Positions 1 through 64,000 of a DNA stretch of 64,000 nucleotides are shown here, piece by piece. The first letter of the stretch is position 1, and the number at the start of each line of letters is the position of its first letter. This DNA comes from Amycolatopsis sp. WAC 01376 (GTDB taxonomy: Bacteria; Actinomycetota; Actinomycetes; Mycobacteriales; Pseudonocardiaceae). The position numbers were made by a program, and so were the translations under genes. The stretch lies in assembly GCF_003947415.1 (NCBI RefSeq), contig NZ_QHKL01000004.1:62001-126000 (forward strand), in the 5' to 3' direction. Below the pieces are notes generated by a model. That model made no database searches and was not told the DNA's origin. It saw only the letters and a program-made list of their open reading frames with translations.

Positions 1-171
1 CAGCCCGGCCGCGCGCGAGTCGGTCATCAGCGCGCGGGATTCCTCGACCGTGTCGGCGACGAGGACGTCGAGCCGGTCCACGACGGGCCGCAGCCGCGCC
101 GCGACCGACTCCATCAGCCGACCAGCGGCCCCGTTACCGGAGGCGGGGTGGACGGCCAGTGCCGCGTGCAT
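1..171 (-). CDS. Diacylglycerol kinase family protein (N-terminal part only)
   Basis: The first 57 codons of a lipid kinase run off the left edge of the window. The N-terminus carries VHPASGNGAAGR (about residues 7-18), matching the glycine-rich start of the DAGK catalytic domain, as in the second domain of the fusion protein at 13.0-14.5 kb. The ATG at 169-171 lies 7 bases after the tatC stop, so it probably belongs to the tat operon. Family members phosphorylate diacylglycerol or related lipids with ATP at the membrane. The substrate cannot be judged from this fragment. Confidence 0.75.
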   Translation of the reverse strand, partial: MHAALAVHPASGNGAAGRLMESVAARLRPVVDRLDVLVADTVEESRALMTDSRAAGL

Positions 172-178
172 CCCCGGC

Positions 179-1150
179 TCAGGTGACGTCGTCGGTGCTG
201 GTGCGCTTGCCGTTCGTGGCGGCCGACGGCTCCTCGTCGAGCTTGCTCGGCGTGTAGTCGAACGGCGCGGCCTCGTCGTCGTCGAGCTGGTCCCAGCCCT
301 CGGTGCCGCGTTCCTTGTCGAGCTTGCGGTCGTGGAAACGCGCGATCTGGATCGACATCTCCAGCAGGACCACCAGCGCGCCCGCCAGTGCGATCATCGA
401 GAACGGGTCCGAACCGGGCGTCGCGAAGGCGGCGAAGACGAACACGACCATGATCAGGCCGCGGCGCCATTTCTTCAGCATCTGGTACTTCAGGACACCG
501 ACGCGGTTCAGCATCACCACGAACAGCGGCAGCTCGAAACTGACGCCGAAGATCAGCAGCAGCGACAGGATGAACGAGATGTACTTGTCACCGGTGAGCG
601 CGGTGATGAACTGGTCGCCACCGAAGTTCATCAGCAGCTCGAGAGCGTGCGGGATGAGCAGGTACGCGAGCACGGCGCCGGTGGCGAAGAGGATCGACGC
701 GAAGAAGACGAAGGTGAGCGCGTACTTGCGCTCCTTCGAGTAGAGGCCGGGCGCGATGAACGCCCAGATCTGATAGAGCCACAGCGGCGCCAGCAGCACC
801 GCGCCCGCGGCGATACCGACCTTCAGCTGGATCATGAAGGCTTCGAACGGGACCGTCTGGAGCAGCTGACAGGGACCGTCCGCCTTGGCTCCAAGCCTGC
901 GCTCCCAAGGGATGCCGCAATACGGGCCGGTCATGATGTCACCCAGCGACGGGATCGGGCCCACCCTGGTCTGGAACCAGAGGAAACCGATGATCCCGCC
1001 CGCCAGGATGGCGAGCAGCGCGAAGCCCAGACGGCGCCGGAACTCGTAGATGTGCTCGATGAGCGTCATCGTGCCGTCGGGATTGCTCCGACGGCTGCGC
1101 TTGCGCCGCTTCGTGCCGCGGCGCTCCTCACCGGAGGCGGAATCCGCCAC
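179..1150 (-). CDS. tatC: Twin-arginine translocase subunit TatC
   Basis: TatC is the polytopic core of the Tat export pathway; it binds twin-arginine signal peptides and recruits TatA. The 323-residue protein has a basic cytoplasmic N-terminus (about 1-37), then LIEHIYEFRRRLGF, matching the conserved cytoplasmic motif before the first helix. Six hydrophobic segments follow, then a long charged C-terminal tail (about 265-323) as in actinobacterial TatC. The start is GTG; an internal ATG at residue 28 is an alternative. It lies downstream of tatA on the same strand, separated by 112 bases holding a hairpin. The PhoD-type phosphatase at 63 kb and the TAXI lipoprotein at 59.9 kb are possible Tat cargo. 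Confidence 0.96.
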   Translation of the reverse strand: MADSASGEERRGTKRRKRSRRSNPDGTMTLIEHIYEFRRRLGFALLAILAGGIIGFLWFQTRVGPIPSLGDIMTGPYCGIPWERRLGAKADGPCQLLQTVPFEAFMIQLKVGIAAGAVLLAPLWLYQIWAFIAPGLYSKERKYALTFVFFASILFATGAVLAYLLIPHALELLMNFGGDQFITALTGDKYISFILSLLLIFGVSFELPLFVVMLNRVGVLKYQMLKKWRRGLIMVVFVFAAFATPGSDPFSMIALAGALVVLLEMSIQIARFHDRKLDKERGTEGWDQLDDDEAAPFDYTPSKLDEEPSAATNGKRTSTDDVT

Positions 1151-1179
1151 TGGACAGTCCGTTCTCGTCAGGGTCCACC

Positions 1180-1209
1180 ATGAGCGCGCCGCGACTTCGG
1201 CGCGCTCAT
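1180..1209. terminator. Stem-loop between tatA and tatC
   Basis: A perfect 12-bp inverted repeat (ATGAGCGCGCCG and its complement) with a 6-base loop lies in the 112-base gap between tatA and tatC. It has no T-run. It could act as a partial terminator or RNA-stabilising hairpin that lowers tatC expression relative to tatA. Confidence 0.55.
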
Positions 1210-1262
1210 CCGCGAACAGGCTCCGCTGGGCTGGCTGGAAGCTGGCTTACCGAGACCTCGGC

Positions 1263-1595
1263 TCAGCTGGCGTTCTTCTGCGCCTGCTCGGCCGGAGCGG
1301 GCGTGGCGGCCTGCTGCTTCTTGAGCTCGTCGAGCTGACGCTGGAGGTCGGCGACCTGCTTGTCCGCCGCGTTCGCGGCAGGCGCGGGCGTGGTGGCCTG
1401 CGGCAGCTGCTTGGTCTCGACCTCTTCGGTCTCGGCGGCCTTGTCCTTGTCCCCGGCCATGTCCTTGGTCTCGGCCTTGAAGATCTTCATGGACTTGCCG
1501 ATGGACCGCGCGGCGTCCGGAAGCCTCTTGGCGCCGAACAGCAGGACAACGACGAGCACCAGGATGATGATGTGCCACGGCTGCAGCGCGTTCAT
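1263..1595 (-). CDS. tatA: Sec-independent translocase subunit TatA
   Basis: TatA oligomerises to form the Tat translocation element. The 110-residue protein has one N-terminal membrane helix (about residues 8-21) ending in the hinge FGAKRLP, then an amphipathic helix ([17 protein letters not shown]), then an Ala/Pro/Gln-rich hydrophilic tail. This is the standard TatA/E architecture. A good ribosome-binding site (GGAGG) lies just upstream of the ATG. It is preceded on the same strand by a small membrane protein gene and pafC, as in mycobacteria where tatA follows pafC. Confidence 0.96.
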
Positions 1596-1633
1596 CGTTT
1601 GCGGCCTCCTTCTCGAGTCTCTCAGGTGTGATG

Positions 1634-1843
1634 TTACCGGTCTTCGAGCCCACGTCGTTCCGCGATCGCCACGCGGAGCGCGGCCGACCGGGCGCGAAGG
1701 AGCCCTGTCCGTTTTCGGGTGTTCGTAGCCACCATGCTCATCGTATGGGTGAGCACGCGCAAGACTCTGCGTAATTTGATGAGCAGAACAAAGAGCAGGA
1801 GCAGCCCGGCGACGGCGAGCGCGATGCTCGGCAGGTACGACAC
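1634..1843 (-). CDS. Small single-span membrane protein, unknown function
   Basis: A 69-residue protein with a GTG start, 9 bases after the pafC stop and preceded by AGGGTGA as a possible ribosome-binding site. It has one strongly hydrophobic helix (about residues 6-22, [17 protein letters not shown]), then a basic Arg/Lys-rich cytoplasmic stretch ([11 protein letters not shown]). I do not recognise the family. Its position inside the pafBC-tatA operon and its N-out/C-in charge pattern support a real gene. Confidence 0.6.
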
Positions 1844-1852
1844 GGCGTCACC

Positions 1853-2830
1853 CTACTGCTCGTAGGTTGACGTTAGGTGACGAGCCCGGGCCAGCGCGTC
1901 GGCCGCGCGTCGACGAACTGCCTCGCCGAGCGCGGCCGGGCTTTCGACGTGCGCGTCTCCGCCCAGACCGAGGATCAGCCGGACCATCCAGGAATCGTCG
2001 GCGTAGCGCATCCGGATCCGCAGCCGTCCGCCGTCGAGCTCGTCGAGTTCCTCGCAGGGGTAGTACTCGGCTACCCAGCGTGTGTCGGGGTCGAGGACGA
2101 GGACGGCTTCCTGCTGATCGGGACGCGGTCGAAAAACACCATCGGAAATGTCAGTGGGCCGCGCGTGTGCCGGCGGGACGGCGGGTTCGTCGAGCACGGT
2201 GAGCTCGTCGATACGGTCGAGGCGGAACAGCCGGACATCCTCGGCCCGGCGGCACCACGCTTCGAGGTAGCCGACCGCCTGCACGATCAGCAGCCGCATC
2301 GGATCGACGGTGCGTTCGGTGATCGCGTCCTTCGACGCCGTGTAGTACCGGATCCGCAACGCGCGCTTCGCGGTGAGAGCGGCCCGGACGGCTTCGCGGG
2401 TGCCGGCGGTCTTCTTGCCTTCCCGCACTCCCCCGCCGACGACGATCCCCGACGGCTGGGCCTGCCCCGCGGCGACCTCGATCTTCGCGATGGCGCGGCG
2501 GACCGCGTCGGCGTCGACCACGCCGGGCGTCTCGGCCAGCGCCCGCAGCGCGACGAGCATGGCCGTCGCCTCGCCGCCGGTGAGCCGCAGCGGGCGGTTC
2601 ATGCCGGCGTCGTGCGTGACGACGATCGTGTCGCCCTCGAAGGAGAGGTCGATCAGGTCGCCGGGGCCGTAGCCGGGCAGCCCGCACATCCACAGCAGTT
2701 CGAGGTCCTTGCGCAGCTGCTTGGGCGTGACGTCGAAGTCGTGGGCGGCGTCGTCGATCTTGATCCCGGGCCTGGCGAGCAGGTACGGCACGAGCGCGAG
2801 CAGCCGCGGCATCCGTCCGGTGGCGCTCAT
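1853..2830 (-). CDS. pafC: WYL-domain transcriptional regulator PafC
   Basis: PafC is the second half of the PafBC regulator pair. In mycobacteria PafBC activates many DNA-damage genes independently of LexA/RecA. The 325-residue protein has an N-terminal winged helix (about 5-60, IDDAAHDFDVTPKQLRKDLELLW) and a WYL domain (about 150-235, ALRIRYYTASKDAITERTVDPM), with a C-terminal extension. Its ATG overlaps the pafB stop by four bases (ATGA), indicating translational coupling. Confidence 0.93.
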   Translation of the reverse strand: MSATGRMPRLLALVPYLLARPGIKIDDAAHDFDVTPKQLRKDLELLWMCGLPGYGPGDLIDLSFEGDTIVVTHDAGMNRPLRLTGGEATAMLVALRALAETPGVVDADAVRRAIAKIEVAAGQAQPSGIVVGGGVREGKKTAGTREAVRAALTAKRALRIRYYTASKDAITERTVDPMRLLIVQAVGYLEAWCRRAEDVRLFRLDRIDELTVLDEPAVPPAHARPTDISDGVFRPRPDQQEAVLVLDPDTRWVAEYYPCEELDELDGGRLRIRMRYADDSWMVRLILGLGGDAHVESPAALGEAVRRRAADALARARHLTSTYEQ

Positions 2831-3807
2831 CGGGCACCGCCGGCGTGCGCGATGGCCTCGAGGCGGCTGAAGACGGACTTCGCGAGGACCTCGGGTTCGA
2901 GAACGAGGACGTCCGGGCCGTGGGCGGTGAGCCAGTCGGCGGCGGATTCGGGGTAGTACAGCTCGATCTCCACGAGGTCGCCTTCTTCTCCCCCTGCGTC
3001 GCTGCGGCCGACCACCCGGCCGCGGCGGCGGACCCCTGCGGCCCTGCCGTCGGCGACCCAGACACTGGCCGTGGTCACGGCGGACGGGTCCTCACTGCTG
3101 CTGGCGGAGACCATCCGCAGCAGGTTGATCCCTTCCGGACGCTCGACGACGCCGGGCGGTCCGAAAGCATCGACCTTCCCTGTCACGCGCGATAGCCGGA
3201 AGCAGCGGGACGCGCCGCGATCCCTGTCGTGCCCGACGACGTACCACCGGCCCCGCCACGACACCACGCCCCACGGTTCGAGGGTGCGGATCTTGCGTTC
3301 GGCCGAACCGCTGCGGCGGTACTCGAACCGCACCGCCTGCCCGGCCTGGACGGCGGCGAGCAACGGACCGAACGCCGGTTCGGCGCGGACGCGGGGCTCG
3401 ACGACCGTCGGGGCGTGATCGTCGACCTCGACGCCCGCGGCGCGGAGCTTCACCAGCGCGCCTTGGGCCTCACCGGTCAGTTCCGGGGAATCCCAGAGCC
3501 GGACGGCGAGGCCGACCGCGGTCGCCTCGTCGGGCGCGAGGTCGATTTCACCGAGTTCGTAGTCGCGCCGCGCGATGCGGTAGCCGTCGATCGCGTCGAA
3601 CGCGGAATTGCGGCCGGTCTCCAGCGGGATGCCGAGTTCACGCAGTTCGGTCTTGTCGCGCTCGAACATCCGGAAGTACGCCTCGTCGCTGGCCGCGTCG
3701 GCGTACCCGGGCACGATGCCCCGGATCCGCTCGGCGGTGAGGTACTGCCGAGTGGACAGGAGGGCCAGAACCAGGTTGACCAGACGTTCGGCGCGAGCGG
3801 TGGACAC
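2827..3807 (-). CDS. pafB: WYL-domain transcriptional regulator PafB
   Basis: PafB partners PafC. The 326-residue protein begins RAERLVNLVLALLSTRQYLTAERIRGIVPGY, the N-terminal winged helix, and has a WYL domain at about 175-255 (AVRFEYRRSGSAERKIRTLEPWGVVSWRGRWYVVGHD) plus a C-terminal extension. The start is GTG. In M. tuberculosis pafA lies directly upstream of pafB; here pafA is about 7.7 kb away (11515-12873) and other genes fill the gap. Both the family and the four-base overlap with pafC support the call. Confidence 0.93.
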   Translation of the reverse strand: MSTARAERLVNLVLALLSTRQYLTAERIRGIVPGYADAASDEAYFRMFERDKTELRELGIPLETGRNSAFDAIDGYRIARRDYELGEIDLAPDEATAVGLAVRLWDSPELTGEAQGALVKLRAAGVEVDDHAPTVVEPRVRAEPAFGPLLAAVQAGQAVRFEYRRSGSAERKIRTLEPWGVVSWRGRWYVVGHDRDRGASRCFRLSRVTGKVDAFGPPGVVERPEGINLLRMVSASSSEDPSAVTTASVWVADGRAAGVRRRGRVVGRSDAGGEEGDLVEIELYYPESAADWLTAHGPDVLVLEPEVLAKSVFSRLEAIAHAGGAR

Positions 3808-3816
3808 CCGGCTACC

Positions 3817-4317
3817 CTAGCCCGCGCCGTCCGGCCCGATGGTGACAGCCGCCGATCGCGCGTCGTAACGATCCCTGGCGGTCTCGACCTCGTCGAAGCG
3901 CGTCTCGGCCCAGTCCTTGATCCCGGCCAGCAGTTGCCGGAGGCTCCGGCCGAGTTCGGTCAGTTCGTAGTCCACCCGCACCGGCACGCAAGCGGTGACC
4001 GTGCGGGTCAGCAGGCCGTCGCGTTCCAGGGTCCGCAGGGTCTGCGTGAGCATCTTCTGGCTGACGCCGGCGATCCGTCGGGAGAGGTCGCTGTAGCGCT
4101 GGGGCCCGTCTCCGAGCGCGACGAGGACGAGGCTCACCCACTTACCCGAGACCTCGTCGAGCAGTTTCCGGGCGGGGCAGGCCGCGAGATAGGCGTCGTA
4201 GGCCCGTTTCTCCTCGTTCCGCCGTTCTTGTGCCGTGCGCGTGACCACGGTGCGCGTACCTCCGCGTGGGTTGGGCACCTCGAGGTGCGTACTTCCCGAT
4301 GGAGAGTAACTCCCCAT
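3817..4317 (-). CDS. HxlR-family winged-helix transcriptional regulator
   Basis: HxlR (DUF24) proteins are small redox- or aldehyde-responsive repressors or activators. The core reads CPARKLLDEVSGKWVSLVLVALGDGPQRYSDLSRRIAGVSQKMLTQTLRTLERDGLLTR, with one Cys before helix 1 as is usual in the family. The ATG at 4315-4317 lies inside an inverted repeat (4299-4317) and gives about 23 unconserved leading residues; a GTG at 4246-4248 is the likelier true start. It diverges from the oxidoreductase at 4352, which it probably controls. Confidence 0.85.
   Translation of the reverse strand: MGSYSPSGSTHLEVPNPRGGTRTVVTRTAQERRNEEKRAYDAYLAACPARKLLDEVSGKWVSLVLVALGDGPQRYSDLSRRIAGVSQKMLTQTLRTLERDGLLTRTVTACVPVRVDYELTELGRSLRQLLAGIKDWAETRFDEVETARDRYDARSAAVTIGPDGAG
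4275..4288. promoter_or_regulatory. 14-bp perfect palindrome, candidate HxlR operator
   Basis: GCACCTCGAGGTGC is a perfect palindrome in the divergent region between the HxlR gene and the quinone oxidoreductase. If the regulator starts at the GTG at 4248, it lies in the promoter region of both genes. Confidence 0.45.
4299..4317. promoter_or_regulatory. 19-bp inverted repeat, candidate HxlR operator
   Basis: ATGGnGAGTnACTCnCCAT is a 19-base repeat with both half-sites intact, centred about 44 bases upstream of the oxidoreductase ATG. Size and position suit an HxlR dimer site. It overlaps the upstream ATG of the regulator gene, which argues for the downstream GTG start. Confidence 0.5.
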
Positions 4318-4351
4318 ACGTTCGCGGGGAACGATCCCTTGGAGGAGAACG

Positions 4352-5290
4352 ATGCGCGCAGTGGTGGTCCGCCGGTTCGGCGGTCCGGAAGTCCTTGAGT
4401 TCACCGAGATCCCGGTGCCCGTACCGGGAACCGGTCAGATACGGGTGAAGGTGGCCGCGGCCGGGGTCAACCCGGTCGACGCCGCGACCCGCTCGGGTTT
4501 TCTGACCGAGGCGGGGATCATCCCGCCGCGTGAAGTGATCGGGATCGGCTGGGATGTCGCCGGGACGGTCGACGCGGTCGGCGACGGTGTCACCGGATTC
4601 GCCACGGGTGACGCCGTGATCGGCCTGCGGGACCGGCCGTCGACGGCACTCGGCACGCACGCCGAGTTCGTCGTCCTCGACGCGGACGCGGTCGCCGCCG
4701 CCCCGCGGACGGCGTCTCTCGTGGAGGCCGCGACCCTGCCGTTGAACGGTCTCACCGCGGTCCAGGCCCTCGATCTGCTCGACCTGCCACCGGCTGCGAC
4801 GGTCCTGGTGACCGGTGCGGCGGGTGGCGTCGGCGGCTACGCGGTCACCTTGGCCAAGGCCCGCGGTTTTCGCGTGGTGGCGGTCGCCGGTTCGGCTGAC
4901 GAGGCACTGGTACGAGGGTTCGGCGCGGAGATTTTCGTGCCTCGCGGCGACTTCCTGGCCGATCGCGTGCGCGCGGTGATCCCCGGCGGCGTCGATGCGG
5001 CACTCGACACCGCCTTGCTCGGACTCGAAGCCTTGGACGCCGTCGCGAACCGTGGCCGGTTCGTGGTGTTCGCGGCCGGAGCGGCCCCGATTCCCTTGCG
5101 CGGTATCAGGGTCGAGCACGTCTGGATCCGCGCGGACGGCGCCGCCTTGGCCGATCTGGCGGCCCTCGTCGACGAAGGCGCGCTCGCGCTGCGGGTCGCC
5201 GACACGTCACCCTTGGACGAGGCGGCGAAAGCGCACGAGCGCCTTGCCACGGGCGGGCTCCGCGGCCGACTGGTCCTGACCAACGAATAA
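4352..5290 (+). CDS. Zinc-independent quinone oxidoreductase-like protein (MDR superfamily)
   Basis: A 312-residue medium-chain dehydrogenase/reductase resembling NADPH:quinone reductases. The GroES-like domain includes VAAAGVNPVDAATRSG (about 31-46), and the Rossmann domain carries TVLVTGAAGGVGGYAVTLAKA (about 149-170), the AxxGxxG cofactor-binding motif. The Cys/His ligands of zinc alcohol dehydrogenases are absent. A strong ribosome-binding site (GGAGGA) precedes the ATG. It diverges from an HxlR regulator, a pairing usual for electrophile- or aldehyde-inducible reductases. Confidence 0.9.
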   Translation: MRAVVVRRFGGPEVLEFTEIPVPVPGTGQIRVKVAAAGVNPVDAATRSGFLTEAGIIPPREVIGIGWDVAGTVDAVGDGVTGFATGDAVIGLRDRPSTALGTHAEFVVLDADAVAAAPRTASLVEAATLPLNGLTAVQALDLLDLPPAATVLVTGAAGGVGGYAVTLAKARGFRVVAVAGSADEALVRGFGAEIFVPRGDFLADRVRAVIPGGVDAALDTALLGLEALDAVANRGRFVVFAAGAAPIPLRGIRVEHVWIRADGAALADLAALVDEGALALRVADTSPLDEAAKAHERLATGGLRGRLVLTNE

Positions 5291-5291
5291 G

Positions 5292-5320
5292 TTGACGCTT
5301 AATTAAGCCTGCGGTTATCT
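5292..5320 (+). promoter_or_regulatory. Consensus-like promoter, probably giving a leaderless transcript
   Basis: TTGACG (5292-5297) and TTATCT (5315-5320) are separated by 17 bases, the ideal sigma-70-class spacing. The ATG of the SRPBCC gene at 5328 lies 7 bases after the -10 box, where transcription should start, so the mRNA is probably leaderless. The spacer contains the palindrome TTAATTAA. Confidence 0.6.
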
Positions 5321-5327
5321 TCGCATC

Positions 5328-5777
5328 ATGGACAAGGAAGAAACCCGGCTCGAACTCCGGCGCGAGTACCCGGACCCGATCGAAGACGTCTGGTCGGCAC
5401 TCACCGAATCCGAGCGCACGGCCCGCTGGATCGGCACGTGGACGGGCGAAACAGGGGTCGGCAACACGATCATGCTGCTGATGACCGCGGAGGAGGGCTC
5501 CGAACCGTCGCCCGCCGTCATCCGTGAATGCGATCCGCCGAAACGGCTGGCCATGGATCTGCACAACACCGACGAGCCGACCTGGCGGGTGGAGCTGACG
5601 CTGACACCGCGCGGCGACGGAACGGTGCTCGACTTCGTGCACCGGATGCCCAAGCCGGATTGGGACACCTCGGACATCGCCAAGGGCTGGCACTTCTATC
5701 TCGACCGGCTCGGCGCTTCCCTCACCGGCGAACCGGTGCCCGAATGGGAGACGTACACGCCGCCTAGTGTCGCGTGA
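5328..5777 (+). CDS. SRPBCC (AHSA1-type) domain protein
   Basis: A 149-residue START-like protein with the AHSA1 start (LELRREYPDPIEDVWSALTESERTARWIG) and C-terminal helix (KGWHFYLDRLGASLTGE). Such proteins form a hydrophobic-cavity fold; the ligand is unknown. The last two residues and the stop codon (VA-TGA) lie inside the hairpin element that begins at 5764, so the original C-terminus was probably different. The promoter appears to lie 7 bases upstream. Confidence 0.88.
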   Translation: MDKEETRLELRREYPDPIEDVWSALTESERTARWIGTWTGETGVGNTIMLLMTAEEGSEPSPAVIRECDPPKRLAMDLHNTDEPTWRVELTLTPRGDGTVLDFVHRMPKPDWDTSDIAKGWHFYLDRLGASLTGEPVPEWETYTPPSVA

Positions 5778-5928
5778 TCCTGCTGCCTTGCGGCGCTGTG
5801 GATCCACGTGGTTCCTGGCAAGTCGGAGAAAAGCAGCTCGTACTGGATGTACTTGGGCTTTTCTCCGACGCAGCCAGGGGCCGCGTGGGCCGCAGCGGCG
5901 TAAGGCAAGCAGGGTCACGCGACACTAG
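5764..5928. mobile_element. 165-bp MITE-like element with long terminal inverted repeats
   Basis: The element starts and ends with CTAG. The ends CTAGTGTCGCGTGAtCCTGC and CTAGTGTCGCGTGAcCCTGC (read inward from each side) match at all but one position. The complementarity continues inward with small mismatches (GCCTTGCGGC, CCTGGC, GTCGGAGAAAAGC), so nearly the whole element folds into one long hairpin. It has no coding capacity. It sits between the SRPBCC gene, whose stop it supplies, and the SDR gene, whose ribosome-binding site follows directly. CTAG ends would fit a target duplication, suggesting mobilisation by an IS transposase encoded elsewhere. Confidence 0.75.
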
Positions 5929-5937
5929 TTTGGAGGC

Positions 5938-6636
5938 ATGAACGATCGAGTACTGCTGATCACCGGCGCCTCCCGCGGTCTCGGCGAGGCCACCGCACGC
6001 CGGGCGGCCGCGGCCGGGTTCCGGCTGGCGTTGCTCGCCCGCGACCGCGAGGCGCTGCTCCCCCTCGTCGCCGAGTTCGGCGAGGATCGCACCCTCGCGC
6101 TCGCGGTCGACGTCACCGACTGGGGTTCGCTGTCCTCCGCGGTCGAGACGGTGAAGTCCACCTTCGGCGGGCTGGACGCGGTGTTCGCCAACGCGGGGCA
6201 AAGCGTCGTGGTCTCGTTTTTCGGCGACGGCGGCGCGGACCCCGAGCAGTGGCGGGACATGGTGCTGACGAACGTCTACGGCACCGCCCTCACCGCACGG
6301 GCGACCCTGCCGTCGCTGGCGGAGTCGAAGGGGCACCTCGTGCTCACAGGTTCGGTCGCCGGGCGCTACCACCGGCCGGGAAACCTCTACTCGGCGACGA
6401 AATGGGCGGTGACCGGGCTCGCCGGGTCGATCCGCGAGGAGGCCGTCGGCACCGGCGTCCGGGTCACCGTCGTGCAGCCGGGTTTGGTGGACACCTCGAT
6501 GATCCCCGAGGACTCGAAGTCGAAGCCGAAACTGGAACCCGACGACATCGCGAGGGCGGTGCTCTACGCGCTGGAGCAACCGCCCTCGGTCGACGTCAAC
6601 GAGATCGTGGTCCGCCCGACCGGGCAGGTCCGCTAG
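5938..6636 (+). CDS. Short-chain dehydrogenase/reductase
   Basis: A classical SDR of 232 residues. The cofactor motif TGASRGLGEA is at about 7-16, the NAG-type motif is FANAGQ (about 83-88), and the catalytic Ser and YxxxK lie in TGSVAGRYHRPGNLYSATKWA. It is an NAD(P)-dependent alcohol/ketone oxidoreductase of unknown substrate. GGAGG precedes the ATG directly after the MITE-like element. Its stop overlaps the stop of the convergent F420 oxidoreductase (shared CTAG). Confidence 0.92.
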   Translation: MNDRVLLITGASRGLGEATARRAAAAGFRLALLARDREALLPLVAEFGEDRTLALAVDVTDWGSLSSAVETVKSTFGGLDAVFANAGQSVVVSFFGDGGADPEQWRDMVLTNVYGTALTARATLPSLAESKGHLVLTGSVAGRYHRPGNLYSATKWAVTGLAGSIREEAVGTGVRVTVVQPGLVDTSMIPEDSKSKPKLEPDDIARAVLYALEQPPSVDVNEIVVRPTGQVR

Positions 6637-7496
6637 CCCGGCAGCAGCGACTCGGCCAGCCGTCGCCAGTGCGGCATGGCCGACTCGCCGGGTTCGACGC
6701 CGATGACCTGGATCCCGACGTGGTCGGCGCCCGCGTCGAGATGGCCGCGCAGTTTCGCGGTGACGGTGTCGAGGTCGCCCCAGAACACGAGATCGTCGAC
6801 GAGCCGGTCGCTGCCGCGGCCACCGTCGAGGTCGGCTTCCGTGTAGCCGAGACGGAGGAACTTGGCGACGTTGTACTCCGACCTCAGGTAGCCGTGCAGA
6901 TGCTCGCGAGCGATCCCGCGTGCCTTGCCCGGGTCGGTTTCGAAGAGCACGGCGTGCTCGACGCCGAGGAAGGCCTTCTCCCCCAGCACTTCCCTCGCCT
7001 GGGCGGTATGCGACACCGGCACGTGATAGGTGTGCGCGCCCTCGGACCGGTCTCGGGCCAGTTCGAGCATCTTCGGCCCGTACGCGGCCAGCAACCGCCG
7101 GATCGGCACGGCGGGCAACGGGTTGGCGCTCGTGACCGTGTCGAGTTCGTCGAGGTAGTCGTTCATGGCCTCCAGCGGCTTGACGCCGGGACGCGCGCCA
7201 CCGAAGCCGAGCCCCAGGACGTGCCTGCCCGGATAGGCGTCGGCCAGCAGGAGCGCGGCGCCGCGGGTCCAGCGCGCACCGCGGGAGCCGATCCGCGCGA
7301 TCCCGTTGACCACAGCCATGCGTTCGGTGGACGCGAGCAGGAATCCGGCGTGGGTCAGGGCTTCCCGCCCGTCCCGTTCCGGGATCCAGATCGACGGCCA
7401 GCCGAGTTCTTCCAGCTCCCGCACCGAATCCCGCAGCACGCTCGCGGGCTGGTCTTCGAAGTCGAACGTCCAGATCCCGAAACGCCCCAGTTCCAT
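6633..7496 (-). CDS. LLM-class F420-dependent oxidoreductase (TIGR03620-like)
   Basis: A 287-residue luciferase-like monooxygenase-fold protein. It begins MELGRFGIWTFDFEDQPASVLRDSVRELEELGWPSIWIPE, as in the TIGR03620 group of probable F420-dependent enzymes. The end AGADHVGIQVIG is also typical. The substrate is unknown. A good ribosome-binding site (GAGGAGAG) precedes the ATG. The gene lies 71 bases downstream of an ArsR-type regulator, and a long perfect palindrome fills that gap. Confidence 0.88.
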   Translation of the reverse strand: MELGRFGIWTFDFEDQPASVLRDSVRELEELGWPSIWIPERDGREALTHAGFLLASTERMAVVNGIARIGSRGARWTRGAALLLADAYPGRHVLGLGFGGARPGVKPLEAMNDYLDELDTVTSANPLPAVPIRRLLAAYGPKMLELARDRSEGAHTYHVPVSHTAQAREVLGEKAFLGVEHAVLFETDPGKARGIAREHLHGYLRSEYNVAKFLRLGYTEADLDGGRGSDRLVDDLVFWGDLDTVTAKLRGHLDAGADHVGIQVIGVEPGESAMPHWRRLAESLLPG

Positions 7497-7513
7497 CTGT
7501 CTCTCCTCAGGTC

Positions 7514-7559
7514 GCGTACAACATATCGAAGTATCGCAGATATTCGATATGTTGTACGC
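7514..7559. promoter_or_regulatory. 46-bp inverted repeat, candidate ArsR operator
   Basis: Two perfect 17-bp arms (GCGTACAACATATCGAA and its complement) flank a 12-base spacer. The sequence is markedly AT-rich for this genome. It lies immediately upstream of the F420 oxidoreductase start and downstream of the regulator gene. It most likely controls the oxidoreductase; a hairpin role in the transcript is the alternative. Confidence 0.65.
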
Positions 7560-7567
7560 GGCAGAGC

Positions 7568-7909
7568 TCAGATGGAGCGTCCCAGCAGGTCGACGAGCTG
7601 CGCGATCCGCTGTTCGTCACGGCGGTAGTGCGTCCACTTCCCCACGCGGGTGGACCGGACGAGTCCGGCGCGCTGCAGCAACGCCATGTACGCCGACACG
7701 GTGGATTGCGCGAGCCCCAGCTTCGCCTGGAGATGACTGACGCAGACGCCGACCTCGTTCTGGTCGGCGATCGCGTTTTCCGGCGAGAAGTGCCGGTCCG
7801 GTTCGCGCAGCCACCCGAGCACCTGGAGGCGGATCGGGTTCGCGAGCGCCTTCAACACCTCGACGAGATGCTCGGTGGTCTCCGGGACGGGTTCGGCTTG
7901 TGCGGTCAT
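7568..7909 (-). CDS. ArsR/SmtB-type winged-helix regulator
   Basis: A 113-residue winged-helix protein: HLVEVLKALANPIRLQVLGWLRE, then VCVSHLQAKLGLAQSTVSAYMALLQRAGLVRSTRVGKWTHYRRDEQRI. This is a typical ArsR recognition helix and wing. No CxC metal site of classical ArsR is visible, so the ligand may not be a metal. It is followed on the same strand by the F420 oxidoreductase, and the 46-bp palindrome between them is its likely target. Confidence 0.9.
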   Translation of the reverse strand: MTAQAEPVPETTEHLVEVLKALANPIRLQVLGWLREPDRHFSPENAIADQNEVGVCVSHLQAKLGLAQSTVSAYMALLQRAGLVRSTRVGKWTHYRRDEQRIAQLVDLLGRSI

Positions 7910-7921
7910 GATCCTTCGAGC

Positions 7922-8965
7922 TTAAACCCCGCCGAGCCGGGCAGCCCTGCCCTTCGCCCCGCTCGCCCAGCACGCGCCTCGCGCGCAGTCGACCGAGTCC
8001 AGCGATCCGGTGTCGAACGACTTCCAGTGCCGCCCGCCGTCCGGGCTCAGATCGCTCCCGCCTGGACCGACGGCGATGACCGTGTTCCCCAGCCAGGCCA
8101 GCCCGGAGCGGTAGCCGACCGGCGCCTCGGACGGCGTCCGCCACGTGCGTCCCCTGTCGGCGCTCAGCGCGACCGCCGGACCCGGCGCGTTCGGTGCCGC
8201 GTAGTCGCCACCGATGGCCACGCCGTGCCGCGGGTCCCGGAACGTCACCGAGAAAACCCCGGCGGAGGCGCCACTGGGCAACGGGGTGTCCGCGGCCTCC
8301 CAGGTCTTCCCGCCGTCGCCGGAGTGCAGGACCCGCGCGCGAGCGCCACCGCCGGTCGCGATCCAGGCGTCACGCGGGCCCGAGGTGGTGAGGCACTGGC
8401 CGCTGGCGGCGAACCCGAACTCGCCGTCGAGCGCGGGGACCATCCCCGCGGACGGCACGGGCTGCCAGGTCCGCCCGCCGTCCGAAGTGGACTGCAACCG
8501 GAACTTGCCGTCCACCGGATCGCTCATCGCCAGGCCTCGCCGATGGTCGAAGAACGCGACGCAGTCGTAGAAGGCGGCCGGGTCACTGTTCTGGAAGGAC
8601 AGTCGCCAGCGCTTGCCGCCGTCGTCGGTGCGATAGATCCGGGACGTGTCGCCGGGCCCGATGGACAGGGCGACGGCGTGGTCGGCGTCGAAGGCCTCGA
8701 TGTCGCGGAAGTCGAGCGCCTCGGTGCCCGCCGGGGCGACCGGCTTCCAGGTGCGACCGCGGTCGGTGGTGCGCAGGATGGTGCCCCCGCTCCCGCTGAC
8801 CCACGCCGTACGCGAGTCCACCGCGGCGAGTCCGCGCAGTTGCGACTCCGTACCGGTCGGGGTCTCCGTCCACCTCGGCTCCGGACATTCCGGCGCGGCT
8901 TGCGCGATTCCGGTGAACGCCAACGGGACGACCGCTCCCAGCAGGACCAGCAACGCACGGCGCAT
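7922..8965 (-). CDS. Secreted beta-propeller protein with Asp-box (BNR/Ycf48-like) repeats
   Basis: A 347-residue exported protein with a signal peptide (about 1-23, ending AQA). At least six Asp-box repeats can be seen, for example TTDRGRTWKPV, TDDGGKRWRLS, TSDGGRTWQPV, SGDGGKTWEA, SADRGRTWRTP and SPDGGRHWKSF. This is the sialidase-like/Ycf48-like propeller fold. Catalytic sialidase residues are not evident, so a binding or structural role is likelier than glycosidase activity. Confidence 0.85.
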   Translation of the reverse strand: MRRALLVLLGAVVPLAFTGIAQAAPECPEPRWTETPTGTESQLRGLAAVDSRTAWVSGSGGTILRTTDRGRTWKPVAPAGTEALDFRDIEAFDADHAVALSIGPGDTSRIYRTDDGGKRWRLSFQNSDPAAFYDCVAFFDHRRGLAMSDPVDGKFRLQSTSDGGRTWQPVPSAGMVPALDGEFGFAASGQCLTTSGPRDAWIATGGGARARVLHSGDGGKTWEAADTPLPSGASAGVFSVTFRDPRHGVAIGGDYAAPNAPGPAVALSADRGRTWRTPSEAPVGYRSGLAWLGNTVIAVGPGGSDLSPDGGRHWKSFDTGSLDSVDCARGACWASGAKGRAARLGGV

Positions 8966-9039
8966 CGGCGCACCTCTCCCTCGGTCGAAGAACCGCGGGC
9001 AACCCTAGTCCGCTCGACGTCGACCTGGCGAGACCCGAC

Positions 9040-9600
9040 TCAGCCGGACTCCCGCTCAAGATGCTTCCGCACCTTCTCGACCGTCGGGAAGAGCAATCGG
9101 TGAGCGACGACGACGTTGACGATCGTGAGGATCAGAGCGAGAACCGGCAGGAGCGTGTACATCACGATGCCGGGCGTCACCTCGATTCTGTCCTGGGGGT
9201 CGTATTGACCGGATGCGGCGACACGGGAAACATAAAAGATCAAGAAGATCGCCGTCGCGAAAAGGGCACCGCCGCACAACCCCGCCTCGACTCCTCGCAG
9301 GAGGATGGCGCCTTTCGTCTCCACGCTGCCGGTTCTCACGAGCGACCGTGCCGTCATCATGGCGATACCCGACAACAACAACGCAACTGCCGCGAAAGTG
9401 GCCATTCCCATGGTGACGACATTGGCGCCGTCACTCGACGTCGGAAGAATACGCCCCGCGATCTGGATGACCACCACCATGGCGATGCCGACGGCACCCG
9501 TTCCGATCCCGAGACTGGTGGCGATTTCGCGAATGGTGCCGATCATCGCGGGCGGGAGACGACGATAGGGCTCCGTCGGCCACACGGTCGGGTAGGTCAC
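9040..9600 (-). CDS. Four-helix integral membrane protein of a T7SS-associated cluster
   Basis: With the GTG at 9598-9600, whose bases overlap the stop of the upstream gene (GTGA), the product has 186 residues. A longer ATG-initiated version (start 9657) would overlap the neighbour by 61 bases and is less likely. Four hydrophobic segments are clear (for example GAVGIAMVVVIQIAGRIL and YTLLPVLALILTIVNVVV). I do not recognise the family. Tight coupling to the WXG-type protein upstream suggests they act together. Confidence 0.7.
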   Translation of the reverse strand: MTYPTVWPTEPYRRLPPAMIGTIREIATSLGIGTGAVGIAMVVVIQIAGRILPTSSDGANVVTMGMATFAAVALLLSGIAMMTARSLVRTGSVETKGAILLRGVEAGLCGGALFATAIFLIFYVSRVAASGQYDPQDRIEVTPGIVMYTLLPVLALILTIVNVVVAHRLLFPTVEKVRKHLERESG

Positions 9601-10355
9601 GGTTGCCGCTTCCAGTCCGATGAATGCGACATCGATTCCGTGTTGGTCCTTGGCCACGTGGCGCCGAGCGAGTTCACCTTGTCCTCAATAGCGGTTTGTT
9701 CCACCCCGATGCTGTTGGTGAGTGAATCCACCGCGCTGATGGTGGTGAAGATCGACGCGATACCGGCACCGATAACGCCGATCAGAATCACGACCGCGGC
9801 CGGGATGCCGACAACGCTGATGGCACTGACGATGGCCACGGTGACAGCGATACCCAAAGCCGAAAGGGTTCCATATATCTGAATCCAGAAACTCTCCAGA
9901 CCATTGGCGAGGTTGACGAGCGAGTTCCGGATCTGTAACCCCAGATCCTTGAGCGAGTTCAGCCCCGCGACCTGAGCGGGCACCGTGACCTTGTATGTCT
10001 CGGCCGCCTTGCCACTCCACTCGATGTTCGTCTTGAGCTTGTCCAGCGATACCGAGCCGGCGATCTCGCCGATACCGCTACCGATCCGATCCGACCACTC
10101 GGCGGCCACTTGCCTCAGCTTGGCGGGATCTCCACGGTCCGTGACGAACTTCTTGGTCGCGTCCCATAGCTCGGTCACCTTCTGGTTGAGCTCGTTCATG
10201 ACCCGGCGGACGGGTTCGATCAGGTCCGAGAAGATGTCCGGCACCCAGCTCATCACGCTGTTCACCTGGTCGAACAACTCACGGATCTTGTCTTCGATTT
10301 CACGAAGCTTTTCCATCGACTGATCGATGACCGGATTCGCTCCAGCGGCCGTCAT
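9597..10355 (-). CDS. WXG100-like helical protein with membrane segments
   Basis: A 252-residue protein rich in long amphipathic helices. It has a central WSG turn (EWSGKAAETYK) resembling the WxG motif of type VII secretion targets, followed by two hydrophobic segments (about 160-210). A strong ribosome-binding site (GAGGGGAA) precedes the ATG. It follows the EspC-like gene by 24 bases. No toxin domain is visible. Base composition over 9.1-10.3 kb looks less GC-rich than its neighbours, which may reflect transfer. Confidence 0.75.
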   Translation of the reverse strand: MTAAGANPVIDQSMEKLREIEDKIRELFDQVNSVMSWVPDIFSDLIEPVRRVMNELNQKVTELWDATKKFVTDRGDPAKLRQVAAEWSDRIGSGIGEIAGSVSLDKLKTNIEWSGKAAETYKVTVPAQVAGLNSLKDLGLQIRNSLVNLANGLESFWIQIYGTLSALGIAVTVAIVSAISVVGIPAAVVILIGVIGAGIASIFTTISAVDSLTNSIGVEQTAIEDKVNSLGATWPRTNTESMSHSSDWKRQP

Positions 10356-10379
10356 GGTGGATTCCCCTCGGATGTGTCG

Positions 10380-10703
10380 CTAGCCGCGGCCGGCGCGATC
10401 GATGTCGAGCGCGTGCTGGTCCTCGTCGTGGGCGTACCGATCGGCGGCCGCGCGCAAGGAGGTGGACAGCGCACGGAAGTTGCTTCCCGCTTGGTCGATC
10501 ATGTCCTGGATGAGGGCGCGGGCCTGGTTGTACTGCTTGTCGAGTCCCTTCGCCGCCGCGTATGACATGACGTCGCCGGGTCCGAGACCCAGCGGATCGA
10601 TCGCCGCACGAGGAGCGGCGAGATCGTCCGCGGCCCTGTCCCACACGTCCGCGTCCGAACGAAGTGCGTCCAGCGCCAGCGCGAGGTCGTAGTCGTCCGC
10701 CAT
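10380..10703 (-). CDS. EspC/ESX-1-associated-type small helical protein
   Basis: A 107-residue, almost entirely helical acidic protein (MADDYDLALALDALRSDADVW...). It resembles the small EspC/WXG100-type partners found beside type VII secretion substrates in actinomycetes. Its ATG overlaps the stop of the YbaB-like gene by one base (TAATG), so the two are coupled. A role as partner of the WXG-like protein downstream is inferred from order and shape only. Confidence 0.75.
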   Translation of the reverse strand: MADDYDLALALDALRSDADVWDRAADDLAAPRAAIDPLGLGPGDVMSYAAAKGLDKQYNQARALIQDMIDQAGSNFRALSTSLRAAADRYAHDEDQHALDIDRAGRG

Positions 10704-11425
10704 TACGGCTGCTCCTTGCTGATCGACGGTTCGAGACCGACGCGGCGCGCCATCCGGTGCGGGTCGAAGAGCAGACCCATGATCTCGGCGATCGCGGGAC
10801 CTTGCGGGCCGCCAGTGGGGCCCGGCGGAGCACTGGCCCCGCGAAGCCGGCGAAGCACGTCGAGGAGTTCGCTCTCGATCTCGCCCGTCCGGACCTGCGT
10901 CACCCAGGACTGGTCGATTTCCACGTCGACGATCTGCCCATTGGTCACGGAACCACGGACATGGCCACCACCGCTCTCGGCGGTGATGCGGCGGTCGACG
11001 ACCTCGGCGGCCCGCTGAGTGAACTGTGCCAGCTCGGCGGTCGCGGCTTCCACGAGGCGAAGCATGTCCTGTGTGCCGAGGGGTGACTCGTCGGCGAGGG
11101 ACGCGGGTGTCGCGCCGAAGGTCGGCATGGCGGGCGGGTTGCGGGCGACGTCGTCCACCTGCCTGCCCAAGGCCGCGATGGTGGCGGCGTTCGCCGCCGC
11201 TGCCACAGCGCTGTGCAGCCCGCGTGGATCGACCGACCGTTTCCACTCCGGAGAGAGAGTCACCGCGAGGACGTCCGCATCCGGTGAGACGAACACGGTG
11301 ACGACACCGTCCTGATCCAGCCCGGCGATCCGGTCGGCTTCGGGAACCGGTTCAGCGGCGGACGACCTCGGTGGATCGTCGTCCTGTTCCAGCTCTTCCT
11401 CGAACGCCCACCGCTCGTCGTCCAT
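10703..11425 (-). CDS. YbaB/EbfC-like protein of a T7SS-associated cluster
   Basis: From the ATG at 11423-11425 this is a 240-residue protein. The C-terminal part (about 110-190) fits the YbaB/EbfC fold: MLRLVEAATAELAQFTQRAAEVVDRRITAESGGGHVRGSVTNGQIVDVEID, with the glycine-rich strand region typical of that nucleoid-associated family. The N-terminus holds an acidic, Pro-rich segment and a short beta domain. YbaB-like proteins commonly occur beside WXG/EspC genes in Pseudonocardiales; their role there is unknown. Confidence 0.75.
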   Translation of the reverse strand: MDDERWAFEEELEQDDDPPRSSAAEPVPEADRIAGLDQDGVVTVFVSPDADVLAVTLSPEWKRSVDPRGLHSAVAAAANAATIAALGRQVDDVARNPPAMPTFGATPASLADESPLGTQDMLRLVEAATAELAQFTQRAAEVVDRRITAESGGGHVRGSVTNGQIVDVEIDQSWVTQVRTGEIESELLDVLRRLRGASAPPGPTGGPQGPAIAEIMGLLFDPHRMARRVGLEPSISKEQP

Positions 11426-11514
11426 CCTCGCCCTCCCCGGCTCAGAACCCACAGCGACCTCCACGGTACCTGGAGTGATGATCGCGTGTCGGCCGGCTCT
11501 GAGCCGGGGGTCGA

Positions 11515-12873
11515 TCAGAGCGAGGAAATGAGCCTTTCGACCCGTTCGTCCACCGAACGGAACGGGTCCTTGCACAGCACGGTCCGCTGCGCCTGGTCGT
11601 TCAGCTTGAGGTGCACCCAGTCCACGGTGAAGTCACGCCCGGCGGCCTGCGCGGCGGCGATGAAGTCGCCGCGCAGCTTCGCGCGCGTGGTCTGCGGCGG
11701 GGTGTCCTTGGCCAGTTCGATCTCGCCGTCGTCGGTGACCCGCCGCACGAGGCCCTTCCGCTGCAACAGGTCGAAGATGCCGCGGCCGCGCCGGATGTCG
11801 TGGTAGGCCAGGTCGAGCTGGGCGATCCGCGGGCTCGACAGGTCGAGGTCGTGCTTGTTGCGGTAGCGCTCGACCAGCCGGTGCTTGATCGCCCAGTCGA
11901 TCTCGGTGTCGATCTTGCTGAAGTCCTGCTGCTCGACCGCCTCCAGCGCCCGGCCCCACAGCTCCACGACGCGCTCGGACTGCGGCGACGAACCGGTTTC
12001 CTTGACGTGCTGGACGGCGCGTGCGTGGTACTCGCGCTGGATGTCGAGCGCGGACGCCTCGCGGCCGCCGGCGAGCCGCACCTGGCGGCGGCCGGTGAGG
12101 TCGTGGCTGATCTCGCGGATGGCCCTTATCGGGTTGTCCAGGGTGAAGTCGCGGAACTGGACACCCGCCTCGATCATCTCCAGCACCAGATGCGCCGAGC
12201 CGACCTTGAGCATCGTGGTCGGTTCGGCCATGTTGGAGTCGCCGACGATCACGTGCAGGCGCCGGTAGCGTTCGGCGTCGGCGTGCGGCTCGTCGCGCGT
12301 GTTGATGATCGGCCGCGAGCGCGTGGTGGCGCTGGAGACGCCTTCCCAGATGTGTTCCGCTCGCTGGGACAGGCAGTACACCGCGCCGCGCGGCGTCTGC
12401 AGCACCTTGCCCGCGCCGCAGATCAGCTGCCGGGTCACCAGGAACGGCAGCAGCACGTCGGCGATCCGGGAGAACTCCCCGGCACGGGTCACGAGGTAGT
12501 TCTCATGGCAGCCGTAGGAGTTGCCCGCCGAGTCGGTGTTGTTCTTGAACAGGAAGATGTCGCCGCCGATGCCCTCGTCCGCCAGCCGCCGCTCGGCGTC
12601 GACCAGGAGGTCCTCGAGGATGCGCTCCCCGGCCTTGTCGTGGGTGACGAGCTGGACGAGGTCGTCGCATTCGGCCGTCGCGTACTCCGGGTGGGAGCCC
12701 ACGTCGAGGTAGAGCCGCGAGCCGTTCGACAGGAAGACGTTCGACGAACGCCCCCAGGACACGACACGCCGAAACAGGTAACGCGCCACTTCGTCCGGGG
12801 AGAGCCTGCGTTGCCCGTGAAAGGTGCACGTGACCCCGAACTCGGTCTCGATGCCAAAGATCCGCCGCTGCAT
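11515..12873 (-). CDS. pafA: Pup--protein ligase PafA
   Basis: PafA ligates the C-terminal glutamate of Pup to substrate lysines using ATP. The 452-residue protein begins [18 protein letters not shown], containing the catalytic Glu of the glutamine-synthetase-like fold. It continues with the ATP/Mg motifs [19 protein letters not shown] and [20 protein letters not shown]. Length matches PafA (about 452 in mycobacteria), and the lack of the Dop-specific insert near the N-terminus separates it from dop at 18.7-20.2 kb. It is separated from pafBC here. Confidence 0.96.
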
Positions 12874-13020
12874 TCCACCAGAGTAGGCGGTGAGGGCCCG
12901 GTGACGGTGCGCCGTTCGGGCGGCGACACGCGGTCGGTACGTTGCATTCGGTGAAAGGTGTGCGGGAAGTCCCGATCGGGTATCACGCGCATGACGTCCC
13001 GACCCGGAAGCGGTGAATCC

Positions 13021-14499
13021 GTGTTAAAGCAGCTCAAACGCCCTTTCCGCAAGGTCGGACGGACCGACCGGAGGCTGATGGCCCGAAGCGCCGCGCTCCC
13101 GAGGACGCGGGCCGACGACGTGATCACCTCGCTCTCCAAAAGTGCGGACAAATCCAAGCTTTGGTGGTGTGTCGCGGTCGCGCTCGCGGCGAAGAAGGGG
13201 CCGACGCGCCGGGGTGCGCTCCGCGGCGTGGCGGCCATCGCCGGGGCCAGCGCCGCGGCGAACCTGATCGGCAAGCCGCTGTTCCCCCGCCGCCGTCCCG
13301 CGGCCGAAGAAGTGCCGATCCACCGGCGCCTCGTCCGGCGGCCGACCTCGTCGTCGTTCCCGTCCGGACACTCGGCGTCGGCGGCGGCCTTCGTCACGGC
13401 CGTCGCGATGGAATCGCCCAAGACCGGCGCAGCACTCGTCCCGCTGGCCGCCGCCGTGGCCTATTCCCGAGTCCACACGGGCGTCCACTGGCCCAGCGAC
13501 GTCGGCGTGGGCATCGGCATCGGCATCGGCGCCGGCCTGCTGACGCGGCACTGGTGGCCGCTGCACCCCGACGTCCCCGGCCGCACCGCGCACACCGCCG
13601 AAGCGCCGGAGATGCGCGACGGGGAGGACATGCTCGTCCTGGTCAACCCGCATTCGGGGATCGACGGCCAGGACCCGACCGAGGAAGCCCGCTTCGCCTG
13701 GCCCAAGGCCACCATCCTGTACCCCGACGCGAAACGGGATCTGCGCGAGCAGCTCTGCGAGGAGATCGCCGCCCGCGACAACACCGTGCGCGCACTCGGT
13801 GTCGCCGGCGGTGACGGGACGGTCGCCGCGGTGGCCGCCGTCGCGTCCGACCACGACCTGCCGCTCGCGCTCATTCCGGCCGGCACCCTCAACCACTTCG
13901 CCCGCGACGTCGGCATGCGCTCGATGCCCGACGCGGACGCCGCCACCGAAGCGGGCAACGCCGTCGGCGTCGACCTCGGCGAGGTCGAGATCAACGACGG
14001 CGACGACCACCGTTACTTCGTGAACACAGCCAGCCTCGGCGGCTACCCGGAAATGGTCCGAATCCGGGAAAGGCTGCAGAAGCGGCATCCGAAGTGGCCG
14101 TCCGCGGCGATCGCGCTCGCCCGCACCCTCCGGCGCGCGAAACCACTCGAAGTGACCCTCAACGGCAAGCACACCAGCATCTGGCTGCTGTTCGTGGGCA
14201 ACGGCACCTACTCGCCCAAGGGGCTCGCGCCGTCTCGCCGCCCGGCGCTCGACACCGGCCTTCTCGACGTCCGCTACCTGCGGGCCGACGTGCCGTACTC
14301 GCGGGCGCGGTTCATCCTCGCCACGATCACGAACAGCCTCAACGCCAGCCACGTCTATCAGGAACTCGACGTCCCGGAGCTGCACGTCCGGCTGCTCGAC
14401 GGCAACCGCCGCGTCGCCACCGACGGCGAGGTCGGCCCGCTCGGCAACGACTTCCGCTTCCGGTCGCGGCCCAGCGCGCTCACCATCTACCGGCTCTAA
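13021..14499 (+). CDS. PAP2 phosphatase-diacylglycerol kinase fusion
   Basis: A two-domain lipid enzyme of about 492 residues. The N-terminal PAP2 domain shows the phosphatase motifs [15 protein letters not shown] and [13 protein letters not shown]. The C-terminal half is a DAGK catalytic domain: [22 protein letters not shown] and [13 protein letters not shown]. Having phosphatase and kinase activities in one chain suggests conversion between phosphatidate-like lipids and their diacyl forms. I take the GTG at 13021 (preceded by GGAAG); ATGs at 12991 or further upstream are alternatives. Its stop overlaps the convergent regulator stop (CTAA). Confidence 0.92.
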
Positions 14500-15470
14500 G
14501 CGTCCAGCATGGCGCTGCCCAGCGGCGTCAGCGAGTGCAGCACCGCGTTGCGGTCACGTTCGGTGGTGATCAGCCCCGCGCGCCGCAACACGGAGGTGTG
14601 CTTGCTGACCGCCGACGGCGTCACGCCGAGCCGGGCGGCCAGCTCCGAAGTGCTGCAGCCGACGGCGAGGACAGCCAACGTCGCCGCTCTGGTCGGCCCC
14701 AGCAGGTCGGCCAGAGCGGTGTCCGGCGATCTTCGTACGTCGCGGCCGTACCCGGTCGATTGGGCCGCCTGCCGCACCGACGGGTAAAGCAGCCGGACGG
14801 GCCCCCGGCCCGTCGCCGGGACGACCACCGGGCACACCGCGAAATACGTTGGCGAGATCATCAGCCCGGCGCCGTCCGCGCCGCAGGAGCCGACGATCCC
14901 GTCGCCGACCTCCAGTACCGGGGACGACCAGCGCACCAGCGGCCGCAGGCTCGTCAGCGCCGCGTCCACCCCTTCGTTCAGCATCAGCTGCGCACGCATC
15001 CCCCGATCCGCGTCCACCTGGGCCCGCGCCGCTTCCCATCCCGGCGCCAGCGAGAGGTCGAAGTAGTCCTGCATCGCCTGGACGAGCTTCGGCAGCCCGG
15101 CGGTGTCCCCATCCGGCAATCCCGCCGCCCAGGCGGGCAGCTCCCGATTCACCGCGACATCGCGCAACGCCGACTTCAAGCTGACCGAGTCGGTCCGGGC
15201 GATCTCCGCGAGCCCCGCCTCCAAACCGGCTTCGTCGGCTTCCGGAACGAGAAACGCCGGAATCGGCGCGTACGGGCGGCACAACCACAGCAGCACCGAA
15301 GCCGACTCCACCAGCCCGAGCCGGACACGGTGCCGCCACCGGTTGAACAACGCCGAGCCCGCGTCGCGCCGCTGCAGGATCTGAAGACTGGAAACCAGCT
15401 CGGCCAAGGGATCCGCTTCGGGCGCGAGCCGGACGCGCGTCAGGTCCTGCAACGTCAGCTCGATTCGCAC
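14496..15470 (-). CDS. ArsR-like winged-helix regulator with DUF5937-type N-terminal domain
   Basis: A 324-residue protein. The C-terminus (about 245-320) is a winged helix: LLGPTRAATLAVLAVGCSTSELAARLGVTPSAVSKHTSVLRRAGLITTERDRNAVLHSLTPLG. The large N-terminal region (about 1-235) matches the DUF5937-type arrangement of actinobacterial regulators (RVRLAPEADPLAELVSSLQIL). Targets are unknown. The start is GTG. Confidence 0.85.
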   Translation of the reverse strand: MRIELTLQDLTRVRLAPEADPLAELVSSLQILQRRDAGSALFNRWRHRVRLGLVESASVLLWLCRPYAPIPAFLVPEADEAGLEAGLAEIARTDSVSLKSALRDVAVNRELPAWAAGLPDGDTAGLPKLVQAMQDYFDLSLAPGWEAARAQVDADRGMRAQLMLNEGVDAALTSLRPLVRWSSPVLEVGDGIVGSCGADGAGLMISPTYFAVCPVVVPATGRGPVRLLYPSVRQAAQSTGYGRDVRRSPDTALADLLGPTRAATLAVLAVGCSTSELAARLGVTPSAVSKHTSVLRRAGLITTERDRNAVLHSLTPLGSAMLDA

Positions 15471-15671
15471 GGATAGCCTCGCCTTGCTCGAAGTCGTCGC
15501 CGTGTGATCGCGAACCAGGTCATTCCGTTACATCGCTGAACTGCCGTATTGCCGCTCCCGGAAATCTCCTCGACGGCCGTGGTTCAGACCTGAATGATGT
15601 TCGGAGAAGGCCCGCTTCTCGGGGGTTTACGCGGAGCCTTCCACGAGGGGGATTCACCGGCAGTGCCTTCG

Positions 15672-15692
15672 GGCCGCGATTTCATCGCGGCC
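15672..15692 (+). promoter_or_regulatory. Perfect hairpin upstream of the lectin gene
   Basis: GGCCGCGAT-ttc-ATCGCGGCC is a 9-bp perfect stem with a 3-base loop, 62 bases before the lectin ATG. It probably lies in the 5' untranslated region and may affect mRNA stability or attenuation. The rest of 15471-15754 shows no gene. Confidence 0.4.
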
Positions 15693-15754
15693 GGACGACG
15701 GCTGCCTTTCCCTTCACCTCACTGGGAGAAAACGCTTTCCATAAAGGGGAATAA

Positions 15755-16393
15755 ATGACGAAAATGAAGCGCCTCGCGGGAATCATCGCCGCCGCCGCGG
15801 GTGTCCTGACCCTGGTCACCGCACCCGCCGCCACCGCGGCCCCGCAGCCCACCGGCGACGGGTTCAAGACGGTCAGCGTGCACGGGATGAAGCTCATCCC
15901 GGTGAAGCGCACCTCCACCGGCGCGCGCACGCAGGCCGCCGGCATCGCCGACGCGGACATGTTCCTCATCCCGTCCGGGCTCGACACGAACAAGTGCTGG
16001 GACGCCGACCTGAACACCATCAACCGCAACGGCACCAGGATGCAGCTCTGGGACTGCAACTTCGACGCGGACCACCAGGCGTTCTACATCACCGACAACC
16101 CCGAGGGCTACACCCGCTTCCAGAACGTGGCCAGCGGCCGCTACCTGGACGCGGACCTCAACAGCATCAACAAGAACGGCACCATCGTCCAGCTTTGGGA
16201 CTTCATCGCCGGTGCCAAGAACCAGTGGTGGGGCGGCACCGTCAACCCCGAGGGTTACGTCCGCTTCCAGAACCCGAGCAGCGGCCGTTACCTGACCGCG
16301 GAGGGCAACTCGGCCAGCAACGGCACGCGGCTCCAGCTGTGGAGCTTCATCGCCGGTAGCCGCAGCCAGTGGTGGGGCAACGGCCCCGCCTGA
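15755..16393 (+). CDS. Secreted ricin-type beta-trefoil lectin
   Basis: A 212-residue exported protein with a signal peptide (about 1-28, ending ATAA). After a propeptide-like region (about 29-70) lies a single ricin B domain with three repeats marked by QLWD/QLWS: RMQLWDCNFD, VQLWDFIAG and LQLWSFIAG, each preceded by a G-R-Y-L or equivalent strand. The fold binds galactose-type sugars. No catalytic domain is attached, so a stand-alone carbohydrate-binding role is likely. AAAGGGG precedes the ATG. Confidence 0.9.
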   Translation: MTKMKRLAGIIAAAAGVLTLVTAPAATAAPQPTGDGFKTVSVHGMKLIPVKRTSTGARTQAAGIADADMFLIPSGLDTNKCWDADLNTINRNGTRMQLWDCNFDADHQAFYITDNPEGYTRFQNVASGRYLDADLNSINKNGTIVQLWDFIAGAKNQWWGGTVNPEGYVRFQNPSSGRYLTAEGNSASNGTRLQLWSFIAGSRSQWWGNGPA

Positions 16394-16430
16394 GGCCGAA
16401 CCGGTCGCTTGACCGACGCGACCTGACGTC

Positions 16431-16477
16431 GTGAAGGCCTCCTTCCCTACTCTCAAGGTAGGGAAGGAGGCCTTCAC
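16431..16477. terminator. Palindromic element, family 1 (3' of the lectin gene)
   Basis: Perfect 20-bp arms (GTGAAGGCCTCCTTCCCTAC and complement) with a 7-base loop lie 38 bases after the lectin stop, between convergent genes. Read in frame it would encode VKASFPTLKVGKEAFT. Confidence 0.75.
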
Positions 16478-16526
16478 TGCGTTTCGGCCACAGGAAGGCC
16501 CACTTCCTTCCGCTGGGGAGGCGACG

Positions 16527-16583
16527 GTGCTCCCAATGTGGCATTGGGGACACTGAGCGTCCCCAATGTGCCATTGGGAGCAC
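16527..16583. repeat. Compound palindrome built from two CCCAATG hairpins
   Basis: Two small hairpins, CCCAATGtggCATTGGG and CCCAATGtgcCATTGGG, are arranged so that the whole 57-base stretch also forms a larger hairpin (outer arms GTGCTCCCAATG). It could form either a double or a single stem. It lies in the 322-base gap between the lectin and prcA, and is not a member of family 1. The gap contains no gene. Confidence 0.6.
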
Positions 16584-16651
16584 TGGATGGGGAGCCTTCA
16601 CGCGTAGCCACGAGGAGCCCGCGTCGCGTCCACTGTGTACCGCGCCTCCGG

Positions 16652-16710
16652 AAGTACAGGAAGGCCCCCTCCCTTGCGTCCAGCGCAAGGGAGGGGGCCT
16701 TCCTGTACTT
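16652..16710. terminator. Palindromic element 3' of prcA
   Basis: Perfect 27-bp arms (starting AAGTACAGGAAGGCCCCC) with a 5-base loop end 5 bases beyond the prcA stop. It is well placed to terminate the pup-prcB-prcA transcript and, from the other side, the lectin transcript. Confidence 0.75.
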
Positions 16711-16715
16711 GAGAC

Positions 16716-17462
16716 TCAGTCCTTCTTGGACTCGCCCTCGGCTTCGTCCTCCGCGGGCTCCTCCGGCTCGGGGGGCAGAAGCGCGTCGAGCGCGGCACCG
16801 GCCACCCGGCGGAACTTACGTCCGCGCCGATCCCGCTCCAGCACGGCGACCTCGAGCTTCACCGGGTCCGAGTCGCCGTTCGTGGGCGTGGGGGTGTTGG
16901 CGCGCAACGCCTTCACCGCGACGCCGAGCGCCGCTTCCAGCTCCATGTCCGGCTCGTAGCTGTCCTTGAGCTTCGTGGTGAGCGTGTCGGCCTGGCCGCC
17001 CATCACGACGAACTTCGGCTCGTCGAAGATCGAACCGTCGTAGGTCAACCGGTACAGCTGGTCCTCGTCCGCGGTCGCGCCGACCTCGGCTACGCAGACC
17101 TCCACCTCGAACGGCTTCAGCTGCTCGGTGAAGATGCTGCCCAGCGTCGCGGCATACGCGTTCGCCAGCGCACGCGCGCTGACGTCCCGCCGGTCGTACT
17201 GGTAGCCCTTCAGGTCCGCGTGCCGGATGCCGGCGACGCGGAGGTTCTCGAACTCGCTGTAGCGGCCCACGGCCGCGAAACCGATCCGGTCGTAGATCTC
17301 CGACACCTTGTGCAACGTCGCCGAGGGGTTCTCGGCCACGAACAGCACGCCACCGCGGTACTTGAGCACGACCACGCTCCGGCCACGCGCGATGCCCTTG
17401 CGCGCGATCTCGGAACGCTCCCGCATCAGCTGCTCGGGAGAGGCGTACAACGGCATCGTCAC
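16716..17462 (-). CDS. prcA: Proteasome subunit alpha
   Basis: PrcA forms the outer, gating rings of the 20S core particle and is catalytically inactive. The 248-residue protein starts [73 protein letters not shown], the alpha-subunit N-terminal gating helix and first strands. An acidic tail ([17 protein letters not shown]) follows. The start may be GTG at 17460 or ATG two codons later. It lies 51 bases downstream of prcB on the same strand. Confidence 0.97.
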
Positions 17463-17513
17463 TGTGGTGCTCCGCTCTTTCGGGCTCTCATCGGGAAGGG
17501 GACAGGGAGAGGG

Positions 17514-18350
17514 CTAGCGCCCGCGCTCGGCTCGTGCGGCCACGATGGCCTCGGCCACCGCGGTCGTCTTCTCGAGCGGCACCGCCACCGCACCCTGCTC
17601 CGCGGTGACCGTCACGATCGTCGGGAAGATCCGGCGTACCAGATCCGGGCCGCCGGTCGCGGTGTCGTCGTCCGCCGCGTCGTACAACGCCTCCACCGCC
17701 GTCCGGATCGCGGCTTCGACGTCCGCGTCCGGGTCGTACAGCTTCTTCAGCGAGCCCTTCGCGAACAGCGATCCCGAGCCGATGGCGTGGTAGCCGGCGC
17801 TCTCCTCGTAACGTCCGCCGGTCGCGTCGTACGAGACGATCCGGCCCGCGTGCTTCGCGTCCTCCGCGTCGAGGTCGTACCCGACGAACAACGGCAGCAC
17901 GGCCAGCCCCGCCATCGCCATCTCCAGATTGGACTTCACCAGCCCGGCGAGCTTGTTCGTCTTGCCGTCGAGCGAGAGCGAAACACCCTCGATCTTCTCG
18001 TAGTGCGCCAGTTCGACCGCGTACAGCCGCACCATCTCGATCGCGAGCCCGGCAGAGCCCGCGATGCCCACCGCAGAGTACTCGTCGGTGAGATGCACCT
18101 TCTCCATGTCGCGCGAAGCGATCAGATTGCCCGACGTGGCCCGCCGGTCACCGGCGATCAGCACCCCACCCGCGAACTTGACCGCGACGATCGTCGTCCC
18201 GTGCGGGGCGTCCAGCCCGCCCGCCCCGGCCGAGACCCGCCGCTCCGGGAGCAGCTCGGGCGCCTGCGCCCGAAGGAAGTCCGAGAACGACGAGGTCGCC
18301 GACGAGAAGTACGCGGCGGGCAGCGCCGACTTACCCGAGGTGTGTTCCAT
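17514..18350 (-). CDS. prcB: Proteasome subunit beta
   Basis: PrcB provides the proteolytic sites of the 20S core. The 278-residue precursor has a 51-residue propeptide ending HG, so mature PrcB begins at Thr52 ([19 protein letters not shown]). Counting from that Thr, Asp17 and Lys33 are present ([19 protein letters not shown]), completing the catalytic set. The propeptide is expected to be autocatalytically removed on assembly. It is preceded by pup and followed by prcA, the standard order. Confidence 0.97.
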
Positions 18351-18423
18351 ACGTGCTCAAAGTTCCAATCTGTGTGATCCGCCGGCTCCGCACAGGCGGC
18401 CGCCCTGGCCGCCGGAAGACGAG

Positions 18424-18618
18424 TTACTCGCCGCCCTTTTGCACGTAGGCGCGGACGAAGTCCTCGGCGTTCTCCTCGAGCACGTCGTCGATCTCGTCGA
18501 GGATCGTGTCGACGTCCTCGCCGAGCTTCTCGCGCCGTTCCTGACCCGCCGGACCGCCGTCCTCGAACTCTTCGTCCGAGTCGCCGCCGCCGTGCTTTTC
18601 GATCTTTTCCTGAGCCAT
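18424..18618 (-). CDS. pup: Prokaryotic ubiquitin-like protein Pup (GGE form)
   Basis: Pup is the degradation tag attached to lysines. The 64-residue protein is acidic and Gly-rich, with the coiled-coil segment bound by Mpa (about 25-55, REKLGEDVDTILDEIDDVLEENAEDFVRAYVQ). It ends GGE rather than the GGQ of mycobacteria; the last codon is GAG. It can therefore be ligated by PafA without prior deamidation by Dop. It lies between dop and prcB on the same strand. Confidence 0.97.
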   Translation of the reverse strand: MAQEKIEKHGGGDSDEEFEDGGPAGQERREKLGEDVDTILDEIDDVLEENAEDFVRAYVQKGGE

Positions 18619-18715
18619 CTCGCCTCCCGGTGTGGCCGATGTTTCCTAGCCTACCCAGCGGTCCCGACATTCCGTGGGATCCGTGATCGCTTAACCCCGA
18701 TGAAAGGAAATCCCG

Positions 18716-20218
18716 CTAGTCCGAACCGGTGAGCGCCTCCACCAGCTCCTCGGCGGTCGCGGAGTCGTCCAGCAACTTCCCCACGTGGGCCTTCGTGCCC
18801 CGCAACGGCTCCAACGTCGGGATCCGCACCAGCGATTCCCTGCCGACGTCGAAGATGACCGAATCCCACGACGCCGCGGCGATGGAGCTGGCGTACTTCT
18901 CCAGCGCGCGGCCCCGGAAATAGGCCCTGGTGTCCGAAGGTGGCGTCGTGACCGCCTCCAGCACCTCCTCCTCGGTCACCAGACGCTTCATCGAACCCCT
19001 GGTGACGAGCCTGTTGTACAGGCCCTTGTCCAAGCGGACATCCGAGTACTGCAGGTCGACCAGCCGCAACCGCGGCGCGCCCCAGGCCAGCTGGTCCCGC
19101 GCGCGGTAGCCCTCGAGCAACCGCAGCTTCGCCGGCCAGTCCAGCCTGTCCGCGCATTCCTGGGGGTCCCGCGCCAGTGCGTCCAGGATCTCGCCCCAGA
19201 CCCGCAGGACCTCCTTGGAGGCCTCGTCCGCGCCGGTGCGCTCCAGGTTCGCCGACGCGATCTCGTGATAGGCGAACTGGAGGTCCAGCCCGGTGTACTT
19301 GCGCCCGTTGGCCAGCGACACCTTCGCCTTCAGCGTCGGGTCGTGGCTGATCTGGTGCACGGCCCGCACCGGCTCGTCCAGCTTCAGGTCGTCGAACCGG
19401 ATGCCCGCCTCGATCAGGTCCAGCACGAGCGCCGTCGTGCCGACCTTGAGGTACGTGGAGTACTCGGCCAGGTTCGCGTCGCCGATGATGACGTGCAGAC
19501 GGCGGTACTTGTCCGCGTCGGCGTGCGGCTCGTCGCGGGTGTTGATGATCCCGCGTTTGAGCGTCGTCTCCAGGCCGACCTCGACCTCGATGTAGTCGGA
19601 GCGCTGCGAGAGCTGGAAACCGGCTTCCTCGCTCTGCTGCCCGACACCGACCCGTCCCGAACCGGTCATCACCTGCCGGGACGCGAAGAACGGCGTCAGC
19701 CCCGCGATCACCGCGGTGAACGGCGTCGAGCGCTGCATCAGGTAGTTCTCGTGCGTGCCGTAGCTCGCGCCCTTGCCGTCGACGTTGTTCTTGTACAACT
19801 GCAAAGGCGGCTGACCGGGAACGGTGGCGGCCTTGCGCGCCGCCTCCTCCATGACCCGTTCGCCCGCCTTGTCCCAGATGACCGCGTCGCGCGCGTTCGT
19901 CACCTCGGGCGCCGAGTACTCCGGGTGCGCGTGGTCGACGTACAGCCGCGCCCCGTTGGTCAGGATGACATTCGCCGCGCCGAGGTCCTCGACGTCCGGG
20001 TCGTGCCCGGGGCCGCTCGGGCCGGTCAGGTCGAACCCGCGGGCGTCCCGCAGTGGCGATTCCACCTCGTAGTCCCACCGTGCCCGCCTGGCCCGCGGGA
20101 TGTCGGCCGCGGCCGCGTAGGCCAGCACGACCTGGGTCGAGGTGAGTACCGGGTTCGCCGTCGCGTCGCCCGGCACCGCGATGCCGTACTCGACTTCGGT
20201 TCCCATGATCCGCCGCAT
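18716..20218 (-). CDS. dop: Deamidase/depupylase Dop
   Basis: Dop removes Pup from substrates and, in GGQ organisms, deamidates Pup. The 500-residue protein begins [17 protein letters not shown], with the catalytic carboxylate region TEVEYG. An N-terminal region characteristic of Dop (about 40-80, [20 protein letters not shown]) is present and absent from PafA. The ATP-binding motif [18 protein letters not shown] follows. The ATG at 20216-20218 is preferred because the longer frame adds an unconserved leader. Since Pup here ends in Glu, depupylation is the likely main role. Confidence 0.96.
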
Positions 20219-20261
20219 ACCCACCACCCTACGGGGTCGGGGCCGTGCGACGATGCCCCCC

Positions 20262-20777
20262 ATGTCAGGCAGTGACGAACTCGTTGCGCTCTATGACCTC
20301 GACGGAACCGCGGTGGGAGCGGCCACCCGGTCCCGGGTCCGCGCCGAGGGGCTGTGGCACGCGGCGGGCGTGGTGTTGGTCCGTTCGAGTGACGGAGGTT
20401 CCGTTTACGTGCACTTGCGCACTCCCACGAAGGACGTCTATCCCTCCACTTGGGACTGCTGGGCGGGCGGCATCGTCGCGGCGGGTGAGACACCGGAGGA
20501 GTGCGCGCGCCGGGAACTCGCCGAAGAACTGGGTGTGCACGGAGTGGAACTGTGGCCGCTTTTCGTCCATGTCACCGACGACGACACGATCCGCTGCCAC
20601 AACTTCGCGTTCGAAACGCGCTGGGACGGCCCCTTCGTCCACCAACCGTCCGAAGTCGTGGAAGGACGTTGGCTGACACTGGCCGAGTTGCGTTCGTGGC
20701 TCGACGATCCGGAGAGCCGGTTCATCCCGGACGGCCGTCTCGGCGCGCTGGAGTGGTTCCGGCGAGAAGGCGCCTAG
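20262..20777 (+). CDS. NUDIX hydrolase
   Basis: A 171-residue NUDIX enzyme with the box [24 protein letters not shown] (Gx5Ex7REUxEExGU). It begins [41 protein letters not shown], as in YfcD-like NUDIX proteins near isopentenyl diphosphate isomerases; the substrate is unknown. It diverges from dop and its stop overlaps that of the convergent lipoprotein (shared CTAG). Confidence 0.92.
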
Positions 20778-21385
20778 GCCGAACGGAGGCGCTGCGCGAC
20801 GATCGGCAACAGCCGCTTCGCCGCGTCCGTCGCCCGCGCCTCGGTTCCGGCCGTCACGCTGAGGGCGGAGACGAGCTTCCCCTTGGCGAGCAACACCGTG
20901 CACGTCGTGCCCTCGCACCAGGCACGCTGGATCTCGACGCCGGCTTGCTTCGTCAGCGTGAGCTTCTTGCCTTCGCAGTCCGCCTGGGCGACGACGTCCG
21001 AGGCGTCACGGTCGGTGTACTCGGTGACCTGGTGCTCCAGCGTCGAGCCGCTCGGATACGACCACGTCGCCGAGCGGCTCGTGGCACGGGTGAGTCCGGT
21101 CAGACAGCCGGACACCTTGCTCTCACCGGGGACGACTTCTTCCTCGACGACGTCCTCGTCGGTCAGCAGCGCCGCGGAAACGGCGGCGGGGACCGGAGCC
21201 CGGGTCGAAGACGGCGGCACCGGCGCGGCCTGCGGCTTCACCGACGGTTGCGCGGGTTCGACCGTGGGCGTCGGTGCCGGGTCGTCGTAATAGGTGTCGA
21301 GGTCGTTGGGGCGGTCCGCGCAGCCCGACAAACCGAACAGCGCGACCGTCGCCACCGCGAGCACCTGCCGATGACGCACCCTCAA
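20774..21385 (-). CDS. Lipoprotein, unknown function
   Basis: A 203-residue protein with an N-terminal signal and lipobox LSGC (Cys22), so it is probably attached to the outer face of the membrane. A Pro/Ala-rich linker (about 38-72) precedes a globular domain with Cys pairs (for example SGCLTG and DCEGKK, WCEGTTC). I do not recognise the family; there is some resemblance to DUF3558-like secreted domains, not secure. Confidence 0.8.
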   Translation of the reverse strand: MRVRHRQVLAVATVALFGLSGCADRPNDLDTYYDDPAPTPTVEPAQPSVKPQAAPVPPSSTRAPVPAAVSAALLTDEDVVEEEVVPGESKVSGCLTGLTRATSRSATWSYPSGSTLEHQVTEYTDRDASDVVAQADCEGKKLTLTKQAGVEIQRAWCEGTTCTVLLAKGKLVSALSVTAGTEARATDAAKRLLPIVAQRLRSA

Positions 21386-21434
21386 GCCTCCCCGGTGACC
21401 CGCCAGACGTTTGCCGCGAGAGTAGTCCAGCCCC

Positions 21435-22388
21435 TCAATGCCAGCCGAGGCAGGACCGGTGCCGCCAGTAGGCGACCGGTTCTTCCGCGAGCGCGGCCAG
21501 CTCCGCGAGTTCGTCCGCGGTCGGCTTCACCTGCGTGGCAAGGAGATTCTCCGCGAGCTGGGCGGTACTCGACGGGCCGATGACCGCGACCGGCCGCCAG
21601 TCCTGCGCCAGCACGGCCGCGATCGCCACCGCGTCCGGACCGGCCCCGTGCTCCCTCGCGATCCGCGCGAGCGGTGGCGGCGGCTCGACCACCAACCGTC
21701 CGTTCGCGACGGTTTCCTTGACCAGCAACCGTTTCCCGGCGGCGTGCGCTTCCGCGAGCGCCGGGCCGACGGAGGGCTCGAGCAGGTTCCACGTCGACTG
21801 CACGGCACTGAAGACCGGCGTTCCGGAGACCTCCAGCTCGAACGCCCGGCGGACCGCGTCGGCCTGCGCGGGGCCGGAGGTGGAGAACCCCACCGGGACA
21901 CCGTCGGCGGCGAGTTCGGCCAGCGCGCCGATCAGCCGGTCGTCGCCGAACAGCGGACTGTCCACAGTGAGCGAGTGGACTTGGTAGAGGGAGACCGCTT
22001 TACCCAGCAGGTCAACGGTTTCCGCCCACTGCTCGCCGAACCGCGCCGCGGTGTGCTCCTTGACCTCGTGCACCTCCGCGTCGAGCTTCCACTCCCCTAC
22101 GTAGCGGTAGCCCCATTTGCTCGACACCGTCACGTCCGCGGGGGCGCGATCGGCGAGCCAACCGGCGAGGAACTCCTCCGAGGAACCATACGAACGGGCG
22201 ACATCGATCCACCGGACGCCCGCGCGGTACGCGTCGTCCAGTACGTCGTAGGTCGCCGCGCGCATCGCCTCGAACTCGCGTCCGGGCGGCAGCGCGTCGG
22301 CCGGGCCGAGGTTGATGTACGCGGGCCTGCCGAGCGCTGCCAGTCCGACGGCGATCCGGTCGCCGACATGGGTTTCCGAGGCTGTCAC
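21435..22388 (-). CDS. Aldo/keto reductase
   Basis: A 317-residue AKR-family (alpha/beta)8 oxidoreductase. Visible features are GLAALGRPAYINLG near the N-terminus, then AYRAGVRWIDVARSYGSSEEFLAGWLADR, containing the catalytic Asp and Tyr, and SSKWGYRY with the catalytic Lys. It lacks some canonical NADPH-loop residues, as in the divergent L-fucose-dehydrogenase-like AKRs. The GTG start overlaps the stop of the upstream small gene (GTGA). Confidence 0.9.
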   Translation of the reverse strand: MTASETHVGDRIAVGLAALGRPAYINLGPADALPPGREFEAMRAATYDVLDDAYRAGVRWIDVARSYGSSEEFLAGWLADRAPADVTVSSKWGYRYVGEWKLDAEVHEVKEHTAARFGEQWAETVDLLGKAVSLYQVHSLTVDSPLFGDDRLIGALAELAADGVPVGFSTSGPAQADAVRRAFELEVSGTPVFSAVQSTWNLLEPSVGPALAEAHAAGKRLLVKETVANGRLVVEPPPPLARIAREHGAGPDAVAIAAVLAQDWRPVAVIGPSSTAQLAENLLATQVKPTADELAELAALAEEPVAYWRHRSCLGWH

Positions 22389-22729
22389 CGGGCTCCTTCG
22401 TTCTTGTGGCGGAGGATCGCGAGCCACTGGCTCGAGTTCTGCGCCTGCCGATGGAGCTTTTCGAGGCGGGCCGCCGGGGCTCGAACGTAACCCTTGCCGA
22501 AGACGGGCGCGATCTGACGGAGGCTGGCGCCTTCCTCCCTGGCCGCGAGCAGTGCCCAGTCGGACGCGTCGGCGCAGGCCGCGGAGGCGCGGCGCAGCTC
22601 CCCCAGGATCTCGATGAGTTCGGGGGCGCTCACGTCCCCCGCTCGTACGGCGGCCGCCGTCGTTTCCAGCCACGCCAGGACATCGGCCTCGGTGATCGGC
22701 GCGCGCGGGCGCCCAGCGGATTCGCTCAC
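22385..22729 (-). CDS. Small helix-turn-helix-like conserved protein
   Basis: A 114-residue protein, taken from the GTG at 22727-22729. The middle is helical (ADVLAWLETTAAAVRAGDVSAPELIEILGELRRASAACADASDWALLAAREEGASLRQIAPVFGKGYVRAPAARLEKLHR), with a possible sigma-70 region 4-type helix-turn-helix (ASLRQIAPVFGKGYVRAPAA). I do not recognise the family. Four-base coupling to the aldo/keto reductase suggests joint function or regulation. Confidence 0.7.
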   Translation of the reverse strand: MSESAGRPRAPITEADVLAWLETTAAAVRAGDVSAPELIEILGELRRASAACADASDWALLAAREEGASLRQIAPVFGKGYVRAPAARLEKLHRQAQNSSQWLAILRHKNEGAR

Positions 22730-22871
22730 GGCCGATGAGTATAGGTCGTTATACGCGCGGCGCGCGGGACCGCCACGCGGAGGCGTGGGACACATCGTCC
22801 GAAAACCGCTGGAGTACACAGTGGATTCCCGATTCACTGAGCCGGAAGACGCGAACTCGGGAGAAGGACAA

Positions 22872-23783
22872 TTGGGACGTTTCAGTATCGCGATCCGGTT
22901 CGCGGCACTCGCGATCGTGTGGGGCGCGAGTTTTCTGTTCATCAAGATCGGCCTCACCGGCCTGTCGCCCGCTCAGGTGGCGCTTTCGCGCATCTGCCTC
23001 GGCGCGGTGGCCCTGATCGCCATCGCCGCATGGCGCCGCAAGCCACTCCCCCGTGATCCGGCGCTCTGGGGCCATCTCGCGGTGGTCTCCGTGCTGCTGT
23101 GCGTGATCCCGTTCCTGCTGTTCTCCTGGGCCGAGCAGTACATCTCGTCCGGGCTCGCCAGTATCTTCAACGCGACGACCCCGCTGATCACCATGCTCAT
23201 CGCCGCCGCGGCCCTGCCGTCGGAACGGTTCACGAAGGCCCGGACGGCCGGCCTGATCCTCGGCTTCCTCGGCGTGCTCACCATCGTCGGGGTCTGGCAA
23301 GGGATCGACATCTCCCACGAACTGACCGCGCAACTGGCGTGCCTCGGCGCGACGACCTGTTACGGGATCTCGTTCGTCTACGTGCGACGGTTCATCTCCT
23401 GGCGGAACCTCGACGCGCCGACCGTCGCACTCGGACAGGTCTGTTGCGGCGCCGTCGTGATGCTGCTGCTCGCGCCGTTCATCGCGACGACGCCGGTGCG
23501 CCTCGACACGCCGATCATCCTCAGCATGATCGCGCTCGGCGCGCTGGGCACCGGGCTCGCCTACTCCTGGAACGCGTCGATCATCGCGGCGTGGGGCGCG
23601 TCGAACGCGTCTGCCGTGACCTACCTCACACCCGTCGTCGGTGTGCTCCTCGGTGTCCTGGTCCTCGACGAACCCTTGGCGTGGAACCAGCCCGTCGGCG
23701 CACTGCTCGTCGTCCTCGGCATCCTGGCCGCGCACGGACGGCTGAGCGTGCGCAAGAAGGTCCGGGAATCCGTCCCCGTGTGA
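22872..23783 (+). CDS. EamA-family (DMT) transporter
   Basis: A 303-residue permease with ten hydrophobic segments in two EamA repeats. Typical signatures are IVWGASFLFIKIGLTGLSPAQVALSRICLGAV and the second-repeat AYSWNASIIAAWGASNASAVTYLTPVVGVLLGVLVLDEPL. The substrate, an amino acid or metabolite, is unknown. I choose a TTG start because GGGAGAAGG lies at ideal spacing before it; an upstream GTG is possible. Its 3' end is followed by a bidirectional terminator shared with mpa. Confidence 0.9.
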   Translation: MGRFSIAIRFAALAIVWGASFLFIKIGLTGLSPAQVALSRICLGAVALIAIAAWRRKPLPRDPALWGHLAVVSVLLCVIPFLLFSWAEQYISSGLASIFNATTPLITMLIAAAALPSERFTKARTAGLILGFLGVLTIVGVWQGIDISHELTAQLACLGATTCYGISFVYVRRFISWRNLDAPTVALGQVCCGAVVMLLLAPFIATTPVRLDTPIILSMIALGALGTGLAYSWNASIIAAWGASNASAVTYLTPVVGVLLGVLVLDEPLAWNQPVGALLVVLGILAAHGRLSVRKKVRESVPV

Positions 23784-23785
23784 CG

Positions 23786-23830
23786 CGAAAGGGCCCTTCG
23801 CCGCATGCGCTGCGGCGAAGGGCCCTTTCG
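23786..23830. terminator. Bidirectional terminator between EamA gene and mpa
   Basis: Perfect 20-bp arms (CGAAAGGGCCCTTCGCCGCA and complement) flank a 5-base loop and fill the 54-base gap between the stops of two convergent genes. Confidence 0.8.
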
Positions 23831-23837
23831 GCTTGCC

Positions 23838-25640
23838 TTACAGGTACTGACCGGTGTTCGTGGCGGTGTCGATCGCCCGCCCCGAATCCTGGTTCTTGCC
23901 GGTGACGAGCGTGCGGATGTAGACGATCCGCTCGCCCTTCTTGCCGGAGATCCGGGCCCAGTCGTCCGGGTTGGTGGTGTTGGGCAGGTCCTCGTTCTCC
24001 GCGAACTCGTCGACGATCGCGTCCAGCAGATGCTGCACGCGCAGGCCGGGCTGCTGGGTCTCCAGCACCGACTTGATCGCCGACTTCTTCGCCCGGTCCA
24101 CGATGTTCTGGATCATCGCGCCCGAGTTGAAGTCGCGGAAGTACAGGACTTCCTTGTCACCGTTGGCGTAGGTGACCTCGAGGAACCGGTTCTCGTCCGT
24201 CTCCTCGTACATCCGCTCGACCGTGTGCTGGATCATCGCGTCGAACGTCGCCCTGCGGTCCCCGCCGAACTCGGCGAGGTCGTCCGCGTGGATCGGCAGG
24301 CCATCGGACAGGTACTTGGAGAAGATGTCCTTCGCGCCTTCGGCGTCCGGACGCTCGATCTTGATCTTGACGTCGAGCCGGCCCGGCCGCAGGATCGCCG
24401 GGTCGATCATGTCTTCACGGTTGGAGGCGCCGATGACGATGACGTTCTCCAGGCCCTCGACACCGTCGATCTCCGAGAGCAGCTGCGGGACGATCGTGGT
24501 CTCCACGTCGGAGGACACGCCCGAACCGCGGGTGCGGAAGATCGAGTCCATCTCGTCGAAGAACACGATCACCGGGGTGCCTTCGGAGGCCTTTTCCCGA
24601 GCCCGCTGGAAGATCAGGCGGATATGCCGCTCGGTCTCCCCGACGAACTTGTTCAGCAGCTCCGGACCCTTGATGTTCAGGAAGTAGGACTTCCCGTCCG
24701 CCTTGTCGCCACGGGCTTCCGCGACCTTCTTGGCGAGCGAGTTGGCCACCGCCTTGGCGATGAGGGTCTTACCGCAGCCAGGAGGCCCGTAGAGCAGCAC
24801 GCCCTTCGGCGGGCGCAACTGGTACTCCTGGTAGAGATCCGCGTGCAGGAACGGAAGCTCGACGGCGTCACGGATCTGCTCGATCTGCCGGGTGAGGCCA
24901 CCGATGTCCTCGTATTGGACGTCGGGCACCTCCTCCAGCACGAGATCCTCGACCTCCGCCTTCGGCACGCGCTCGTAGGCATAGCCGGCTTTCGAGTCGA
25001 CCAGCAGGGAATCGCCCGGCTTGAGGGGCTGTTCGGCCAGCGGATCGGAGAGCAGGACGACCCGCTCCTCGTCCGCGTGCCCGACCACGAGCGCACGAAG
25101 GCTGTCGCCCTCGACGTCCGGGGCCAGCACCTCGCGCAACGCGCAGACCTCACCGATCCGCTCGAAGTCGCCGCCTTCGACGACGGTGAGCGCCTCGTTG
25201 AGCCGCAACGCCTGTCCGCGCTGCAGCGATGACACCTCGACCGCGGGTGAGACCGAGACCCGCATCTTGCGGCCCGCGGTGAACACATCCACCGTGTTGT
25301 CCTCGTACGCGGTCACGAACACGCCGTAACCGCTCGGAGGCTGGGCCAGCCTGTCGACCTCCTCCCGCAACGCGAGCAACTGGCCACGCGCCTCGCGGAG
25401 CGTCTCGACCAGTTTCGTGTTGCGTTCCGTGAGTTGGCTCACTCGTTCCGACGCCTCGGCGAGTCGCTGCTCCAGCACTCGGTTCTGACGTGGCGAATCG
25501 GTGAGCTTCCGGCGCAGCAGGGCGACTTCCTCCTCGAGGAAGCGAACTTGACGTGCCTGCTCGTCGGACGTGATCTCGGCTCCGGTCGTTTCTGAAGGGT
25601 CGGCCTCCTCGCGCCGACCTCCGGGAAGGTCATGATGCAT
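23838..25640 (-). CDS. mpa: Proteasome-associated AAA ATPase Mpa/ARC
   Basis: This hexameric unfoldase recognises Pup and feeds substrates to the 20S core. The 600-residue protein has an N-terminal coiled coil (about 25-80, [14 protein letters not shown]), then OB domains, then an AAA module with Walker A GPPGCGKT, Walker [10 protein letters not shown] and the second-region motif [20 protein letters not shown]. It ends in QYL, the C-terminal HbYX-like docking motif. The ATG at 25638-25640 follows GAGGAGG. Confidence 0.97.
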
Positions 25641-26002
25641 CGGGCACCTCCTCGGAGTGCTTTTCATTCCACGGTACCGGCGATCACCGACAATAAAAGG
25701 CCTTTCCGCATCACAAGATCGGCGCGTCGCGTTCCGGACGATCCCGCAGCACGTACCTTCACCACGCGCAAGGGGCCATCCCGGTGCCGGGTCCGACACT
25801 CCCATGGTCACAATCCGTCCACCTACCCTGACCTGCGGCGGAATACCCGGCTCCGTCCGGGTGCAAACGGGTTTCCGGTATCAGTTCGGCCCTAATCGAG
25901 CGGCGATCCGGGTCGATGGCTAGCATCGGGCGACGTTCGCCGGGGAGGTCGACCGGCGCGTCGTGTTGAGCATTTTCGCAGAACAGCTAGGGGGCAACAG
26001 CC
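25641..26002. other. Divergent regulatory region between mpa and the GYPQ-rich protein
   Basis: These 362 bases hold no convincing gene. The mpa ribosome-binding site is at about 25644-25650. I see no strong palindrome. A TATTGT box on the minus strand (around 25692) is a possible mpa -10 element, with no good -35. The plus-strand ribosome-binding site for the next gene is AGGGGG near 25990. Confidence 0.5.
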
Positions 26003-26824
26003 ATGACTTACCCGCCGCAACAGCCCGGCGGCTACGGACAAGATCCGTACGGCCAGCAGGGCGGGTACCCGCAGAGCGGCCCCCAGCCGCAGCAGGGATA
26101 CCCCGGGGGTGGCCAGTACGGCCAGGACCCGTACGGCCAGCAGCAAGGTGGCTATCCGCAGAGCGGACCGCAGCCCCAGCAGGGATACCCGGGCGGCACG
26201 CAGCAGTTCGGCCAGCCGGATCCCTACGGGCAGCAGGGCGGCTACAACGCGTACCCGCAGGAAGGCGGCGGGTACGGCGGCGAGCCGCCCAAGAAAAAGA
26301 AGACGGGCCTGATCGTCGGCATCGCGATCGGCGCGGTCGTGCTGGTCGGCGGTGGTGTCACCGCCCTCGTCATCGCGCTGAACTCCGGTGACGACAACCC
26401 GACCGCCGCGCCGCCTGCCAGCAGCGCGGCCCCGTCGGAGGCTCCGGCCTCGTCGTCGCAGAAGCCGAGCTCGACCCGGAGCAAGTCCAGCTCGCCGAGC
26501 ACGTCGGCGACCAAGAGCTCCGGTCCGGCGCCCGGCGGGAAGGCCACGCCTCAAGAGGTCTTCGAAAGTGCGGCGACCTCTTACAGCGCGGGTGACAAGA
26601 AGGCGTTCCTCGACCTGATCTGCCGCAGCGAGAACACCAAGGACGAGGGCAAGCCGCTCGACCCCATCAAGCTCGAGATCACCGAGCCCGCCAAGGAAAG
26701 CGGCGACCGGGCGACCGGCCGTTACCGCGCGACCCAGGGCACCAAGATGGCGGAAGGCACCATCACCGCGGCCAAGGAGTCGGAACTGTGGTGCCTCAAG
26801 GACATCAAGGCCGACAAGAAGTGA
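26003..26824 (+). CDS. Membrane-anchored protein with Gly/Tyr/Pro/Gln-rich N-terminus
   Basis: A 273-residue protein. Residues 1-92 are low-complexity GYPQ/QDPYGQQ repeats, in tandem copies of about 20 residues ([14 protein letters not shown]). A KKKK motif precedes one membrane helix (about 101-125). A Ser/Thr/Pro-rich linker (about 130-180) leads to a C-terminal domain (about 180-273) with two Cys. Such proteins are common in actinomycetes and resemble DUF4878-type or membrane-associated substrate-binding domains. The function is unknown. It is followed by a related anchored protein 7 bases later. Confidence 0.85.
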
Positions 26825-26831
26825 CCCACCG

Positions 26832-27287
26832 GTGACGGTGAGCCACAAGCTGACCGCCGCCGCGGTGGTTTTCGGCGCGGTCGTGGCCGGGGTTGTGGTG
26901 GGGCTGCTGCTGGTGGCCCCATCCGGCTCCGGCCCGGCCGCGTCGACCACCGTCACGCCCTCGCCACAGCCGAGCTCGTCCCGTCCGGTCCCGGTGGATC
27001 CGGACGTGGCCGCGGTCGAGGTCGTCGGCAAGGCGATCGCCGCGGCCATCGTCAACCACGACGCGACGGCGTTCGGCAAGCTCACCTGCGTCCAGCAGTC
27101 CTCGGCCGATCTGGCCGAGCTCAAGCGGAAGTGGGAGGCGGCGGGCAAGGTTTCGGCCACCGTCCCCGACCCGCCCGCGGTGAGGGGCGACTCCGCGACC
27201 GTGACCGTGCACGTCGAGGGCGCGGGCGGTCAGAAGGACACGCCGTTCCCGCTCAAGAAACGCGACGGCAAATGGTGCGTGCCCTGA
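26832..27287 (+). CDS. Membrane-anchored protein related to its upstream neighbour
   Basis: A 151-residue protein with a GTG start. It has an N-terminal membrane anchor (about 5-30), a Pro/Ser-rich linker, then an extracytoplasmic domain with a pattern like that of the upstream neighbour (VVGKAIAAAIVNHDATAFGKLTC near the start and KKRDGKWCVP at the end). The conserved two Cys may form a disulphide. The pair probably arose by duplication and is co-transcribed. Confidence 0.85.
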   Translation: MTVSHKLTAAAVVFGAVVAGVVVGLLLVAPSGSGPAASTTVTPSPQPSSSRPVPVDPDVAAVEVVGKAIAAAIVNHDATAFGKLTCVQQSSADLAELKRKWEAAGKVSATVPDPPAVRGDSATVTVHVEGAGGQKDTPFPLKKRDGKWCVP

Positions 27288-27311
27288 CTCGCGCCGATAG
27301 CCGGGTCTTTG

Positions 27312-27366
27312 GTCCGTGAAGGCCTCCTTGAGGGACTCTGGGTCCCTCAAGGGGGCCTTCACGGAC
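27312..27366. terminator. Palindromic element, family 1
   Basis: Arms of 25 bases beginning GTCCGTGAAGGCCTCCTTGA pair with one G-T exception around a 5-base loop. Its in-frame reading is VKASLRDSGSLKGAFTD. It is the first of two elements between convergent genes (the anchored protein and trmI). Confidence 0.75.
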
Positions 27367-27403
27367 AGCCAAGCGCGACAACATGTGGCATCGCGCCTTG
27401 CCG

Positions 27404-27460
27404 AGTACATGAAGGCCCCCTTCATTGCGTCTAGCGCAGTGAAGGGGGCCTTCATGTACT
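27404..27460. terminator. Palindromic element, family 1
   Basis: Arms of 26 bases beginning AGTACATGAAGGCCCCCTTC pair with one mismatch around a 5-base loop. In frame it reads MKAPFIASSAVKGAFMY. It is the second of the pair between the anchored protein and trmI. Just downstream (about 27496) a half-copy of the GAGTGGCGATTCGG hairpin seen at 44.2 kb is present. Confidence 0.75.
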
Positions 27461-27549
27461 TCAGGGAGCAAGAACCGGCGGCTGGCTGGTCCCGGTGGCC
27501 GCGAGTGGCGATTCGGCTTCTGGTGGATGCAGGCGACCAACCTGAGCGG

Positions 27550-28476
<927 letters not shown>

Positions 28477-29628
28477 CTACGCCGGGGGTCGGCTCCGGGT
28501 CATCGCGGCACGCAGGTCCTCGCGCCGGAGCACCCCCGCGGGCCTGCCTTCGTCGTCCACGACGAGGAACTGCCACGCGGCGGTTTCCCGGACCCGCTCG
28601 GCGATCTCCTCCCCCGACTCCGAGGAAAGCAGCACCGTGTCGGCGCGGATCGGTTCCGCCGCCATCTCCGCGGGCGCGTGTGGTGACGTCCCGGCCAGTT
28701 GCGCGGCGGCCGTCTCGTCGAGCAGCCCGGCCGCGACGCCGTCGGCACGCACCAGGACCACCCCACGGCCTGCCGAAGCGGCCAGCGCGTCCGAGACGGG
28801 ACTTTCCGCGGGAAGCTGGAGAACGGGCCGGACGAGTTCGCTCAACCGCACGCCTTCGGGCCAGCCTCGACGTGTTTCGGCGGCGAGTTCGCTTCGTGCG
28901 CCGAGGATCACGAACCACGCCGTCACGACGCAGACGCCGAGCCGGAGCCAGCGGTCTTCGCTGCCCGCCGCCAGCCCCCACAGCGCCCAGACGACCAGTC
29001 CCGCCGCGACGAGGCCGCCACCGACGACCGCCGCCCGCGTGCCCTTCTCCCGGTGGCCCGTCGCCGCCCAGACCCCGGCGCGGACCAGACGGCCGCCGTC
29101 GAGCGGGAGCCCGGGAAGAAGATTGAAGATCCCGACGGCGAAGTTCGCGACGGCGCATTCGGCGATGAGCAGCCATGCCGCGCTTTCCGGCGGGACGGCG
29201 AACATGAGCAGCGCGCAGAAACCGCCGAGCAGTAACGAAACCACCGGCCCCGCGGCGGCGACGAGCCCTTCCTGCCGCGGCTGACGGGGTGTCCTGGCGA
29301 CCTCGGAGAGCCCGCCGAGCAGAAAGAGGCGCAGCCGCCGGACCGGGATGCCGAGGCGCAGCGCGACCAGGCAGTGCCCGAGTTCGTGCGCGAGCACCGA
29401 AAGTCCGAGAAGGACCGCGAACGCGGCCGCCAGCAGCCAGGAGGTCAAGGTCGTCGCGCCCGGCAAGAGCCTGCCGACCAGCGGCGTGTAGAGCACCACG
29501 ATGATCAGGGAGCCGATCCACCACGAAGGGGCCAGCAGCACCGGGATCCCGGAGACGCGGAACAGCAGGAGACCACCCTCTGGTGCCACGCCTCGTCGAG
29601 GCGGGCCCTGCTCACCCGTCACCGCCAT
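28477..29628 (-). CDS. Site-2-type zinc metalloprotease (M50) with C-terminal CBS domains
   Basis: A 383-residue membrane protease. HELGH (about 64-68) and the second-site motif LPLDGGRLVRA are the zinc-binding residues of S2P family enzymes. At least four to six hydrophobic segments precede two cytosolic CBS repeats (about 250-380, for example SPVSDALAASAGRGVVLVRADGVAAGLLDE). CBS domains probably sense nucleotides and modulate intramembrane proteolysis. The substrate is unknown. It diverges from the nuclease gene at 29757. Confidence 0.92.
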   Translation of the reverse strand: MAVTGEQGPPRRGVAPEGGLLLFRVSGIPVLLAPSWWIGSLIIVVLYTPLVGRLLPGATTLTSWLLAAAFAVLLGLSVLAHELGHCLVALRLGIPVRRLRLFLLGGLSEVARTPRQPRQEGLVAAAGPVVSLLLGGFCALLMFAVPPESAAWLLIAECAVANFAVGIFNLLPGLPLDGGRLVRAGVWAATGHREKGTRAAVVGGGLVAAGLVVWALWGLAAGSEDRWLRLGVCVVTAWFVILGARSELAAETRRGWPEGVRLSELVRPVLQLPAESPVSDALAASAGRGVVLVRADGVAAGLLDETAAAQLAGTSPHAPAEMAAEPIRADTVLLSSESGEEIAERVRETAAWQFLVVDDEGRPAGVLRREDLRAAMTRSRPPA

Positions 29629-29756
29629 GGATGAGAGCGTAGATGCCCAGGTGTGGGGTGCCGGTAACCCGCCCTTCCCGTCCGGGTGGTGTCGGTCATG
29701 CCGCTCCGGTGCGTTGCGGTCGGAGAACTGTCGGTGCCCGGCGATACCCTCGTCCC

Positions 29757-30650
29757 ATGCCCGACACCGACACGGTCACCGCCGATCCGCCGCCCGGCGC
29801 CGAAGTCCCGCGCCGTCGGCCGGCCCTGTCCCCGTCGCGTGCCAGCGACTTCAAACAGTGCCCGCTGCTCTACCGCTTCCGCGCGGTCGACAGACTCCCC
29901 GAGATCCCGACGAAGGCCCAGCTCCGCGGCACGCTGGTGCATTCCGTGCTGGAGCGGCTGTTCTCCCTCCCGCAGGCCGATCGCACACCGCCGCAGGCCA
30001 AGGAACTGCTCGCGCCGGCATGGGAGGACCTCTCCGCGGAACGTCCGGAGTGGATCGAGCTGTTCGACCAGGAGGATCCCGAGGCCGTCACCTCGTGGCT
30101 CTCCTCGGCGGAGCAACTGGTCGACACCTACTTCGGCCTCGAAGATCCGCGTCGGCTGGAGCCCGAAGCGTGCGAGCTGCACGTCGAGATCGAGCTGGGC
30201 TCCGGGGTGCTGCTCCGGGGCTACGTCGACAGGCTGGACGTGGCGCCGACCGGTGAGATCCGCGTCGTCGACTACAAGACCGGCGCCGCGCCCCGTGAAA
30301 TCGGCGAGGCCAAGGCGATGTTCCAGATGAAGTTCTACGCCGTGGTCCTTTGGCGGCTTCGCGGTGTCGTACCGCGCCAGCTGAAACTGATGTACCTCAC
30401 CGACGGGCAGTCCCTGGCCTACACGCCCGACGAGGGCGAGCTGATCCGCTTCGAGCGCACGCTGGAAGCGATCTGGCAGGCGATCCTCAAAGCGGGCAAG
30501 ACCGGCGATTTCCGGCCCAACCCGAGCAAACTCTGCGCGTGGTGCGATCACCAGGCGCTGTGCCCGCAGTACGGCGGCACTCCCCCGCCGTATCCCGGCT
30601 GGCCGGAGCCGGACCCCGGTGAAGAGTCCGTTTTGGACCGTGCGGATTAG
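29757..30650 (+). CDS. RecB-family exonuclease (PD-(D/E)XK) with probable Fe-S cluster
   Basis: A 297-residue nuclease like M. tuberculosis Rv2119. The catalytic residues lie in GTLVHSVLERL and LDVAPTGEIRVVDYKTG, the motifs II-III of the PD-(D/E)XK fold. One Cys at 35 (FKQC) and three at 260, 263 and 269 (CAWCDHQALC) match the four-Cys pattern that holds a [4Fe-4S] cluster in AddB and Cas4. It is stand-alone, with no helicase domain. The start ATG diverges from the M50 protease gene. Confidence 0.92.
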   Translation: MPDTDTVTADPPPGAEVPRRRPALSPSRASDFKQCPLLYRFRAVDRLPEIPTKAQLRGTLVHSVLERLFSLPQADRTPPQAKELLAPAWEDLSAERPEWIELFDQEDPEAVTSWLSSAEQLVDTYFGLEDPRRLEPEACELHVEIELGSGVLLRGYVDRLDVAPTGEIRVVDYKTGAAPREIGEAKAMFQMKFYAVVLWRLRGVVPRQLKLMYLTDGQSLAYTPDEGELIRFERTLEAIWQAILKAGKTGDFRPNPSKLCAWCDHQALCPQYGGTPPPYPGWPEPDPGEESVLDRAD

Positions 30651-30659
30651 GCTGGCTTT

Positions 30660-31445
30660 GTGACAGAAGCCTTCTACGTGCCGTCAGGCGACGGCGTCTT
30701 CCTCCCGACCCCGCACACCGCCGGCCCGTGGACGCCGGACGCGCAGCACTTCGGGCCGCCCTCGGCGTTGCTGGTCCGCGCGCTCGAAGAGCTCGACGCG
30801 CCGCACGCGAGCCAGCTGGCGCGAGTGACGGTCGAGATCCTCGGTCCCGCGCCGCTCAAAGAGCTTTCGGTGCGAGCTTCGGTGAAGCGACCGGGCCGGT
30901 CGGTCGAGTGGCTGGAGGCCGAGCTCTCCCACGGCGAGCGAGTCGTCGCCCGTGCCGCGGCGTGGCGGATCGCGACCTCGGACACCACCGCGGTGGCCAC
31001 TCCCGAAGGTCCCCCGCTGCCGTCGCCGGACGGCCTGCCCACGTCGAGCTGGCCGGAAAGCTGGCACGGCGGGTACCTCGACGCCGTCGAATGGCGGCGG
31101 GTCAGCGGCGCGCTGGACACGCCCGGGCCGGCGACCGTCTGGGGCCGTCAGCGTGTCGCCCTCGTCGACGGGGAGAAGCCGAGCGCGCTGCAGCGGCTGT
31201 TCGTCCTGGCGGACTCCGGCAACGGGATCTCGAACTTCCTCGACCCGCGCGAGTGGTGGTTCATCAACTCGGAGCTGACGGTGCACCTCCGCCGCCCGCC
31301 GCTGGGCGACTGGATCGGCGTCGACGCGGCGACGCTGGTCGGCCCGAACGGGATCGGCACGGCGACGACCACCCTGCACGACGCCTCCGGCCCGATCGCT
31401 TCGGGAGCCCAGGCGTTGCTGGTGCGGCCGCGACAGGCGGGCTGA
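30660..31445 (+). CDS. Acyl-CoA thioesterase-like protein (double hot-dog)
   Basis: A 261-residue protein with GTG start, 9 bases after the nuclease stop. N-terminal FGPPSALLVRALEE and C-terminal WWFINSELTVHLRRPPLGDWIGVDAATLVGPNGIGTATTTLHDASGPIASGAQALLVR match TesB-like thioesterase family proteins with two hot-dog repeats. It probably hydrolyses acyl-CoA; acyl specificity is not evident. GATTAGGCT just upstream could provide a promoter of its own. Confidence 0.88.
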   Translation: MTEAFYVPSGDGVFLPTPHTAGPWTPDAQHFGPPSALLVRALEELDAPHASQLARVTVEILGPAPLKELSVRASVKRPGRSVEWLEAELSHGERVVARAAAWRIATSDTTAVATPEGPPLPSPDGLPTSSWPESWHGGYLDAVEWRRVSGALDTPGPATVWGRQRVALVDGEKPSALQRLFVLADSGNGISNFLDPREWWFINSELTVHLRRPPLGDWIGVDAATLVGPNGIGTATTTLHDASGPIASGAQALLVRPRQAG

Positions 31446-31512
31446 TAGACGCGCTTTCCGAGCCCGTTTCCAATAGCCTTCCCGGAACAACAGACGCAGG
31501 GAGCGCTTCGGC

Positions 31513-32448
31513 ATGCAGATCACCTCGGTGGTCAACCAGAAAGGCGGGGTCGGCAAGACCTCACTCAGCGTGGGCGCGGCGGCCGCACTGGCCGAACGCG
31601 GCCGCCGGGTGCTGCTGATCGACCTCGACCCACAGGGCCACGCGACCACCGAACTCCTCGGGCTGGACGAGGTGCCCCCGAACATGCCCAGCCTGGCGAA
31701 AGCCTTGACCAAGGTGTGGAAGGGGCCGATCGAAGAGCTCGCCGTCCGGCATCCGCGCAGCAACCTCGGGCGGGGCGGGGCGTTCGACGTCATCCCGACG
31801 TCGCCGGGCATGTTCGACCTGATCCGGCGGCTGGACCAGTTCCGCGTCCCCGGCTGGCAGCTGGCCAGGGTCATCCAGTTCGCGAACTACGACCACGTCA
31901 TCATCGACTGCCCGCCCGCGCTCGACGTGCTGACCAACAACGCGCTGGCCGCTTCGCACGGGATCCTCGTGCCGGTGCAGCCGGACCGGACGAGCATTCG
32001 CGCGCTGCGCCTGCTTTCGGACCAGGTGCGTTACGTCGAACAGACCGTCGGCCGTCCGCCGATCGCCTACTACGGCCTAGTGCCGGGCCTGTACCGCCGT
32101 CCGATCTCGCACTACGCGGCGGCGGCGTTGCAGGAGCTGTACACCTTCGGGATCCCGATGCTGTCGCACGTGCCGCTCGGCGTCGTGATGAACGAGGCCG
32201 CGGCGCACGGCGTGCCCGTGACGACGTACGCGCCGGAAACCTTGCAGGCGCTGTCGTTCCGGGAGATCGCGGAGACGCTGGACGGCTACCTGCGGAACCA
32301 TCCGGCCGCGGCGATCGTGCCGGCGGACGAGGACTTCGTCTTCGAGGATTTCATCACCGAGGTGTCGGTGACCCGCAGCGCGAAGGACAACGGGACGCGC
32401 AAGAAGCTCTACGACCTCATGCCCAAAAAACCGAACCGGCCCCGCTGA
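31513..32448 (+). CDS. ParA/MinD-family ATPase
   Basis: A 311-residue ATPase. KGGVGKTS (about 10-17) is the deviant Walker A, LIDLDPQGHATTELLG the switch I, and IIDCPPALDVLTNNALAAS the Walker B region. No ParB gene is adjacent, so this is not the chromosomal parAB locus but one of the orphan ParA-like proteins of actinomycetes. The partner is unknown. It is followed by a hairpin shared with hisG. Confidence 0.9.
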   Translation: MQITSVVNQKGGVGKTSLSVGAAAALAERGRRVLLIDLDPQGHATTELLGLDEVPPNMPSLAKALTKVWKGPIEELAVRHPRSNLGRGGAFDVIPTSPGMFDLIRRLDQFRVPGWQLARVIQFANYDHVIIDCPPALDVLTNNALAASHGILVPVQPDRTSIRALRLLSDQVRYVEQTVGRPPIAYYGLVPGLYRRPISHYAAAALQELYTFGIPMLSHVPLGVVMNEAAAHGVPVTTYAPETLQALSFREIAETLDGYLRNHPAAAIVPADEDFVFEDFITEVSVTRSAKDNGTRKKLYDLMPKKPNRPR

Positions 32449-32453
32449 CCAAC

Positions 32454-32506
32454 GCCATGAACGGTCCGTTCCTTGCAAATTTTGCAAGGAACGGACCGTT
32501 CATGGC
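32454..32506. terminator. Palindromic element, family 1
   Basis: Perfect 26-bp arms (starting GCCATGAACGGTCCGTTCCT) with an AT-rich tip (AAATTTT) begin 6 bases after the ParA-like stop and end 8 bases before the hisG stop. The in-frame reading is MNGPFLANFARNGPFMA. Confidence 0.8.
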
Positions 32507-32514
32507 ATCCAGGG

Positions 32515-33360
32515 TCAGAGGCGGCAGGCCCGGATGTCCGAAGCCAGCACGGCCTTGGCGCCGGTTTCGGCGAGTTCGTCCATGATCCGGTTGACCTCCT
32601 TGCGCGGCACCATCGCGCGCACGGCCACCCAGTCCTCATCCGCCAGCGGCGCGACGGTCGGCGACTCAAGACCCGGCGTAATCGCGATGGCCGCGTCGAG
32701 CAGCGGACGCGGGCAGTCGTAGTCCAGCATCATGTAGTGCTGGGCGAACACGACACCCTGCAACCGCGCCTTCAGCTGGTCCTTGGGCCGGGTGTGCTCG
32801 GTGCCCGCGCGCTGCAGCAGCACCGCCTCGGACACGCAGATCGGGTCCCCGAAGGCCACGAGGTTGTGCTGGCGCAACGAACGTCCGGACTCGACGACGT
32901 CCGCGATGGCGTCGGCAACGCCGAGCTGGATCGAGATCTCGACGGCACCGTCGAGGCGGATGACCTCAGCCTCGACCCCGTGCTGCTTCAGGTTCTCGCG
33001 GACGAGCCGCGGGTACGACGTCGCGAGCCGCTTGCCCTGCAGGTCCTGCGCCTTCCAGTCCCGGCCCGCCGGTGCGGCGTACCGGAACGTGGAACCGCCG
33101 AAGCCGAGGCCGAGGATCTCCTCGACCGGGGCACCGGAGTCGAGCGCGAGGTCGCGGCCGGTGATGCCGAGATCCAGTTCGCCGGATCCGACGTAGATCG
33201 CGATGTCCTTGGGGCGCAAGAAGAAGAACTCGACCTCGTTGACCGTGTCCAGCACGGTCAGGTCGCGGGCCTCATGTCGCTTGCGGTAGCCGGCCTCTCC
33301 GAGCATCTCCGACGCGGCGGCGGCGAGGGCTCCCTTGTTCGGCACGGCGACACGCAGCAT
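32515..33360 (-). CDS. hisG: ATP phosphoribosyltransferase (long form)
   Basis: HisG catalyses the first step of histidine synthesis, joining ATP and PRPP. The 281-residue protein starts [13 protein letters not shown], the conserved family N-terminus. The C-terminal third (about 210-281) is the ACT-like regulatory domain that binds histidine, so this is the long, self-sufficient form. The ATG at 33358-33360 is chosen over an upstream one that would add an unconserved leader. hisE lies 32 bases upstream on the same strand, as in mycobacteria. Confidence 0.96.
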
Positions 33361-33392
33361 TGTCTCTCCTTGGTTCTCCGGACGCGAACGCG

Positions 33393-33656
33393 TCACAGGT
33401 ACCGGTACACGTCCTCTGTCGACAGTCCTCGGCCGAGCATGAGCACCTGTACGCGGTACAGCAGCTGTGAAATCTCCTCAGCGAGCCTGTCGTCGGATTC
33501 GTGCTCGGCGGCGATCCACACTTCGCCCGCCTCTTCGAGCACCTTCTTGCCCTGGGCGTGCACTCCCGCGTCCAGCGCGGCGACGGTGCCGGAACCGTCG
33601 GGGCGCGTACGGGCGCGCTCGGCAAGCTCGGCGAACAGCTCATCGAAGGTCTTCAC
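33393..33656 (-). CDS. hisE: Phosphoribosyl-ATP pyrophosphatase
   Basis: HisE removes pyrophosphate from phosphoribosyl-ATP, the second step of histidine synthesis. The 87-residue protein starts at a GTG ([15 protein letters not shown]) and carries [38 protein letters not shown], the Mg-binding EExxE/ExxD helices. It is monofunctional; a HisI domain is absent. It precedes hisG on the same strand. Confidence 0.96.
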
Positions 33657-33728
33657 AGTCTGGAGATCCTTCCATCCGCGCCCGCGTCGCGCTGCCCCGG
33701 GCCGGTGTGGTGCCGGTCGCGTCACACT

Positions 33729-34220
33729 TCAGAACAGCACCGAGCCGCCGCGTTCGAAGTCGAGCAGGTGCCGCTTCCGTGCGACACCGCCGCCGTAACC
33801 GGTGAGATCGCCGTTGGAGCCGATCACGCGATGACACGGCACGATGATGCTGATCGGGTTCTTCCCGTTCGCGAGCCCGACCGCGCGCGACGCGGTGGGC
33901 TTGCCGAGCCGGTCGGCGAGCTGACCGTAGGAGACCGTCTCGCCATACGGGATCCCGAGCAGCCCTTCCCAGACCATCCGCTGGAACGTGGTGCCGCCGA
34001 AGCTCAGCGGGAGATCGAAGTCCTTCCGCTGGCCGGCGAAGTACTCCTTCAGCTGCTTCTCGGTGTCGACGAAGATCGGCGAGCCCGGATCCGGATGGCC
34101 GAAGCTCTCCTCGACCGGACGGTGCCGCTGCTGGACCATGTACAGGCCGCAGAGGCTTTCGCCGTCCGCGACCAGGGTCAGCTTGTCGTACGGGCTGTCG
34201 ATGACGGTGTGCGTGCGCAT
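33729..34220 (-). CDS. ogt: Methylated-DNA--[protein]-cysteine S-methyltransferase
   Basis: A 163-residue suicide repair protein that takes methyl groups from O6-methylguanine. The PCHR motif (Cys129, [21 protein letters not shown]) is the acceptor site, and [28 protein letters not shown] is the DNA-binding helix. It starts 14 bases after the ada/alkA stop, so the pair is probably one alkylation-repair operon. Confidence 0.95.
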
Positions 34221-34234
34221 GGCGCTCCTCGAAC

Positions 34235-35698
34235 TCAGGCGGCGGGCAGCCGGTTGATCGGGTGATCTCCGGTCGCCCAGAGGTGTTGAACGGCGTAGGC
34301 GCGCCACGGGCGCCACTGTTCGGCGTGCGCGGCGAACGCGGCCGGACCGAGCCCGAGCCCTTTCGCGGCGATCTTGACGCCGAGGTCGGTCGGGAGGAAG
34401 GCGTCCGGGTCGCCGAGCGAACGCATCGCGATGCTCTCGACGGTCCACGGGCCGAAGCCGGGCAGCGCGTGCAGTCTCTCCCGGGCCTGCTGCCAGTCAC
34501 TTCCCGCGCTGAGGTCGAGTCCGCCGTCGTTCAGTTCGGCGATGAGGCCGAGCAGGGTCCGCTTGCGGCTCTGCGGCATCGCGAGGCTTTCCGGGTCGAT
34601 CTCCGCGAGGGCGGTGGCGTCCGGGAACACGTGGGTGAGGCCACCGTCCGGATCGTCGACGGGTTCGCCGTGCGCGAGGACCAGCCGGGCGGCGTGGGTG
34701 CGGGCGGCGGCGGTGGACACCTGCTGTCCCAGCACGGCCCGGACGGCGAATTCGTCGCCGTCGACCGTCCTCGGCACCCGCCTGCCGGGTGCGGCGGCCA
34801 CGAGCGGCCCGAGCAGCCGGTCCGCGGCCAGCGCGTCGTCGACCGCGACCGGGTCGGCGTCGAGATCGAGCAGGCGGCGGCATCGGCTGATCGCGGTCGA
34901 GAGGTCACGCAGGTCCGAGAGCGTGAGACGGCAGCCGATGTAGCCGTCTTCCGGTTTGAGGGCGACGATGGCGGGGCCGTGCGGGAGCCGCAGCGTCCGG
35001 CGATACGCGCCGTCGCGCCATTCCTCGACGCCGGGGACACCGGTCGCGACCAGATGGCCGAAGAGGTTGTCCGGGAACAGCGGCTTCCGATACGGCAGGC
35101 GGAGGTTCAGCGTCCCGGGCGCGGTCGACGGCTCGGTGCGGCCCCGGGCCCGCAGTTCGGTCGGAGACAACGCGAAGACCTCGCGGACGGTGTCGTTGAA
35201 GGTGCGGACGCTGCCGAACCCCGCCGCGAGGGCGACGTCGATCATCGACAGGCCGGTCGTCTCGATCAGCAGGCGCGCCGTCTGCGCCCGTTGCGCACGG
35301 GCGAGGCTGAGCGGGCCCGCGCCCAGTTCGGCACGCACATGCCGTTCCACCTGCCGGACGCTGTAGCCGAGCCGTGCGGCCAAGCCGCTGACCCCGTCGG
35401 TGTCGACGACGCCGTCGGCGATCAGCCGCATCGCCCTGGCCACCAGGTCCGCGCGCTCGTTCCACCGCGGCGAACCGGGGCTGGCGTCCGGTCGGCACCG
35501 TTTGCAGGCGCGGAATCCGGCCTCCTGCGCGGCGGCCGCGCTCGGATAGAACGTCATGTTCTCCGGTTTGGGCGGGACGACCGGGCAGCTCGCCCGGCAG
35601 TAGATCCGCGTCGTCAGGACGGCGGTGAAGAACCAGCCGTCGAACCGGGCGTCCTTCGCCTGGACCGCGCGGACACAGCGCTCGAAATCCTCATGCAC
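34235..35698 (-). CDS. Ada-type regulator fused to AlkA 3-methyladenine DNA glycosylase
   Basis: A 487-residue three-part protein. The N-terminal Ada domain has Cys34 (IYC, methyl acceptor), Cys38, Cys65 and Cys68 as zinc ligands, matching the methylphosphotriester sensor. An AraC-type helix-turn-helix follows (about 85-180, [36 protein letters not shown]). The C-terminal AlkA domain has the helix-hairpin-helix [18 protein letters not shown] and the catalytic Asp in LPTDLG. It senses alkylation damage, activates transcription and excises damaged bases. Confidence 0.95.
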
Positions 35699-35754
35699 CC
35701 GGTCAGCATCACCGACCGCACGGGCCGCGGTCTAGCGGAAATGCGACATGGCGG

Positions 35755-36435
35755 TCAGGGCAGGAGCGCGGTGAGCGCGGGCACGTCGAGACCGACCAGC
35801 GAGGAACGGAACACGCGCCGCTCTCCCGGTTCGACGTCGACGTCGTTCGGGATCACCACCACCGTGCAGCCCGCCGCGGCCGCGGAAGCCGCGCCCGGCG
35901 GGGAATCCTCGATCGCGACGCATCGGGAAGCCGGTACTCCCAGCAACTCCGTGGCCAGCTGATACGGCCTGGCGTCCGGCTTGTTCAGACCATCGACCTC
36001 GTCACCGCAGACGGTGGCGGCGAAGTACTCGCGGCCGATGGTGTTGAGCGCGAGTTCGGTCAGCGACCGTTCGGTGGAGGTGACCAGCGCCATCGGAACG
36101 CCGTTGGCCCGCAACAGTTCGAGCAGCTCCTGCGCACCGGGGCGCCACGGAAGCGGGCCGTCGAAGAGGTTGGCCGTGCGGGCGCGGATCCACTCCCCCA
36201 TCTCCGCGATCGACTCCGGGGTGACGGGTTTGGCGCACACTTCGAGCAGGAACGCGGCCGTGTCGTCCATATTGGACCCGACGAGACTCAGGCGCTGTTC
36301 CTCGGTCAGTGTGCCGCCGAGGGTTTCGACGGCCTCGTAGAGCGCGACGTCCCACAGCTTCTCCGAGTCGACCAGCGTGCCGTCCATATCCCACAGCACG
36401 GCGGCGAGTCCGTCCGGTGTGGACGGTTCGGTCAC
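35755..36435 (-). CDS. HAD-superfamily phosphatase
   Basis: A 226-residue HAD hydrolase. Motif I is VLWDMDGTLVDSE (about 13-25), with the two catalytic Asp, motif II is VTSTERSLTE, and motif IV reads VAIEDSPPGAASAAAAG. The cap is of the beta-phosphoglucomutase/phosphatase class. The substrate is unknown. The GTG start (VTEP) lies in the divergent region with the PAC2 gene. Confidence 0.92.
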   Translation of the reverse strand: MTEPSTPDGLAAVLWDMDGTLVDSEKLWDVALYEAVETLGGTLTEEQRLSLVGSNMDDTAAFLLEVCAKPVTPESIAEMGEWIRARTANLFDGPLPWRPGAQELLELLRANGVPMALVTSTERSLTELALNTIGREYFAATVCGDEVDGLNKPDARPYQLATELLGVPASRCVAIEDSPPGAASAAAAGCTVVVIPNDVDVEPGERRVFRSSLVGLDVPALTALLP

Positions 36436-36613
36436 GGCTCCCCCTCACGATCGGATGCACCTTCCGGGACCCACGGTAGCCGAGACGGATTCACGTCGGT
36501 GCCGCGGTCGCTGCCCGAAATGTCGTATTGCGTCGGCTCCGCGCGTTTCGTCGCGGCGAAACGCCATCGGACATGCCCAACGGCGCACGGCCGCCTGGTC
36601 GTAGGCTGGTCCG

Positions 36614-37513
36614 GTGAGTGAGCCCGTCGACGAGACCCAGCGGCCCGGCCGCGACCAACCGGATGACCCAAAGCCGATCATGATCGTCGCCTTCGAAGGA
36701 TGGAACGACGCAGGTGACGCGGCCAGCCGGGCGGTCGAGCATCTCCAGCTCAACTGGGATGCGACCCCGCTGAGCGAGCTGAGTCCTGACGAGTACTACG
36801 ACTTCCAGGTCAGCAGACCGACCGTACGCATGGTGGACGGCGTCACCCGAAGGGTCGACTGGCCGACCACGCGGCTCTCGGTGTGCCGTCCGGAGGGCAT
36901 CAGCAGGGACATCGTGCTGGTCCAAGGGCCCGAACCGAATATGCGCTGGCGTGCTTTCTGCGCCGAACTGCTGGAGTACATCCAGCAACTGGACGTCGCC
37001 ACCGTCGTCACCCTCGGCGCACTCCTGGCCGACACCGCGCACACCCGGCCCGTCCCGGTCACCGGGACGGCGTACGACAAGGACACCGCTTCGCAGTTCG
37101 GCCTGGAGCTGAACAACTACCAGGGGCCGACCGGCATCGTCGGCGTCCTGCAGGACTACTGCGTGCAGGCGGGCGTCCCGGCGGTGTCGATCTGGGCGGC
37201 GGTGCCGCACTACGTCTCGCACCCGCCGTCGCCCAAGGCCACCCTCGCGCTGCTGCACAAACTCGAGGACGTCCTCGACGTCGAGATCCCGCTCGGCGCG
37301 CTTCCCGAGCAGGCCGAGGAGTGGCAGCGAACGGTCACCGAGATGGCCGAAGAGGACGAAGAGATCAGCGAGTACGTCCGGGGGCTCGAGGAACGCGGTG
37401 ACGCGGAGACCGAGTTCACGCTGGACGATGTGAGCGGGGACAAGATCGCGGCCGAGTTCGAGCGGTACCTGCGGCGGCGGCGCCCGGGTCAGGACGGTCC
37501 CGGACGGGGCTGA
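36614..37513 (+). CDS. PAC2-family protein
   Basis: A 299-residue member of the PAC2 family, named after eukaryotic and archaeal proteasome assembly chaperones. It carries IMIVAFEGWNDAGDAASRAVEHL and VTLGALLADTAHTRPVPVTGTAYDK, typical of the bacterial group that corresponds to Rv2125 in the same chromosomal position. The actual role in bacteria is unknown. The GTG start lies 6 bases after TAGGCT, a possible -10 box, so transcription may be leaderless. Confidence 0.92.
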   Translation: MSEPVDETQRPGRDQPDDPKPIMIVAFEGWNDAGDAASRAVEHLQLNWDATPLSELSPDEYYDFQVSRPTVRMVDGVTRRVDWPTTRLSVCRPEGISRDIVLVQGPEPNMRWRAFCAELLEYIQQLDVATVVTLGALLADTAHTRPVPVTGTAYDKDTASQFGLELNNYQGPTGIVGVLQDYCVQAGVPAVSIWAAVPHYVSHPPSPKATLALLHKLEDVLDVEIPLGALPEQAEEWQRTVTEMAEEDEEISEYVRGLEERGDAETEFTLDDVSGDKIAAEFERYLRRRRPGQDGPGRG

Positions 37514-37538
37514 GCTCGCGGCACCGCCCTGCCGCAAG

Positions 37539-37593
37539 TGTCATGAAAGGGTCGTTCCTGACGTTTTTCGTCAGGAACGACCCTTTCATGACA
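37539..37593. terminator. Palindromic element, family 1
   Basis: Perfect arms beginning TGTCATGAAAGGGTCGTTCC surround a TTTTT loop. The in-frame reading is MKGSFLTFFVRNDPFMT. It is the first of two elements between the PAC2 gene and the convergent metallophosphoesterase. Confidence 0.8.
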
Positions 37594-37638
37594 TCCGGGA
37601 CTCACTCGCCACGGGTGAAGCTGCCAGCCCCCTCAAGC

Positions 37639-37691
37639 GCTATGAACGGTCCGTTACTTGCAAATTTTGCAAGTAACGGACCGTTCATAGC
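37639..37691. terminator. Palindromic element, family 1
   Basis: Perfect 26-bp arms (GCTATGAACGGTCCGTTACT and on) with an AT-rich tip. It is nearly identical in sequence to the element at 32454-32506, differing by the matched pair change T/A within the stem. In frame it reads MNGPLLANFASNGPFIA. Confidence 0.8.
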
Positions 37692-37705
37692 ATCCGGGCG
37701 ACCGC

Positions 37706-38530
37706 TCAGAAGATGCGCCGCAGCGGGATCGGACCCCGCGCCCGCTTCCGCCACTCCCGCGGATAACCGAGCGAGACCTCTTCGAACCGCACGCCGTCCG
37801 CCTCGGTCGAGCGCGGGATGTGCAGGTGCCCGTAGACGGCGACGTCCGCCCGGAAGCGCAGGTGCCAGTCCTCGGTCTCGGTCGTCCCGCACCACAGCGC
37901 GAACTCCGGGAAGTACAGCGGCTCGGTCGGGTGGCGGTGCAGCGGCCAGTGCGACATGAGGATCGTCCCGTGGTCCTCGGGGATCGCCTCCAGCCGTTCC
38001 GTGCTGATCTTCACCCGGTCGGCGCACCAGGCCTGCCTGCTGGGGTACGGGTCGGGGTGCAGGAAGAACTCGTCCGTGCACAGCACGCCCGCCTCGCGCG
38101 CCTGCTCGATGGCGGCCAGCATCGGCAGCCCCTCGGCCGCGGGGGTCCGCCAGCTGTAGTCGTACAGCACGAACAGCGGGGCGATCGTCAGCGGCTTGTC
38201 CTGGTGTTCCCACACCGGGTACGGATCCTCCGGGGTGAGGACGTCGATCTCGCGGCAGCGCTCGACCAGATGCTCGTAGCGCGCCTGGCCTCGCAGCTGA
38301 CATTCATCCTTCTGGGTGGTCCACAGCTCGTGGTTACCGGGGACCCAGACGACCTTCGCGAAACGTTCACGCAGGGTCTTGAGCACCCCGATCACCGATT
38401 CGGCGCGTTCGGCGACGTCACCGACCACGAGCAGCCAATCGTCCGGGGTCCGGGGGACGACCTCGTCGACGAGCGGGGCGTTGCCCTCATGGGTGACGTG
38501 GAGGTCGCTGGTGGCGAAGAGATGCGGCAC
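37706..38530 (-). CDS. Calcineurin-like metallophosphoesterase
   Basis: A 274-residue metal-dependent phosphoesterase. Visible metal sites are ATSDLHVTHEGN (DxH), VVGDVAER (GDxx), VPGNHELW (GNHE) and SHWPLHRHP and GHLHIPR (GHxH). The substrate is not indicated; proteins of this subgroup often act on nucleotides or capped molecules. It is convergent with the PAC2 gene and separated from it by two palindromic elements. Confidence 0.94.
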   Translation of the reverse strand: MPHLFATSDLHVTHEGNAPLVDEVVPRTPDDWLLVVGDVAERAESVIGVLKTLRERFAKVVWVPGNHELWTTQKDECQLRGQARYEHLVERCREIDVLTPEDPYPVWEHQDKPLTIAPLFVLYDYSWRTPAAEGLPMLAAIEQAREAGVLCTDEFFLHPDPYPSRQAWCADRVKISTERLEAIPEDHGTILMSHWPLHRHPTEPLYFPEFALWCGTTETEDWHLRFRADVAVYGHLHIPRSTEADGVRFEEVSLGYPREWRKRARGPIPLRRIF

Positions 38531-38545
38531 TCCACCACCGTAGCT

Positions 38546-39784
38546 TCACCCGGACCGGGGAATCACCGAAACCGCGTCACGACGCGGCCGGCCCGACGCC
38601 GACACGCCCAGCACGACCAACGCCGAGATGGTGTGCAGACCCGCCTGGACGTTCAGCAGCACTCCGGTGCCCAGCACGTTCACCAGCGCGCCCGTCAGCA
38701 GCGCGCCCAGCGCCGTGAAGCCCGCCGTGCCGGCGAACACGGTGCTCAGCACGCGGCCGGACCGTTCGGGGGACGCGGTCGTCTGGACCAGTGAGAGCAG
38801 CCCGGAGCCGGCGAGCACTCCAGGGGCGCCGACCAGGCCGAAGAGCCCGATGAAGACACCCAGAGACGTGGTCAGTGCCGGCAGGTTCCAGATCACCGCC
38901 GACAGCAGACCGAGCGCAAGTCCGCCCCAGCCGAGCAAGGCGGCGGGCGCGACCTTGCGGGCGACGGTGGCGACGGCGAATCCCGCAACCAACCCGCCGA
39001 GCGCCTGTACACCGCGAAGCAGGCCGACGTCGCCTTCGGTGCCGTCGAGGATGTCGAGCACGAAGACCACGAAGAGGACCAGGAACATCCCTTGCGCCAG
39101 TGACGTCAGCACGACGACGACACCTGCGAGGCGAAGGCGTCCTTCGCGGCCGATCTCGCGAAGCCCGTCGATCCACGCTCGCAACACCGGTTCGTGCGGT
39201 CCTGCCGGTTTGGGCACGGCGACGCGCGGAAACGGGCGCGCCAGCAGGGCCGAACCGATCACCAGCACGCCGAGATAAGCCACCACGACCCAGCCCAGGC
39301 CGCCGAATCCGAGCAGAAGACCGCCCGCCCAGCCGCCGGCGAGCCGTGCGACGCTCCCGTTGATGCTCATGAGGCCGTTGGCGCCGATCAGTTCCTCGGG
39401 AGCGACCAGTTCGGGCACGAGCGCGTTGCGGGCGGGCTCGAACAGCGAAGCCAGCCCAGCTTGCGCGGCCATGACCGCATAGATCACGTACACCGGGCCG
39501 CCGGACGCGACGAACAGCAGCGGCAGCGCCACGAACGCCTGGCCCGCGCACACCACGCACAGCACCAGCCGCCGGTTCCAGCGGTCCGCGATCACGCCGG
39601 CGACCGGGCTGAGCAGCACCGCGGGCACCAGGCCGAGGACGATGCTCAACGCCGTGGTGGCCGCCGAACCCGTCGCCTGGAAGACGAACACCGGCAACGC
39701 GATCTGCAGCATCCACTCGGCGGTCTCGGAGAAGAAGGCGGCGATCCACAACCGCGCGAAGGCGGGTTCCCTCAACGGTTTCAT
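38546..39784 (-). CDS. Major facilitator superfamily transporter
   Basis: A 412-residue MFS protein with twelve hydrophobic segments. It begins MKPLREPAFARLWIAAFFSETAEWMLQIALPVFVFQATGSAATTALSI, the family typical of macrolide-type or putative drug exporters (MefA/enterobactin-exporter-like). The loop motif GVIADRWNRRLVL is present. Its ATG overlaps the stop of the ArsR regulator gene by four bases, so it is the target of that operon. Confidence 0.9.
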   Translation of the reverse strand: MKPLREPAFARLWIAAFFSETAEWMLQIALPVFVFQATGSAATTALSIVLGLVPAVLLSPVAGVIADRWNRRLVLCVVCAGQAFVALPLLFVASGGPVYVIYAVMAAQAGLASLFEPARNALVPELVAPEELIGANGLMSINGSVARLAGGWAGGLLLGFGGLGWVVVAYLGVLVIGSALLARPFPRVAVPKPAGPHEPVLRAWIDGLREIGREGRLRLAGVVVVLTSLAQGMFLVLFVVFVLDILDGTEGDVGLLRGVQALGGLVAGFAVATVARKVAPAALLGWGGLALGLLSAVIWNLPALTTSLGVFIGLFGLVGAPGVLAGSGLLSLVQTTASPERSGRVLSTVFAGTAGFTALGALLTGALVNVLGTGVLLNVQAGLHTISALVVLGVSASGRPRRDAVSVIPRSG

Positions 39785-40359
39785 CTGCTCGGCTTCCCCT
39801 CGGCGTCGATGCGAAGGAACGCCCGCAGTCCCAAGTGGACCGGGAGGGCCTCCGCGGGAGCGTCTTCGCGGATCGCGCCGACGTAGGGCCGCACGAGCGC
39901 GTCGATCCCCCGCACCAGCTCGTCCAGCTCCGCCGCGGTCACCCGCAGCGAGTAGTTGTTGATCCCGGACGCGTCCCGCCACTCCTTGTCGAGCCGGTCG
40001 GCGGCGTCGAGATAGCGCTCGGTCAGCTCCTTCTCCCGCGCGAGAGTGGTGCCCACGACCGCCAGTTGCGCCCCGTGCAGCTCCGGGTCGTCGCCGAACT
40101 CGATGCCGACCTGACACGCCCGCCATGGCCGCTCGCGGCCGTCCTCCCCCTCGACGCGTTCCACGAGGCCGTGCTGGGCGAGCTGACGGAGATGCCAGCT
40201 GCAGTTGGAGGCGGTCGACCCGACGGCCGCCGCGCATTCGCTCGCGGTCCGCGGACCGACCGCCATGAGGTGGTCCACCAGCGCCGAACGCAGCGGATGC
40301 GCCAGCGCTCGCATCAGCTCGACGTCTTCGATCCGCTTGCGCGGCGGCAACCCGGCCAT
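39781..40359 (-). CDS. ArsR-type winged-helix regulator of an MFS exporter
   Basis: A 192-residue regulator: RALAHPLRSALVDHLMAVGPRTASECAAAVGSTASNCSWHLRQLAQHGLVERV is an ArsR-like helix-turn-helix. The C-terminal half (about 90-192) is a helical effector domain. The start ATG lies 13 bases downstream of a 32-bp palindrome, probably its autoregulatory operator. Its stop overlaps the MFS start (ATGA). Confidence 0.9.
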   Translation of the reverse strand: MAGLPPRKRIEDVELMRALAHPLRSALVDHLMAVGPRTASECAAAVGSTASNCSWHLRQLAQHGLVERVEGEDGRERPWRACQVGIEFGDDPELHGAQLAVVGTTLAREKELTERYLDAADRLDKEWRDASGINNYSLRVTAAELDELVRGIDALVRPYVGAIREDAPAEALPVHLGLRAFLRIDAEGKPSR

Positions 40360-40372
40360 CACCCGATCCAAT

Positions 40373-40404
40373 CTGAAAGACTTCTTTCGAAAGTTCTCTT
40401 TCAG
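40373..40404. promoter_or_regulatory. 32-bp palindrome, candidate ArsR operator
   Basis: Arms CTGAAAGA and TCTTTCAG flank a central CTTTCGAAAG palindrome, with a 3-base interruption on each side. The centre lies 29 bases upstream of the regulator ATG. Two dimers or one extended dimer could bind. Confidence 0.65.
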
Positions 40405-40457
40405 ATTCGCAGGTGGCCGGCGGGATGTCAAGCGAGTCCCCGGATACCCTTGTCCAG

Positions 40458-40484
40458 GCAGTTGCTGCACACGACAGTAACTGC
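40458..40484. promoter_or_regulatory. Inverted repeat upstream of the MarR gene
   Basis: GCAGTTGCTG-7 bases-CAGTAACTGC is a 27-base repeat with one mismatch between the arms, located 30 bases before the MarR ATG. Size and spacing fit a MarR dimer site. Confidence 0.55.
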
Positions 40485-40513
40485 ACAGGTCAACTACTGA
40501 CTCGAGGAAGCAC

Positions 40514-40990
40514 ATGCCCGACCAGCGAGAACTCGCCACCGCGGCGGCTTTGGAGATCCCCCGGTTCGTCAGCGCGACCGTCCTGTTCCAGACGGCCATG
40601 GCGGAGCGGCTCGGGATCAGCGCCACCGAGCTGCACGGGCTCCAGCTCGTCATCAGCGGCGCCGCGACCTCGCCGACCGGGCTGGCGCGAGCACTCGGCA
40701 TGACCACCGGCGCGGTGACCCGGATGCTCGACCGGATGGAGGCGCAGCGGCTGGTCGAGCGCGTCCCCGATCCCGCGGACCGCCGCCGGATCGCGATCCG
40801 TCCGCTGCCCGACCGGCTCGACGACGTCGCCGACCTCTACTCCCCCATGGCCCGGTTCTTCGGCGACCGCCTCGGCAGGCTCGACCGGCGCCAGCTCGCC
40901 GCGCTTCTCGGCGTCATGACCGACGGGCGCGCGTTCGCCGAACAAGAGGCCGCGCGGCTGCGATCCGACTTCCCCGAAAAGAGGGGTTGA
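40514..40990 (+). CDS. MarR-family transcriptional regulator
   Basis: A 158-residue MarR protein. LGISATELHGLQLVISGAATSPTGLARALGMTTGAVTRMLDRMEAQRLVERVPDPADRRRIAIRPLPD has the recognition helix and the wing with the DxRR motif of the family. Ligand unknown, often a phenolic or drug-like molecule. It diverges from the ArsR-MFS operon and precedes the ABC-F gene, whose promoter contains a candidate MarR site. Confidence 0.93.
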   Translation: MPDQRELATAAALEIPRFVSATVLFQTAMAERLGISATELHGLQLVISGAATSPTGLARALGMTTGAVTRMLDRMEAQRLVERVPDPADRRRIAIRPLPDRLDDVADLYSPMARFFGDRLGRLDRRQLAALLGVMTDGRAFAEQEAARLRSDFPEKRG

Positions 40991-41016
40991 CTAATGCTAC
41001 ATAGGTTGCGTTAGAC
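40987..41016 (+). promoter_or_regulatory. ABC-F promoter overlapped by an inverted repeat
   Basis: TTGACT (40987-40992) and TTAGAC (41011-41016) are spaced by 18 bases. CTAATGC-10 bases-GCGTTAG (40991-41014, one mismatch between arms) overlaps both. A MarR protein bound here would block the promoter of the ABC-F gene. Confidence 0.5.
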
Positions 41017-41026
41017 TGTTCGCATC

Positions 41027-41137
41027 ATGGACAACTGACATCGCACCTTCCCCGCTCCGAGGCGGCTTCGGTCGAGCACTGCTCCCGTAAGCCACGAGGC
41101 CCGGCAGGGATCACTCATGTCCGAAGAAGCACGGTGA
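41027..41137 (+). promoter_or_regulatory. Leader with two minimal upstream ORFs before the ABC-F gene
   Basis: ATG-GAC-AAC-TGA at 41027-41038 encodes MDN, only 3 bases past the expected start of transcription. ATG-TCC-GAA-GAA-GCA-CGG-TGA at 41117-41137 encodes MSEEAR and ends 6 bases before the ABC-F ATG, its stop forming the ribosome-binding site GGTGA. Antibiotic-resistance ABC-F genes are often controlled by ribosome stalling in such leaders; whether these are translated is not shown. Confidence 0.4.
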
Positions 41138-41143
41138 TGTCGT

Positions 41144-42751
41144 ATGTCTCTTTCCCTGATCGCCAAGGACCTCGTCCACTCCTACGGTGCCCGCGTCGTG
41201 CTCGACGGCGTGAACCTGACGGCTTCGGCCGGGCAGCGGCTCGGCCTGGTCGGCGAGAACGGCGTCGGCAAGTCCACGCTCCTGCGCTTGCTGGCCGGGG
41301 TCGAAGAGCCCGACGCCGGCGAGGTACTGCGAGGCGACGACCTCGGATTCCTCTTGCAGGAGCTGCCTTTCGCGCTGACCGCGCGGTTCTCCAACGTCAT
41401 CGACGACGCGCTCGCCGAAATCCGGCAAGCGTCGGCGAGACTCGACGAACTGACCGAAGCGCTCGCTCGGCATCCGGACGACGCCGCCGTGCTCGACGAG
41501 TACGGGACCGTCCTGGAATGGGCCCAGGCGCACGACCTCTGGGACGCCGACCGACGGGCCGAGATCGTCTGCGCGGGTCTGGGGCTCGCCGGGATCGACC
41601 CGGCGCGCGAACTGGGCACCCTGTCGGGCGGGCAACGATCGAGGCTCGGCCTCGCGGCGCTGCTGATCCGGCGGCCGGGCACGCTCATCCTGGACGAGCC
41701 GACGAACCACCTCGACGACGCCGCGATGGAGTTCCTGGAACAGCATCTCGCGTCGCTGACCGGTGTCCTCGTGCTGTCGTCGCACGATCGCGTTTTCCTC
41801 GACGCGGTGTGCACCGACATCGTCGACCTCGACCCGGCGCTGGGCGGCCCGACCCGGTACGGCGGCACCTATTCCGACTACCTGGACCAGAAACGGGTCG
41901 AACGGGCGCGCTGGGAACAGCGTTACGCCGAAGAGCAGGACGAGCTCAAGGAACTGCGCGAATCGGTGGCCGTCACCGCGCGCGCCGTCGCGCACAACCG
42001 GCCGCAGCGCGACAACGCCAAGATGCTCTACGACTTCAAGACCGGGAGGGTGCAGAAGCAGATCTCGCGCCGGGTCCGCAACGCCCAGTTGCGGCTGGAC
42101 GAACTGGAACGCGACCAGGTGCGGAAGCCGCCCGCGCCGCTGCGGTTCCAGGGCGGCCTGACCGGCGAACCCGGCGAGGACAAGACGGCCATCTCGGTGC
42201 GGGACATCGAGATCGCCGGACGGCTGCGGCTGGCGACACTGGACGTCACGACGACGTCGAGGCTGCTGATCACCGGCGGGAACGGCGCCGGGAAATCGAC
42301 GCTGCTGTCCGTCCTCGCCGGCTCGCTGACGCCGGACTCCGGGACCGTCCTATCCGGACGCGGCGTACGGATCGGCATGCTGGCTCAGGACGTCGCGTTC
42401 GCCGAGCCCGAGAAGACCGCGCAGCGGACCTACGCCGAAGCCCTCGGCGAGGACGCTCCCCCGTTGCGCGGCCTCGGCCTGCTGGCTCCGCGCGATCTCG
42501 GGACCCGGGTGGGCGCGCTGTCGGTCGGGCAGCGGCGGCGGCTCGCGCTGGCGTTGCTGATCGCCGATCCGCCGGAGGTGCTCCTGCTGGACGAGCCGAC
42601 GAACCACATCTCGCTCACGTTGGCCGAGGAGCTGTTCACCGCGCTCGATTCCGCGCCGGGTGCCGTCGTCATCGCGTCGCATGATCGGTGGCTGCGGCGC
42701 GATTGGGCCGGTGACCACCTCCGGCTGGAGGCCGGTCGCGTCGCCGTGTAG
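41144..42751 (+). CDS. ABC-F ribosomal protection-type ATPase
   Basis: A 535-residue ABC-F protein with two nucleotide-binding domains and no membrane segment. Domain 1 has Walker A GENGVGKST and signature LSGGQRSRL; domain 2 has GGNGAGKST and a degenerate signature LSVGQRRRL. Between them lies the charged linker (about 245-320, the P-site tRNA-interacting arm). Such proteins dislodge antibiotics from the ribosome. The MarR neighbour and leader suggest inducible resistance; specificity (macrolide, lincosamide or other) cannot be read from the sequence. Confidence 0.92.
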   Translation: MSLSLIAKDLVHSYGARVVLDGVNLTASAGQRLGLVGENGVGKSTLLRLLAGVEEPDAGEVLRGDDLGFLLQELPFALTARFSNVIDDALAEIRQASARLDELTEALARHPDDAAVLDEYGTVLEWAQAHDLWDADRRAEIVCAGLGLAGIDPARELGTLSGGQRSRLGLAALLIRRPGTLILDEPTNHLDDAAMEFLEQHLASLTGVLVLSSHDRVFLDAVCTDIVDLDPALGGPTRYGGTYSDYLDQKRVERARWEQRYAEEQDELKELRESVAVTARAVAHNRPQRDNAKMLYDFKTGRVQKQISRRVRNAQLRLDELERDQVRKPPAPLRFQGGLTGEPGEDKTAISVRDIEIAGRLRLATLDVTTTSRLLITGGNGAGKSTLLSVLAGSLTPDSGTVLSGRGVRIGMLAQDVAFAEPEKTAQRTYAEALGEDAPPLRGLGLLAPRDLGTRVGALSVGQRRRLALALLIADPPEVLLLDEPTNHISLTLAEELFTALDSAPGAVVIASHDRWLRRDWAGDHLRLEAGRVAV

Positions 42752-42765
42752 GGCGTTATACGGAT

Positions 42766-42818
42766 GTCATGAAAGGGTCGTTCAGGACAAAAGATGTCCT
42801 GAACGACCCTTTCATGAC
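42766..42818. terminator. Palindromic element, family 1
   Basis: Perfect 24-bp arms (GTCATGAAAGGGTCGTTCAG and on) with loop AAAGA lie between the convergent ABC-F and mshC stops. The in-frame reading is MKGSFRTKDVLNDPFMT. Confidence 0.8.
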
Positions 42819-42823
42819 GTTCC

Positions 42824-44062
42824 TCAGAGCTCGATGCCGAGCAGCGCGTCGACGGCGTTCCGGATCAGGCCGGGAGCCGCCGGGTCGGTGCCGGACCGGT
42901 TCAGCGCCTGCTCCGCCCAGGCGTCGACGGCCGCGAGTGCCTTGGGCGTGTCGAGGTCGTCGGTGAGGTGGTCACGCAGTCGCGCGACGGTGTCCTCCGC
43001 CGACGGACCCGTGCCGATGGAGACGGCCTCGCGCCAGCGCGCGAGGCGCGCTTCGGCGTCCGTGCGCAACTGCTCCGTCCACGGCCGGTCCTCGCGGTAG
43101 TGCCCGGCGAACAGCGCGAGCCGGATCACGCCGGGGTCGACCTTGTCGGCACGCAGCCGCGAGACGAACACGAGATTCCCGCGCGACTTCGACATCTTCT
43201 CGCCGTCGAGGCCGATCATCCCGGCGTGCACGTAATGCCGCGCGAACGGCCGGTCCCCCGCGACGGCCTCCGCGTGCGCGGCGCTGTACTCGTGGTGGGG
43301 GAAGATCAGATCCGAGCCGCCGCCCTGGACGTCGAAGCCGAGGCCGAGCCGGTTGACCGCGATCGCGCTGCACTCGATGTGCCAGCCCGGCCGCCCCGCG
43401 CCCAGTTCGGACTCCCACGACGGCTCGCCCGGCCGCGCCATCCGCCACAGCAACGCGTCGAGCGGATGCTGCTTGCCGGGGCGATCCGGGTCGCCACCGC
43501 GTTCGGCGAAGAACTTGGCCATGGTCTCGGCGTCGTAGTTCGACTCGGACCCGAAGTGCCCGGTCGCGTTGTGGGCGAAGTAGATGTCCGGGTACTCCGC
43601 GTCGTCGGCGCGGTACGCGCTGCCGTTCGACAGCAGCTTGGCGATGACCTCGACGATCTCCGGGATGCTCTCGACGGCCCCGACGAACTGCCGCGGCGGC
43701 AGCACCCGCAACGCGGTCATGTCCTCACGGAACAGCGCCGTCTCGCGCATGCCGAGGACGACCCAGTCGTCCTTGTCCCGCTCCGCTCGCTCCAACAGGG
43801 GTTCGTCGATGTCCGTCACGTTCTGCACGTAGTGGACGTCGTGCCCGGCGTCCCGCCACAGGCGGTTCACCAGGTCGAATGTCAGATACGTGGCGGCGTG
43901 CCCCAGATGGGTCGCGTCGTACGGCGTGATGCCGCAGACGTACATCCGGGCGGTCGACCCGGGCGCCGTGGGGCGAATCTGCCCCGTCGCCGTGTCGTGG
44001 AGCCGCAGCGGACGGGGGGTGCCGGGGATACGGGGCACGTCGACCGATGACCAAGTCTGCAT
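42824..44062 (-). CDS. mshC: Mycothiol ligase MshC
   Basis: MshC joins L-cysteine to GlcN-Ins with ATP in mycothiol synthesis. The 412-residue protein belongs to the cysteinyl-tRNA synthetase fold. It has a HIGH-like motif THLGHA and KMSKSRGN as the KMSKS loop, plus [12 protein letters not shown] and the zinc-binding region. It begins [14 protein letters not shown], typical of MshC rather than CysS, and lacks the anticodon-binding extension. Its presence marks an actinomycete using mycothiol as low-molecular-weight thiol. Position matches Rv2130c. Confidence 0.96.
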
Positions 44063-44213
44063 ACCCCGACTGTAAGCGGAGCCGCCACGCCGTTCCCGTC
44101 CGGTGGGAGCCGGACACGGCCGGAGTAACCGAATCCGCTGGTCCTCGGCTCCCGCACCAGGTAGCCGAGCTGGACCGGTTCGGTCGCGTACGGCCGAGTT
44201 CGCGGCAGGTACA

Positions 44214-44267
44214 GGTGGTCGTGAGTGGCGATTCGGGTTCTAACCCGAATCGCCACTCACGACCACC
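44214..44267. terminator. Long perfect hairpin 3' of the VWA operon
   Basis: Perfect 26-bp arms (GGTGGTCGTGAGTGGCGATT and on) with a 2-base loop (GGTTctAACC tip) lie 15 bases after the stop of the VWA gene. A related imperfect hairpin with the same GTGAGTGG...GGTTctAACC...CCACTCAC frame is at 51237-51280. It is distinct from family 1. Confidence 0.7.
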
Positions 44268-44282
44268 GCGACCCACCCCTCA

Positions 44283-46241
44283 CTACCGCTTCCTGACCCG
44301 CAGGTAGTCGCCGACCAGGGCGGCGCCGAGCCCGTCCAGATCCGGAGCGACGACGCGGCCGCCAGAGCGCCGCGCGATGAGGTCGACGAACTCCGTCAGG
44401 CGCGGGTCGTCCCCGAGCCGGAACACCGTCACCGACGCGCCCAGCTTCGCCATCCGGTCCACTTCGGACAGCGTCTTGAGCAGCGTCCTGGGCTGGGGCG
44501 GGTAGTCGAACTCCGCCGAACCGTCGGGTTCGAGATGCGCCGTCGGCTCACCGTCGGTGACCATCAGGACCACCGGCTGCGCGTCGGGATGCCGCCGCAG
44601 ATGCCGTCCGGCCAGCAGCAGGGCGTGGTGGGCGTTGGTGCCCTGCTCCCAAGCGCCCTCCAGCCCGACGAGTTCGGCCAGTTCGACCGATGTCGCGTAG
44701 CGGCCGAAGGTGATCAGCTGGAGGGCGTCGTTGCGGAACCGGGTGCTGATCAGCTGGTGCAGTGCGAGCGCCGTCCGCTTCATCGGCAGCCAGCGGCCCT
44801 CCTGCACCATCGACCACGAGGTATCCACGAGCAACGCCACCGCAGCCCTCGACCGATGCTCGGTTTCGATTACCTCGACGTCGGAGACGTCCATCCGGAC
44901 CAGCCGCTCCCCCACCGAAACCGAGCGCAGGACCGAGTTGCGGACCGTCCTGGAGACATCCCATGGCTGCATGTCCCCGAACCGCCACGGCCTGGTCGCA
45001 CCGGTCGGCTCGCCCGCGGCGCCGGCGGACTCGGTTTCCCGTTGGCCCGTCTTGCCGCGCAGCGCGTTCACGACGTCGGCGAGCGCCGTCTCTCCGAGTC
45101 GCCGCAAAGCCTTGGGAGACAAGCGAAGCGTGCCATCGGGGGCACGTTCGAAGAGACCTTGCCGCCGGAGCTCGCGTTCCAGCTCCGACAGCCGCCGCGC
45201 GTCAACTCCGGCGTCCGGTCCGAGCTGGCGTTCGAGAGCCTCGACGTCGATGTCCTCCAGCCGCGCGCCGGGATAGGACTGGCCGAGCTGTTCGGCCAGC
45301 GCGTCCAGTTCGGCGAGATCGGACATCGCGCGGGCACCCTCACCGAGGCCCAAGGGATCGTCGCCCCGGAACCGTTCCGAAGACGTCCAGTCCTCGCCGG
45401 GCCGCAGCGCGCGCAGCTGGGCGTCCAAAGTGGACAGCTGCTGCGCGAGCCGGGGGTCGCCGAACGCCTGCTGCGACAGTTCGGCCAGTTCGGCCCGTTG
45501 CTCCGGGGTCATCGAGTTGAGCATCCGCTGCGCGGCCGCGGCACGAGCGGCGAGGACGTCGATCAGTTCTTCGACGTTCTTCGGGTTCTCCGGGAAGAAT
45601 TCGCCGTGCTCGCGCATGAACTCCGCGAACCGCTCCGGGACGTCCTCGCGGCCCTGTGCGTGCGCGGCCAGCAGGTCGTTGAGGTCGGCGAGCATCCGGT
45701 TGGCCCGCTCGGCCTCTTCCGGTCCGGCGTTCCGCAACGCCTCCTTCATCCCCTCGAAGCGGGAATCCAGCAGCTCACGGCCGAGCAGGTCACGGATCTT
45801 CTCGTAGTTCTCCCTGCCCTCCCGCGAGCGCCAGTCGTACTCGGCGAGTTCGCGTACGGCCGCCGCCGTCCCCGGCGGCAACGCGTCCAGCTGAGCCTCA
45901 CGGAAGCGGGCGTCGTCGTCCGGATCGGGGAACAGCTCGCGCCGTTCGGCCTCCAGTGCCTGGTCGAGCAGCCGCTGGACCTCCTGGAGGGTGCCGTCCA
46001 GCCGGTGCCGCCGCTGGATCTCCGACCGGCGCTGCCAGAGCCGCCGGGTCAGTTCGTCGAGCCCGGCGGTGCGCGGGGTGCCGCGCCGCAACAGCTCTTC
46101 CAGCGCGGACCGGGGCGAAGCGCCCGCCATGACGTCGCGGCCGATCTCGTCGAGCGCGTCCCGCAGATCCGCCGGCGGCGCCAGCGGATCCGGACCGTCG
46201 TGCCACGGCCCGTACGAGTAGCCCTCCGGGGCGGCGCTCAT
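44283..46241 (-). CDS. VWA-domain protein (CoxE/ChlD-like), partner of a MoxR-type ATPase
   Basis: A 652-residue protein like mycobacterial Rv0959. Residues 1-440 are charged and largely helical (repeated E/R-rich segments such as ELDELTRRLWQRRSEIQRRHRLDGTLQEVQ). The C-terminal VWA domain has the metal site DTSWSMV (DxSxS), and T and D positions downstream (VTDGEPTAHL). VWA plus AAA pairs act as chaperone-like machines that insert metals or cofactors or remodel complexes. Its ATG overlaps the stop of the ATPase gene by four bases. Confidence 0.92.
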   Translation of the reverse strand: MSAAPEGYSYGPWHDGPDPLAPPADLRDALDEIGRDVMAGASPRSALEELLRRGTPRTAGLDELTRRLWQRRSEIQRRHRLDGTLQEVQRLLDQALEAERRELFPDPDDDARFREAQLDALPPGTAAAVRELAEYDWRSREGRENYEKIRDLLGRELLDSRFEGMKEALRNAGPEEAERANRMLADLNDLLAAHAQGREDVPERFAEFMREHGEFFPENPKNVEELIDVLAARAAAAQRMLNSMTPEQRAELAELSQQAFGDPRLAQQLSTLDAQLRALRPGEDWTSSERFRGDDPLGLGEGARAMSDLAELDALAEQLGQSYPGARLEDIDVEALERQLGPDAGVDARRLSELERELRRQGLFERAPDGTLRLSPKALRRLGETALADVVNALRGKTGQRETESAGAAGEPTGATRPWRFGDMQPWDVSRTVRNSVLRSVSVGERLVRMDVSDVEVIETEHRSRAAVALLVDTSWSMVQEGRWLPMKRTALALHQLISTRFRNDALQLITFGRYATSVELAELVGLEGAWEQGTNAHHALLLAGRHLRRHPDAQPVVLMVTDGEPTAHLEPDGSAEFDYPPQPRTLLKTLSEVDRMAKLGASVTVFRLGDDPRLTEFVDLIARRSGGRVVAPDLDGLGAALVGDYLRVRKR

Positions 46242-47635
46242 CGGCCGTAGACGGTCGTGCCGTCGTCGGAGTCCTTGGCGAGTTTCCTCGACAGGAACAG
46301 GGATTCCAGCGCCAGTTCGACCGCGGCCGCGATCCGCCCCGCCGGTTCGTCCGGGCCGACGCCGGCGCGCGCGGCGACGTCGTGGAGCACTGGCAGCTCC
46401 GGCAGCGCGGCGAGGACGTCCTTGCCGGGCACGCGTTCCCCGGTGGAGACCAGATGCCCGGACTCGACGGCGTCGGCCAGCGGCAGCAGGTCCAGACCGG
46501 CGAACCGCGAACGGGCCGTCTCCGCGACCGCCCGGCGCAGCAGGTGCACGAGATGCTCGGTCTCGCGGCCCTCCTCGCCCGGCTCGAATTCGAGCTTGCC
46601 CCGCAGGACGGCGGGCACCGCGTCGAGGTCGACCGGACGCGCCACGGCGGGTTCCTCGCCGGTCAGCGCGGACCGGCGCAGTGCCGCCGCGCCGACCGTT
46701 TCCGCCGCCGCGACGGCGAACCGGGCCGAGACGCCCGATCGCTGGTCGATCACCGGCGACTCGCGCAGGTTCCGCACGAACCGGGCCAGCACCTCCAGCA
46801 GCGGCTCGCCGACCTCGGCGACCAGATGCGCCTCCTGCCGGACGACGGCGATCTCCGACTCGACGTCGAGCGGGTAGTGCGTCCGGATCTCGGCGCCGAA
46901 CCGGTCCTTGAGCGGGGTGATGATGCGGCCGCGGTTGGTGTAGTCCTCCGGGTTGGCCGTCGACACCAGCAGCACGTCCAGCGGCAGGCGCAGGGTGTAG
47001 CCGCGCACCTGGATGTCGCGCTCCTCCATCACGTTCAGCAACGCGACCTGGATGCGCTCGGCGAGGTCCGGCAGCTCGTTGATCGCCACGATGCCGCGGT
47101 GGGCACGCGGGACGAGTCCGAAGTGGATGGTCTCGGGATCGCCGAGGCTGCGGCCTTCGGCGACCTTCACCGGGTCGACGTCGCCGATCAGGTCACCGAC
47201 CGAGGTGTCCGGTGTGGCCAGTTTCTCCGTGTAGCGCTCGTCCCGGTGGCGCCAAGTCACCGGCAGGGCATCACCGAGTTCGGCGGCGCGACGGCGCGAT
47301 TCCGGGGTGATCGGGTCGAGCGGATGCTCGGCCAGCTCGGCCCCCTCGATGACGGGCGTCCATTCGTCGAGAAGTCCCGCGAGGGTGCGCAGCAGCCGGG
47401 TCTTGCCTTGGCCGCGTTCGCCGAGCAGGACGACATCGTGCCCGGCCAGCAGCGCGCGTTCCAGCTGCGGCAGCACGGTGCGCGAGAACCCGACGATCCC
47501 GGGCCAGGCGTCTTCCCCGGCGCGGAGCTTGGCGAGCAGGTTGTCGTGCAGTTCTTGTTTGACCGACCGCGGCAGGTGACCCGCCGCGCGGAGGTCCCCG
47601 GCGGTCCGGGGCAGGTTTGCGGGAACATCGTTCAC
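46238..47635 (-). CDS. MoxR/ChlI-like AAA+ ATPase
   Basis: A 465-residue AAA+ ATPase like mycobacterial Rv0958. Walker A is GERGQGKTRLL, the Walker B region is IVAINELPDLAERIQVALLNVMEERDIQVRG, and sensor 1 is LLVSTANPEDYTNRGRIITPLKDRF. I choose the GTG at 47633-47635 (VNDVPANLPRTAG). It forms a two-gene operon with the VWA protein and diverges from the 265-residue protein upstream. Target unknown. Confidence 0.92.
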   Translation of the reverse strand: MNDVPANLPRTAGDLRAAGHLPRSVKQELHDNLLAKLRAGEDAWPGIVGFSRTVLPQLERALLAGHDVVLLGERGQGKTRLLRTLAGLLDEWTPVIEGAELAEHPLDPITPESRRRAAELGDALPVTWRHRDERYTEKLATPDTSVGDLIGDVDPVKVAEGRSLGDPETIHFGLVPRAHRGIVAINELPDLAERIQVALLNVMEERDIQVRGYTLRLPLDVLLVSTANPEDYTNRGRIITPLKDRFGAEIRTHYPLDVESEIAVVRQEAHLVAEVGEPLLEVLARFVRNLRESPVIDQRSGVSARFAVAAAETVGAAALRRSALTGEEPAVARPVDLDAVPAVLRGKLEFEPGEEGRETEHLVHLLRRAVAETARSRFAGLDLLPLADAVESGHLVSTGERVPGKDVLAALPELPVLHDVAARAGVGPDEPAGRIAAAVELALESLFLSRKLAKDSDDGTTVYGR

Positions 47636-47769
47636 CCGTTCGACGCTACGTCGCGACCGTGGCCTCTGTCGACGTGAAGCAACTCCAGCTCCGGCGCGTT
47701 CACCTGCCCTCCCCCTCGATAACGCGCCCATTTCCGGGTTTCGCCGGAAGCACGACTAAAATCAGTCCA

Positions 47770-48567
47770 GTGTGCCGTCCTAGTGCGACCCTCGCGGTCT
47801 GGTCTTCGGCGTGGCTGAACGGAGCCGCCGCCTCCGACGACATCCTTGACGCCCTTCAGGTCTGGGGCGAAGCCCACGATTTCGTCGCCGCGGACGCGGC
47901 GGCCGCCGAGGCGTTCGACCTGCCGCTCGCGTTCAACCGGGCGGCGACCCCGGTCCAGCTGCTGCTCGCCCTGCGCGCGCAAGGCGCCAAGAGCATGCAC
48001 TTGCTGCTCCCGGTGCCCGGCGACGTGCGGGGGCTGGGCGGCGGCGGGCAGTTCACCGAGGCCGCGCTTCGGACCGGCGAGGCCGTCCTGTTGCCGGATC
48101 TCGGCTACGGCGTCGTCCCCGAGGCCATCGCCGAAGGTCTCATGCGGTGGACCGTGTACTCGGTGCCCACGCCGGGTGTCCTCGAGTACCGCCCGCTCGG
48201 CGAGGCCGAGCACGGCCTGACCGACGCGATCCGCGCGAGTGCGGGCGCGCTCCAGACCCTGGACGTCGCCAGCGAACGGCCGGGGGTGCGGGCGGAACTC
48301 TCGGCCCGGCTGCGGGCGGCCACCGACGCGCCCTGGCCCGCCGGGATGCCCGGCCGGGCACTGCGAGTGCTCCAGCGATCCCAGGAGATCGCGGCGATCC
48401 TCGCCATCGCCGAATCCGACGATCCGGGCGGCGCGCTCTCCGCGTCGGCGGCACTTCGGCGGGCGGAGGCCTTGCGGCCGCTGACCGAAGCCGTCCGCAA
48501 CGCGAGGTGCGCGGCGATCAACGAAGCGGTGCGGGAGTTCGCCGAGCAGGCGGACAGGCACCCGTAG
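47770..48567 (+). CDS. Conserved actinobacterial protein, unknown function
   Basis: A 265-residue protein with GTG start, divergent from the MoxR/VWA operon. It is Ala/Leu-rich, with no signal peptide or membrane segment. Notable segments are SSAWLNGAAASDDILDALQVWGEAHDFVAAD, LPVPGDVRGLGGGGQFTEAAL and EGLMRWTVYSVPTPGV. I do not recognise the domain. Its head-to-head position suggests a link to the AAA/VWA pair, not proven. Its stop lies 4 bases from the convergent membrane protein gene. Confidence 0.75.
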   Translation: MCRPSATLAVWSSAWLNGAAASDDILDALQVWGEAHDFVAADAAAAEAFDLPLAFNRAATPVQLLLALRAQGAKSMHLLLPVPGDVRGLGGGGQFTEAALRTGEAVLLPDLGYGVVPEAIAEGLMRWTVYSVPTPGVLEYRPLGEAEHGLTDAIRASAGALQTLDVASERPGVRAELSARLRAATDAPWPAGMPGRALRVLQRSQEIAAILAIAESDDPGGALSASAALRRAEALRPLTEAVRNARCAAINEAVREFAEQADRHP

Positions 48568-48571
48568 CCGT

Positions 48572-49192
48572 TCACGTGGTCACGGAGTGCTTTTTCTGGA
48601 TCTTCTCGGCATACCGGACGGACCACAGCGAAAGCCCGCCGATGACCGCGATCAGCAGGACCACGCTGAGCGCGTTCATCACGTCCGCCGAAAGGGTGTA
48701 GACCAGCGGCACACGGACCGCGGCCTCCAGCAGCAGCGCCACTCCCCACACCGCCGACATCCGGGTGAACGCCCGGCGGAAAGCGGGCACCTCGGCGGTG
48801 AGGCGGTCGATTTCAGCGCGTTTGGCCGCGTTGGACCCGGCCCGCACGGCGACGAGCACCATGGGCGTGCGGCTGAAGCAGCTCACCAGCAGCACGATCG
48901 AGGCGGTCGCGGTGGCGAAGGATTCCTTGAGCAACAGGAATTTCGCGTCACCGCTGACCAGTGAGAGCACGAGCCCGACCCCGAGCACGCCTGCCAGCAA
49001 CGCGGCGAAGCCGTCGAAGGACCGGTCGCGGACGGCGACCCAGGCGATCCGGGCCGCGGCCACCACCGCCCCGGCCAGCAAGGAGACCTGCTCGCTCTGC
49101 CCGGCGAGCCGGAGCCCGTAGTACGCGGCCAACGGGAGCGCGACATCCCAGAGCAGCAAGGAGAGCGTCGGATTCCTGCCGTGCCCGGTCAC
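48572..49192 (-). CDS. VC0807-family integral membrane protein
   Basis: A 206-residue membrane protein with about six hydrophobic segments (LSLLLWDVALPLAAYYGL, VSLLAGAVVAAARIAWVAV, FAALLAGVLGVGLVLSLVSG, ASIVLLVSCF, WGVALLLEAAVRVPLVY, LSVVLLIAVIGGLSLW). It resembles the VC0807 group of uncharacterised septation-like membrane proteins. The start is GTG overlapping the stop of the hydrolase gene (GTGA). Confidence 0.8.
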   Translation of the reverse strand: MTGHGRNPTLSLLLWDVALPLAAYYGLRLAGQSEQVSLLAGAVVAAARIAWVAVRDRSFDGFAALLAGVLGVGLVLSLVSGDAKFLLLKESFATATASIVLLVSCFSRTPMVLVAVRAGSNAAKRAEIDRLTAEVPAFRRAFTRMSAVWGVALLLEAAVRVPLVYTLSADVMNALSVVLLIAVIGGLSLWSVRYAEKIQKKHSVTT

Positions 49193-50073
49193 GACGGTGT
49201 TTCCTCTGCCGCCAGAAACGCCAGGATCCGTGCGTTGACTTCGTCCGCCGCTTCGCCCGCGATGGCGTGGGTCGCCGACGGCCACAGTTCGACCTGGCCC
49301 CGCGGCAGAAGCTCGCGAGCCCGCGCGGCCGCGCGGTCCGGGTGGTGAATGACGCTGCGCCCGGCGATCAGGGCCAGCACGGGCATCCGCAGTGAGCGCA
49401 ACTGCGCGTCGGTGATCAACCTGGGTGACGGCAGGGCGATGCGGTAGGTCCGCATTCCTTCGTCGATCACCCGCGCGACCGGATCCGTGGTGTCGACCTC
49501 CGCACCACCGGAGATCCAGTGCAGGAACGACGGCCGGGCCCATCGGTTGACGCCGGGAATAGCGGTGAGCGTGGCGCGGACGACAAGTCCCGCGGTCAGC
49601 CCGCCGAACGTCAGCACCGGGTCGATCAGCGTGAGCGACCTCAGCCGCTCCGGCGCCCGCGCGGCGAGGTTGGCCGCGAGCCAGCCACCGAAGGAGTACC
49701 CGATCAGGTGCACCGCCGCCAGGTCGAGTTCCGCGAGCACCGTACTCAGCCAAGCGGCTTGGTCCACACCGTCCCGGATCGGGGCGGTCTGTTCACTGCG
49801 GCCGGGTTCGCCGATGAGGTCGACCGCGTAGACCTCGCCGTGCCGGAGCAACGCGGCGAGGTTGGGTTCCCACATCACCGCGGTCCCGGCACGACCGGGC
49901 AACAACACGATCGGCGTTCCGCCCGGCTGCCCGAACCGGTACACGCGCGCCACCCCGAACGCCGTCTCGACGTCGTGGATCCCGGCCGGCGCGGGCAAAG
50001 CCGCCAGACCTCGTTCGTAGACGACCTCGTACTCGGCCCGTGCCTCCGACGAGGCGAAACCGCCCACCTTCAT
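49189..50073 (-). CDS. Alpha/beta-hydrolase fold enzyme
   Basis: A 294-residue hydrolase with nucleophile elbow LIGYSFGGW (G-Y-S-F-G) and the oxyanion region VLLPGRAGTAVMW. C-terminal His lies in LWPSATHAI and the acid in LIDPV or nearby. Substrate unknown. AGGAGGGG precedes the ATG. The upstream region contains the 44-bp palindrome that probably binds the adjacent TetR. Confidence 0.9.
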   Translation of the reverse strand: MKVGGFASSEARAEYEVVYERGLAALPAPAGIHDVETAFGVARVYRFGQPGGTPIVLLPGRAGTAVMWEPNLAALLRHGEVYAVDLIGEPGRSEQTAPIRDGVDQAAWLSTVLAELDLAAVHLIGYSFGGWLAANLAARAPERLRSLTLIDPVLTFGGLTAGLVVRATLTAIPGVNRWARPSFLHWISGGAEVDTTDPVARVIDEGMRTYRIALPSPRLITDAQLRSLRMPVLALIAGRSVIHHPDRAAARARELLPRGQVELWPSATHAIAGEAADEVNARILAFLAAEETPS

Positions 50074-50095
50074 CTACACCCCTCCTTTTACGGTA

Positions 50096-50139
50096 CGATC
50101 GGATTGTAAACAGTTGGTGAGAAGTTTGCAATCCGATCG
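50096..50139. promoter_or_regulatory. 44-bp inverted repeat between the hydrolase and TetR genes
   Basis: CGATCGGATTGTAAAC and GTTTGCAATCCGATCG are 16-base arms with one mismatch, 12 bases apart, in the 87-base divergent region. It is the expected operator for the TetR at 50161, which could control both genes. Confidence 0.7.
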
Positions 50140-50160
50140 GACTGCCAAAAGGAGGAGCGG

Positions 50161-50730
50161 GTGCCCAAACGAGTCGATCACGAGGACCGGCGGCAGCAGA
50201 TCGCCGCGGCCGTCCGGCGTATCGCAGCCGACCGGGGGCTCGAAGGGGTCAGCCTGAACGAGGTCGCGGCCGAAGCGGGCATCTCGAAAGGGTTCGTCCA
50301 GCACTACTTCGCGTCGAGAGACGACATGCTGCGCTTCGCGACGACCACTTTGCGAAGCGGACTCGAAGAACGCATCGCCACCCCGTCAGAACTCGGCGTC
50401 CGGGACCTGCTCGTCGCCCTGCTCCCCCTGGACGAGGCCGCCAGGGACGAAGCGCTGGTCGCCAACGCCTTCCTGATGCGCGCGCTCAAGGATCCGGAGA
50501 TCGCCGGCCACTTCCGGACCGGCCACGGCCAGCTCCGCGACGCAGTGGCGGCCATGCTCACCGCCGCCAGGGACGACGGCGAACTCGTGCCCACCGTCGA
50601 CCCGGCCACCGAAGCCGCGCTCCTGCTGGCGCTGGTCTCCGGCCTCGGCGACGCGGTGCTGCTCGGCTATCAGTCCGGCGAAGAGGCCGTCGCCCTGATC
50701 GACCTCCACCTGTCGAGGATCGCCGCCTGA
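50161..50730 (+). CDS. TetR-family transcriptional regulator
   Basis: A 189-residue TetR protein with the N-terminal helix-turn-helix: RRQQIAAAVRRIAADRGLEGVSLNEVAAEAGISKGFVQHYFASRDDML. The C-terminal ligand domain is of the TetR_C_6/BetI-like length. GTG start, preceded by GGAGGAG. It diverges from the hydrolase-membrane protein operon and the palindrome between them is the likely site. Confidence 0.92.
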   Translation: MPKRVDHEDRRQQIAAAVRRIAADRGLEGVSLNEVAAEAGISKGFVQHYFASRDDMLRFATTTLRSGLEERIATPSELGVRDLLVALLPLDEAARDEALVANAFLMRALKDPEIAGHFRTGHGQLRDAVAAMLTAARDDGELVPTVDPATEAALLLALVSGLGDAVLLGYQSGEEAVALIDLHLSRIAA

Positions 50731-50831
50731 CGACGATCGACCTCATGAGTGGTGATGACGGTTCGGGCCGTGGCTTAGGTACCTACGGGCGCCTGGATGC
50801 GAGCTTGGCCGCGGACCGGTGCGCGGATGGC

Positions 50832-50965
50832 GGTTTCGCGTGATTGGACGGACGACACGCGTGTTCGGGCGGACGACTCGTGGCGGACCCGGCCGCCATC
50901 GTGTCGTCCATCCACTCACGCGTGTCGTCCGCCGGATCACGTTTGTCGTCCGTCCAGTCACGTGA
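50832..50965. repeat. Inverted array of short GGACGGACGAC-type units
   Basis: Two units on the left (GATTGGACGGACGACACGCG, then TTCGGGCGGACGACTCG) are followed on the right by three in the opposite sense (GTGTCGTCCATCCACTCACG, GTGTCGTCCGCCGGATCACG, GTCGTCCGTCCAGTCACG). Units are 20-24 bases. Both strands can code TDDxR/CRPSxH-type peptides, without evidence of translation. Confidence 0.55.
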
Positions 50966-50991
50966 CATCGCCGGTTCTGGAAGCCAGGCCC

Positions 50992-51050
50992 GAGTCCGTG
51001 AAGGCCTCCTTGAGGGACTCTGGGTCCCTCAAGGAGGCCTTCACGGACTC
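50992..51050. terminator. Palindromic element, family 1
   Basis: Perfect 27-bp arms (GAGTCCGTGAAGGCCTCCTT and on) with loop TCTGG. The core is almost the same as the element at 27312-27366. The in-frame reading is VKASLRDSGSLKEAFTD. Confidence 0.8.
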
Positions 51051-51157
51051 GATTACCGCCACGTTCACCCCACCGGCACCAGCAGCCACAGCGGCCGCGC
51101 GTGAAGACCCCCTTCCCTCGGCTCAGCCGAAGGAACTCGACCTTCACCCCTTCCCCG

Positions 51158-51212
51158 GTACATGAAGGACCCCTTCCTTGCGCCTGGCGCAAGGAAGGGG
51201 TCCTTCATGTAC
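51158..51212. terminator. Palindromic element, family 1
   Basis: Perfect 26-bp arms (GTACATGAAGGACCCCTTCC and on) with a 3-base loop. In frame it reads MKDPFLAPGARKGSFMY. It is the second family-1 element between the convergent TetR and hemH genes. Confidence 0.8.
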
Positions 51213-51236
51213 ATCGGGAGGGCACTGGCCGAGCCT

Positions 51237-51280
51237 TCGCGAGTGGTAAGGGAGGTTCTAACCGTCCTAGCCACTCACGA
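51237..51280. terminator. Imperfect GTGAGTGG-type hairpin 3' of hemH
   Basis: Arms TCGCGAGTGG...GGTT and AACC...CCACTCACGA pair with several mismatches around a CT loop, 12 bases beyond the hemH stop. It shares outer and inner motifs with the perfect hairpin at 44214-44267. Confidence 0.55.
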
Positions 51281-51292
51281 GGCCTGGGCTCT

Positions 51293-52348
51293 TCAGGGAC
51301 GCGCGGGCCTCTTCGCGGGCTCGCAGCACCCGATCGCGCAAGGCGCGCCGTTGACCGTGCACCCGGCCGCCGGGAACGGCGACAGCTTCCGCGCGGGTGC
51401 CCCGTCGGTGTGCTCCCGGATCAGTTCCACGACGAGCTCGGCGAAACGCGGGTCGGTGTCCGGCGTCGCGGCCCGCGCGAAGCCCATGCCGTGCTCCGCC
51501 GCCCGTTCGGCGGCTTCGTTGTCGAGATCCCAGATCACCTCGAGGTGGTCGGACACGAAACCCACGGGGCAGACCACCACCGAGGTGACGCCTTCCGCGT
51601 GCAGCGCGTCGATGTGGTCGACGATGTCCGGCTCCAGCCACGGCACCTGCGGCGGACCGGAGCGCGACTGCCACACGACGTCGTAGGTCTCGATTCCCGC
51701 TTCGGCCGCGACGAGGCGCGCGGCCTCGGCGATCTGACGCGAGTAGCGCCGCCCGCCTTCCGAGGGCGGCCCGGACGCGGTGTCGGCGGATTCGGGCACC
51801 GAGTGGGCGCAGAAGACGGTCCTGGTTCCAGGTTGGTTCCCCAGCTTCGCGTGCGCGGCGCGAACGGCGTCGGCGAAGGCGGCGATGAACAGCGGGTGAT
51901 CGAAGAACTGCCGCAGTTTCACCAGTTCCGGCGCGCCGTCGCCGACCGACGCACGGGCGCGCTCGATGTCCTCGTCGTACTGACGGCAGGCCGAGTAGCC
52001 GCCGTACGCGCTCGTGGGGAAGACCAGGACGCGCCGGGCACCCGCCTTGGTGATCTCGGCGAGGGTGTCCTCGACCATCGGCCGCCAGTTGCGGTTGCCG
52101 AAGTGGACGGGCAGCTCGATCCCGGCGGCCGCGAGCTGCTTCTCCACCGCGGCGATCGCGTCCCGGTTCAGCCGGTTGATCGGCGAGACCCCGCCGAAGT
52201 GCTGGTAGTGCTCGGAGACCTCGAGCAGTCGTTCCCGGGGGACCCCGCGGCCCCGCGTGACGTTCTCCAGGAACGGCATCACTTCGTCAGGTCCCTCGGG
52301 ACCACCGAACGAAAGCCAAAGCAGCGCGTCGTAACCCACCCTGTTCAT
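51293..52348 (-). CDS. hemH: Ferrochelatase (coproporphyrin-type, HemH/CpfC)
   Basis: The enzyme inserts iron in haem synthesis; in actinobacteria the substrate is coproporphyrin III. The 351-residue protein has [23 protein letters not shown] at the start, catalytic His in FCAHSVPES, and [16 protein letters not shown]. Four Cys near the C-terminus (330, 337, 341, 342; [14 protein letters not shown]) fit the [2Fe-2S] site of actinobacterial ferrochelatases. In mycobacteria it follows inhA; here a cassette on the other strand intervenes. Confidence 0.94.
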
Positions 52349-52385
52349 CTTGCCGCTGTGGCGCCCCGCACGCTGACCCGGCCCG

Positions 52386-52407
52386 TTTTGAACCGAGCGA
52401 TCCAAAA
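52386..52407. promoter_or_regulatory. TetR operator candidate, site 1
   Basis: TTTTGAACCGAGCGATCCAA begins this 22-base site with outer TTTTG/CAAAA arms. It overlaps the -35 region (TTGAAC) of the TetR promoter; the -10 is probably TACGGT at 52413-52418, and the TetR ATG at 52426 would be near-leaderless. It matches site 2 at 53049 position by position at most bases. Confidence 0.65.
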
Positions 52408-52425
52408 CCTGGTACGGTCGCTCCC

Positions 52426-53010
52426 ATGGCCAGGCCGAAGGAATTCGACGAGCGCGCCGCGGTCGGGCGCGCCATGGACGCGTTCTGGCTTCGCGGTTAC
52501 GAGGGCACGTCGACGCAGGCCCTTTGCGAAGCCACCGGCTTGGGCCGCAGCAGCATCTACAACACCTTCACCAGCAAGCACGAACTGTTCGTGCGCGCGC
52601 TCGACCACTACGCCGAACGCGGGATCGTGGCCAGGACGGCCTTGCTGGAGGAGTCCGGGACCGGCCTCGATCGGTTCCGCGCCCTGTTCTCGTACACGAT
52701 CGACGAGGAAGTCGCGAACCACGGCCGAGGCTGCCTCGTGGTCAACACGGTGGCCGAATTCGGCGATCGCGATCCCGAGATCAAGGCGCGGATCGACGCC
52801 GACACCGGACGGCATCTCACCCTTCTCTCGGCCTGCGCCAGGGAAGGACAGCTCGACGGGACGATCGACGGCGACCGCGAGCCCGGCGCCATCGCCGAGT
52901 TCGCGCACAGCACCGTCGCCGGACTGCGGCTGATGTCCCGCCGCGGTGCCGGACGGGCGGCCATGGAGGCCGTCTCCGCCATCGCACTGGACGCGATCGC
53001 CGCGAAGTAA
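52426..53010 (+). CDS. TetR-family regulator of an MFS exporter
   Basis: A 194-residue TetR protein: [49 protein letters not shown] is the helix-turn-helix. The C-terminal domain is of the YxaF/LmrA-like type. It diverges from hemH by 77 bases and is followed by an MFS gene. Two near-identical sites (52386-52407 and 53049-53070) mark its own promoter and that of the MFS gene. Confidence 0.92.
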
Positions 53011-53048
53011 CACCTGGAACCAAACCCCTGTGCGCAACGCTGCCCACA

Positions 53049-53070
53049 TTTTGGACTGATCAATACAAAA
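53049..53070. promoter_or_regulatory. TetR operator candidate, site 2
   Basis: TTTTGGACTGATCAATACAA begins this 22-base site, again with TTTTG/CAAAA arms. It lies 15 bases before the MFS GTG and shares 17 or so positions with site 1. Confidence 0.65.
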
Positions 53071-53085
53071 CTGGAGGGAATCCCC

Positions 53086-54267
53086 GTGCCTTTGGCAGTC
53101 TGCGTACTCGGACTGAGCGTGTTCGCGCTCGGCACGTCCGAGTTCATGATCACCGGCCTGCTGCCCGGGATGGCGGCCGATCTGAACGTCGGCATCCCGG
53201 AGGCCGGGCTGCTCATCTCGGCTTTCGCGATCGGCATGGTCGTCGGCGCTCCCCTGCTCGCGATCGCGACGCTGCGGGTGCCGAGGCGCGCCACACTCAT
53301 GGCCTTGCTCGTCGTCTTCGGCGTCTCGCACGTGGTCGGCGCGCTGAGTTCGGGATACGCCCTGCTCTTCGCGACCCGCGTGGTCAGCGCCGTCGCCTGC
53401 GCCGGGTTCTGGGCGGTCGCGGCGGCCACCGCCGTCGCGCTGGTCCCGGTCGAGCGCCGCGGCCGCGCGCTGGCCATCCTGGTCGGCGGGCTCACCGTCG
53501 CGAACATCGCCGGCGTGGACGCCGGGACCTTCCTCGGCCAGCACGCGGGCTGGCGGGCCGCGTTCTGGGCGGTCACGGCGCTGACCGTCGTCGCGCTGAT
53601 CGGGGTCTTCGCCTTGGTCCCGGAGACGCAGAACGGTGAGACCAAGACCGACGTGGCGACCGAACTGCGGCTCTACCGCGGCGGCCGGTTCTGGCTGGCA
53701 CTCGGCGTCATCGCGTTCGCGCAGGCGATGATCTTCGCGACCTTCAGCTACCTCGCGCCCATGCTCACCGAAGTCGCCGGACTGCCGGAAAGCTGGGTTC
53801 CTGGCGTGCTTTCCCTGTTCGGGCTCGGCGCGCTGATCGGTATCACCGTCGGCGGACGGCTCGCCGACGCGAGGCCCTTCGCGACCCTCTACGGCGGCCT
53901 CGCCGTCGACCTGCTCGCCCTCGTGCTGCTCGCGCTGTCCGGCCCGGCGACCCCGGTCGCGATCTTCGCCGTCTTCCTGTTCGGCGTCGCCGGATTCGGG
54001 GTCAATCCCGCGTTGAACGTCCGCGCCTTCGCCGTGGCGGGCAACGCGCCCACGCTCGTCGGCGCGAGCACGACCGCCGCGTTCAACGTCGGCAACACCG
54101 TCGGCCCGTGGCTCGGCGGCGAGTCGATCGACGCCGGTCTCGGCTATCCCAGCGTCGCCTGGGTGAGCGTCGGCCTCGGCGTCGCCACCATCGTCGCGCT
54201 CACCTTCGCCGCCGGTGTCCAGCGCACCGACGACACCCGCCTGCTCCGCGAACCCGTTACCCAGTAA
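53086..54267 (+). CDS. MFS exporter of the Cmx/CmrA type
   Basis: A 393-residue, twelve-helix MFS transporter. It starts GTG (MPLAVCVLGLSVFALGTSEFMITGLLPGMAADLNVGIPEAGLLISAFAIGMVVGAPLLA), characteristic of the Cmx/CmrA chloramphenicol exporter family in actinobacteria. Whether chloramphenicol is the substrate here is unknown. GGAGGG precedes the start. It lies downstream of a TetR gene and its candidate operator. Confidence 0.9.
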   Translation: MPLAVCVLGLSVFALGTSEFMITGLLPGMAADLNVGIPEAGLLISAFAIGMVVGAPLLAIATLRVPRRATLMALLVVFGVSHVVGALSSGYALLFATRVVSAVACAGFWAVAAATAVALVPVERRGRALAILVGGLTVANIAGVDAGTFLGQHAGWRAAFWAVTALTVVALIGVFALVPETQNGETKTDVATELRLYRGGRFWLALGVIAFAQAMIFATFSYLAPMLTEVAGLPESWVPGVLSLFGLGALIGITVGGRLADARPFATLYGGLAVDLLALVLLALSGPATPVAIFAVFLFGVAGFGVNPALNVRAFAVAGNAPTLVGASTTAAFNVGNTVGPWLGGESIDAGLGYPSVAWVSVGLGVATIVALTFAAGVQRTDDTRLLREPVTQ

Positions 54268-54275
54268 GGAGAATC

Positions 54276-54680
54276 ATGTCCGAACGAACCCGAGCCACCC
54301 TCGACGAGTTCTTCCGCCGAATGTCCACAGGGGACACCGACGGAGCCACGGAGCTGTTCGCCGACAGCGTCGCGTGGGACATCCCCGGCGCGACCGAGCT
54401 GGTCCCGTGGATCGGCCCGCGGCGGAACCGGGCGGAGATCCGCGAGTTCCACGAACTGCTCGACAAAGGGCTCATCAAGGACCGGTTCGACGTCGAACGC
54501 GTCCTCGTCGACGGGCCGCACGCGGTCGCGATCGGCCGACTCCGCTCGACGATCCGCAGTACCGGCAAGGTGATCGAGACGGCCTTCACCATCGAGTTCG
54601 AGGTGAACGGCGACGGCCTGATCACCAAGTACCTGCTGCTCGAGGACTCGTGGCACGTGGCCAACGCCGTCCTGCCCTGA
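54276..54680 (+). CDS. SnoaL/NTF2-like protein
   Basis: A 134-residue protein with the SnoaL-like cone fold: ERTRATLDEFFRRMSTGDTDGATELFADSVAWDIPGATELVPWIGP at the start, and GDGLITKYLLLEDSWHVANAVL at the end. Members are isomerases, cyclases or ligand-binding proteins; here the function is unknown. It starts 8 bases after the MFS stop (AAGGAG ribosome-binding site) and is the last gene of the TetR cassette. Confidence 0.85.
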   Translation: MSERTRATLDEFFRRMSTGDTDGATELFADSVAWDIPGATELVPWIGPRRNRAEIREFHELLDKGLIKDRFDVERVLVDGPHAVAIGRLRSTIRSTGKVIETAFTIEFEVNGDGLITKYLLLEDSWHVANAVLP

Positions 54681-54681
54681 T

Positions 54682-54736
54682 GCGCGTGAAGGCCCCCTTC
54701 CCTCGGCTGAGCAGTGGGAAGGGGGCCTTCACGCGC
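54682..54736. terminator. Palindromic element, family 1
   Basis: Arms of 21 bases (GCGCGTGAAGGCCCCCTTCC and on) with a 13-base loop begin 1 base after the SnoaL gene and end 8 bases before the inhA stop. The in-frame reading is VKAPFPRLSSGKGAFTR. Confidence 0.75.
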
Positions 54737-54744
54737 GTCGAGAC

Positions 54745-55512
54745 CTAGAAGCCGGTGGCGTGCAGACCGCCGTCGACCATGATCATCGAGCCGGTGGTCG
54801 CGGGCAGCCAGTCCGACAGCACGGCGCAGACGGACTTCGCCGTCGGGTCCGGGTCGGAGCTGTCCCAGCCGAGCGGGGCCCGGTCGCCCCAGCCGTTCTC
54901 CAGATCCGCGAACCCGGGGATCGACTTCGCGGCCATGGTCTTCATCGGGCCGGCGCTGACCAGGTTGACCCGGATGCCCTGCGGGCCCAGGTCGCGGGCC
55001 AGGTACCGGTTGACCGACTCCAGCGCGGCCTTCGCGACGCCCATCCAGTTGTAGGCGGGCCACGCGACGCGCGCGTCGAAGTCCATGCCGACGATCGACG
55101 AACCACGTGACAGCAGCGGCAGGGTCGCGACCGCGAGCGCCTTGAAGGAGTACGCCGAGACGTCGACGGCCACCTTCACGTCCTCGCTGGGGGCGTCCAG
55201 GAACGGCGCGCCCAAGCAGGACTGCGGGGCGAACCCGATCGAGTGCAGCACGCCGTCGAGGCCGTCGACGTGCTCACGGACGCGGTCGGCGAGCGAGTCG
55301 AGGTGCTCCTGGTTGGTGACGTCCAGCTCCAGCACCGGCGCCTCCTCGGGGAGACGCTTGGCGATGCGCTCGACGAGCGACAGCCTGCCGAAGCCGGTGA
55401 GCACGACCTTCGCGCCCTCCTGCTGCGCGATCTTGGCCGCGTGGAACGCGAGCGAGGCGTCGGTGATGACGCCGGTGATCAGCAGGCGCTTGCCTTCGAG
55501 CAGTCCTGGCAC
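54745..55512 (-). CDS. inhA: Enoyl-[acyl-carrier-protein] reductase InhA/FabI
   Basis: The NADH-dependent last reductase of the fatty acid elongation cycle. The 255-residue protein starts [41 protein letters not shown], with the InhA-type cofactor site. It has SIGFAPQ and a Tyr-Lys pair in [13 protein letters not shown]. The start is GTG. It follows fabG on the same strand (48 bases), as in the mycobacterial mabA-inhA operon. Confidence 0.95.
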
Positions 55513-55560
55513 GGGACCTCCAGTCCGGGTGGTTTCGATCGGTACGGGAAAACGGGGACG

Positions 55561-57815
<2,255 letters not shown>

Positions 57816-57825
57816 GCGGGAAGGT

Positions 57826-58494
57826 ATGGCCGTGCGGGTGCTGCTCGTCGAAGACGACGCCGGTGTCGCCGACGCGCTCGCCGAAGCCCTGCAATCGCGC
57901 GGCCATACCGTCTCCCACGCGATCCGCGGCAGCGACGCGCTGCACCGGCATCGCGCGGCCGACGTGATCCTGCTGGACCTCAACCTGCCGGACATGCACG
58001 GGCTCGACGTGCTCAGGAAGGTCCGGCAGGTCTCTCCGGTGCCGGTGCTCGTGCTCACCGCGAGCGGGGACGAGCGGTCCGTGGTGCGCGGGCTGCGGCT
58101 CGGCGCCGACGACTACCTGACCAAACCGGTCCGCCTTGCCGAACTGCTGGCGAGGATGGACGCGGTCGTCCGGCGTGCCGCGGTCTCGGCAACGCCGCAG
58201 GACGGCGTCGTCCGCGTCGAGGACGTCGAGATCGACCTCGGCGCGCGGCGCGTGCTCGTCGACGGGACCGACATCGGGCTCACCGCCAAGGAATTCGCCG
58301 TCCTGGCCGTGCTCGCCGCGCGGCCGGGCACCGCGGTGAGCCGCCAGCAGCTGATGGACGAGGTCTGGGGCGACGCGTACCTCGCCGTCTCCCGTTCGCT
58401 CGACGTGCACCTGACCCAGCTGCGCGCGAAGCTCGACCGGCCGGGACTGCTCACCACGATCCGGGGTTTCGGCTACCGCCTCGGCCGGGGCTGA
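57826..58494 (+). CDS. OmpR/PhoB-family response regulator
   Basis: A 222-residue regulator. The receiver has the acidic pair in LLVEDDAGV, the phosphorylation site Asp51 (LLDLNLPDMHG) and the Lys in DYLTKPV. The C-terminal winged helix is the OmpR type (TAKEFAVLAVLAARPGTAVSRQQLMDEVWGD ... LDVHLTQLRAKL). It lies 3 bases before the sensor kinase. Confidence 0.95.
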   Translation: MAVRVLLVEDDAGVADALAEALQSRGHTVSHAIRGSDALHRHRAADVILLDLNLPDMHGLDVLRKVRQVSPVPVLVLTASGDERSVVRGLRLGADDYLTKPVRLAELLARMDAVVRRAAVSATPQDGVVRVEDVEIDLGARRVLVDGTDIGLTAKEFAVLAVLAARPGTAVSRQQLMDEVWGDAYLAVSRSLDVHLTQLRAKLDRPGLLTTIRGFGYRLGRG

Positions 58495-58497
58495 CCG

Positions 58498-59901
58498 GTG
58501 CGCACCCGGCTGCTGGTCGTCCTCGTCGCGCTCGCGCTGACCGTGGTCGCCGCGTTCGCGATCCCGTTGTTCGGGTCGACCGCCGCGCAGCGGACCCAGC
58601 AGCTGGTGATCGCCCGCAACGCCGACGTCGACCGGTTCGTCGTCCTCGCCCAGCAAGCCGTCGACGCCGGCGACGCGACCACGCTGACGGTCGACGCCGC
58701 GCGGTATTCGTCGTTATACGGCGAGGCCGTCGTGGTGGTCGACGCGCGTGGAGGGCCGCTGGTCGAAACCGGCGGGATGACCGCCGGGGAACCGGTGGTC
58801 CGCTCGCTCGTCGAGGCCGCGCTGCGCAACCAGCTCGCGAAGGGACCGGAGCAGCTGAGCCCGTGGTCGGCGGATCCGGTCTATTTCGCCCGCCCGGTGG
58901 GCACCGGGACCCGGGTGGCCGGAGTGGTCGTCCTTCGCGCGTCGGTGACCGCGGCGGCGGCCGACGTCGCCACCCGCTGGGCCACGATCGTCGCGGGCGC
59001 GGCGCTGGTCGCGGCGCTGTTCGTGCTCGTCGCGGTCCTGCTGGCCCGCTGGATGGTGCGGCCGCTGCACGAATTGGAGACCGGCGTGCAGGCGGTGACC
59101 GAGGGGCATCGCGCCCAGGTTCCCGATCGGGCGGGGCCCCGCGAGCTGCGTTCGCTCGCGACGTCGTTCAACCGGATGTCCGACGCCGTCGTCGAGGCAT
59201 CCGAGCAGCAGCGGCGGCTCGTCGCGGACGCGTCACATCAGCTGCGCAATCCCATGGCCGCCTTGCGGTTGCGGGTGGATTCGCTGGCCGCGCAGGTCGA
59301 TGGGGACGGCCAGCGGGCCTACCGGGCGACCGTCGCGGAGGTCGAGCGCCTGGAGTCCCTGCTCGACGGGTTGCTCGCGCTGGCGCTCGCCGAAAGCGCG
59401 GCGACCCGGCTCGCCGCTGGGGAATCCGGCGACGAACCCTGCGATCTCCCGGCCGTACTGGCCGAACGGGTCGACGCGTGGCGTCCCTCGGCGGACGGCG
59501 CGGGAGTCCGCCTCGCGGCGTCGCAAGGCCACGACGAGCCGGTGCCCGTGCGGTGCCCGGAAAGCGATCTCGCCCAAGTGCTGGACGTCCTGCTGGACAA
59601 CGCGGTGCACTACGCGGGCCGCGGCGCCACGATCACCACCGGCTACGAGACCGGTGACACGACCGCCACGGTCTTCGTGTCCGACAACGGTCCTGGTCTG
59701 TCCACAGAGGACCGTGAACGGGCGACCGAACGGTTCTGGCGGGCAGGCGGCGACGGGGCGCCGCGCGGGACGGGACTCGGCCTCTCGATCGCGAACCAGC
59801 ACGTGCTCGCCCGGGGCGGGAAACTCGAACTGCGCCAAGCCGAACCGCACGGGCTCGAAGTCCGCGTCGAACTCCCTCTCGCCACGGGAGGGACATCATG
59901 A
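58498..59901 (+). CDS. Sensor histidine kinase with HAMP domain
   Basis: A 467-residue kinase. Two membrane helices (about 4-25 and 163-186) bracket an extracytoplasmic region of about 135 residues. A HAMP domain (WMVRPLHELETGVQAVTEGHRAQVP) leads to the phosphoacceptor His247 (ADASHQLRNP) and a catalytic domain (DNAVHYAGRG, NGPGLS, GTGLGLSI). The start is GTG and its stop overlaps the TAXI start by four bases. Confidence 0.95.
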   Translation: MRTRLLVVLVALALTVVAAFAIPLFGSTAAQRTQQLVIARNADVDRFVVLAQQAVDAGDATTLTVDAARYSSLYGEAVVVVDARGGPLVETGGMTAGEPVVRSLVEAALRNQLAKGPEQLSPWSADPVYFARPVGTGTRVAGVVVLRASVTAAAADVATRWATIVAGAALVAALFVLVAVLLARWMVRPLHELETGVQAVTEGHRAQVPDRAGPRELRSLATSFNRMSDAVVEASEQQRRLVADASHQLRNPMAALRLRVDSLAAQVDGDGQRAYRATVAEVERLESLLDGLLALALAESAATRLAAGESGDEPCDLPAVLAERVDAWRPSADGAGVRLAASQGHDEPVPVRCPESDLAQVLDVLLDNAVHYAGRGATITTGYETGDTTATVFVSDNGPGLSTEDRERATERFWRAGGDGAPRGTGLGLSIANQHVLARGGKLELRQAEPHGLEVRVELPLATGGTS

Positions 59902-60839
59902 CCGTCACCAGGCGTACGGCGATCCTCGCTGGGCTCGCCACACTCGCGGGCTGCTCAACGGCGGGCTACCGGGGGCCGGAGCGGGAGGTCGTCATTTCGG
60001 CGGGCGAGAGCGGCGGTTTCTACCTCGCCTTCGCGGAACTGCTGGCCCAGCAGCTGAACCGGGCGGAGCCGCGGCTGCGCGCGACGGCCGTCGCCACCGA
60101 GGCCAGCGTCGAGAACCTGCGGCGGCTGCGGGACGGCCGGGCCGATCTCGGGCTCGTCCTCGGCGACGTCGCCGAGGCGGCCTTCACCGGCGCGGAGCCG
60201 TTCTCCGTCCCGATCGCCTTCTCGGCCATCGGCCGCGTCTACGAGAACTACCACCAGCTCGTGGTCCGCGCGGACGGCCGCGTGCGATCGCTCGCCGATC
60301 TGGCCGGGCGGCCGGTGGCGATGGGCGCGAGCGGCTCCGGCGTGGCGGTGTTCAGCTCACGGCTGTTCGCCCGCGCCCAAGTGCCGGTGAAGGCGAAGAA
60401 CCTGCTCCTGGGTGAAGCGATCAACGCGTTGGCGGCACACGAGGTCGACGCGCTGCTCTGGTCCGGCGGGATCCCGACTCCCGCGCTCACCGAGCTCAAC
60501 CGGTCCACCGCGATCACCCTGCTCCCCCTCGACGCCCATCTGCCGGCGCTGCGGGCGGGCTACGGCCCGGTGTACGACCAGGTCCATGTCCCGGCGCAGG
60601 CCTACCACGGTGTCGGCGAACTGCGGACGATCGGCGTCGCGAACCTGTTGCTGGCCGCGCCTTCGCTGCCCGACGACGTCGCGGCCGCCGTCGCGCGCGT
60701 GCTGGCCGGACACGCCGCCGACCTCGTCCCGGCACCCGCGGTCGGAACCCAGTTCCTCGACGTCCGGACGCTGATCGGCACCGGCAAGGTCCCGCTGCAC
60801 CCTGGTGCCGCGTCGGCCTACCGTGCCCTGCACGGGTGA
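59898..60839 (+). CDS. TAXI-family solute-binding lipoprotein
   Basis: A 313-residue binding protein. The N-terminus is a twin-arginine-like lipoprotein signal: TRRTAIL then lipobox LAGC (Cys19). The TAXI family pattern is clear: VVISAGESGGFYLAFAELLAQQLNR, TEASVENLRRLRDGRADLGLVLGDVAEAAFTG and AFSAIGRVYENYHQLVVRAD. TAXI proteins normally serve TRAP transporters, but no TRAP membrane subunit is present here. Its coupling to a sensor kinase suggests that it presents a ligand to the kinase. Confidence 0.92.
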   Translation: MTVTRRTAILAGLATLAGCSTAGYRGPEREVVISAGESGGFYLAFAELLAQQLNRAEPRLRATAVATEASVENLRRLRDGRADLGLVLGDVAEAAFTGAEPFSVPIAFSAIGRVYENYHQLVVRADGRVRSLADLAGRPVAMGASGSGVAVFSSRLFARAQVPVKAKNLLLGEAINALAAHEVDALLWSGGIPTPALTELNRSTAITLLPLDAHLPALRAGYGPVYDQVHVPAQAYHGVGELRTIGVANLLLAAPSLPDDVAAAVARVLAGHAADLVPAPAVGTQFLDVRTLIGTGKVPLHPGAASAYRALHG

Positions 60840-60939
60840 CCCGCGCTCCATCTTCAGAGGGATGCGCGCCGACCTGGCGCGCTGCCAGGGTCGGAGGCAG
60901 GCGGCCGCCGGGCCGCCCCGATCCGGAAGGACTCCAGCA

Positions 60940-62271
60940 GTGGGCGAATTCATGCGGTCGTCGCAACATGGTCTACCTGGGACAGTGTCATCGAGACACA
61001 CCAGGGTGGTGCGGGGTTCGGCGCTGATCGCGGGCCTGGCGCTCGCGGGCGGCCTCGCCACGGCGGCCCCCGCCGTCGCGGCCGACCAGGCCAAGCTCAC
61101 CGCACCGGCCCTCACCGGCCACCACGACGTCGGCACCACCGACCTCCACCTCGTCGACCAGTCCCGCCCCGATCCGTGGAAACCGGAACGGCGCCGGGAA
61201 CTCATGGTCACCGTCACCTATCCGGCGGACCGGTTCGCCGACGGACCGCGCGCGCCGTGGCTCACGCCCGGCATCAGCGGCGTCATCGACCAGACGCTGG
61301 CCAGCAAGGACTATCTCGATCTCCCGGCGGGCTCCATCGATTGGAAGTCGGCGAAGCGGCGGGCCGAGCTCGGCGTTCCCGCGGCGCACGGCGCGCCCAA
61401 GCCGGTCGCGCTCTTCTCGCCCGGTTTCGGCGGGCCCCGGGAGACGTACTCGGCGATCGTCGACGATCTGGCCAGCCGCGGCTACGTCGTCGTCTCGCTC
61501 TCGCACACCTACGAGAGCGCGGCGGTCGAATTCCCCGGCGGGCGGCTCGAAACGGCCTTGCCGCCGGGCGAGGGATCCGAGTTCATGAAAAAGGCGCTCG
61601 ACGCGCGGGTCGGTGACACCCGATTCGTCCTCGACCAGCTCGCGAAGATCGCCCGCGGCGAGAATCCTGACGCGGAGAAGCGGCAGCTCCCCCGCGGCCT
61701 CGGCTGGTCACTCGACCTGTCCCGGGTCGGTGCCTACGGGCATTCCTACGGCGGGTTCACCTCCGGCGAGACGATGGTGCACGACCGCCGGATCGACGCC
61801 GGGATCAACCTGGACGGCGCGATGGCGACCGCGTTCGGCTACCCGCCGGGCAGCGCCTACGTGCCCGGCGAGGTCACGAAACGCGGCCTGGACCGGCCGT
61901 TCATGCTGATGGGCGCCGAGGGCGTCGACGAGAACGGGAAACCGCTGGAGCACACGCACAAGCAGCCCGATTTCGACCGCAGCTGGGCGGACTTCTGGGC
62001 CAACCAGCGGGGCTGGAAGCGAGATCTGCTGCTGCGCGGCGGCAGCACGCACATGGCCTACAGCGATCTTCAGGTCGTCGTGCCGCAACTCGGTTCGCGA
62101 GTGGCGCCGGAGAAGCGTGAGGCGGTCATCGGCACCATCGATCCCCGCCGATCGCTGGCCGCGCAACGGGAGTACATCGGCGCGTTCTTCGATCTGCACC
62201 TGAAGGGCCGCGACCGGCACCTGTTCGACGGCGAGTCGCCGCGCCACCCGAATATCGATTTCATCGACTGA
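60940..62271 (+). CDS. Secreted alpha/beta hydrolase (PAF-acetylhydrolase-like)
   Basis: A 443-residue exported hydrolase from the GTG at 60940 (GGAAGGA ribosome-binding site); an ATG 12 bases on is also possible. A signal peptide (about 20-50, ending AVAA) precedes a catalytic domain. The nucleophile elbow is GAYGHSYGG and FSPGFGGPRE provides the oxyanion region; the His is probably in GGSTHMAYSD. The family includes platelet-activating factor acetylhydrolase-type and polyester-type lipases. The natural substrate is unknown. Confidence 0.88.
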   Translation: MGEFMRSSQHGLPGTVSSRHTRVVRGSALIAGLALAGGLATAAPAVAADQAKLTAPALTGHHDVGTTDLHLVDQSRPDPWKPERRRELMVTVTYPADRFADGPRAPWLTPGISGVIDQTLASKDYLDLPAGSIDWKSAKRRAELGVPAAHGAPKPVALFSPGFGGPRETYSAIVDDLASRGYVVVSLSHTYESAAVEFPGGRLETALPPGEGSEFMKKALDARVGDTRFVLDQLAKIARGENPDAEKRQLPRGLGWSLDLSRVGAYGHSYGGFTSGETMVHDRRIDAGINLDGAMATAFGYPPGSAYVPGEVTKRGLDRPFMLMGAEGVDENGKPLEHTHKQPDFDRSWADFWANQRGWKRDLLLRGGSTHMAYSDLQVVVPQLGSRVAPEKREAVIGTIDPRRSLAAQREYIGAFFDLHLKGRDRHLFDGESPRHPNIDFID

Positions 62272-62276
62272 GCCGG

Positions 62277-62392
62277 ACGATTCGGGCCAAGGGTGGCTTA
62301 GGTACCTGCGTGGATTCCGGCTGCGGCCTTCACGGACTCGATCATCGCACGTTCGCCCCAAAGGCACCAGCAGCCACAACAGTGGCGCGTGT
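62277..62392. repeat. Compound intergenic repeat, short copy
   Basis: Both ends match the compound repeat at 50758-51104 (TTAGGTACCT core on the left, GGCACCAGCAGCCACA on the right). The middle part is deleted, leaving only CGGCCTTCACGGACTCG from the right arm of the family-1 palindrome. Confidence 0.6.
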
Positions 62393-62418
62393 CAGGCGCT
62401 CACGTGAGTTTTGTGGGG

Positions 62419-62475
62419 ATGTCGTGAAGGGCCCCTTTGAGACGTTGAAGGTCTCAAAGGGGCCCTTTACGACAT
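62419..62475. terminator. Palindromic element, family 1
   Basis: Arms of 25 bases (ATGTCGTGAAGGGCCCCTTT and on) pair with one mismatch around a 7-base loop. In frame it reads VKGPFETLKVSKGPFTT. It lies between two genes on the same strand, unlike most family members. A decayed right half-copy follows at about 62500-62527. Confidence 0.75.
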
Positions 62476-62540
62476 AAGAGCTCGACGCCGGGCCCCTTCC
62501 TCGAACCAAGGGAAGGAGTCCTTCACGTAAGTTGGAAACC

Positions 62541-62972
62541 GTGACAGAGCCACGGAAACCGATCGTCGAAATGCCACTGCGCGTGCGCTACCACGAATGC
62601 GACGGACAGGGCATCGTGTTCAACGCGAACTACCTCGCCTACGTCGACATGGCCATGTTCGAAGTGGAGAAAGCCCTCTTCGGCTCCCACGAAGCGGCAC
62701 TGGACAGCGGCGTCGACGTCGTGGTCGCCGAGTCGAACCTCCGCTATCGCGCGCCCTGCCGCTACGACGACGAACTGGTCGTGGCCGTGTACCTGAACCA
62801 CCTCGGCACGACGTCGCTGATCATCGACTTCGAGATCAGCCGCGGCGGCGACCTGTGCACGGAAGTGAAGACCCGCTACGTCTTCGTCGACCCGAAGACG
62901 CTCAAGAAGGCGGCGCCACCCGCGTCGGTACGCGAGGTGTACGCCGCCCTCCTGCCCGCTCAGGCGGACTGA
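62541..62972 (+). CDS. Acyl-CoA thioesterase (4HBT hot-dog family)
   Basis: A 143-residue single hot-dog protein. VRYHECDGQGIVFNANYLAYVDMAMFE contains the catalytic Asp region of the 4-hydroxybenzoyl-CoA thioesterase family (D-x-x-G-x-V-x-x-x-x-Y). The acyl-CoA substrate is unknown. I prefer the GTG at 62541, with GGAA upstream; a TTG 9 bases earlier is possible. Its 3' end overlaps the convergent phosphatase by 13 bases. Confidence 0.92.
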   Translation: MTEPRKPIVEMPLRVRYHECDGQGIVFNANYLAYVDMAMFEVEKALFGSHEAALDSGVDVVVAESNLRYRAPCRYDDELVVAVYLNHLGTTSLIIDFEISRGGDLCTEVKTRYVFVDPKTLKKAAPPASVREVYAALLPAQAD

Positions 62973-64000
62973 ACGCCGGGGCGGCGGTCCTCGACGACGT
63001 AACTGGCCCGCGTGCTGATCGGCGCGCCGGGGGTGTTGACGAACGGCACCACCCGGAAGTCGCTCCGCCAGCGCTGCCGGTTGACGTTGACCCGGACGTA
63101 TCCGCGCTGGCCGTTGAAGAACTTCATGTGCGGGTTGGCCTTCAGCAGGTTCTCACCGCCCGGCGTCATGTCGGCGCCGTTGCCGCCGCTGGTGATCGAC
63201 GTCCCGACGAACTCGCTCGCGACGGTGGGCGAACCCGGGTCGCCGAAGTCGCGTTTGAGGTCCCACGCGTAGTTCTGGTGCCTGTCGCCGGTGATGACCA
63301 CCAGGTTCCGCACTCCGCGGTCCTGCGCGGCCGCGAGCACGCGGTCGCGGTCGGCGACGTAGCCGTCCCACGGGTCGAGGTAGACGTTCGTGGCCTCGCC
63401 GGCGTCGGTGTCGGTCTGGCCCATCGGCGCCTGGTTGCCGAGGATCTGCCACCGCGCGCGGGATCGGGAGAAGCCGTCGAGCAGCCAGTCCCGCTGTTCC
63501 GAGCCGAGCAGCGTGCGGTCCTGGTCGAACCGCTCGGTGCAGTTCGCCGACTGGCCGTCACCGCACGGCTGGTCGTCGCGGTACTGGCGGGTGTCGAGCA
63601 TGGTGAAGTCGGCCAGCGTGCCGTAGCTCAGCCGCCGGTGAAGCCGCGCGTCCGGCCCCTTCGGCAGCTGGGCGATGCGGTACGGCAGGTGCTCGTACAT
63701 CGCCTGGAACGCCTCGGCGCGACGGCGGCGGAACACCGCGCGGTCCTGGTCCGGTTCCTTGTCGATCTGCGAGACGTCGCCCGCCCAGTTGTTCTCCACC
63801 TCGTGGTCGTCGTTGACGTGGATCCACGGGAAGGCGGCGTGCGCGGCCATCAGCGGCGCTTCGGACTTGTAAAGCGCGTACTGGAGCCGGTAGCGGGCCA
63901 GGTCGAAGGTCTCGCCCTTGAACTGCGGCCCCACCGGCGTGCCGCGGCCGACACCCGTGACGCCGCTTTCGTAGAGGTAGTCGCCCAGGTGCACGACCAG
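62960..64000 (-). CDS. Alkaline phosphatase PhoD-type (C-terminal part)
   Basis: The 3' 1041 bases of a PhoD-like phosphatase; the 5' end lies beyond the right edge, so the start and any Tat signal cannot be seen. The visible part carries LVVHLGDYLYES, HVNDDHEVENNW (metal ligands), FTMLDTRQYRDDQ, WQILGNQAPMG and VITGDRHQNY. PhoD enzymes are Tat-exported phosphodiesterase/phosphatases using Ca/Fe. Its stop overlaps the stop of the thioesterase gene. Confidence 0.93.
   Translation of the reverse strand: MVVHLGDYLYESGVTGVGRGTPVGPQFKGETFDLARYRLQYALYKSEAPLMAAHAAFPWIHVNDDHEVENNWAGDVSQIDKEPDQDRAVFRRRRAEAFQAMYEHLPYRIAQLPKGPDARLHRRLSYGTLADFTMLDTRQYRDDQPCGDGQSANCTERFDQDRTLLGSEQRDWLLDGFSRSRARWQILGNQAPMGQTDTDAGEATNVYLDPWDGYVADRDRVLAAAQDRGVRNLVVITGDRHQNYAWDLKRDFGDPGSPTVASEFVGTSITSGGNGADMTPGGENLLKANPHMKFFNGQRGYVRVNVNRQRWRSDFRVVPFVNTPGAPISTRASYVVEDRRPGVQSA

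Follow-up and report, generated by a model that had tools for sequence, protein, structure and literature searches.

A REP/BIME-like palindrome family between converging genes of Amycolatopsis, with a possible role in ending transcripts

The window analysed here, a 64-kb stretch of the Amycolatopsis sp. WAC 01376 genome, holds 13 near-perfect palindromes of 45–61 bp each with the skeleton TGAAnG...CnTTCA, 12 of which lie between convergent genes. Members of this family are copied around the genome and are common to the genus. The family is probably, though with some reserve, to be read as REP/BIME-like, its copies acting as bidirectional U-tract-less terminators or 3'-end barriers, as judged from position and structure. 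In the proposed mechanism, RNA from either side would fold into a hairpin of ~24 bp, which would end, stabilise or block both converging transcripts; the convergent gap would favour a hairpin and accept many kinds, so that copies landing there would be retained and exchanged. Different palindromes at the same spot in related species suggest spreading sequences that have been taken over to stop transcription of both genes.

Palindrome structure and arm-to-arm covariation

A palindrome scan blind to the family returned 15 near-perfect palindromes from the 64 kb versus 0 from five order-3 Markov nulls, and 51 from 464 kb versus 0 from two nulls. In the whole genome, 515 exact cores were counted versus 0 for the reversed pattern. 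The palindromes are real and greatly exceed chance expectation. Thirteen of the 15 belonged to one family, and those at 16527 and 44214 are members of other families. The 11 elements listed in the first-pass annotation of this DNA were all present within 1 base, with the skeleton as described; the count was too low by the palindromes at 16652 and 23786, which complete the family of 13. A covariance model trained on 25 copies from this genome, including all 13 window members, recovered 13/13 of these as well as an asymmetric member outside the training set. Rfam families gave 0 matches in the window at gathering score. The elements are as follows, with no strand assigned unless given:

16431..16477: 45-bp-core palindrome in the convergent gap 16394–16715
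16652..16710: 45-bp-core palindrome, AGGAAGG variant, gap 16394–16715; absent from the first-pass annotation
23786..23830: 45-bp-core palindrome, CGAA variant, convergent gap 23784–23837; likewise absent
27312..27366: 45-bp-core palindrome, subfamily A (inner stem GAGGGAC), convergent gap 27288–27549
27404..27460: 45-bp-core palindrome, subfamily C, convergent gap 27288–27549
32454..32506: 45-bp-core palindrome, subfamily F (CGGTCCG), convergent gap 32449–32514
37539..37593: 45-bp-core palindrome, subfamily G (AGGGTCG), convergent gap 37514–37705
37639..37691: 45-bp-core palindrome, subfamily F, convergent gap 37514–37705
42766..42818: 45-bp-core palindrome, subfamily G, convergent gap 42752–42823
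50983..51224: A-B'-C composite repeat of ~230 bp, BIME-like
50991..51051: 45-bp-core palindrome, subfamily A, first of the three composite units
51098..51150, + strand: asymmetric weaker member B' (29.8 bits, E 1.5e-7), second of the three composite units
51158..51212: 45-bp-core palindrome, subfamily C, third of the three composite units
54682..54736: 45-bp-core palindrome, subfamily B (inner stem CCTCGG), convergent gap 54681–54744
62419..62475: 45-bp-core palindrome, subfamily D, tandem gap 62272–62531; sole window member outside convergent gaps

Each 45-bp core consists of two dyads of 13–15 bp, TGAAnGnnnCnTTCn, spaced 30 bp, and with its pairing flanks makes a unit of about 53–61 bp. With the inner gap left free at 5–60, core length was 45 bp in 38/40 skeleton matches from an 864-kb sample of the same genome, and relatives' cores had the fixed length in 34/37 cases. 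Such a pattern could belong to a DNA-level site, where dyads about three helical turns apart bind a nucleoid or segregation protein and the RNA hairpin is incidental: the loop sequence is free although the dyad spacing is fixed at 30 bp, dyad symmetry is present inside single palindrome arms, mismatches in the arms lack an RNA-wobble preference, and dyads with a 30-bp period occur in Allokutzneria and Actinophytocola. This is improbable, however, given that exact cores vary from 0 to 546 among species, subfamilies are unlike at many arm positions, and relatives have generic hairpins of different length at the same sites. In the favoured reading, the fixed 30-bp spacing probably reflects recognition by a protein when the element is copied, because a hairpin as such should be largely indifferent to the precise spacing.

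Pairing was analysed in 25 hand-chosen copies from this genome, 22 of them distinct. Among the distinct copies, 97.5% of 528 cells pair and two-sided changes occur at 18/24 pairs. The matched differences on both arms claimed in the first-pass annotation are thus real, and its view that the repeats form an intergenic family in the genus, with arms that covary strongly, is supported. In 147 cells both sides had changed with pairing kept, 5 cells changed on one side still pair and 13 are unpaired, which is unlike stepwise RNA compensation via wobble pairs. A DNA process (arm-templated hairpin correction, or conversion between dispersed copies), rather than selection for pairing, is a quite conceivable main source of the covariation, if one that we rather doubt. 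It is compatible with the other readings and fits both the 147 two-sided versus 5 one-sided cells and a concerted four-fold change from CGGTCCG to AGGTCCT at 32449–32514, which matches subfamilies elsewhere. The pairs 27312/50992 and 32454/37639 fall into subfamilies found repeatedly in this genome, so their matched arms could be block-copied. Alone, however, a DNA process of this kind leaves the unrelated hairpins in the same gaps unexplained, and in same-site species pairs, which reuse sequences and are not independent, one-sided changes equal paired two-sided ones (105 vs 105).

Copies, spread and position relative to genes

Across 60 genomes of the genus, each had between 0 and 546 exact cores, with 0–5 in 19 of them. 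Six of these 19 were searched with the covariance model and had 6 to 52 weaker matches each; at most 150 candidates were scored per genome and both strands were matched, so these figures are not copy numbers. The skeleton was also found in other Pseudonocardiales, which share the two-dyad architecture with other sequences. Among the cores listed, 16/21 from other genera had at least 9 of 12 free pairs versus 0/28 in unrelated taxa (80 titled stretches of at least 113 matched in genome contigs, sorted by hand). To call the family characteristic of the genus was therefore inexact, both for this reason and because of the 19 core-poor genomes. Matches in Bacteroidetes, Pelagibacter and others were rejected as apparent chance, all 28 listed having at most 5 of 12 free pairs. 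Viral carriage was rejected as well: at least 120 skeleton matches were obtained in viral contigs, of which those listed had a chance-like maximum of 7 of 12 free pairs, and 0 of the 120 listed reached 9 of 12. Plasmids gave no match to a single 76-bp subfamily A query. The host of the family is a soil bacterium, and many of its relatives share such palindromes.

The 40 cores of the 864-kb sample reduce to 31 different sequences, and in 7 sets identical cores lie at separate places. The palindrome pair at 37539–37691 recurs genome-wide as a ~155-bp unit (about 76–82% identity), and whole or partial copies of the A-B'-C composite were found at many other places in the genome, with 74–92% identity where the match covers most of the repeat. 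Mobilisation as a classical GTAG-tagged REP by a RAYT tyrosine transposase would fit the high copy number, the extragenic and palindromic character, the dimers and composites, and the location after stop codons as in PMC3733652. It is nevertheless largely refuted and very unlikely indeed: PF01797 (Y1_Tnp) had no match in any of the 60 genomes while 5/14 control genomes were positive, and within 10 bp of the core GTAG was present in 3/174 flanks and CGTC in 5/174. The palindrome ends are only loosely CAAG (11/174 tetramers). CAAG/CTTG is the IS91 target, which prompted the idea of an IS91-like Y2 enzyme; the search for it was uninformative, as its control was silent. Among candidates for a parent transposon, 7 genes are flanked by palindromes, and no obvious transposase was seen in their protein starts, judged by eye.

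Positions relative to gene ends were checked using a purpose-written gene caller, not curated annotation, and were mostly just after the stop codons of converging genes. All convergent gaps of at least 50 bp in the window hold a family member (8/8), divergent gaps hold none, and 5/13 convergent junctions, where genes overlap or almost touch, are without an element. The window is unusually dense in elements compared with larger stretches of the genome: convergent gaps of at least 50 bp had palindromes in 23/33 cases in C23 (window included), with family members in 18, and in 17/30 cases in C11, with family members in 5. All 40 cores of the 864-kb sample were intergenic (46/47 in relatives): 28 were convergent, 12 tandem and 0 divergent, where the intergenic lengths predict 6.2, 20.4 and 13.5 (chi-square p 3e-21, with each copy taken as independent). 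The relative G022, covered over 480 kb, had 13 convergent, 6 tandem and 0 divergent cores, plus 1 called genic; other relatives had 4/47 divergent and 1/47 genic. Convergent cores were at most 50 bp from a stop codon in 19/28 cases in this genome and 28/35 in relatives, while only 6/12 tandem copies in this genome were that close to the upstream stop codon. T content beyond the palindrome was 1.69 per 10 nt vs 1.88 in the background, i.e. no U-tract; a canonical U-tract terminator was rejected, the hairpin being present and T enrichment absent.

Selfish REP-like insertions without a job, landing widely but surviving only between gene ends where they are harmless and forming hairpins as a by-product, would account for the 0 divergent cores in this genome and in G022, as expected of purifying selection against promoter damage, and also for the identical cores at different places and the occurrence of composites and palindrome pairs. 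Against them stands a core density about 8 times higher in convergent than in tandem gaps (28 per 14.8 kb vs 12 per 49.0 kb).

The same gaps across relatives

Hairpins were compared at the same gaps by a folding test (best 70-nt fold vs dinucleotide shuffles; all gaps of 35–400 bp; cut-off >10 kcal/mol) in high-copy (224–546 cores) and low-copy genomes (0–14 cores, 5 sites), with the mid-copy genomes G003 and G005 (125 and 167 cores) kept as their own group. A strong fold was obtained at the same convergent gaps in 7/7 cases in the window, 43/44 in high-copy relatives, 5/5 in the two mid-copy genomes and 15/19 in low-copy ones; the comparison gaps gave 5/120 (divergent) and 19/236 (tandem). 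A strict palindrome finder (score ≥13) detected a palindrome at only 10/35 same-site gaps of low-copy genomes, at most of which a hairpin was detected by the folding test alone. Fewer strict palindromes in these genomes are what selfish insertion would lead one to expect, but the hairpins in 15/19 of their tested gaps, several of them unrelated in sequence, speak against it and indicate that the convergent gap favours a hairpin even without the repeat. Insertion without function is, overall, an unlikely account, though one to be taken seriously.

In relatives a strong hairpin is usually present in the corresponding gaps, and it frequently belongs to a different subfamily or is unrelated in sequence. 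At 42752–42823 the hairpins of several relatives are unrelated in sequence, at 37514–37705 the palindromes of 6/8 close relatives differ from the two in the window, and the palindrome at 23786..23830 is retained in high-copy relatives with matched changes. G022, 94.7% identical beside the gaps, was compared at the 223/394 junctions that could be mapped: convergent spacers had a median identity of 0.76, with 5/12 below 70%, versus 0.94 and 0/82 for tandem and divergent spacers. Of 15 convergent junctions with a palindrome in either genome, 4 had it in one genome only. Neither a clean empty site nor a target duplication was seen, in this or any other comparison made. Since hairpins are kept and spacer sequence is replaced, both copying and hairpin selection seem to act. 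The first-pass annotation had favoured selection for the fold over recent copying; the first half is supported, as convergent gaps of relatives mostly keep a hairpin while its sequence changes, and the second is not, given the 7 sets of identical cores found at separate places. A further-reaching proposal, of mobile bidirectional terminators of the Pseudonocardiales, in which a double dyad ruled by 30 bp would be spread by a non-Y1 enzyme and would keep exchanging the terminators of convergent gene pairs under a constant need for a hairpin, is tentative and on balance doubtful.

Comparison with known systems and significance

No published description of this palindrome family was found in a literature search. 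REPINs are inverted REP pairs making one long hairpin; the Amycolatopsis unit likewise has two palindromic units in inverted order in a single long hairpin, but with a fixed 30-bp centre spacing, and RAYT was not found in the 60 genomes. Ordinary terminators are not known to make up a family of dispersed related sequences. GTAG and CGTC REPs are described in PMC3733652 as high-copy extragenic palindromes with dimers and composites, mostly past stop codons of convergent or tandem genes, the CGTC type without a dedicated transposase; the actinobacterial terms looked for were absent from its main text. The Amycolatopsis family is similar in being high-copy, extragenic and palindromic, with dimers and the A-B'-C composite; unlike REPs, it has no GTAG or CGTC tag and no Y1/RAYT gene in 60 genomes, and its core is longer, fixed at 45 bp with two dyads 30 bp apart. 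Mycobacterial I-shaped terminators are described as strong hairpins about 50 bp or less from the stop codon without poly-U (PMC12288462), which resembles the U-tract-less hairpins here and their distance of at most 50 bp from a stop in 19/28 convergent cores. In contrast, the Amycolatopsis hairpins form a dispersed sequence family, and termination is here a prediction; the stopping of mycobacterial RNA polymerase at U-tract-less hairpins is itself presented as disputed (PMC12288462). In Streptomyces clavuligerus, bidirectional terminators (Bi-TEPs) were mapped from RNA ends (PMC8269248); the Amycolatopsis sites would similarly be single places where two facing transcripts end, but are proposed from position and structure instead of RNA ends.

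That REP elements act as terminators has been suspected for a long time, but where they lie does not by itself distinguish a function from tolerance. Following the same convergent gap across species, with its fast sequence replacement and mostly retained hairpin, makes this question testable. That the family spreads where the usual transposase was not found implies, moreover, an unrecognised copying mechanism in this antibiotic-producing group.

Architecture of the palindromic core

All 11 palindromes reported in the first-pass annotation were found in the window. A family-blind scan returned 15 near-perfect palindromes, compared with 0 in five Markov nulls. A single core was common to 13 of the 15, with the layout TGAAnG - 5 bases - TT - 19 bases - AA - 5 bases - CnTTCA (slight variants tolerated); members at 16652 and 23786 had been absent from the earlier list. 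A covariance model trained on 25 copies from the WAC 01376 genome, including all 13 window members, recovered these 13/13 (all in its training set) and also picked out a weaker, asymmetric copy at 51098, outside the training set. With the inner gap left free at 5–60 bases, the length was exactly 45 bp in 38/40 skeleton matches in 864 kb of WAC 01376 and in 34/37 matches of relatives, and the reversed skeleton with free inner gap gave 0 matches in WAC 01376 DNA. Pairing extended 4–6 bp outside the core, then fell to background.

Each arm of the core is a dyad in itself. Arm positions 2, 5 and 6 were complementary to their mirror positions, which the search pattern left free, in 78%, 76% and 95% of 192 arms, respectively; positions 1 and 7 of these arms showed no complementarity to their mirrors (37% and 30%). 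The dyads are spaced 30 bp centre to centre, a distance that might be a ruler set by a protein. Similar dyads were found between convergent genes of Actinophytocola algeriensis (locus L194, 574–711; spacing 30, 30, 30 and 33 bp), and three dyads with 30 bp spacing in Allokutzneria (locus L173, 2690–2895), where our gene calls include a short ORF across the array that may be spurious. Since 30 bp is also 10 codons, short repetitive ORFs called at the dyads of both loci may be spurious.

Abundance and gene context

The WAC 01376 genome held 515 exact cores. At least one was present in 55 of 60 genus genomes (range 0–546 per genome; reversed controls 0 or 1). Six genomes with 0–5 exact cores gave 6 to 52 covariance-model matches each, both strands counted; a genome with zero exact cores may still carry relatives of the family. 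Within the order, 13/200 genomes had an exact match, 6 of the 13 outside the genus. Among the matches listed were many Amycolatopsis species, Prauserella, Lentzea, Kutzneria, Allokutzneria, Actinophytocola and Haloechinothrix. For sorted loci among these matches, at least 9 of 12 free pairs formed in 40/43 Amycolatopsis cores and in 16/21 cores of other Pseudonocardiales (including one Mycobacteriaceae bin); 10 of the latter 21 lay between convergent genes. Listed matches from unrelated taxa reached at most 5/12 free pairs (28 cores). In a draft assembly, N runs lay inside palindromes at locus L026 and in gaps of the relative G007 (window 32449, 37514); hairpins may thus cause assembly gaps and undercounting.

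With our own gene calls (67 window genes, 90% coding), a family palindrome was present in 8/8 window convergent gaps of at least 50 bp, 0/12 divergent gaps held one, and 2/20 tandem gaps held a palindrome, one of these from another family. None of five overlapping or near-touching convergent junctions had a palindrome, and these arrangements were retained in most mapped relatives:

Window 6636/6633, 14499/14496, 20777/20774, 48567/48572 and 62972/62960: palindrome-free tight convergent ends

In the larger WAC 01376 stretches, family palindromes occupied 18/33 (C23, window included) and 5/30 (C11) convergent gaps, and any palindrome 23/33 and 17/30; the window is unusually dense by comparison. 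Placement relative to gene ends, which the first-pass annotation had marked for checking, was strongly skewed over 864 kb: 28 cores were convergent, 12 tandem and 0 divergent, versus 6.2, 20.4 and 13.5 expected from intergenic length. Counts were 13 convergent, 6 tandem, 0 divergent and 1 called genic in 480 kb of G022, the closest relative fetched, and 35, 7, 4 and 1 in shorter stretches of other relatives. Other-family palindromes occurred in divergent gaps of C23 (3) and C11 (1). Further repeats were recorded as follows:

Window 44214–44267: second palindrome family, TCGTGAGTGG...GTTAGAAC...CCACTCACGA, also in several relatives
Window 16527–16583: third palindrome family, CCCAATGTGGCATTGGGGACGCTGAGCGTCC..., several copies in C11 and C23
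Window 50816–50981: repeat of ~165 bp in which inverted copies of CGTGATTGGACGGACGACACGC are abundant; the genome has some ten or more partial copies
C11, e.g. 278616, 288802, 326845, 349340: further recurring palindrome family, GCGTTTCGTCCTCTGAATGCGG...

The 16527–16583 family appears to have two self-complementary arms and a ~45-bp core, and 45-bp-core elements are sparse in the C11 region of the GCGTTTCGTCCTCTGAATGCGG palindromes. In the relatives G006 and G008, halves of the 44214-type palindrome flank stretches of several hundred bases, as if its TTAGAA loop had formerly been an insertion target.

Same-gap turnover, copying and covariation

At window convergent junctions bearing a palindrome, one was also present in 33/39 mapped junctions of six relatives, two of the six misses being assembly Ns in G007; at palindrome-free window junctions, the same relatives had one in 1/165 tandem and 0/62 divergent cases. 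A strict finder gave 44/52 for the same convergent junctions in eight high-copy relatives, 4/10 in the mid-copy genomes G003 and G005, and 10/35 in eight genomes with 0–14 cores. By folding of all gaps of 35–400 bp (hairpin defined as >10 kcal/mol beyond shuffles), hairpins were detected in 7/7 window, 43/44 high-copy, 5/5 mid-copy and 15/19 low-copy (5 sites) convergent gaps, versus 5/120 divergent and 19/236 tandem gaps. In gap 42752–42823, most species have a hairpin after GTTATAC; its sequence belongs to the family in some of them and is unrelated in others, and no significant hairpin was seen there in G011 or G028. In the comparison with G022, sequence change is concentrated in convergent spacers (median identity 0.76, 5/12 below 70%, versus 0.94 and 0/82 for tandem and divergent spacers), and 11 of 15 convergent junctions palindromic in either genome were palindromic in both.

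The 40 WAC 01376 cores comprised 31 distinct sequences, with seven identical-core groups whose members lay at separate places. Subfamily sequence was kept a few bases past the core, the flanks beyond being mostly dissimilar. Palindrome pairs and a ~230-bp composite of family members (A-B'-C, window 50983–51224) recur in the genome; asymmetric, broken variants likewise recur as copies, so a perfect palindrome is not required for propagation.

For the 25 copies (22 distinct), 97.5% of cells were paired, with 147 two-sided versus 5 one-sided still-pairing changes and 13 unpaired cells; 0/500 shuffles reached this level. The arm-matched changes noted earlier are real. In species pairs compared at the same site, two-sided changes were paired in 105 cases and unpaired in 28, and one-sided changes numbered 105 (slid-partner control, 105 of 3366 two-sided); free-position mismatches were G-U 20, A-C 18 (about equal) and others 53 in sum. 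Palindromy of the family is maintained, but single-strand RNA compensation accounts for the pattern less well than would the copying of subfamilies, correction at the DNA level or a requirement acting on both strands. The earlier reading, selection for the fold rather than recent copying, is partly supported: hairpins kept at the same gaps in relatives favour selection for a hairpin, but copying is plain from the identical cores at separate places.

Relation to known elements and possible function

The elements are copied repeats with a preferred position, turning over with the hairpin mostly kept. Parts of an account of REPs (PMC3733652) describe a similar gene-relative position and composites, and this kind of element is thus already known; the 45-bp-core family differs in lineage, in its fixed double-dyad architecture and in having neither tags nor a Y1 enzyme found, and same-gap replacement distinguishes it. 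No prior account of the family was found among the titles and abstract starts listed in searches of open-access literature. A search for Y1 transposases gave 0 in 60 genomes, with working controls; spread would proceed via some other copying agent. No U-tract was seen beside the palindromes; U-tract-less terminators are described, with opposing results cited, in parts of a mycobacterial review (PMC12288462). Between convergent genes, the 45-bp-core elements may act as bidirectional terminators or 3'-end barriers.
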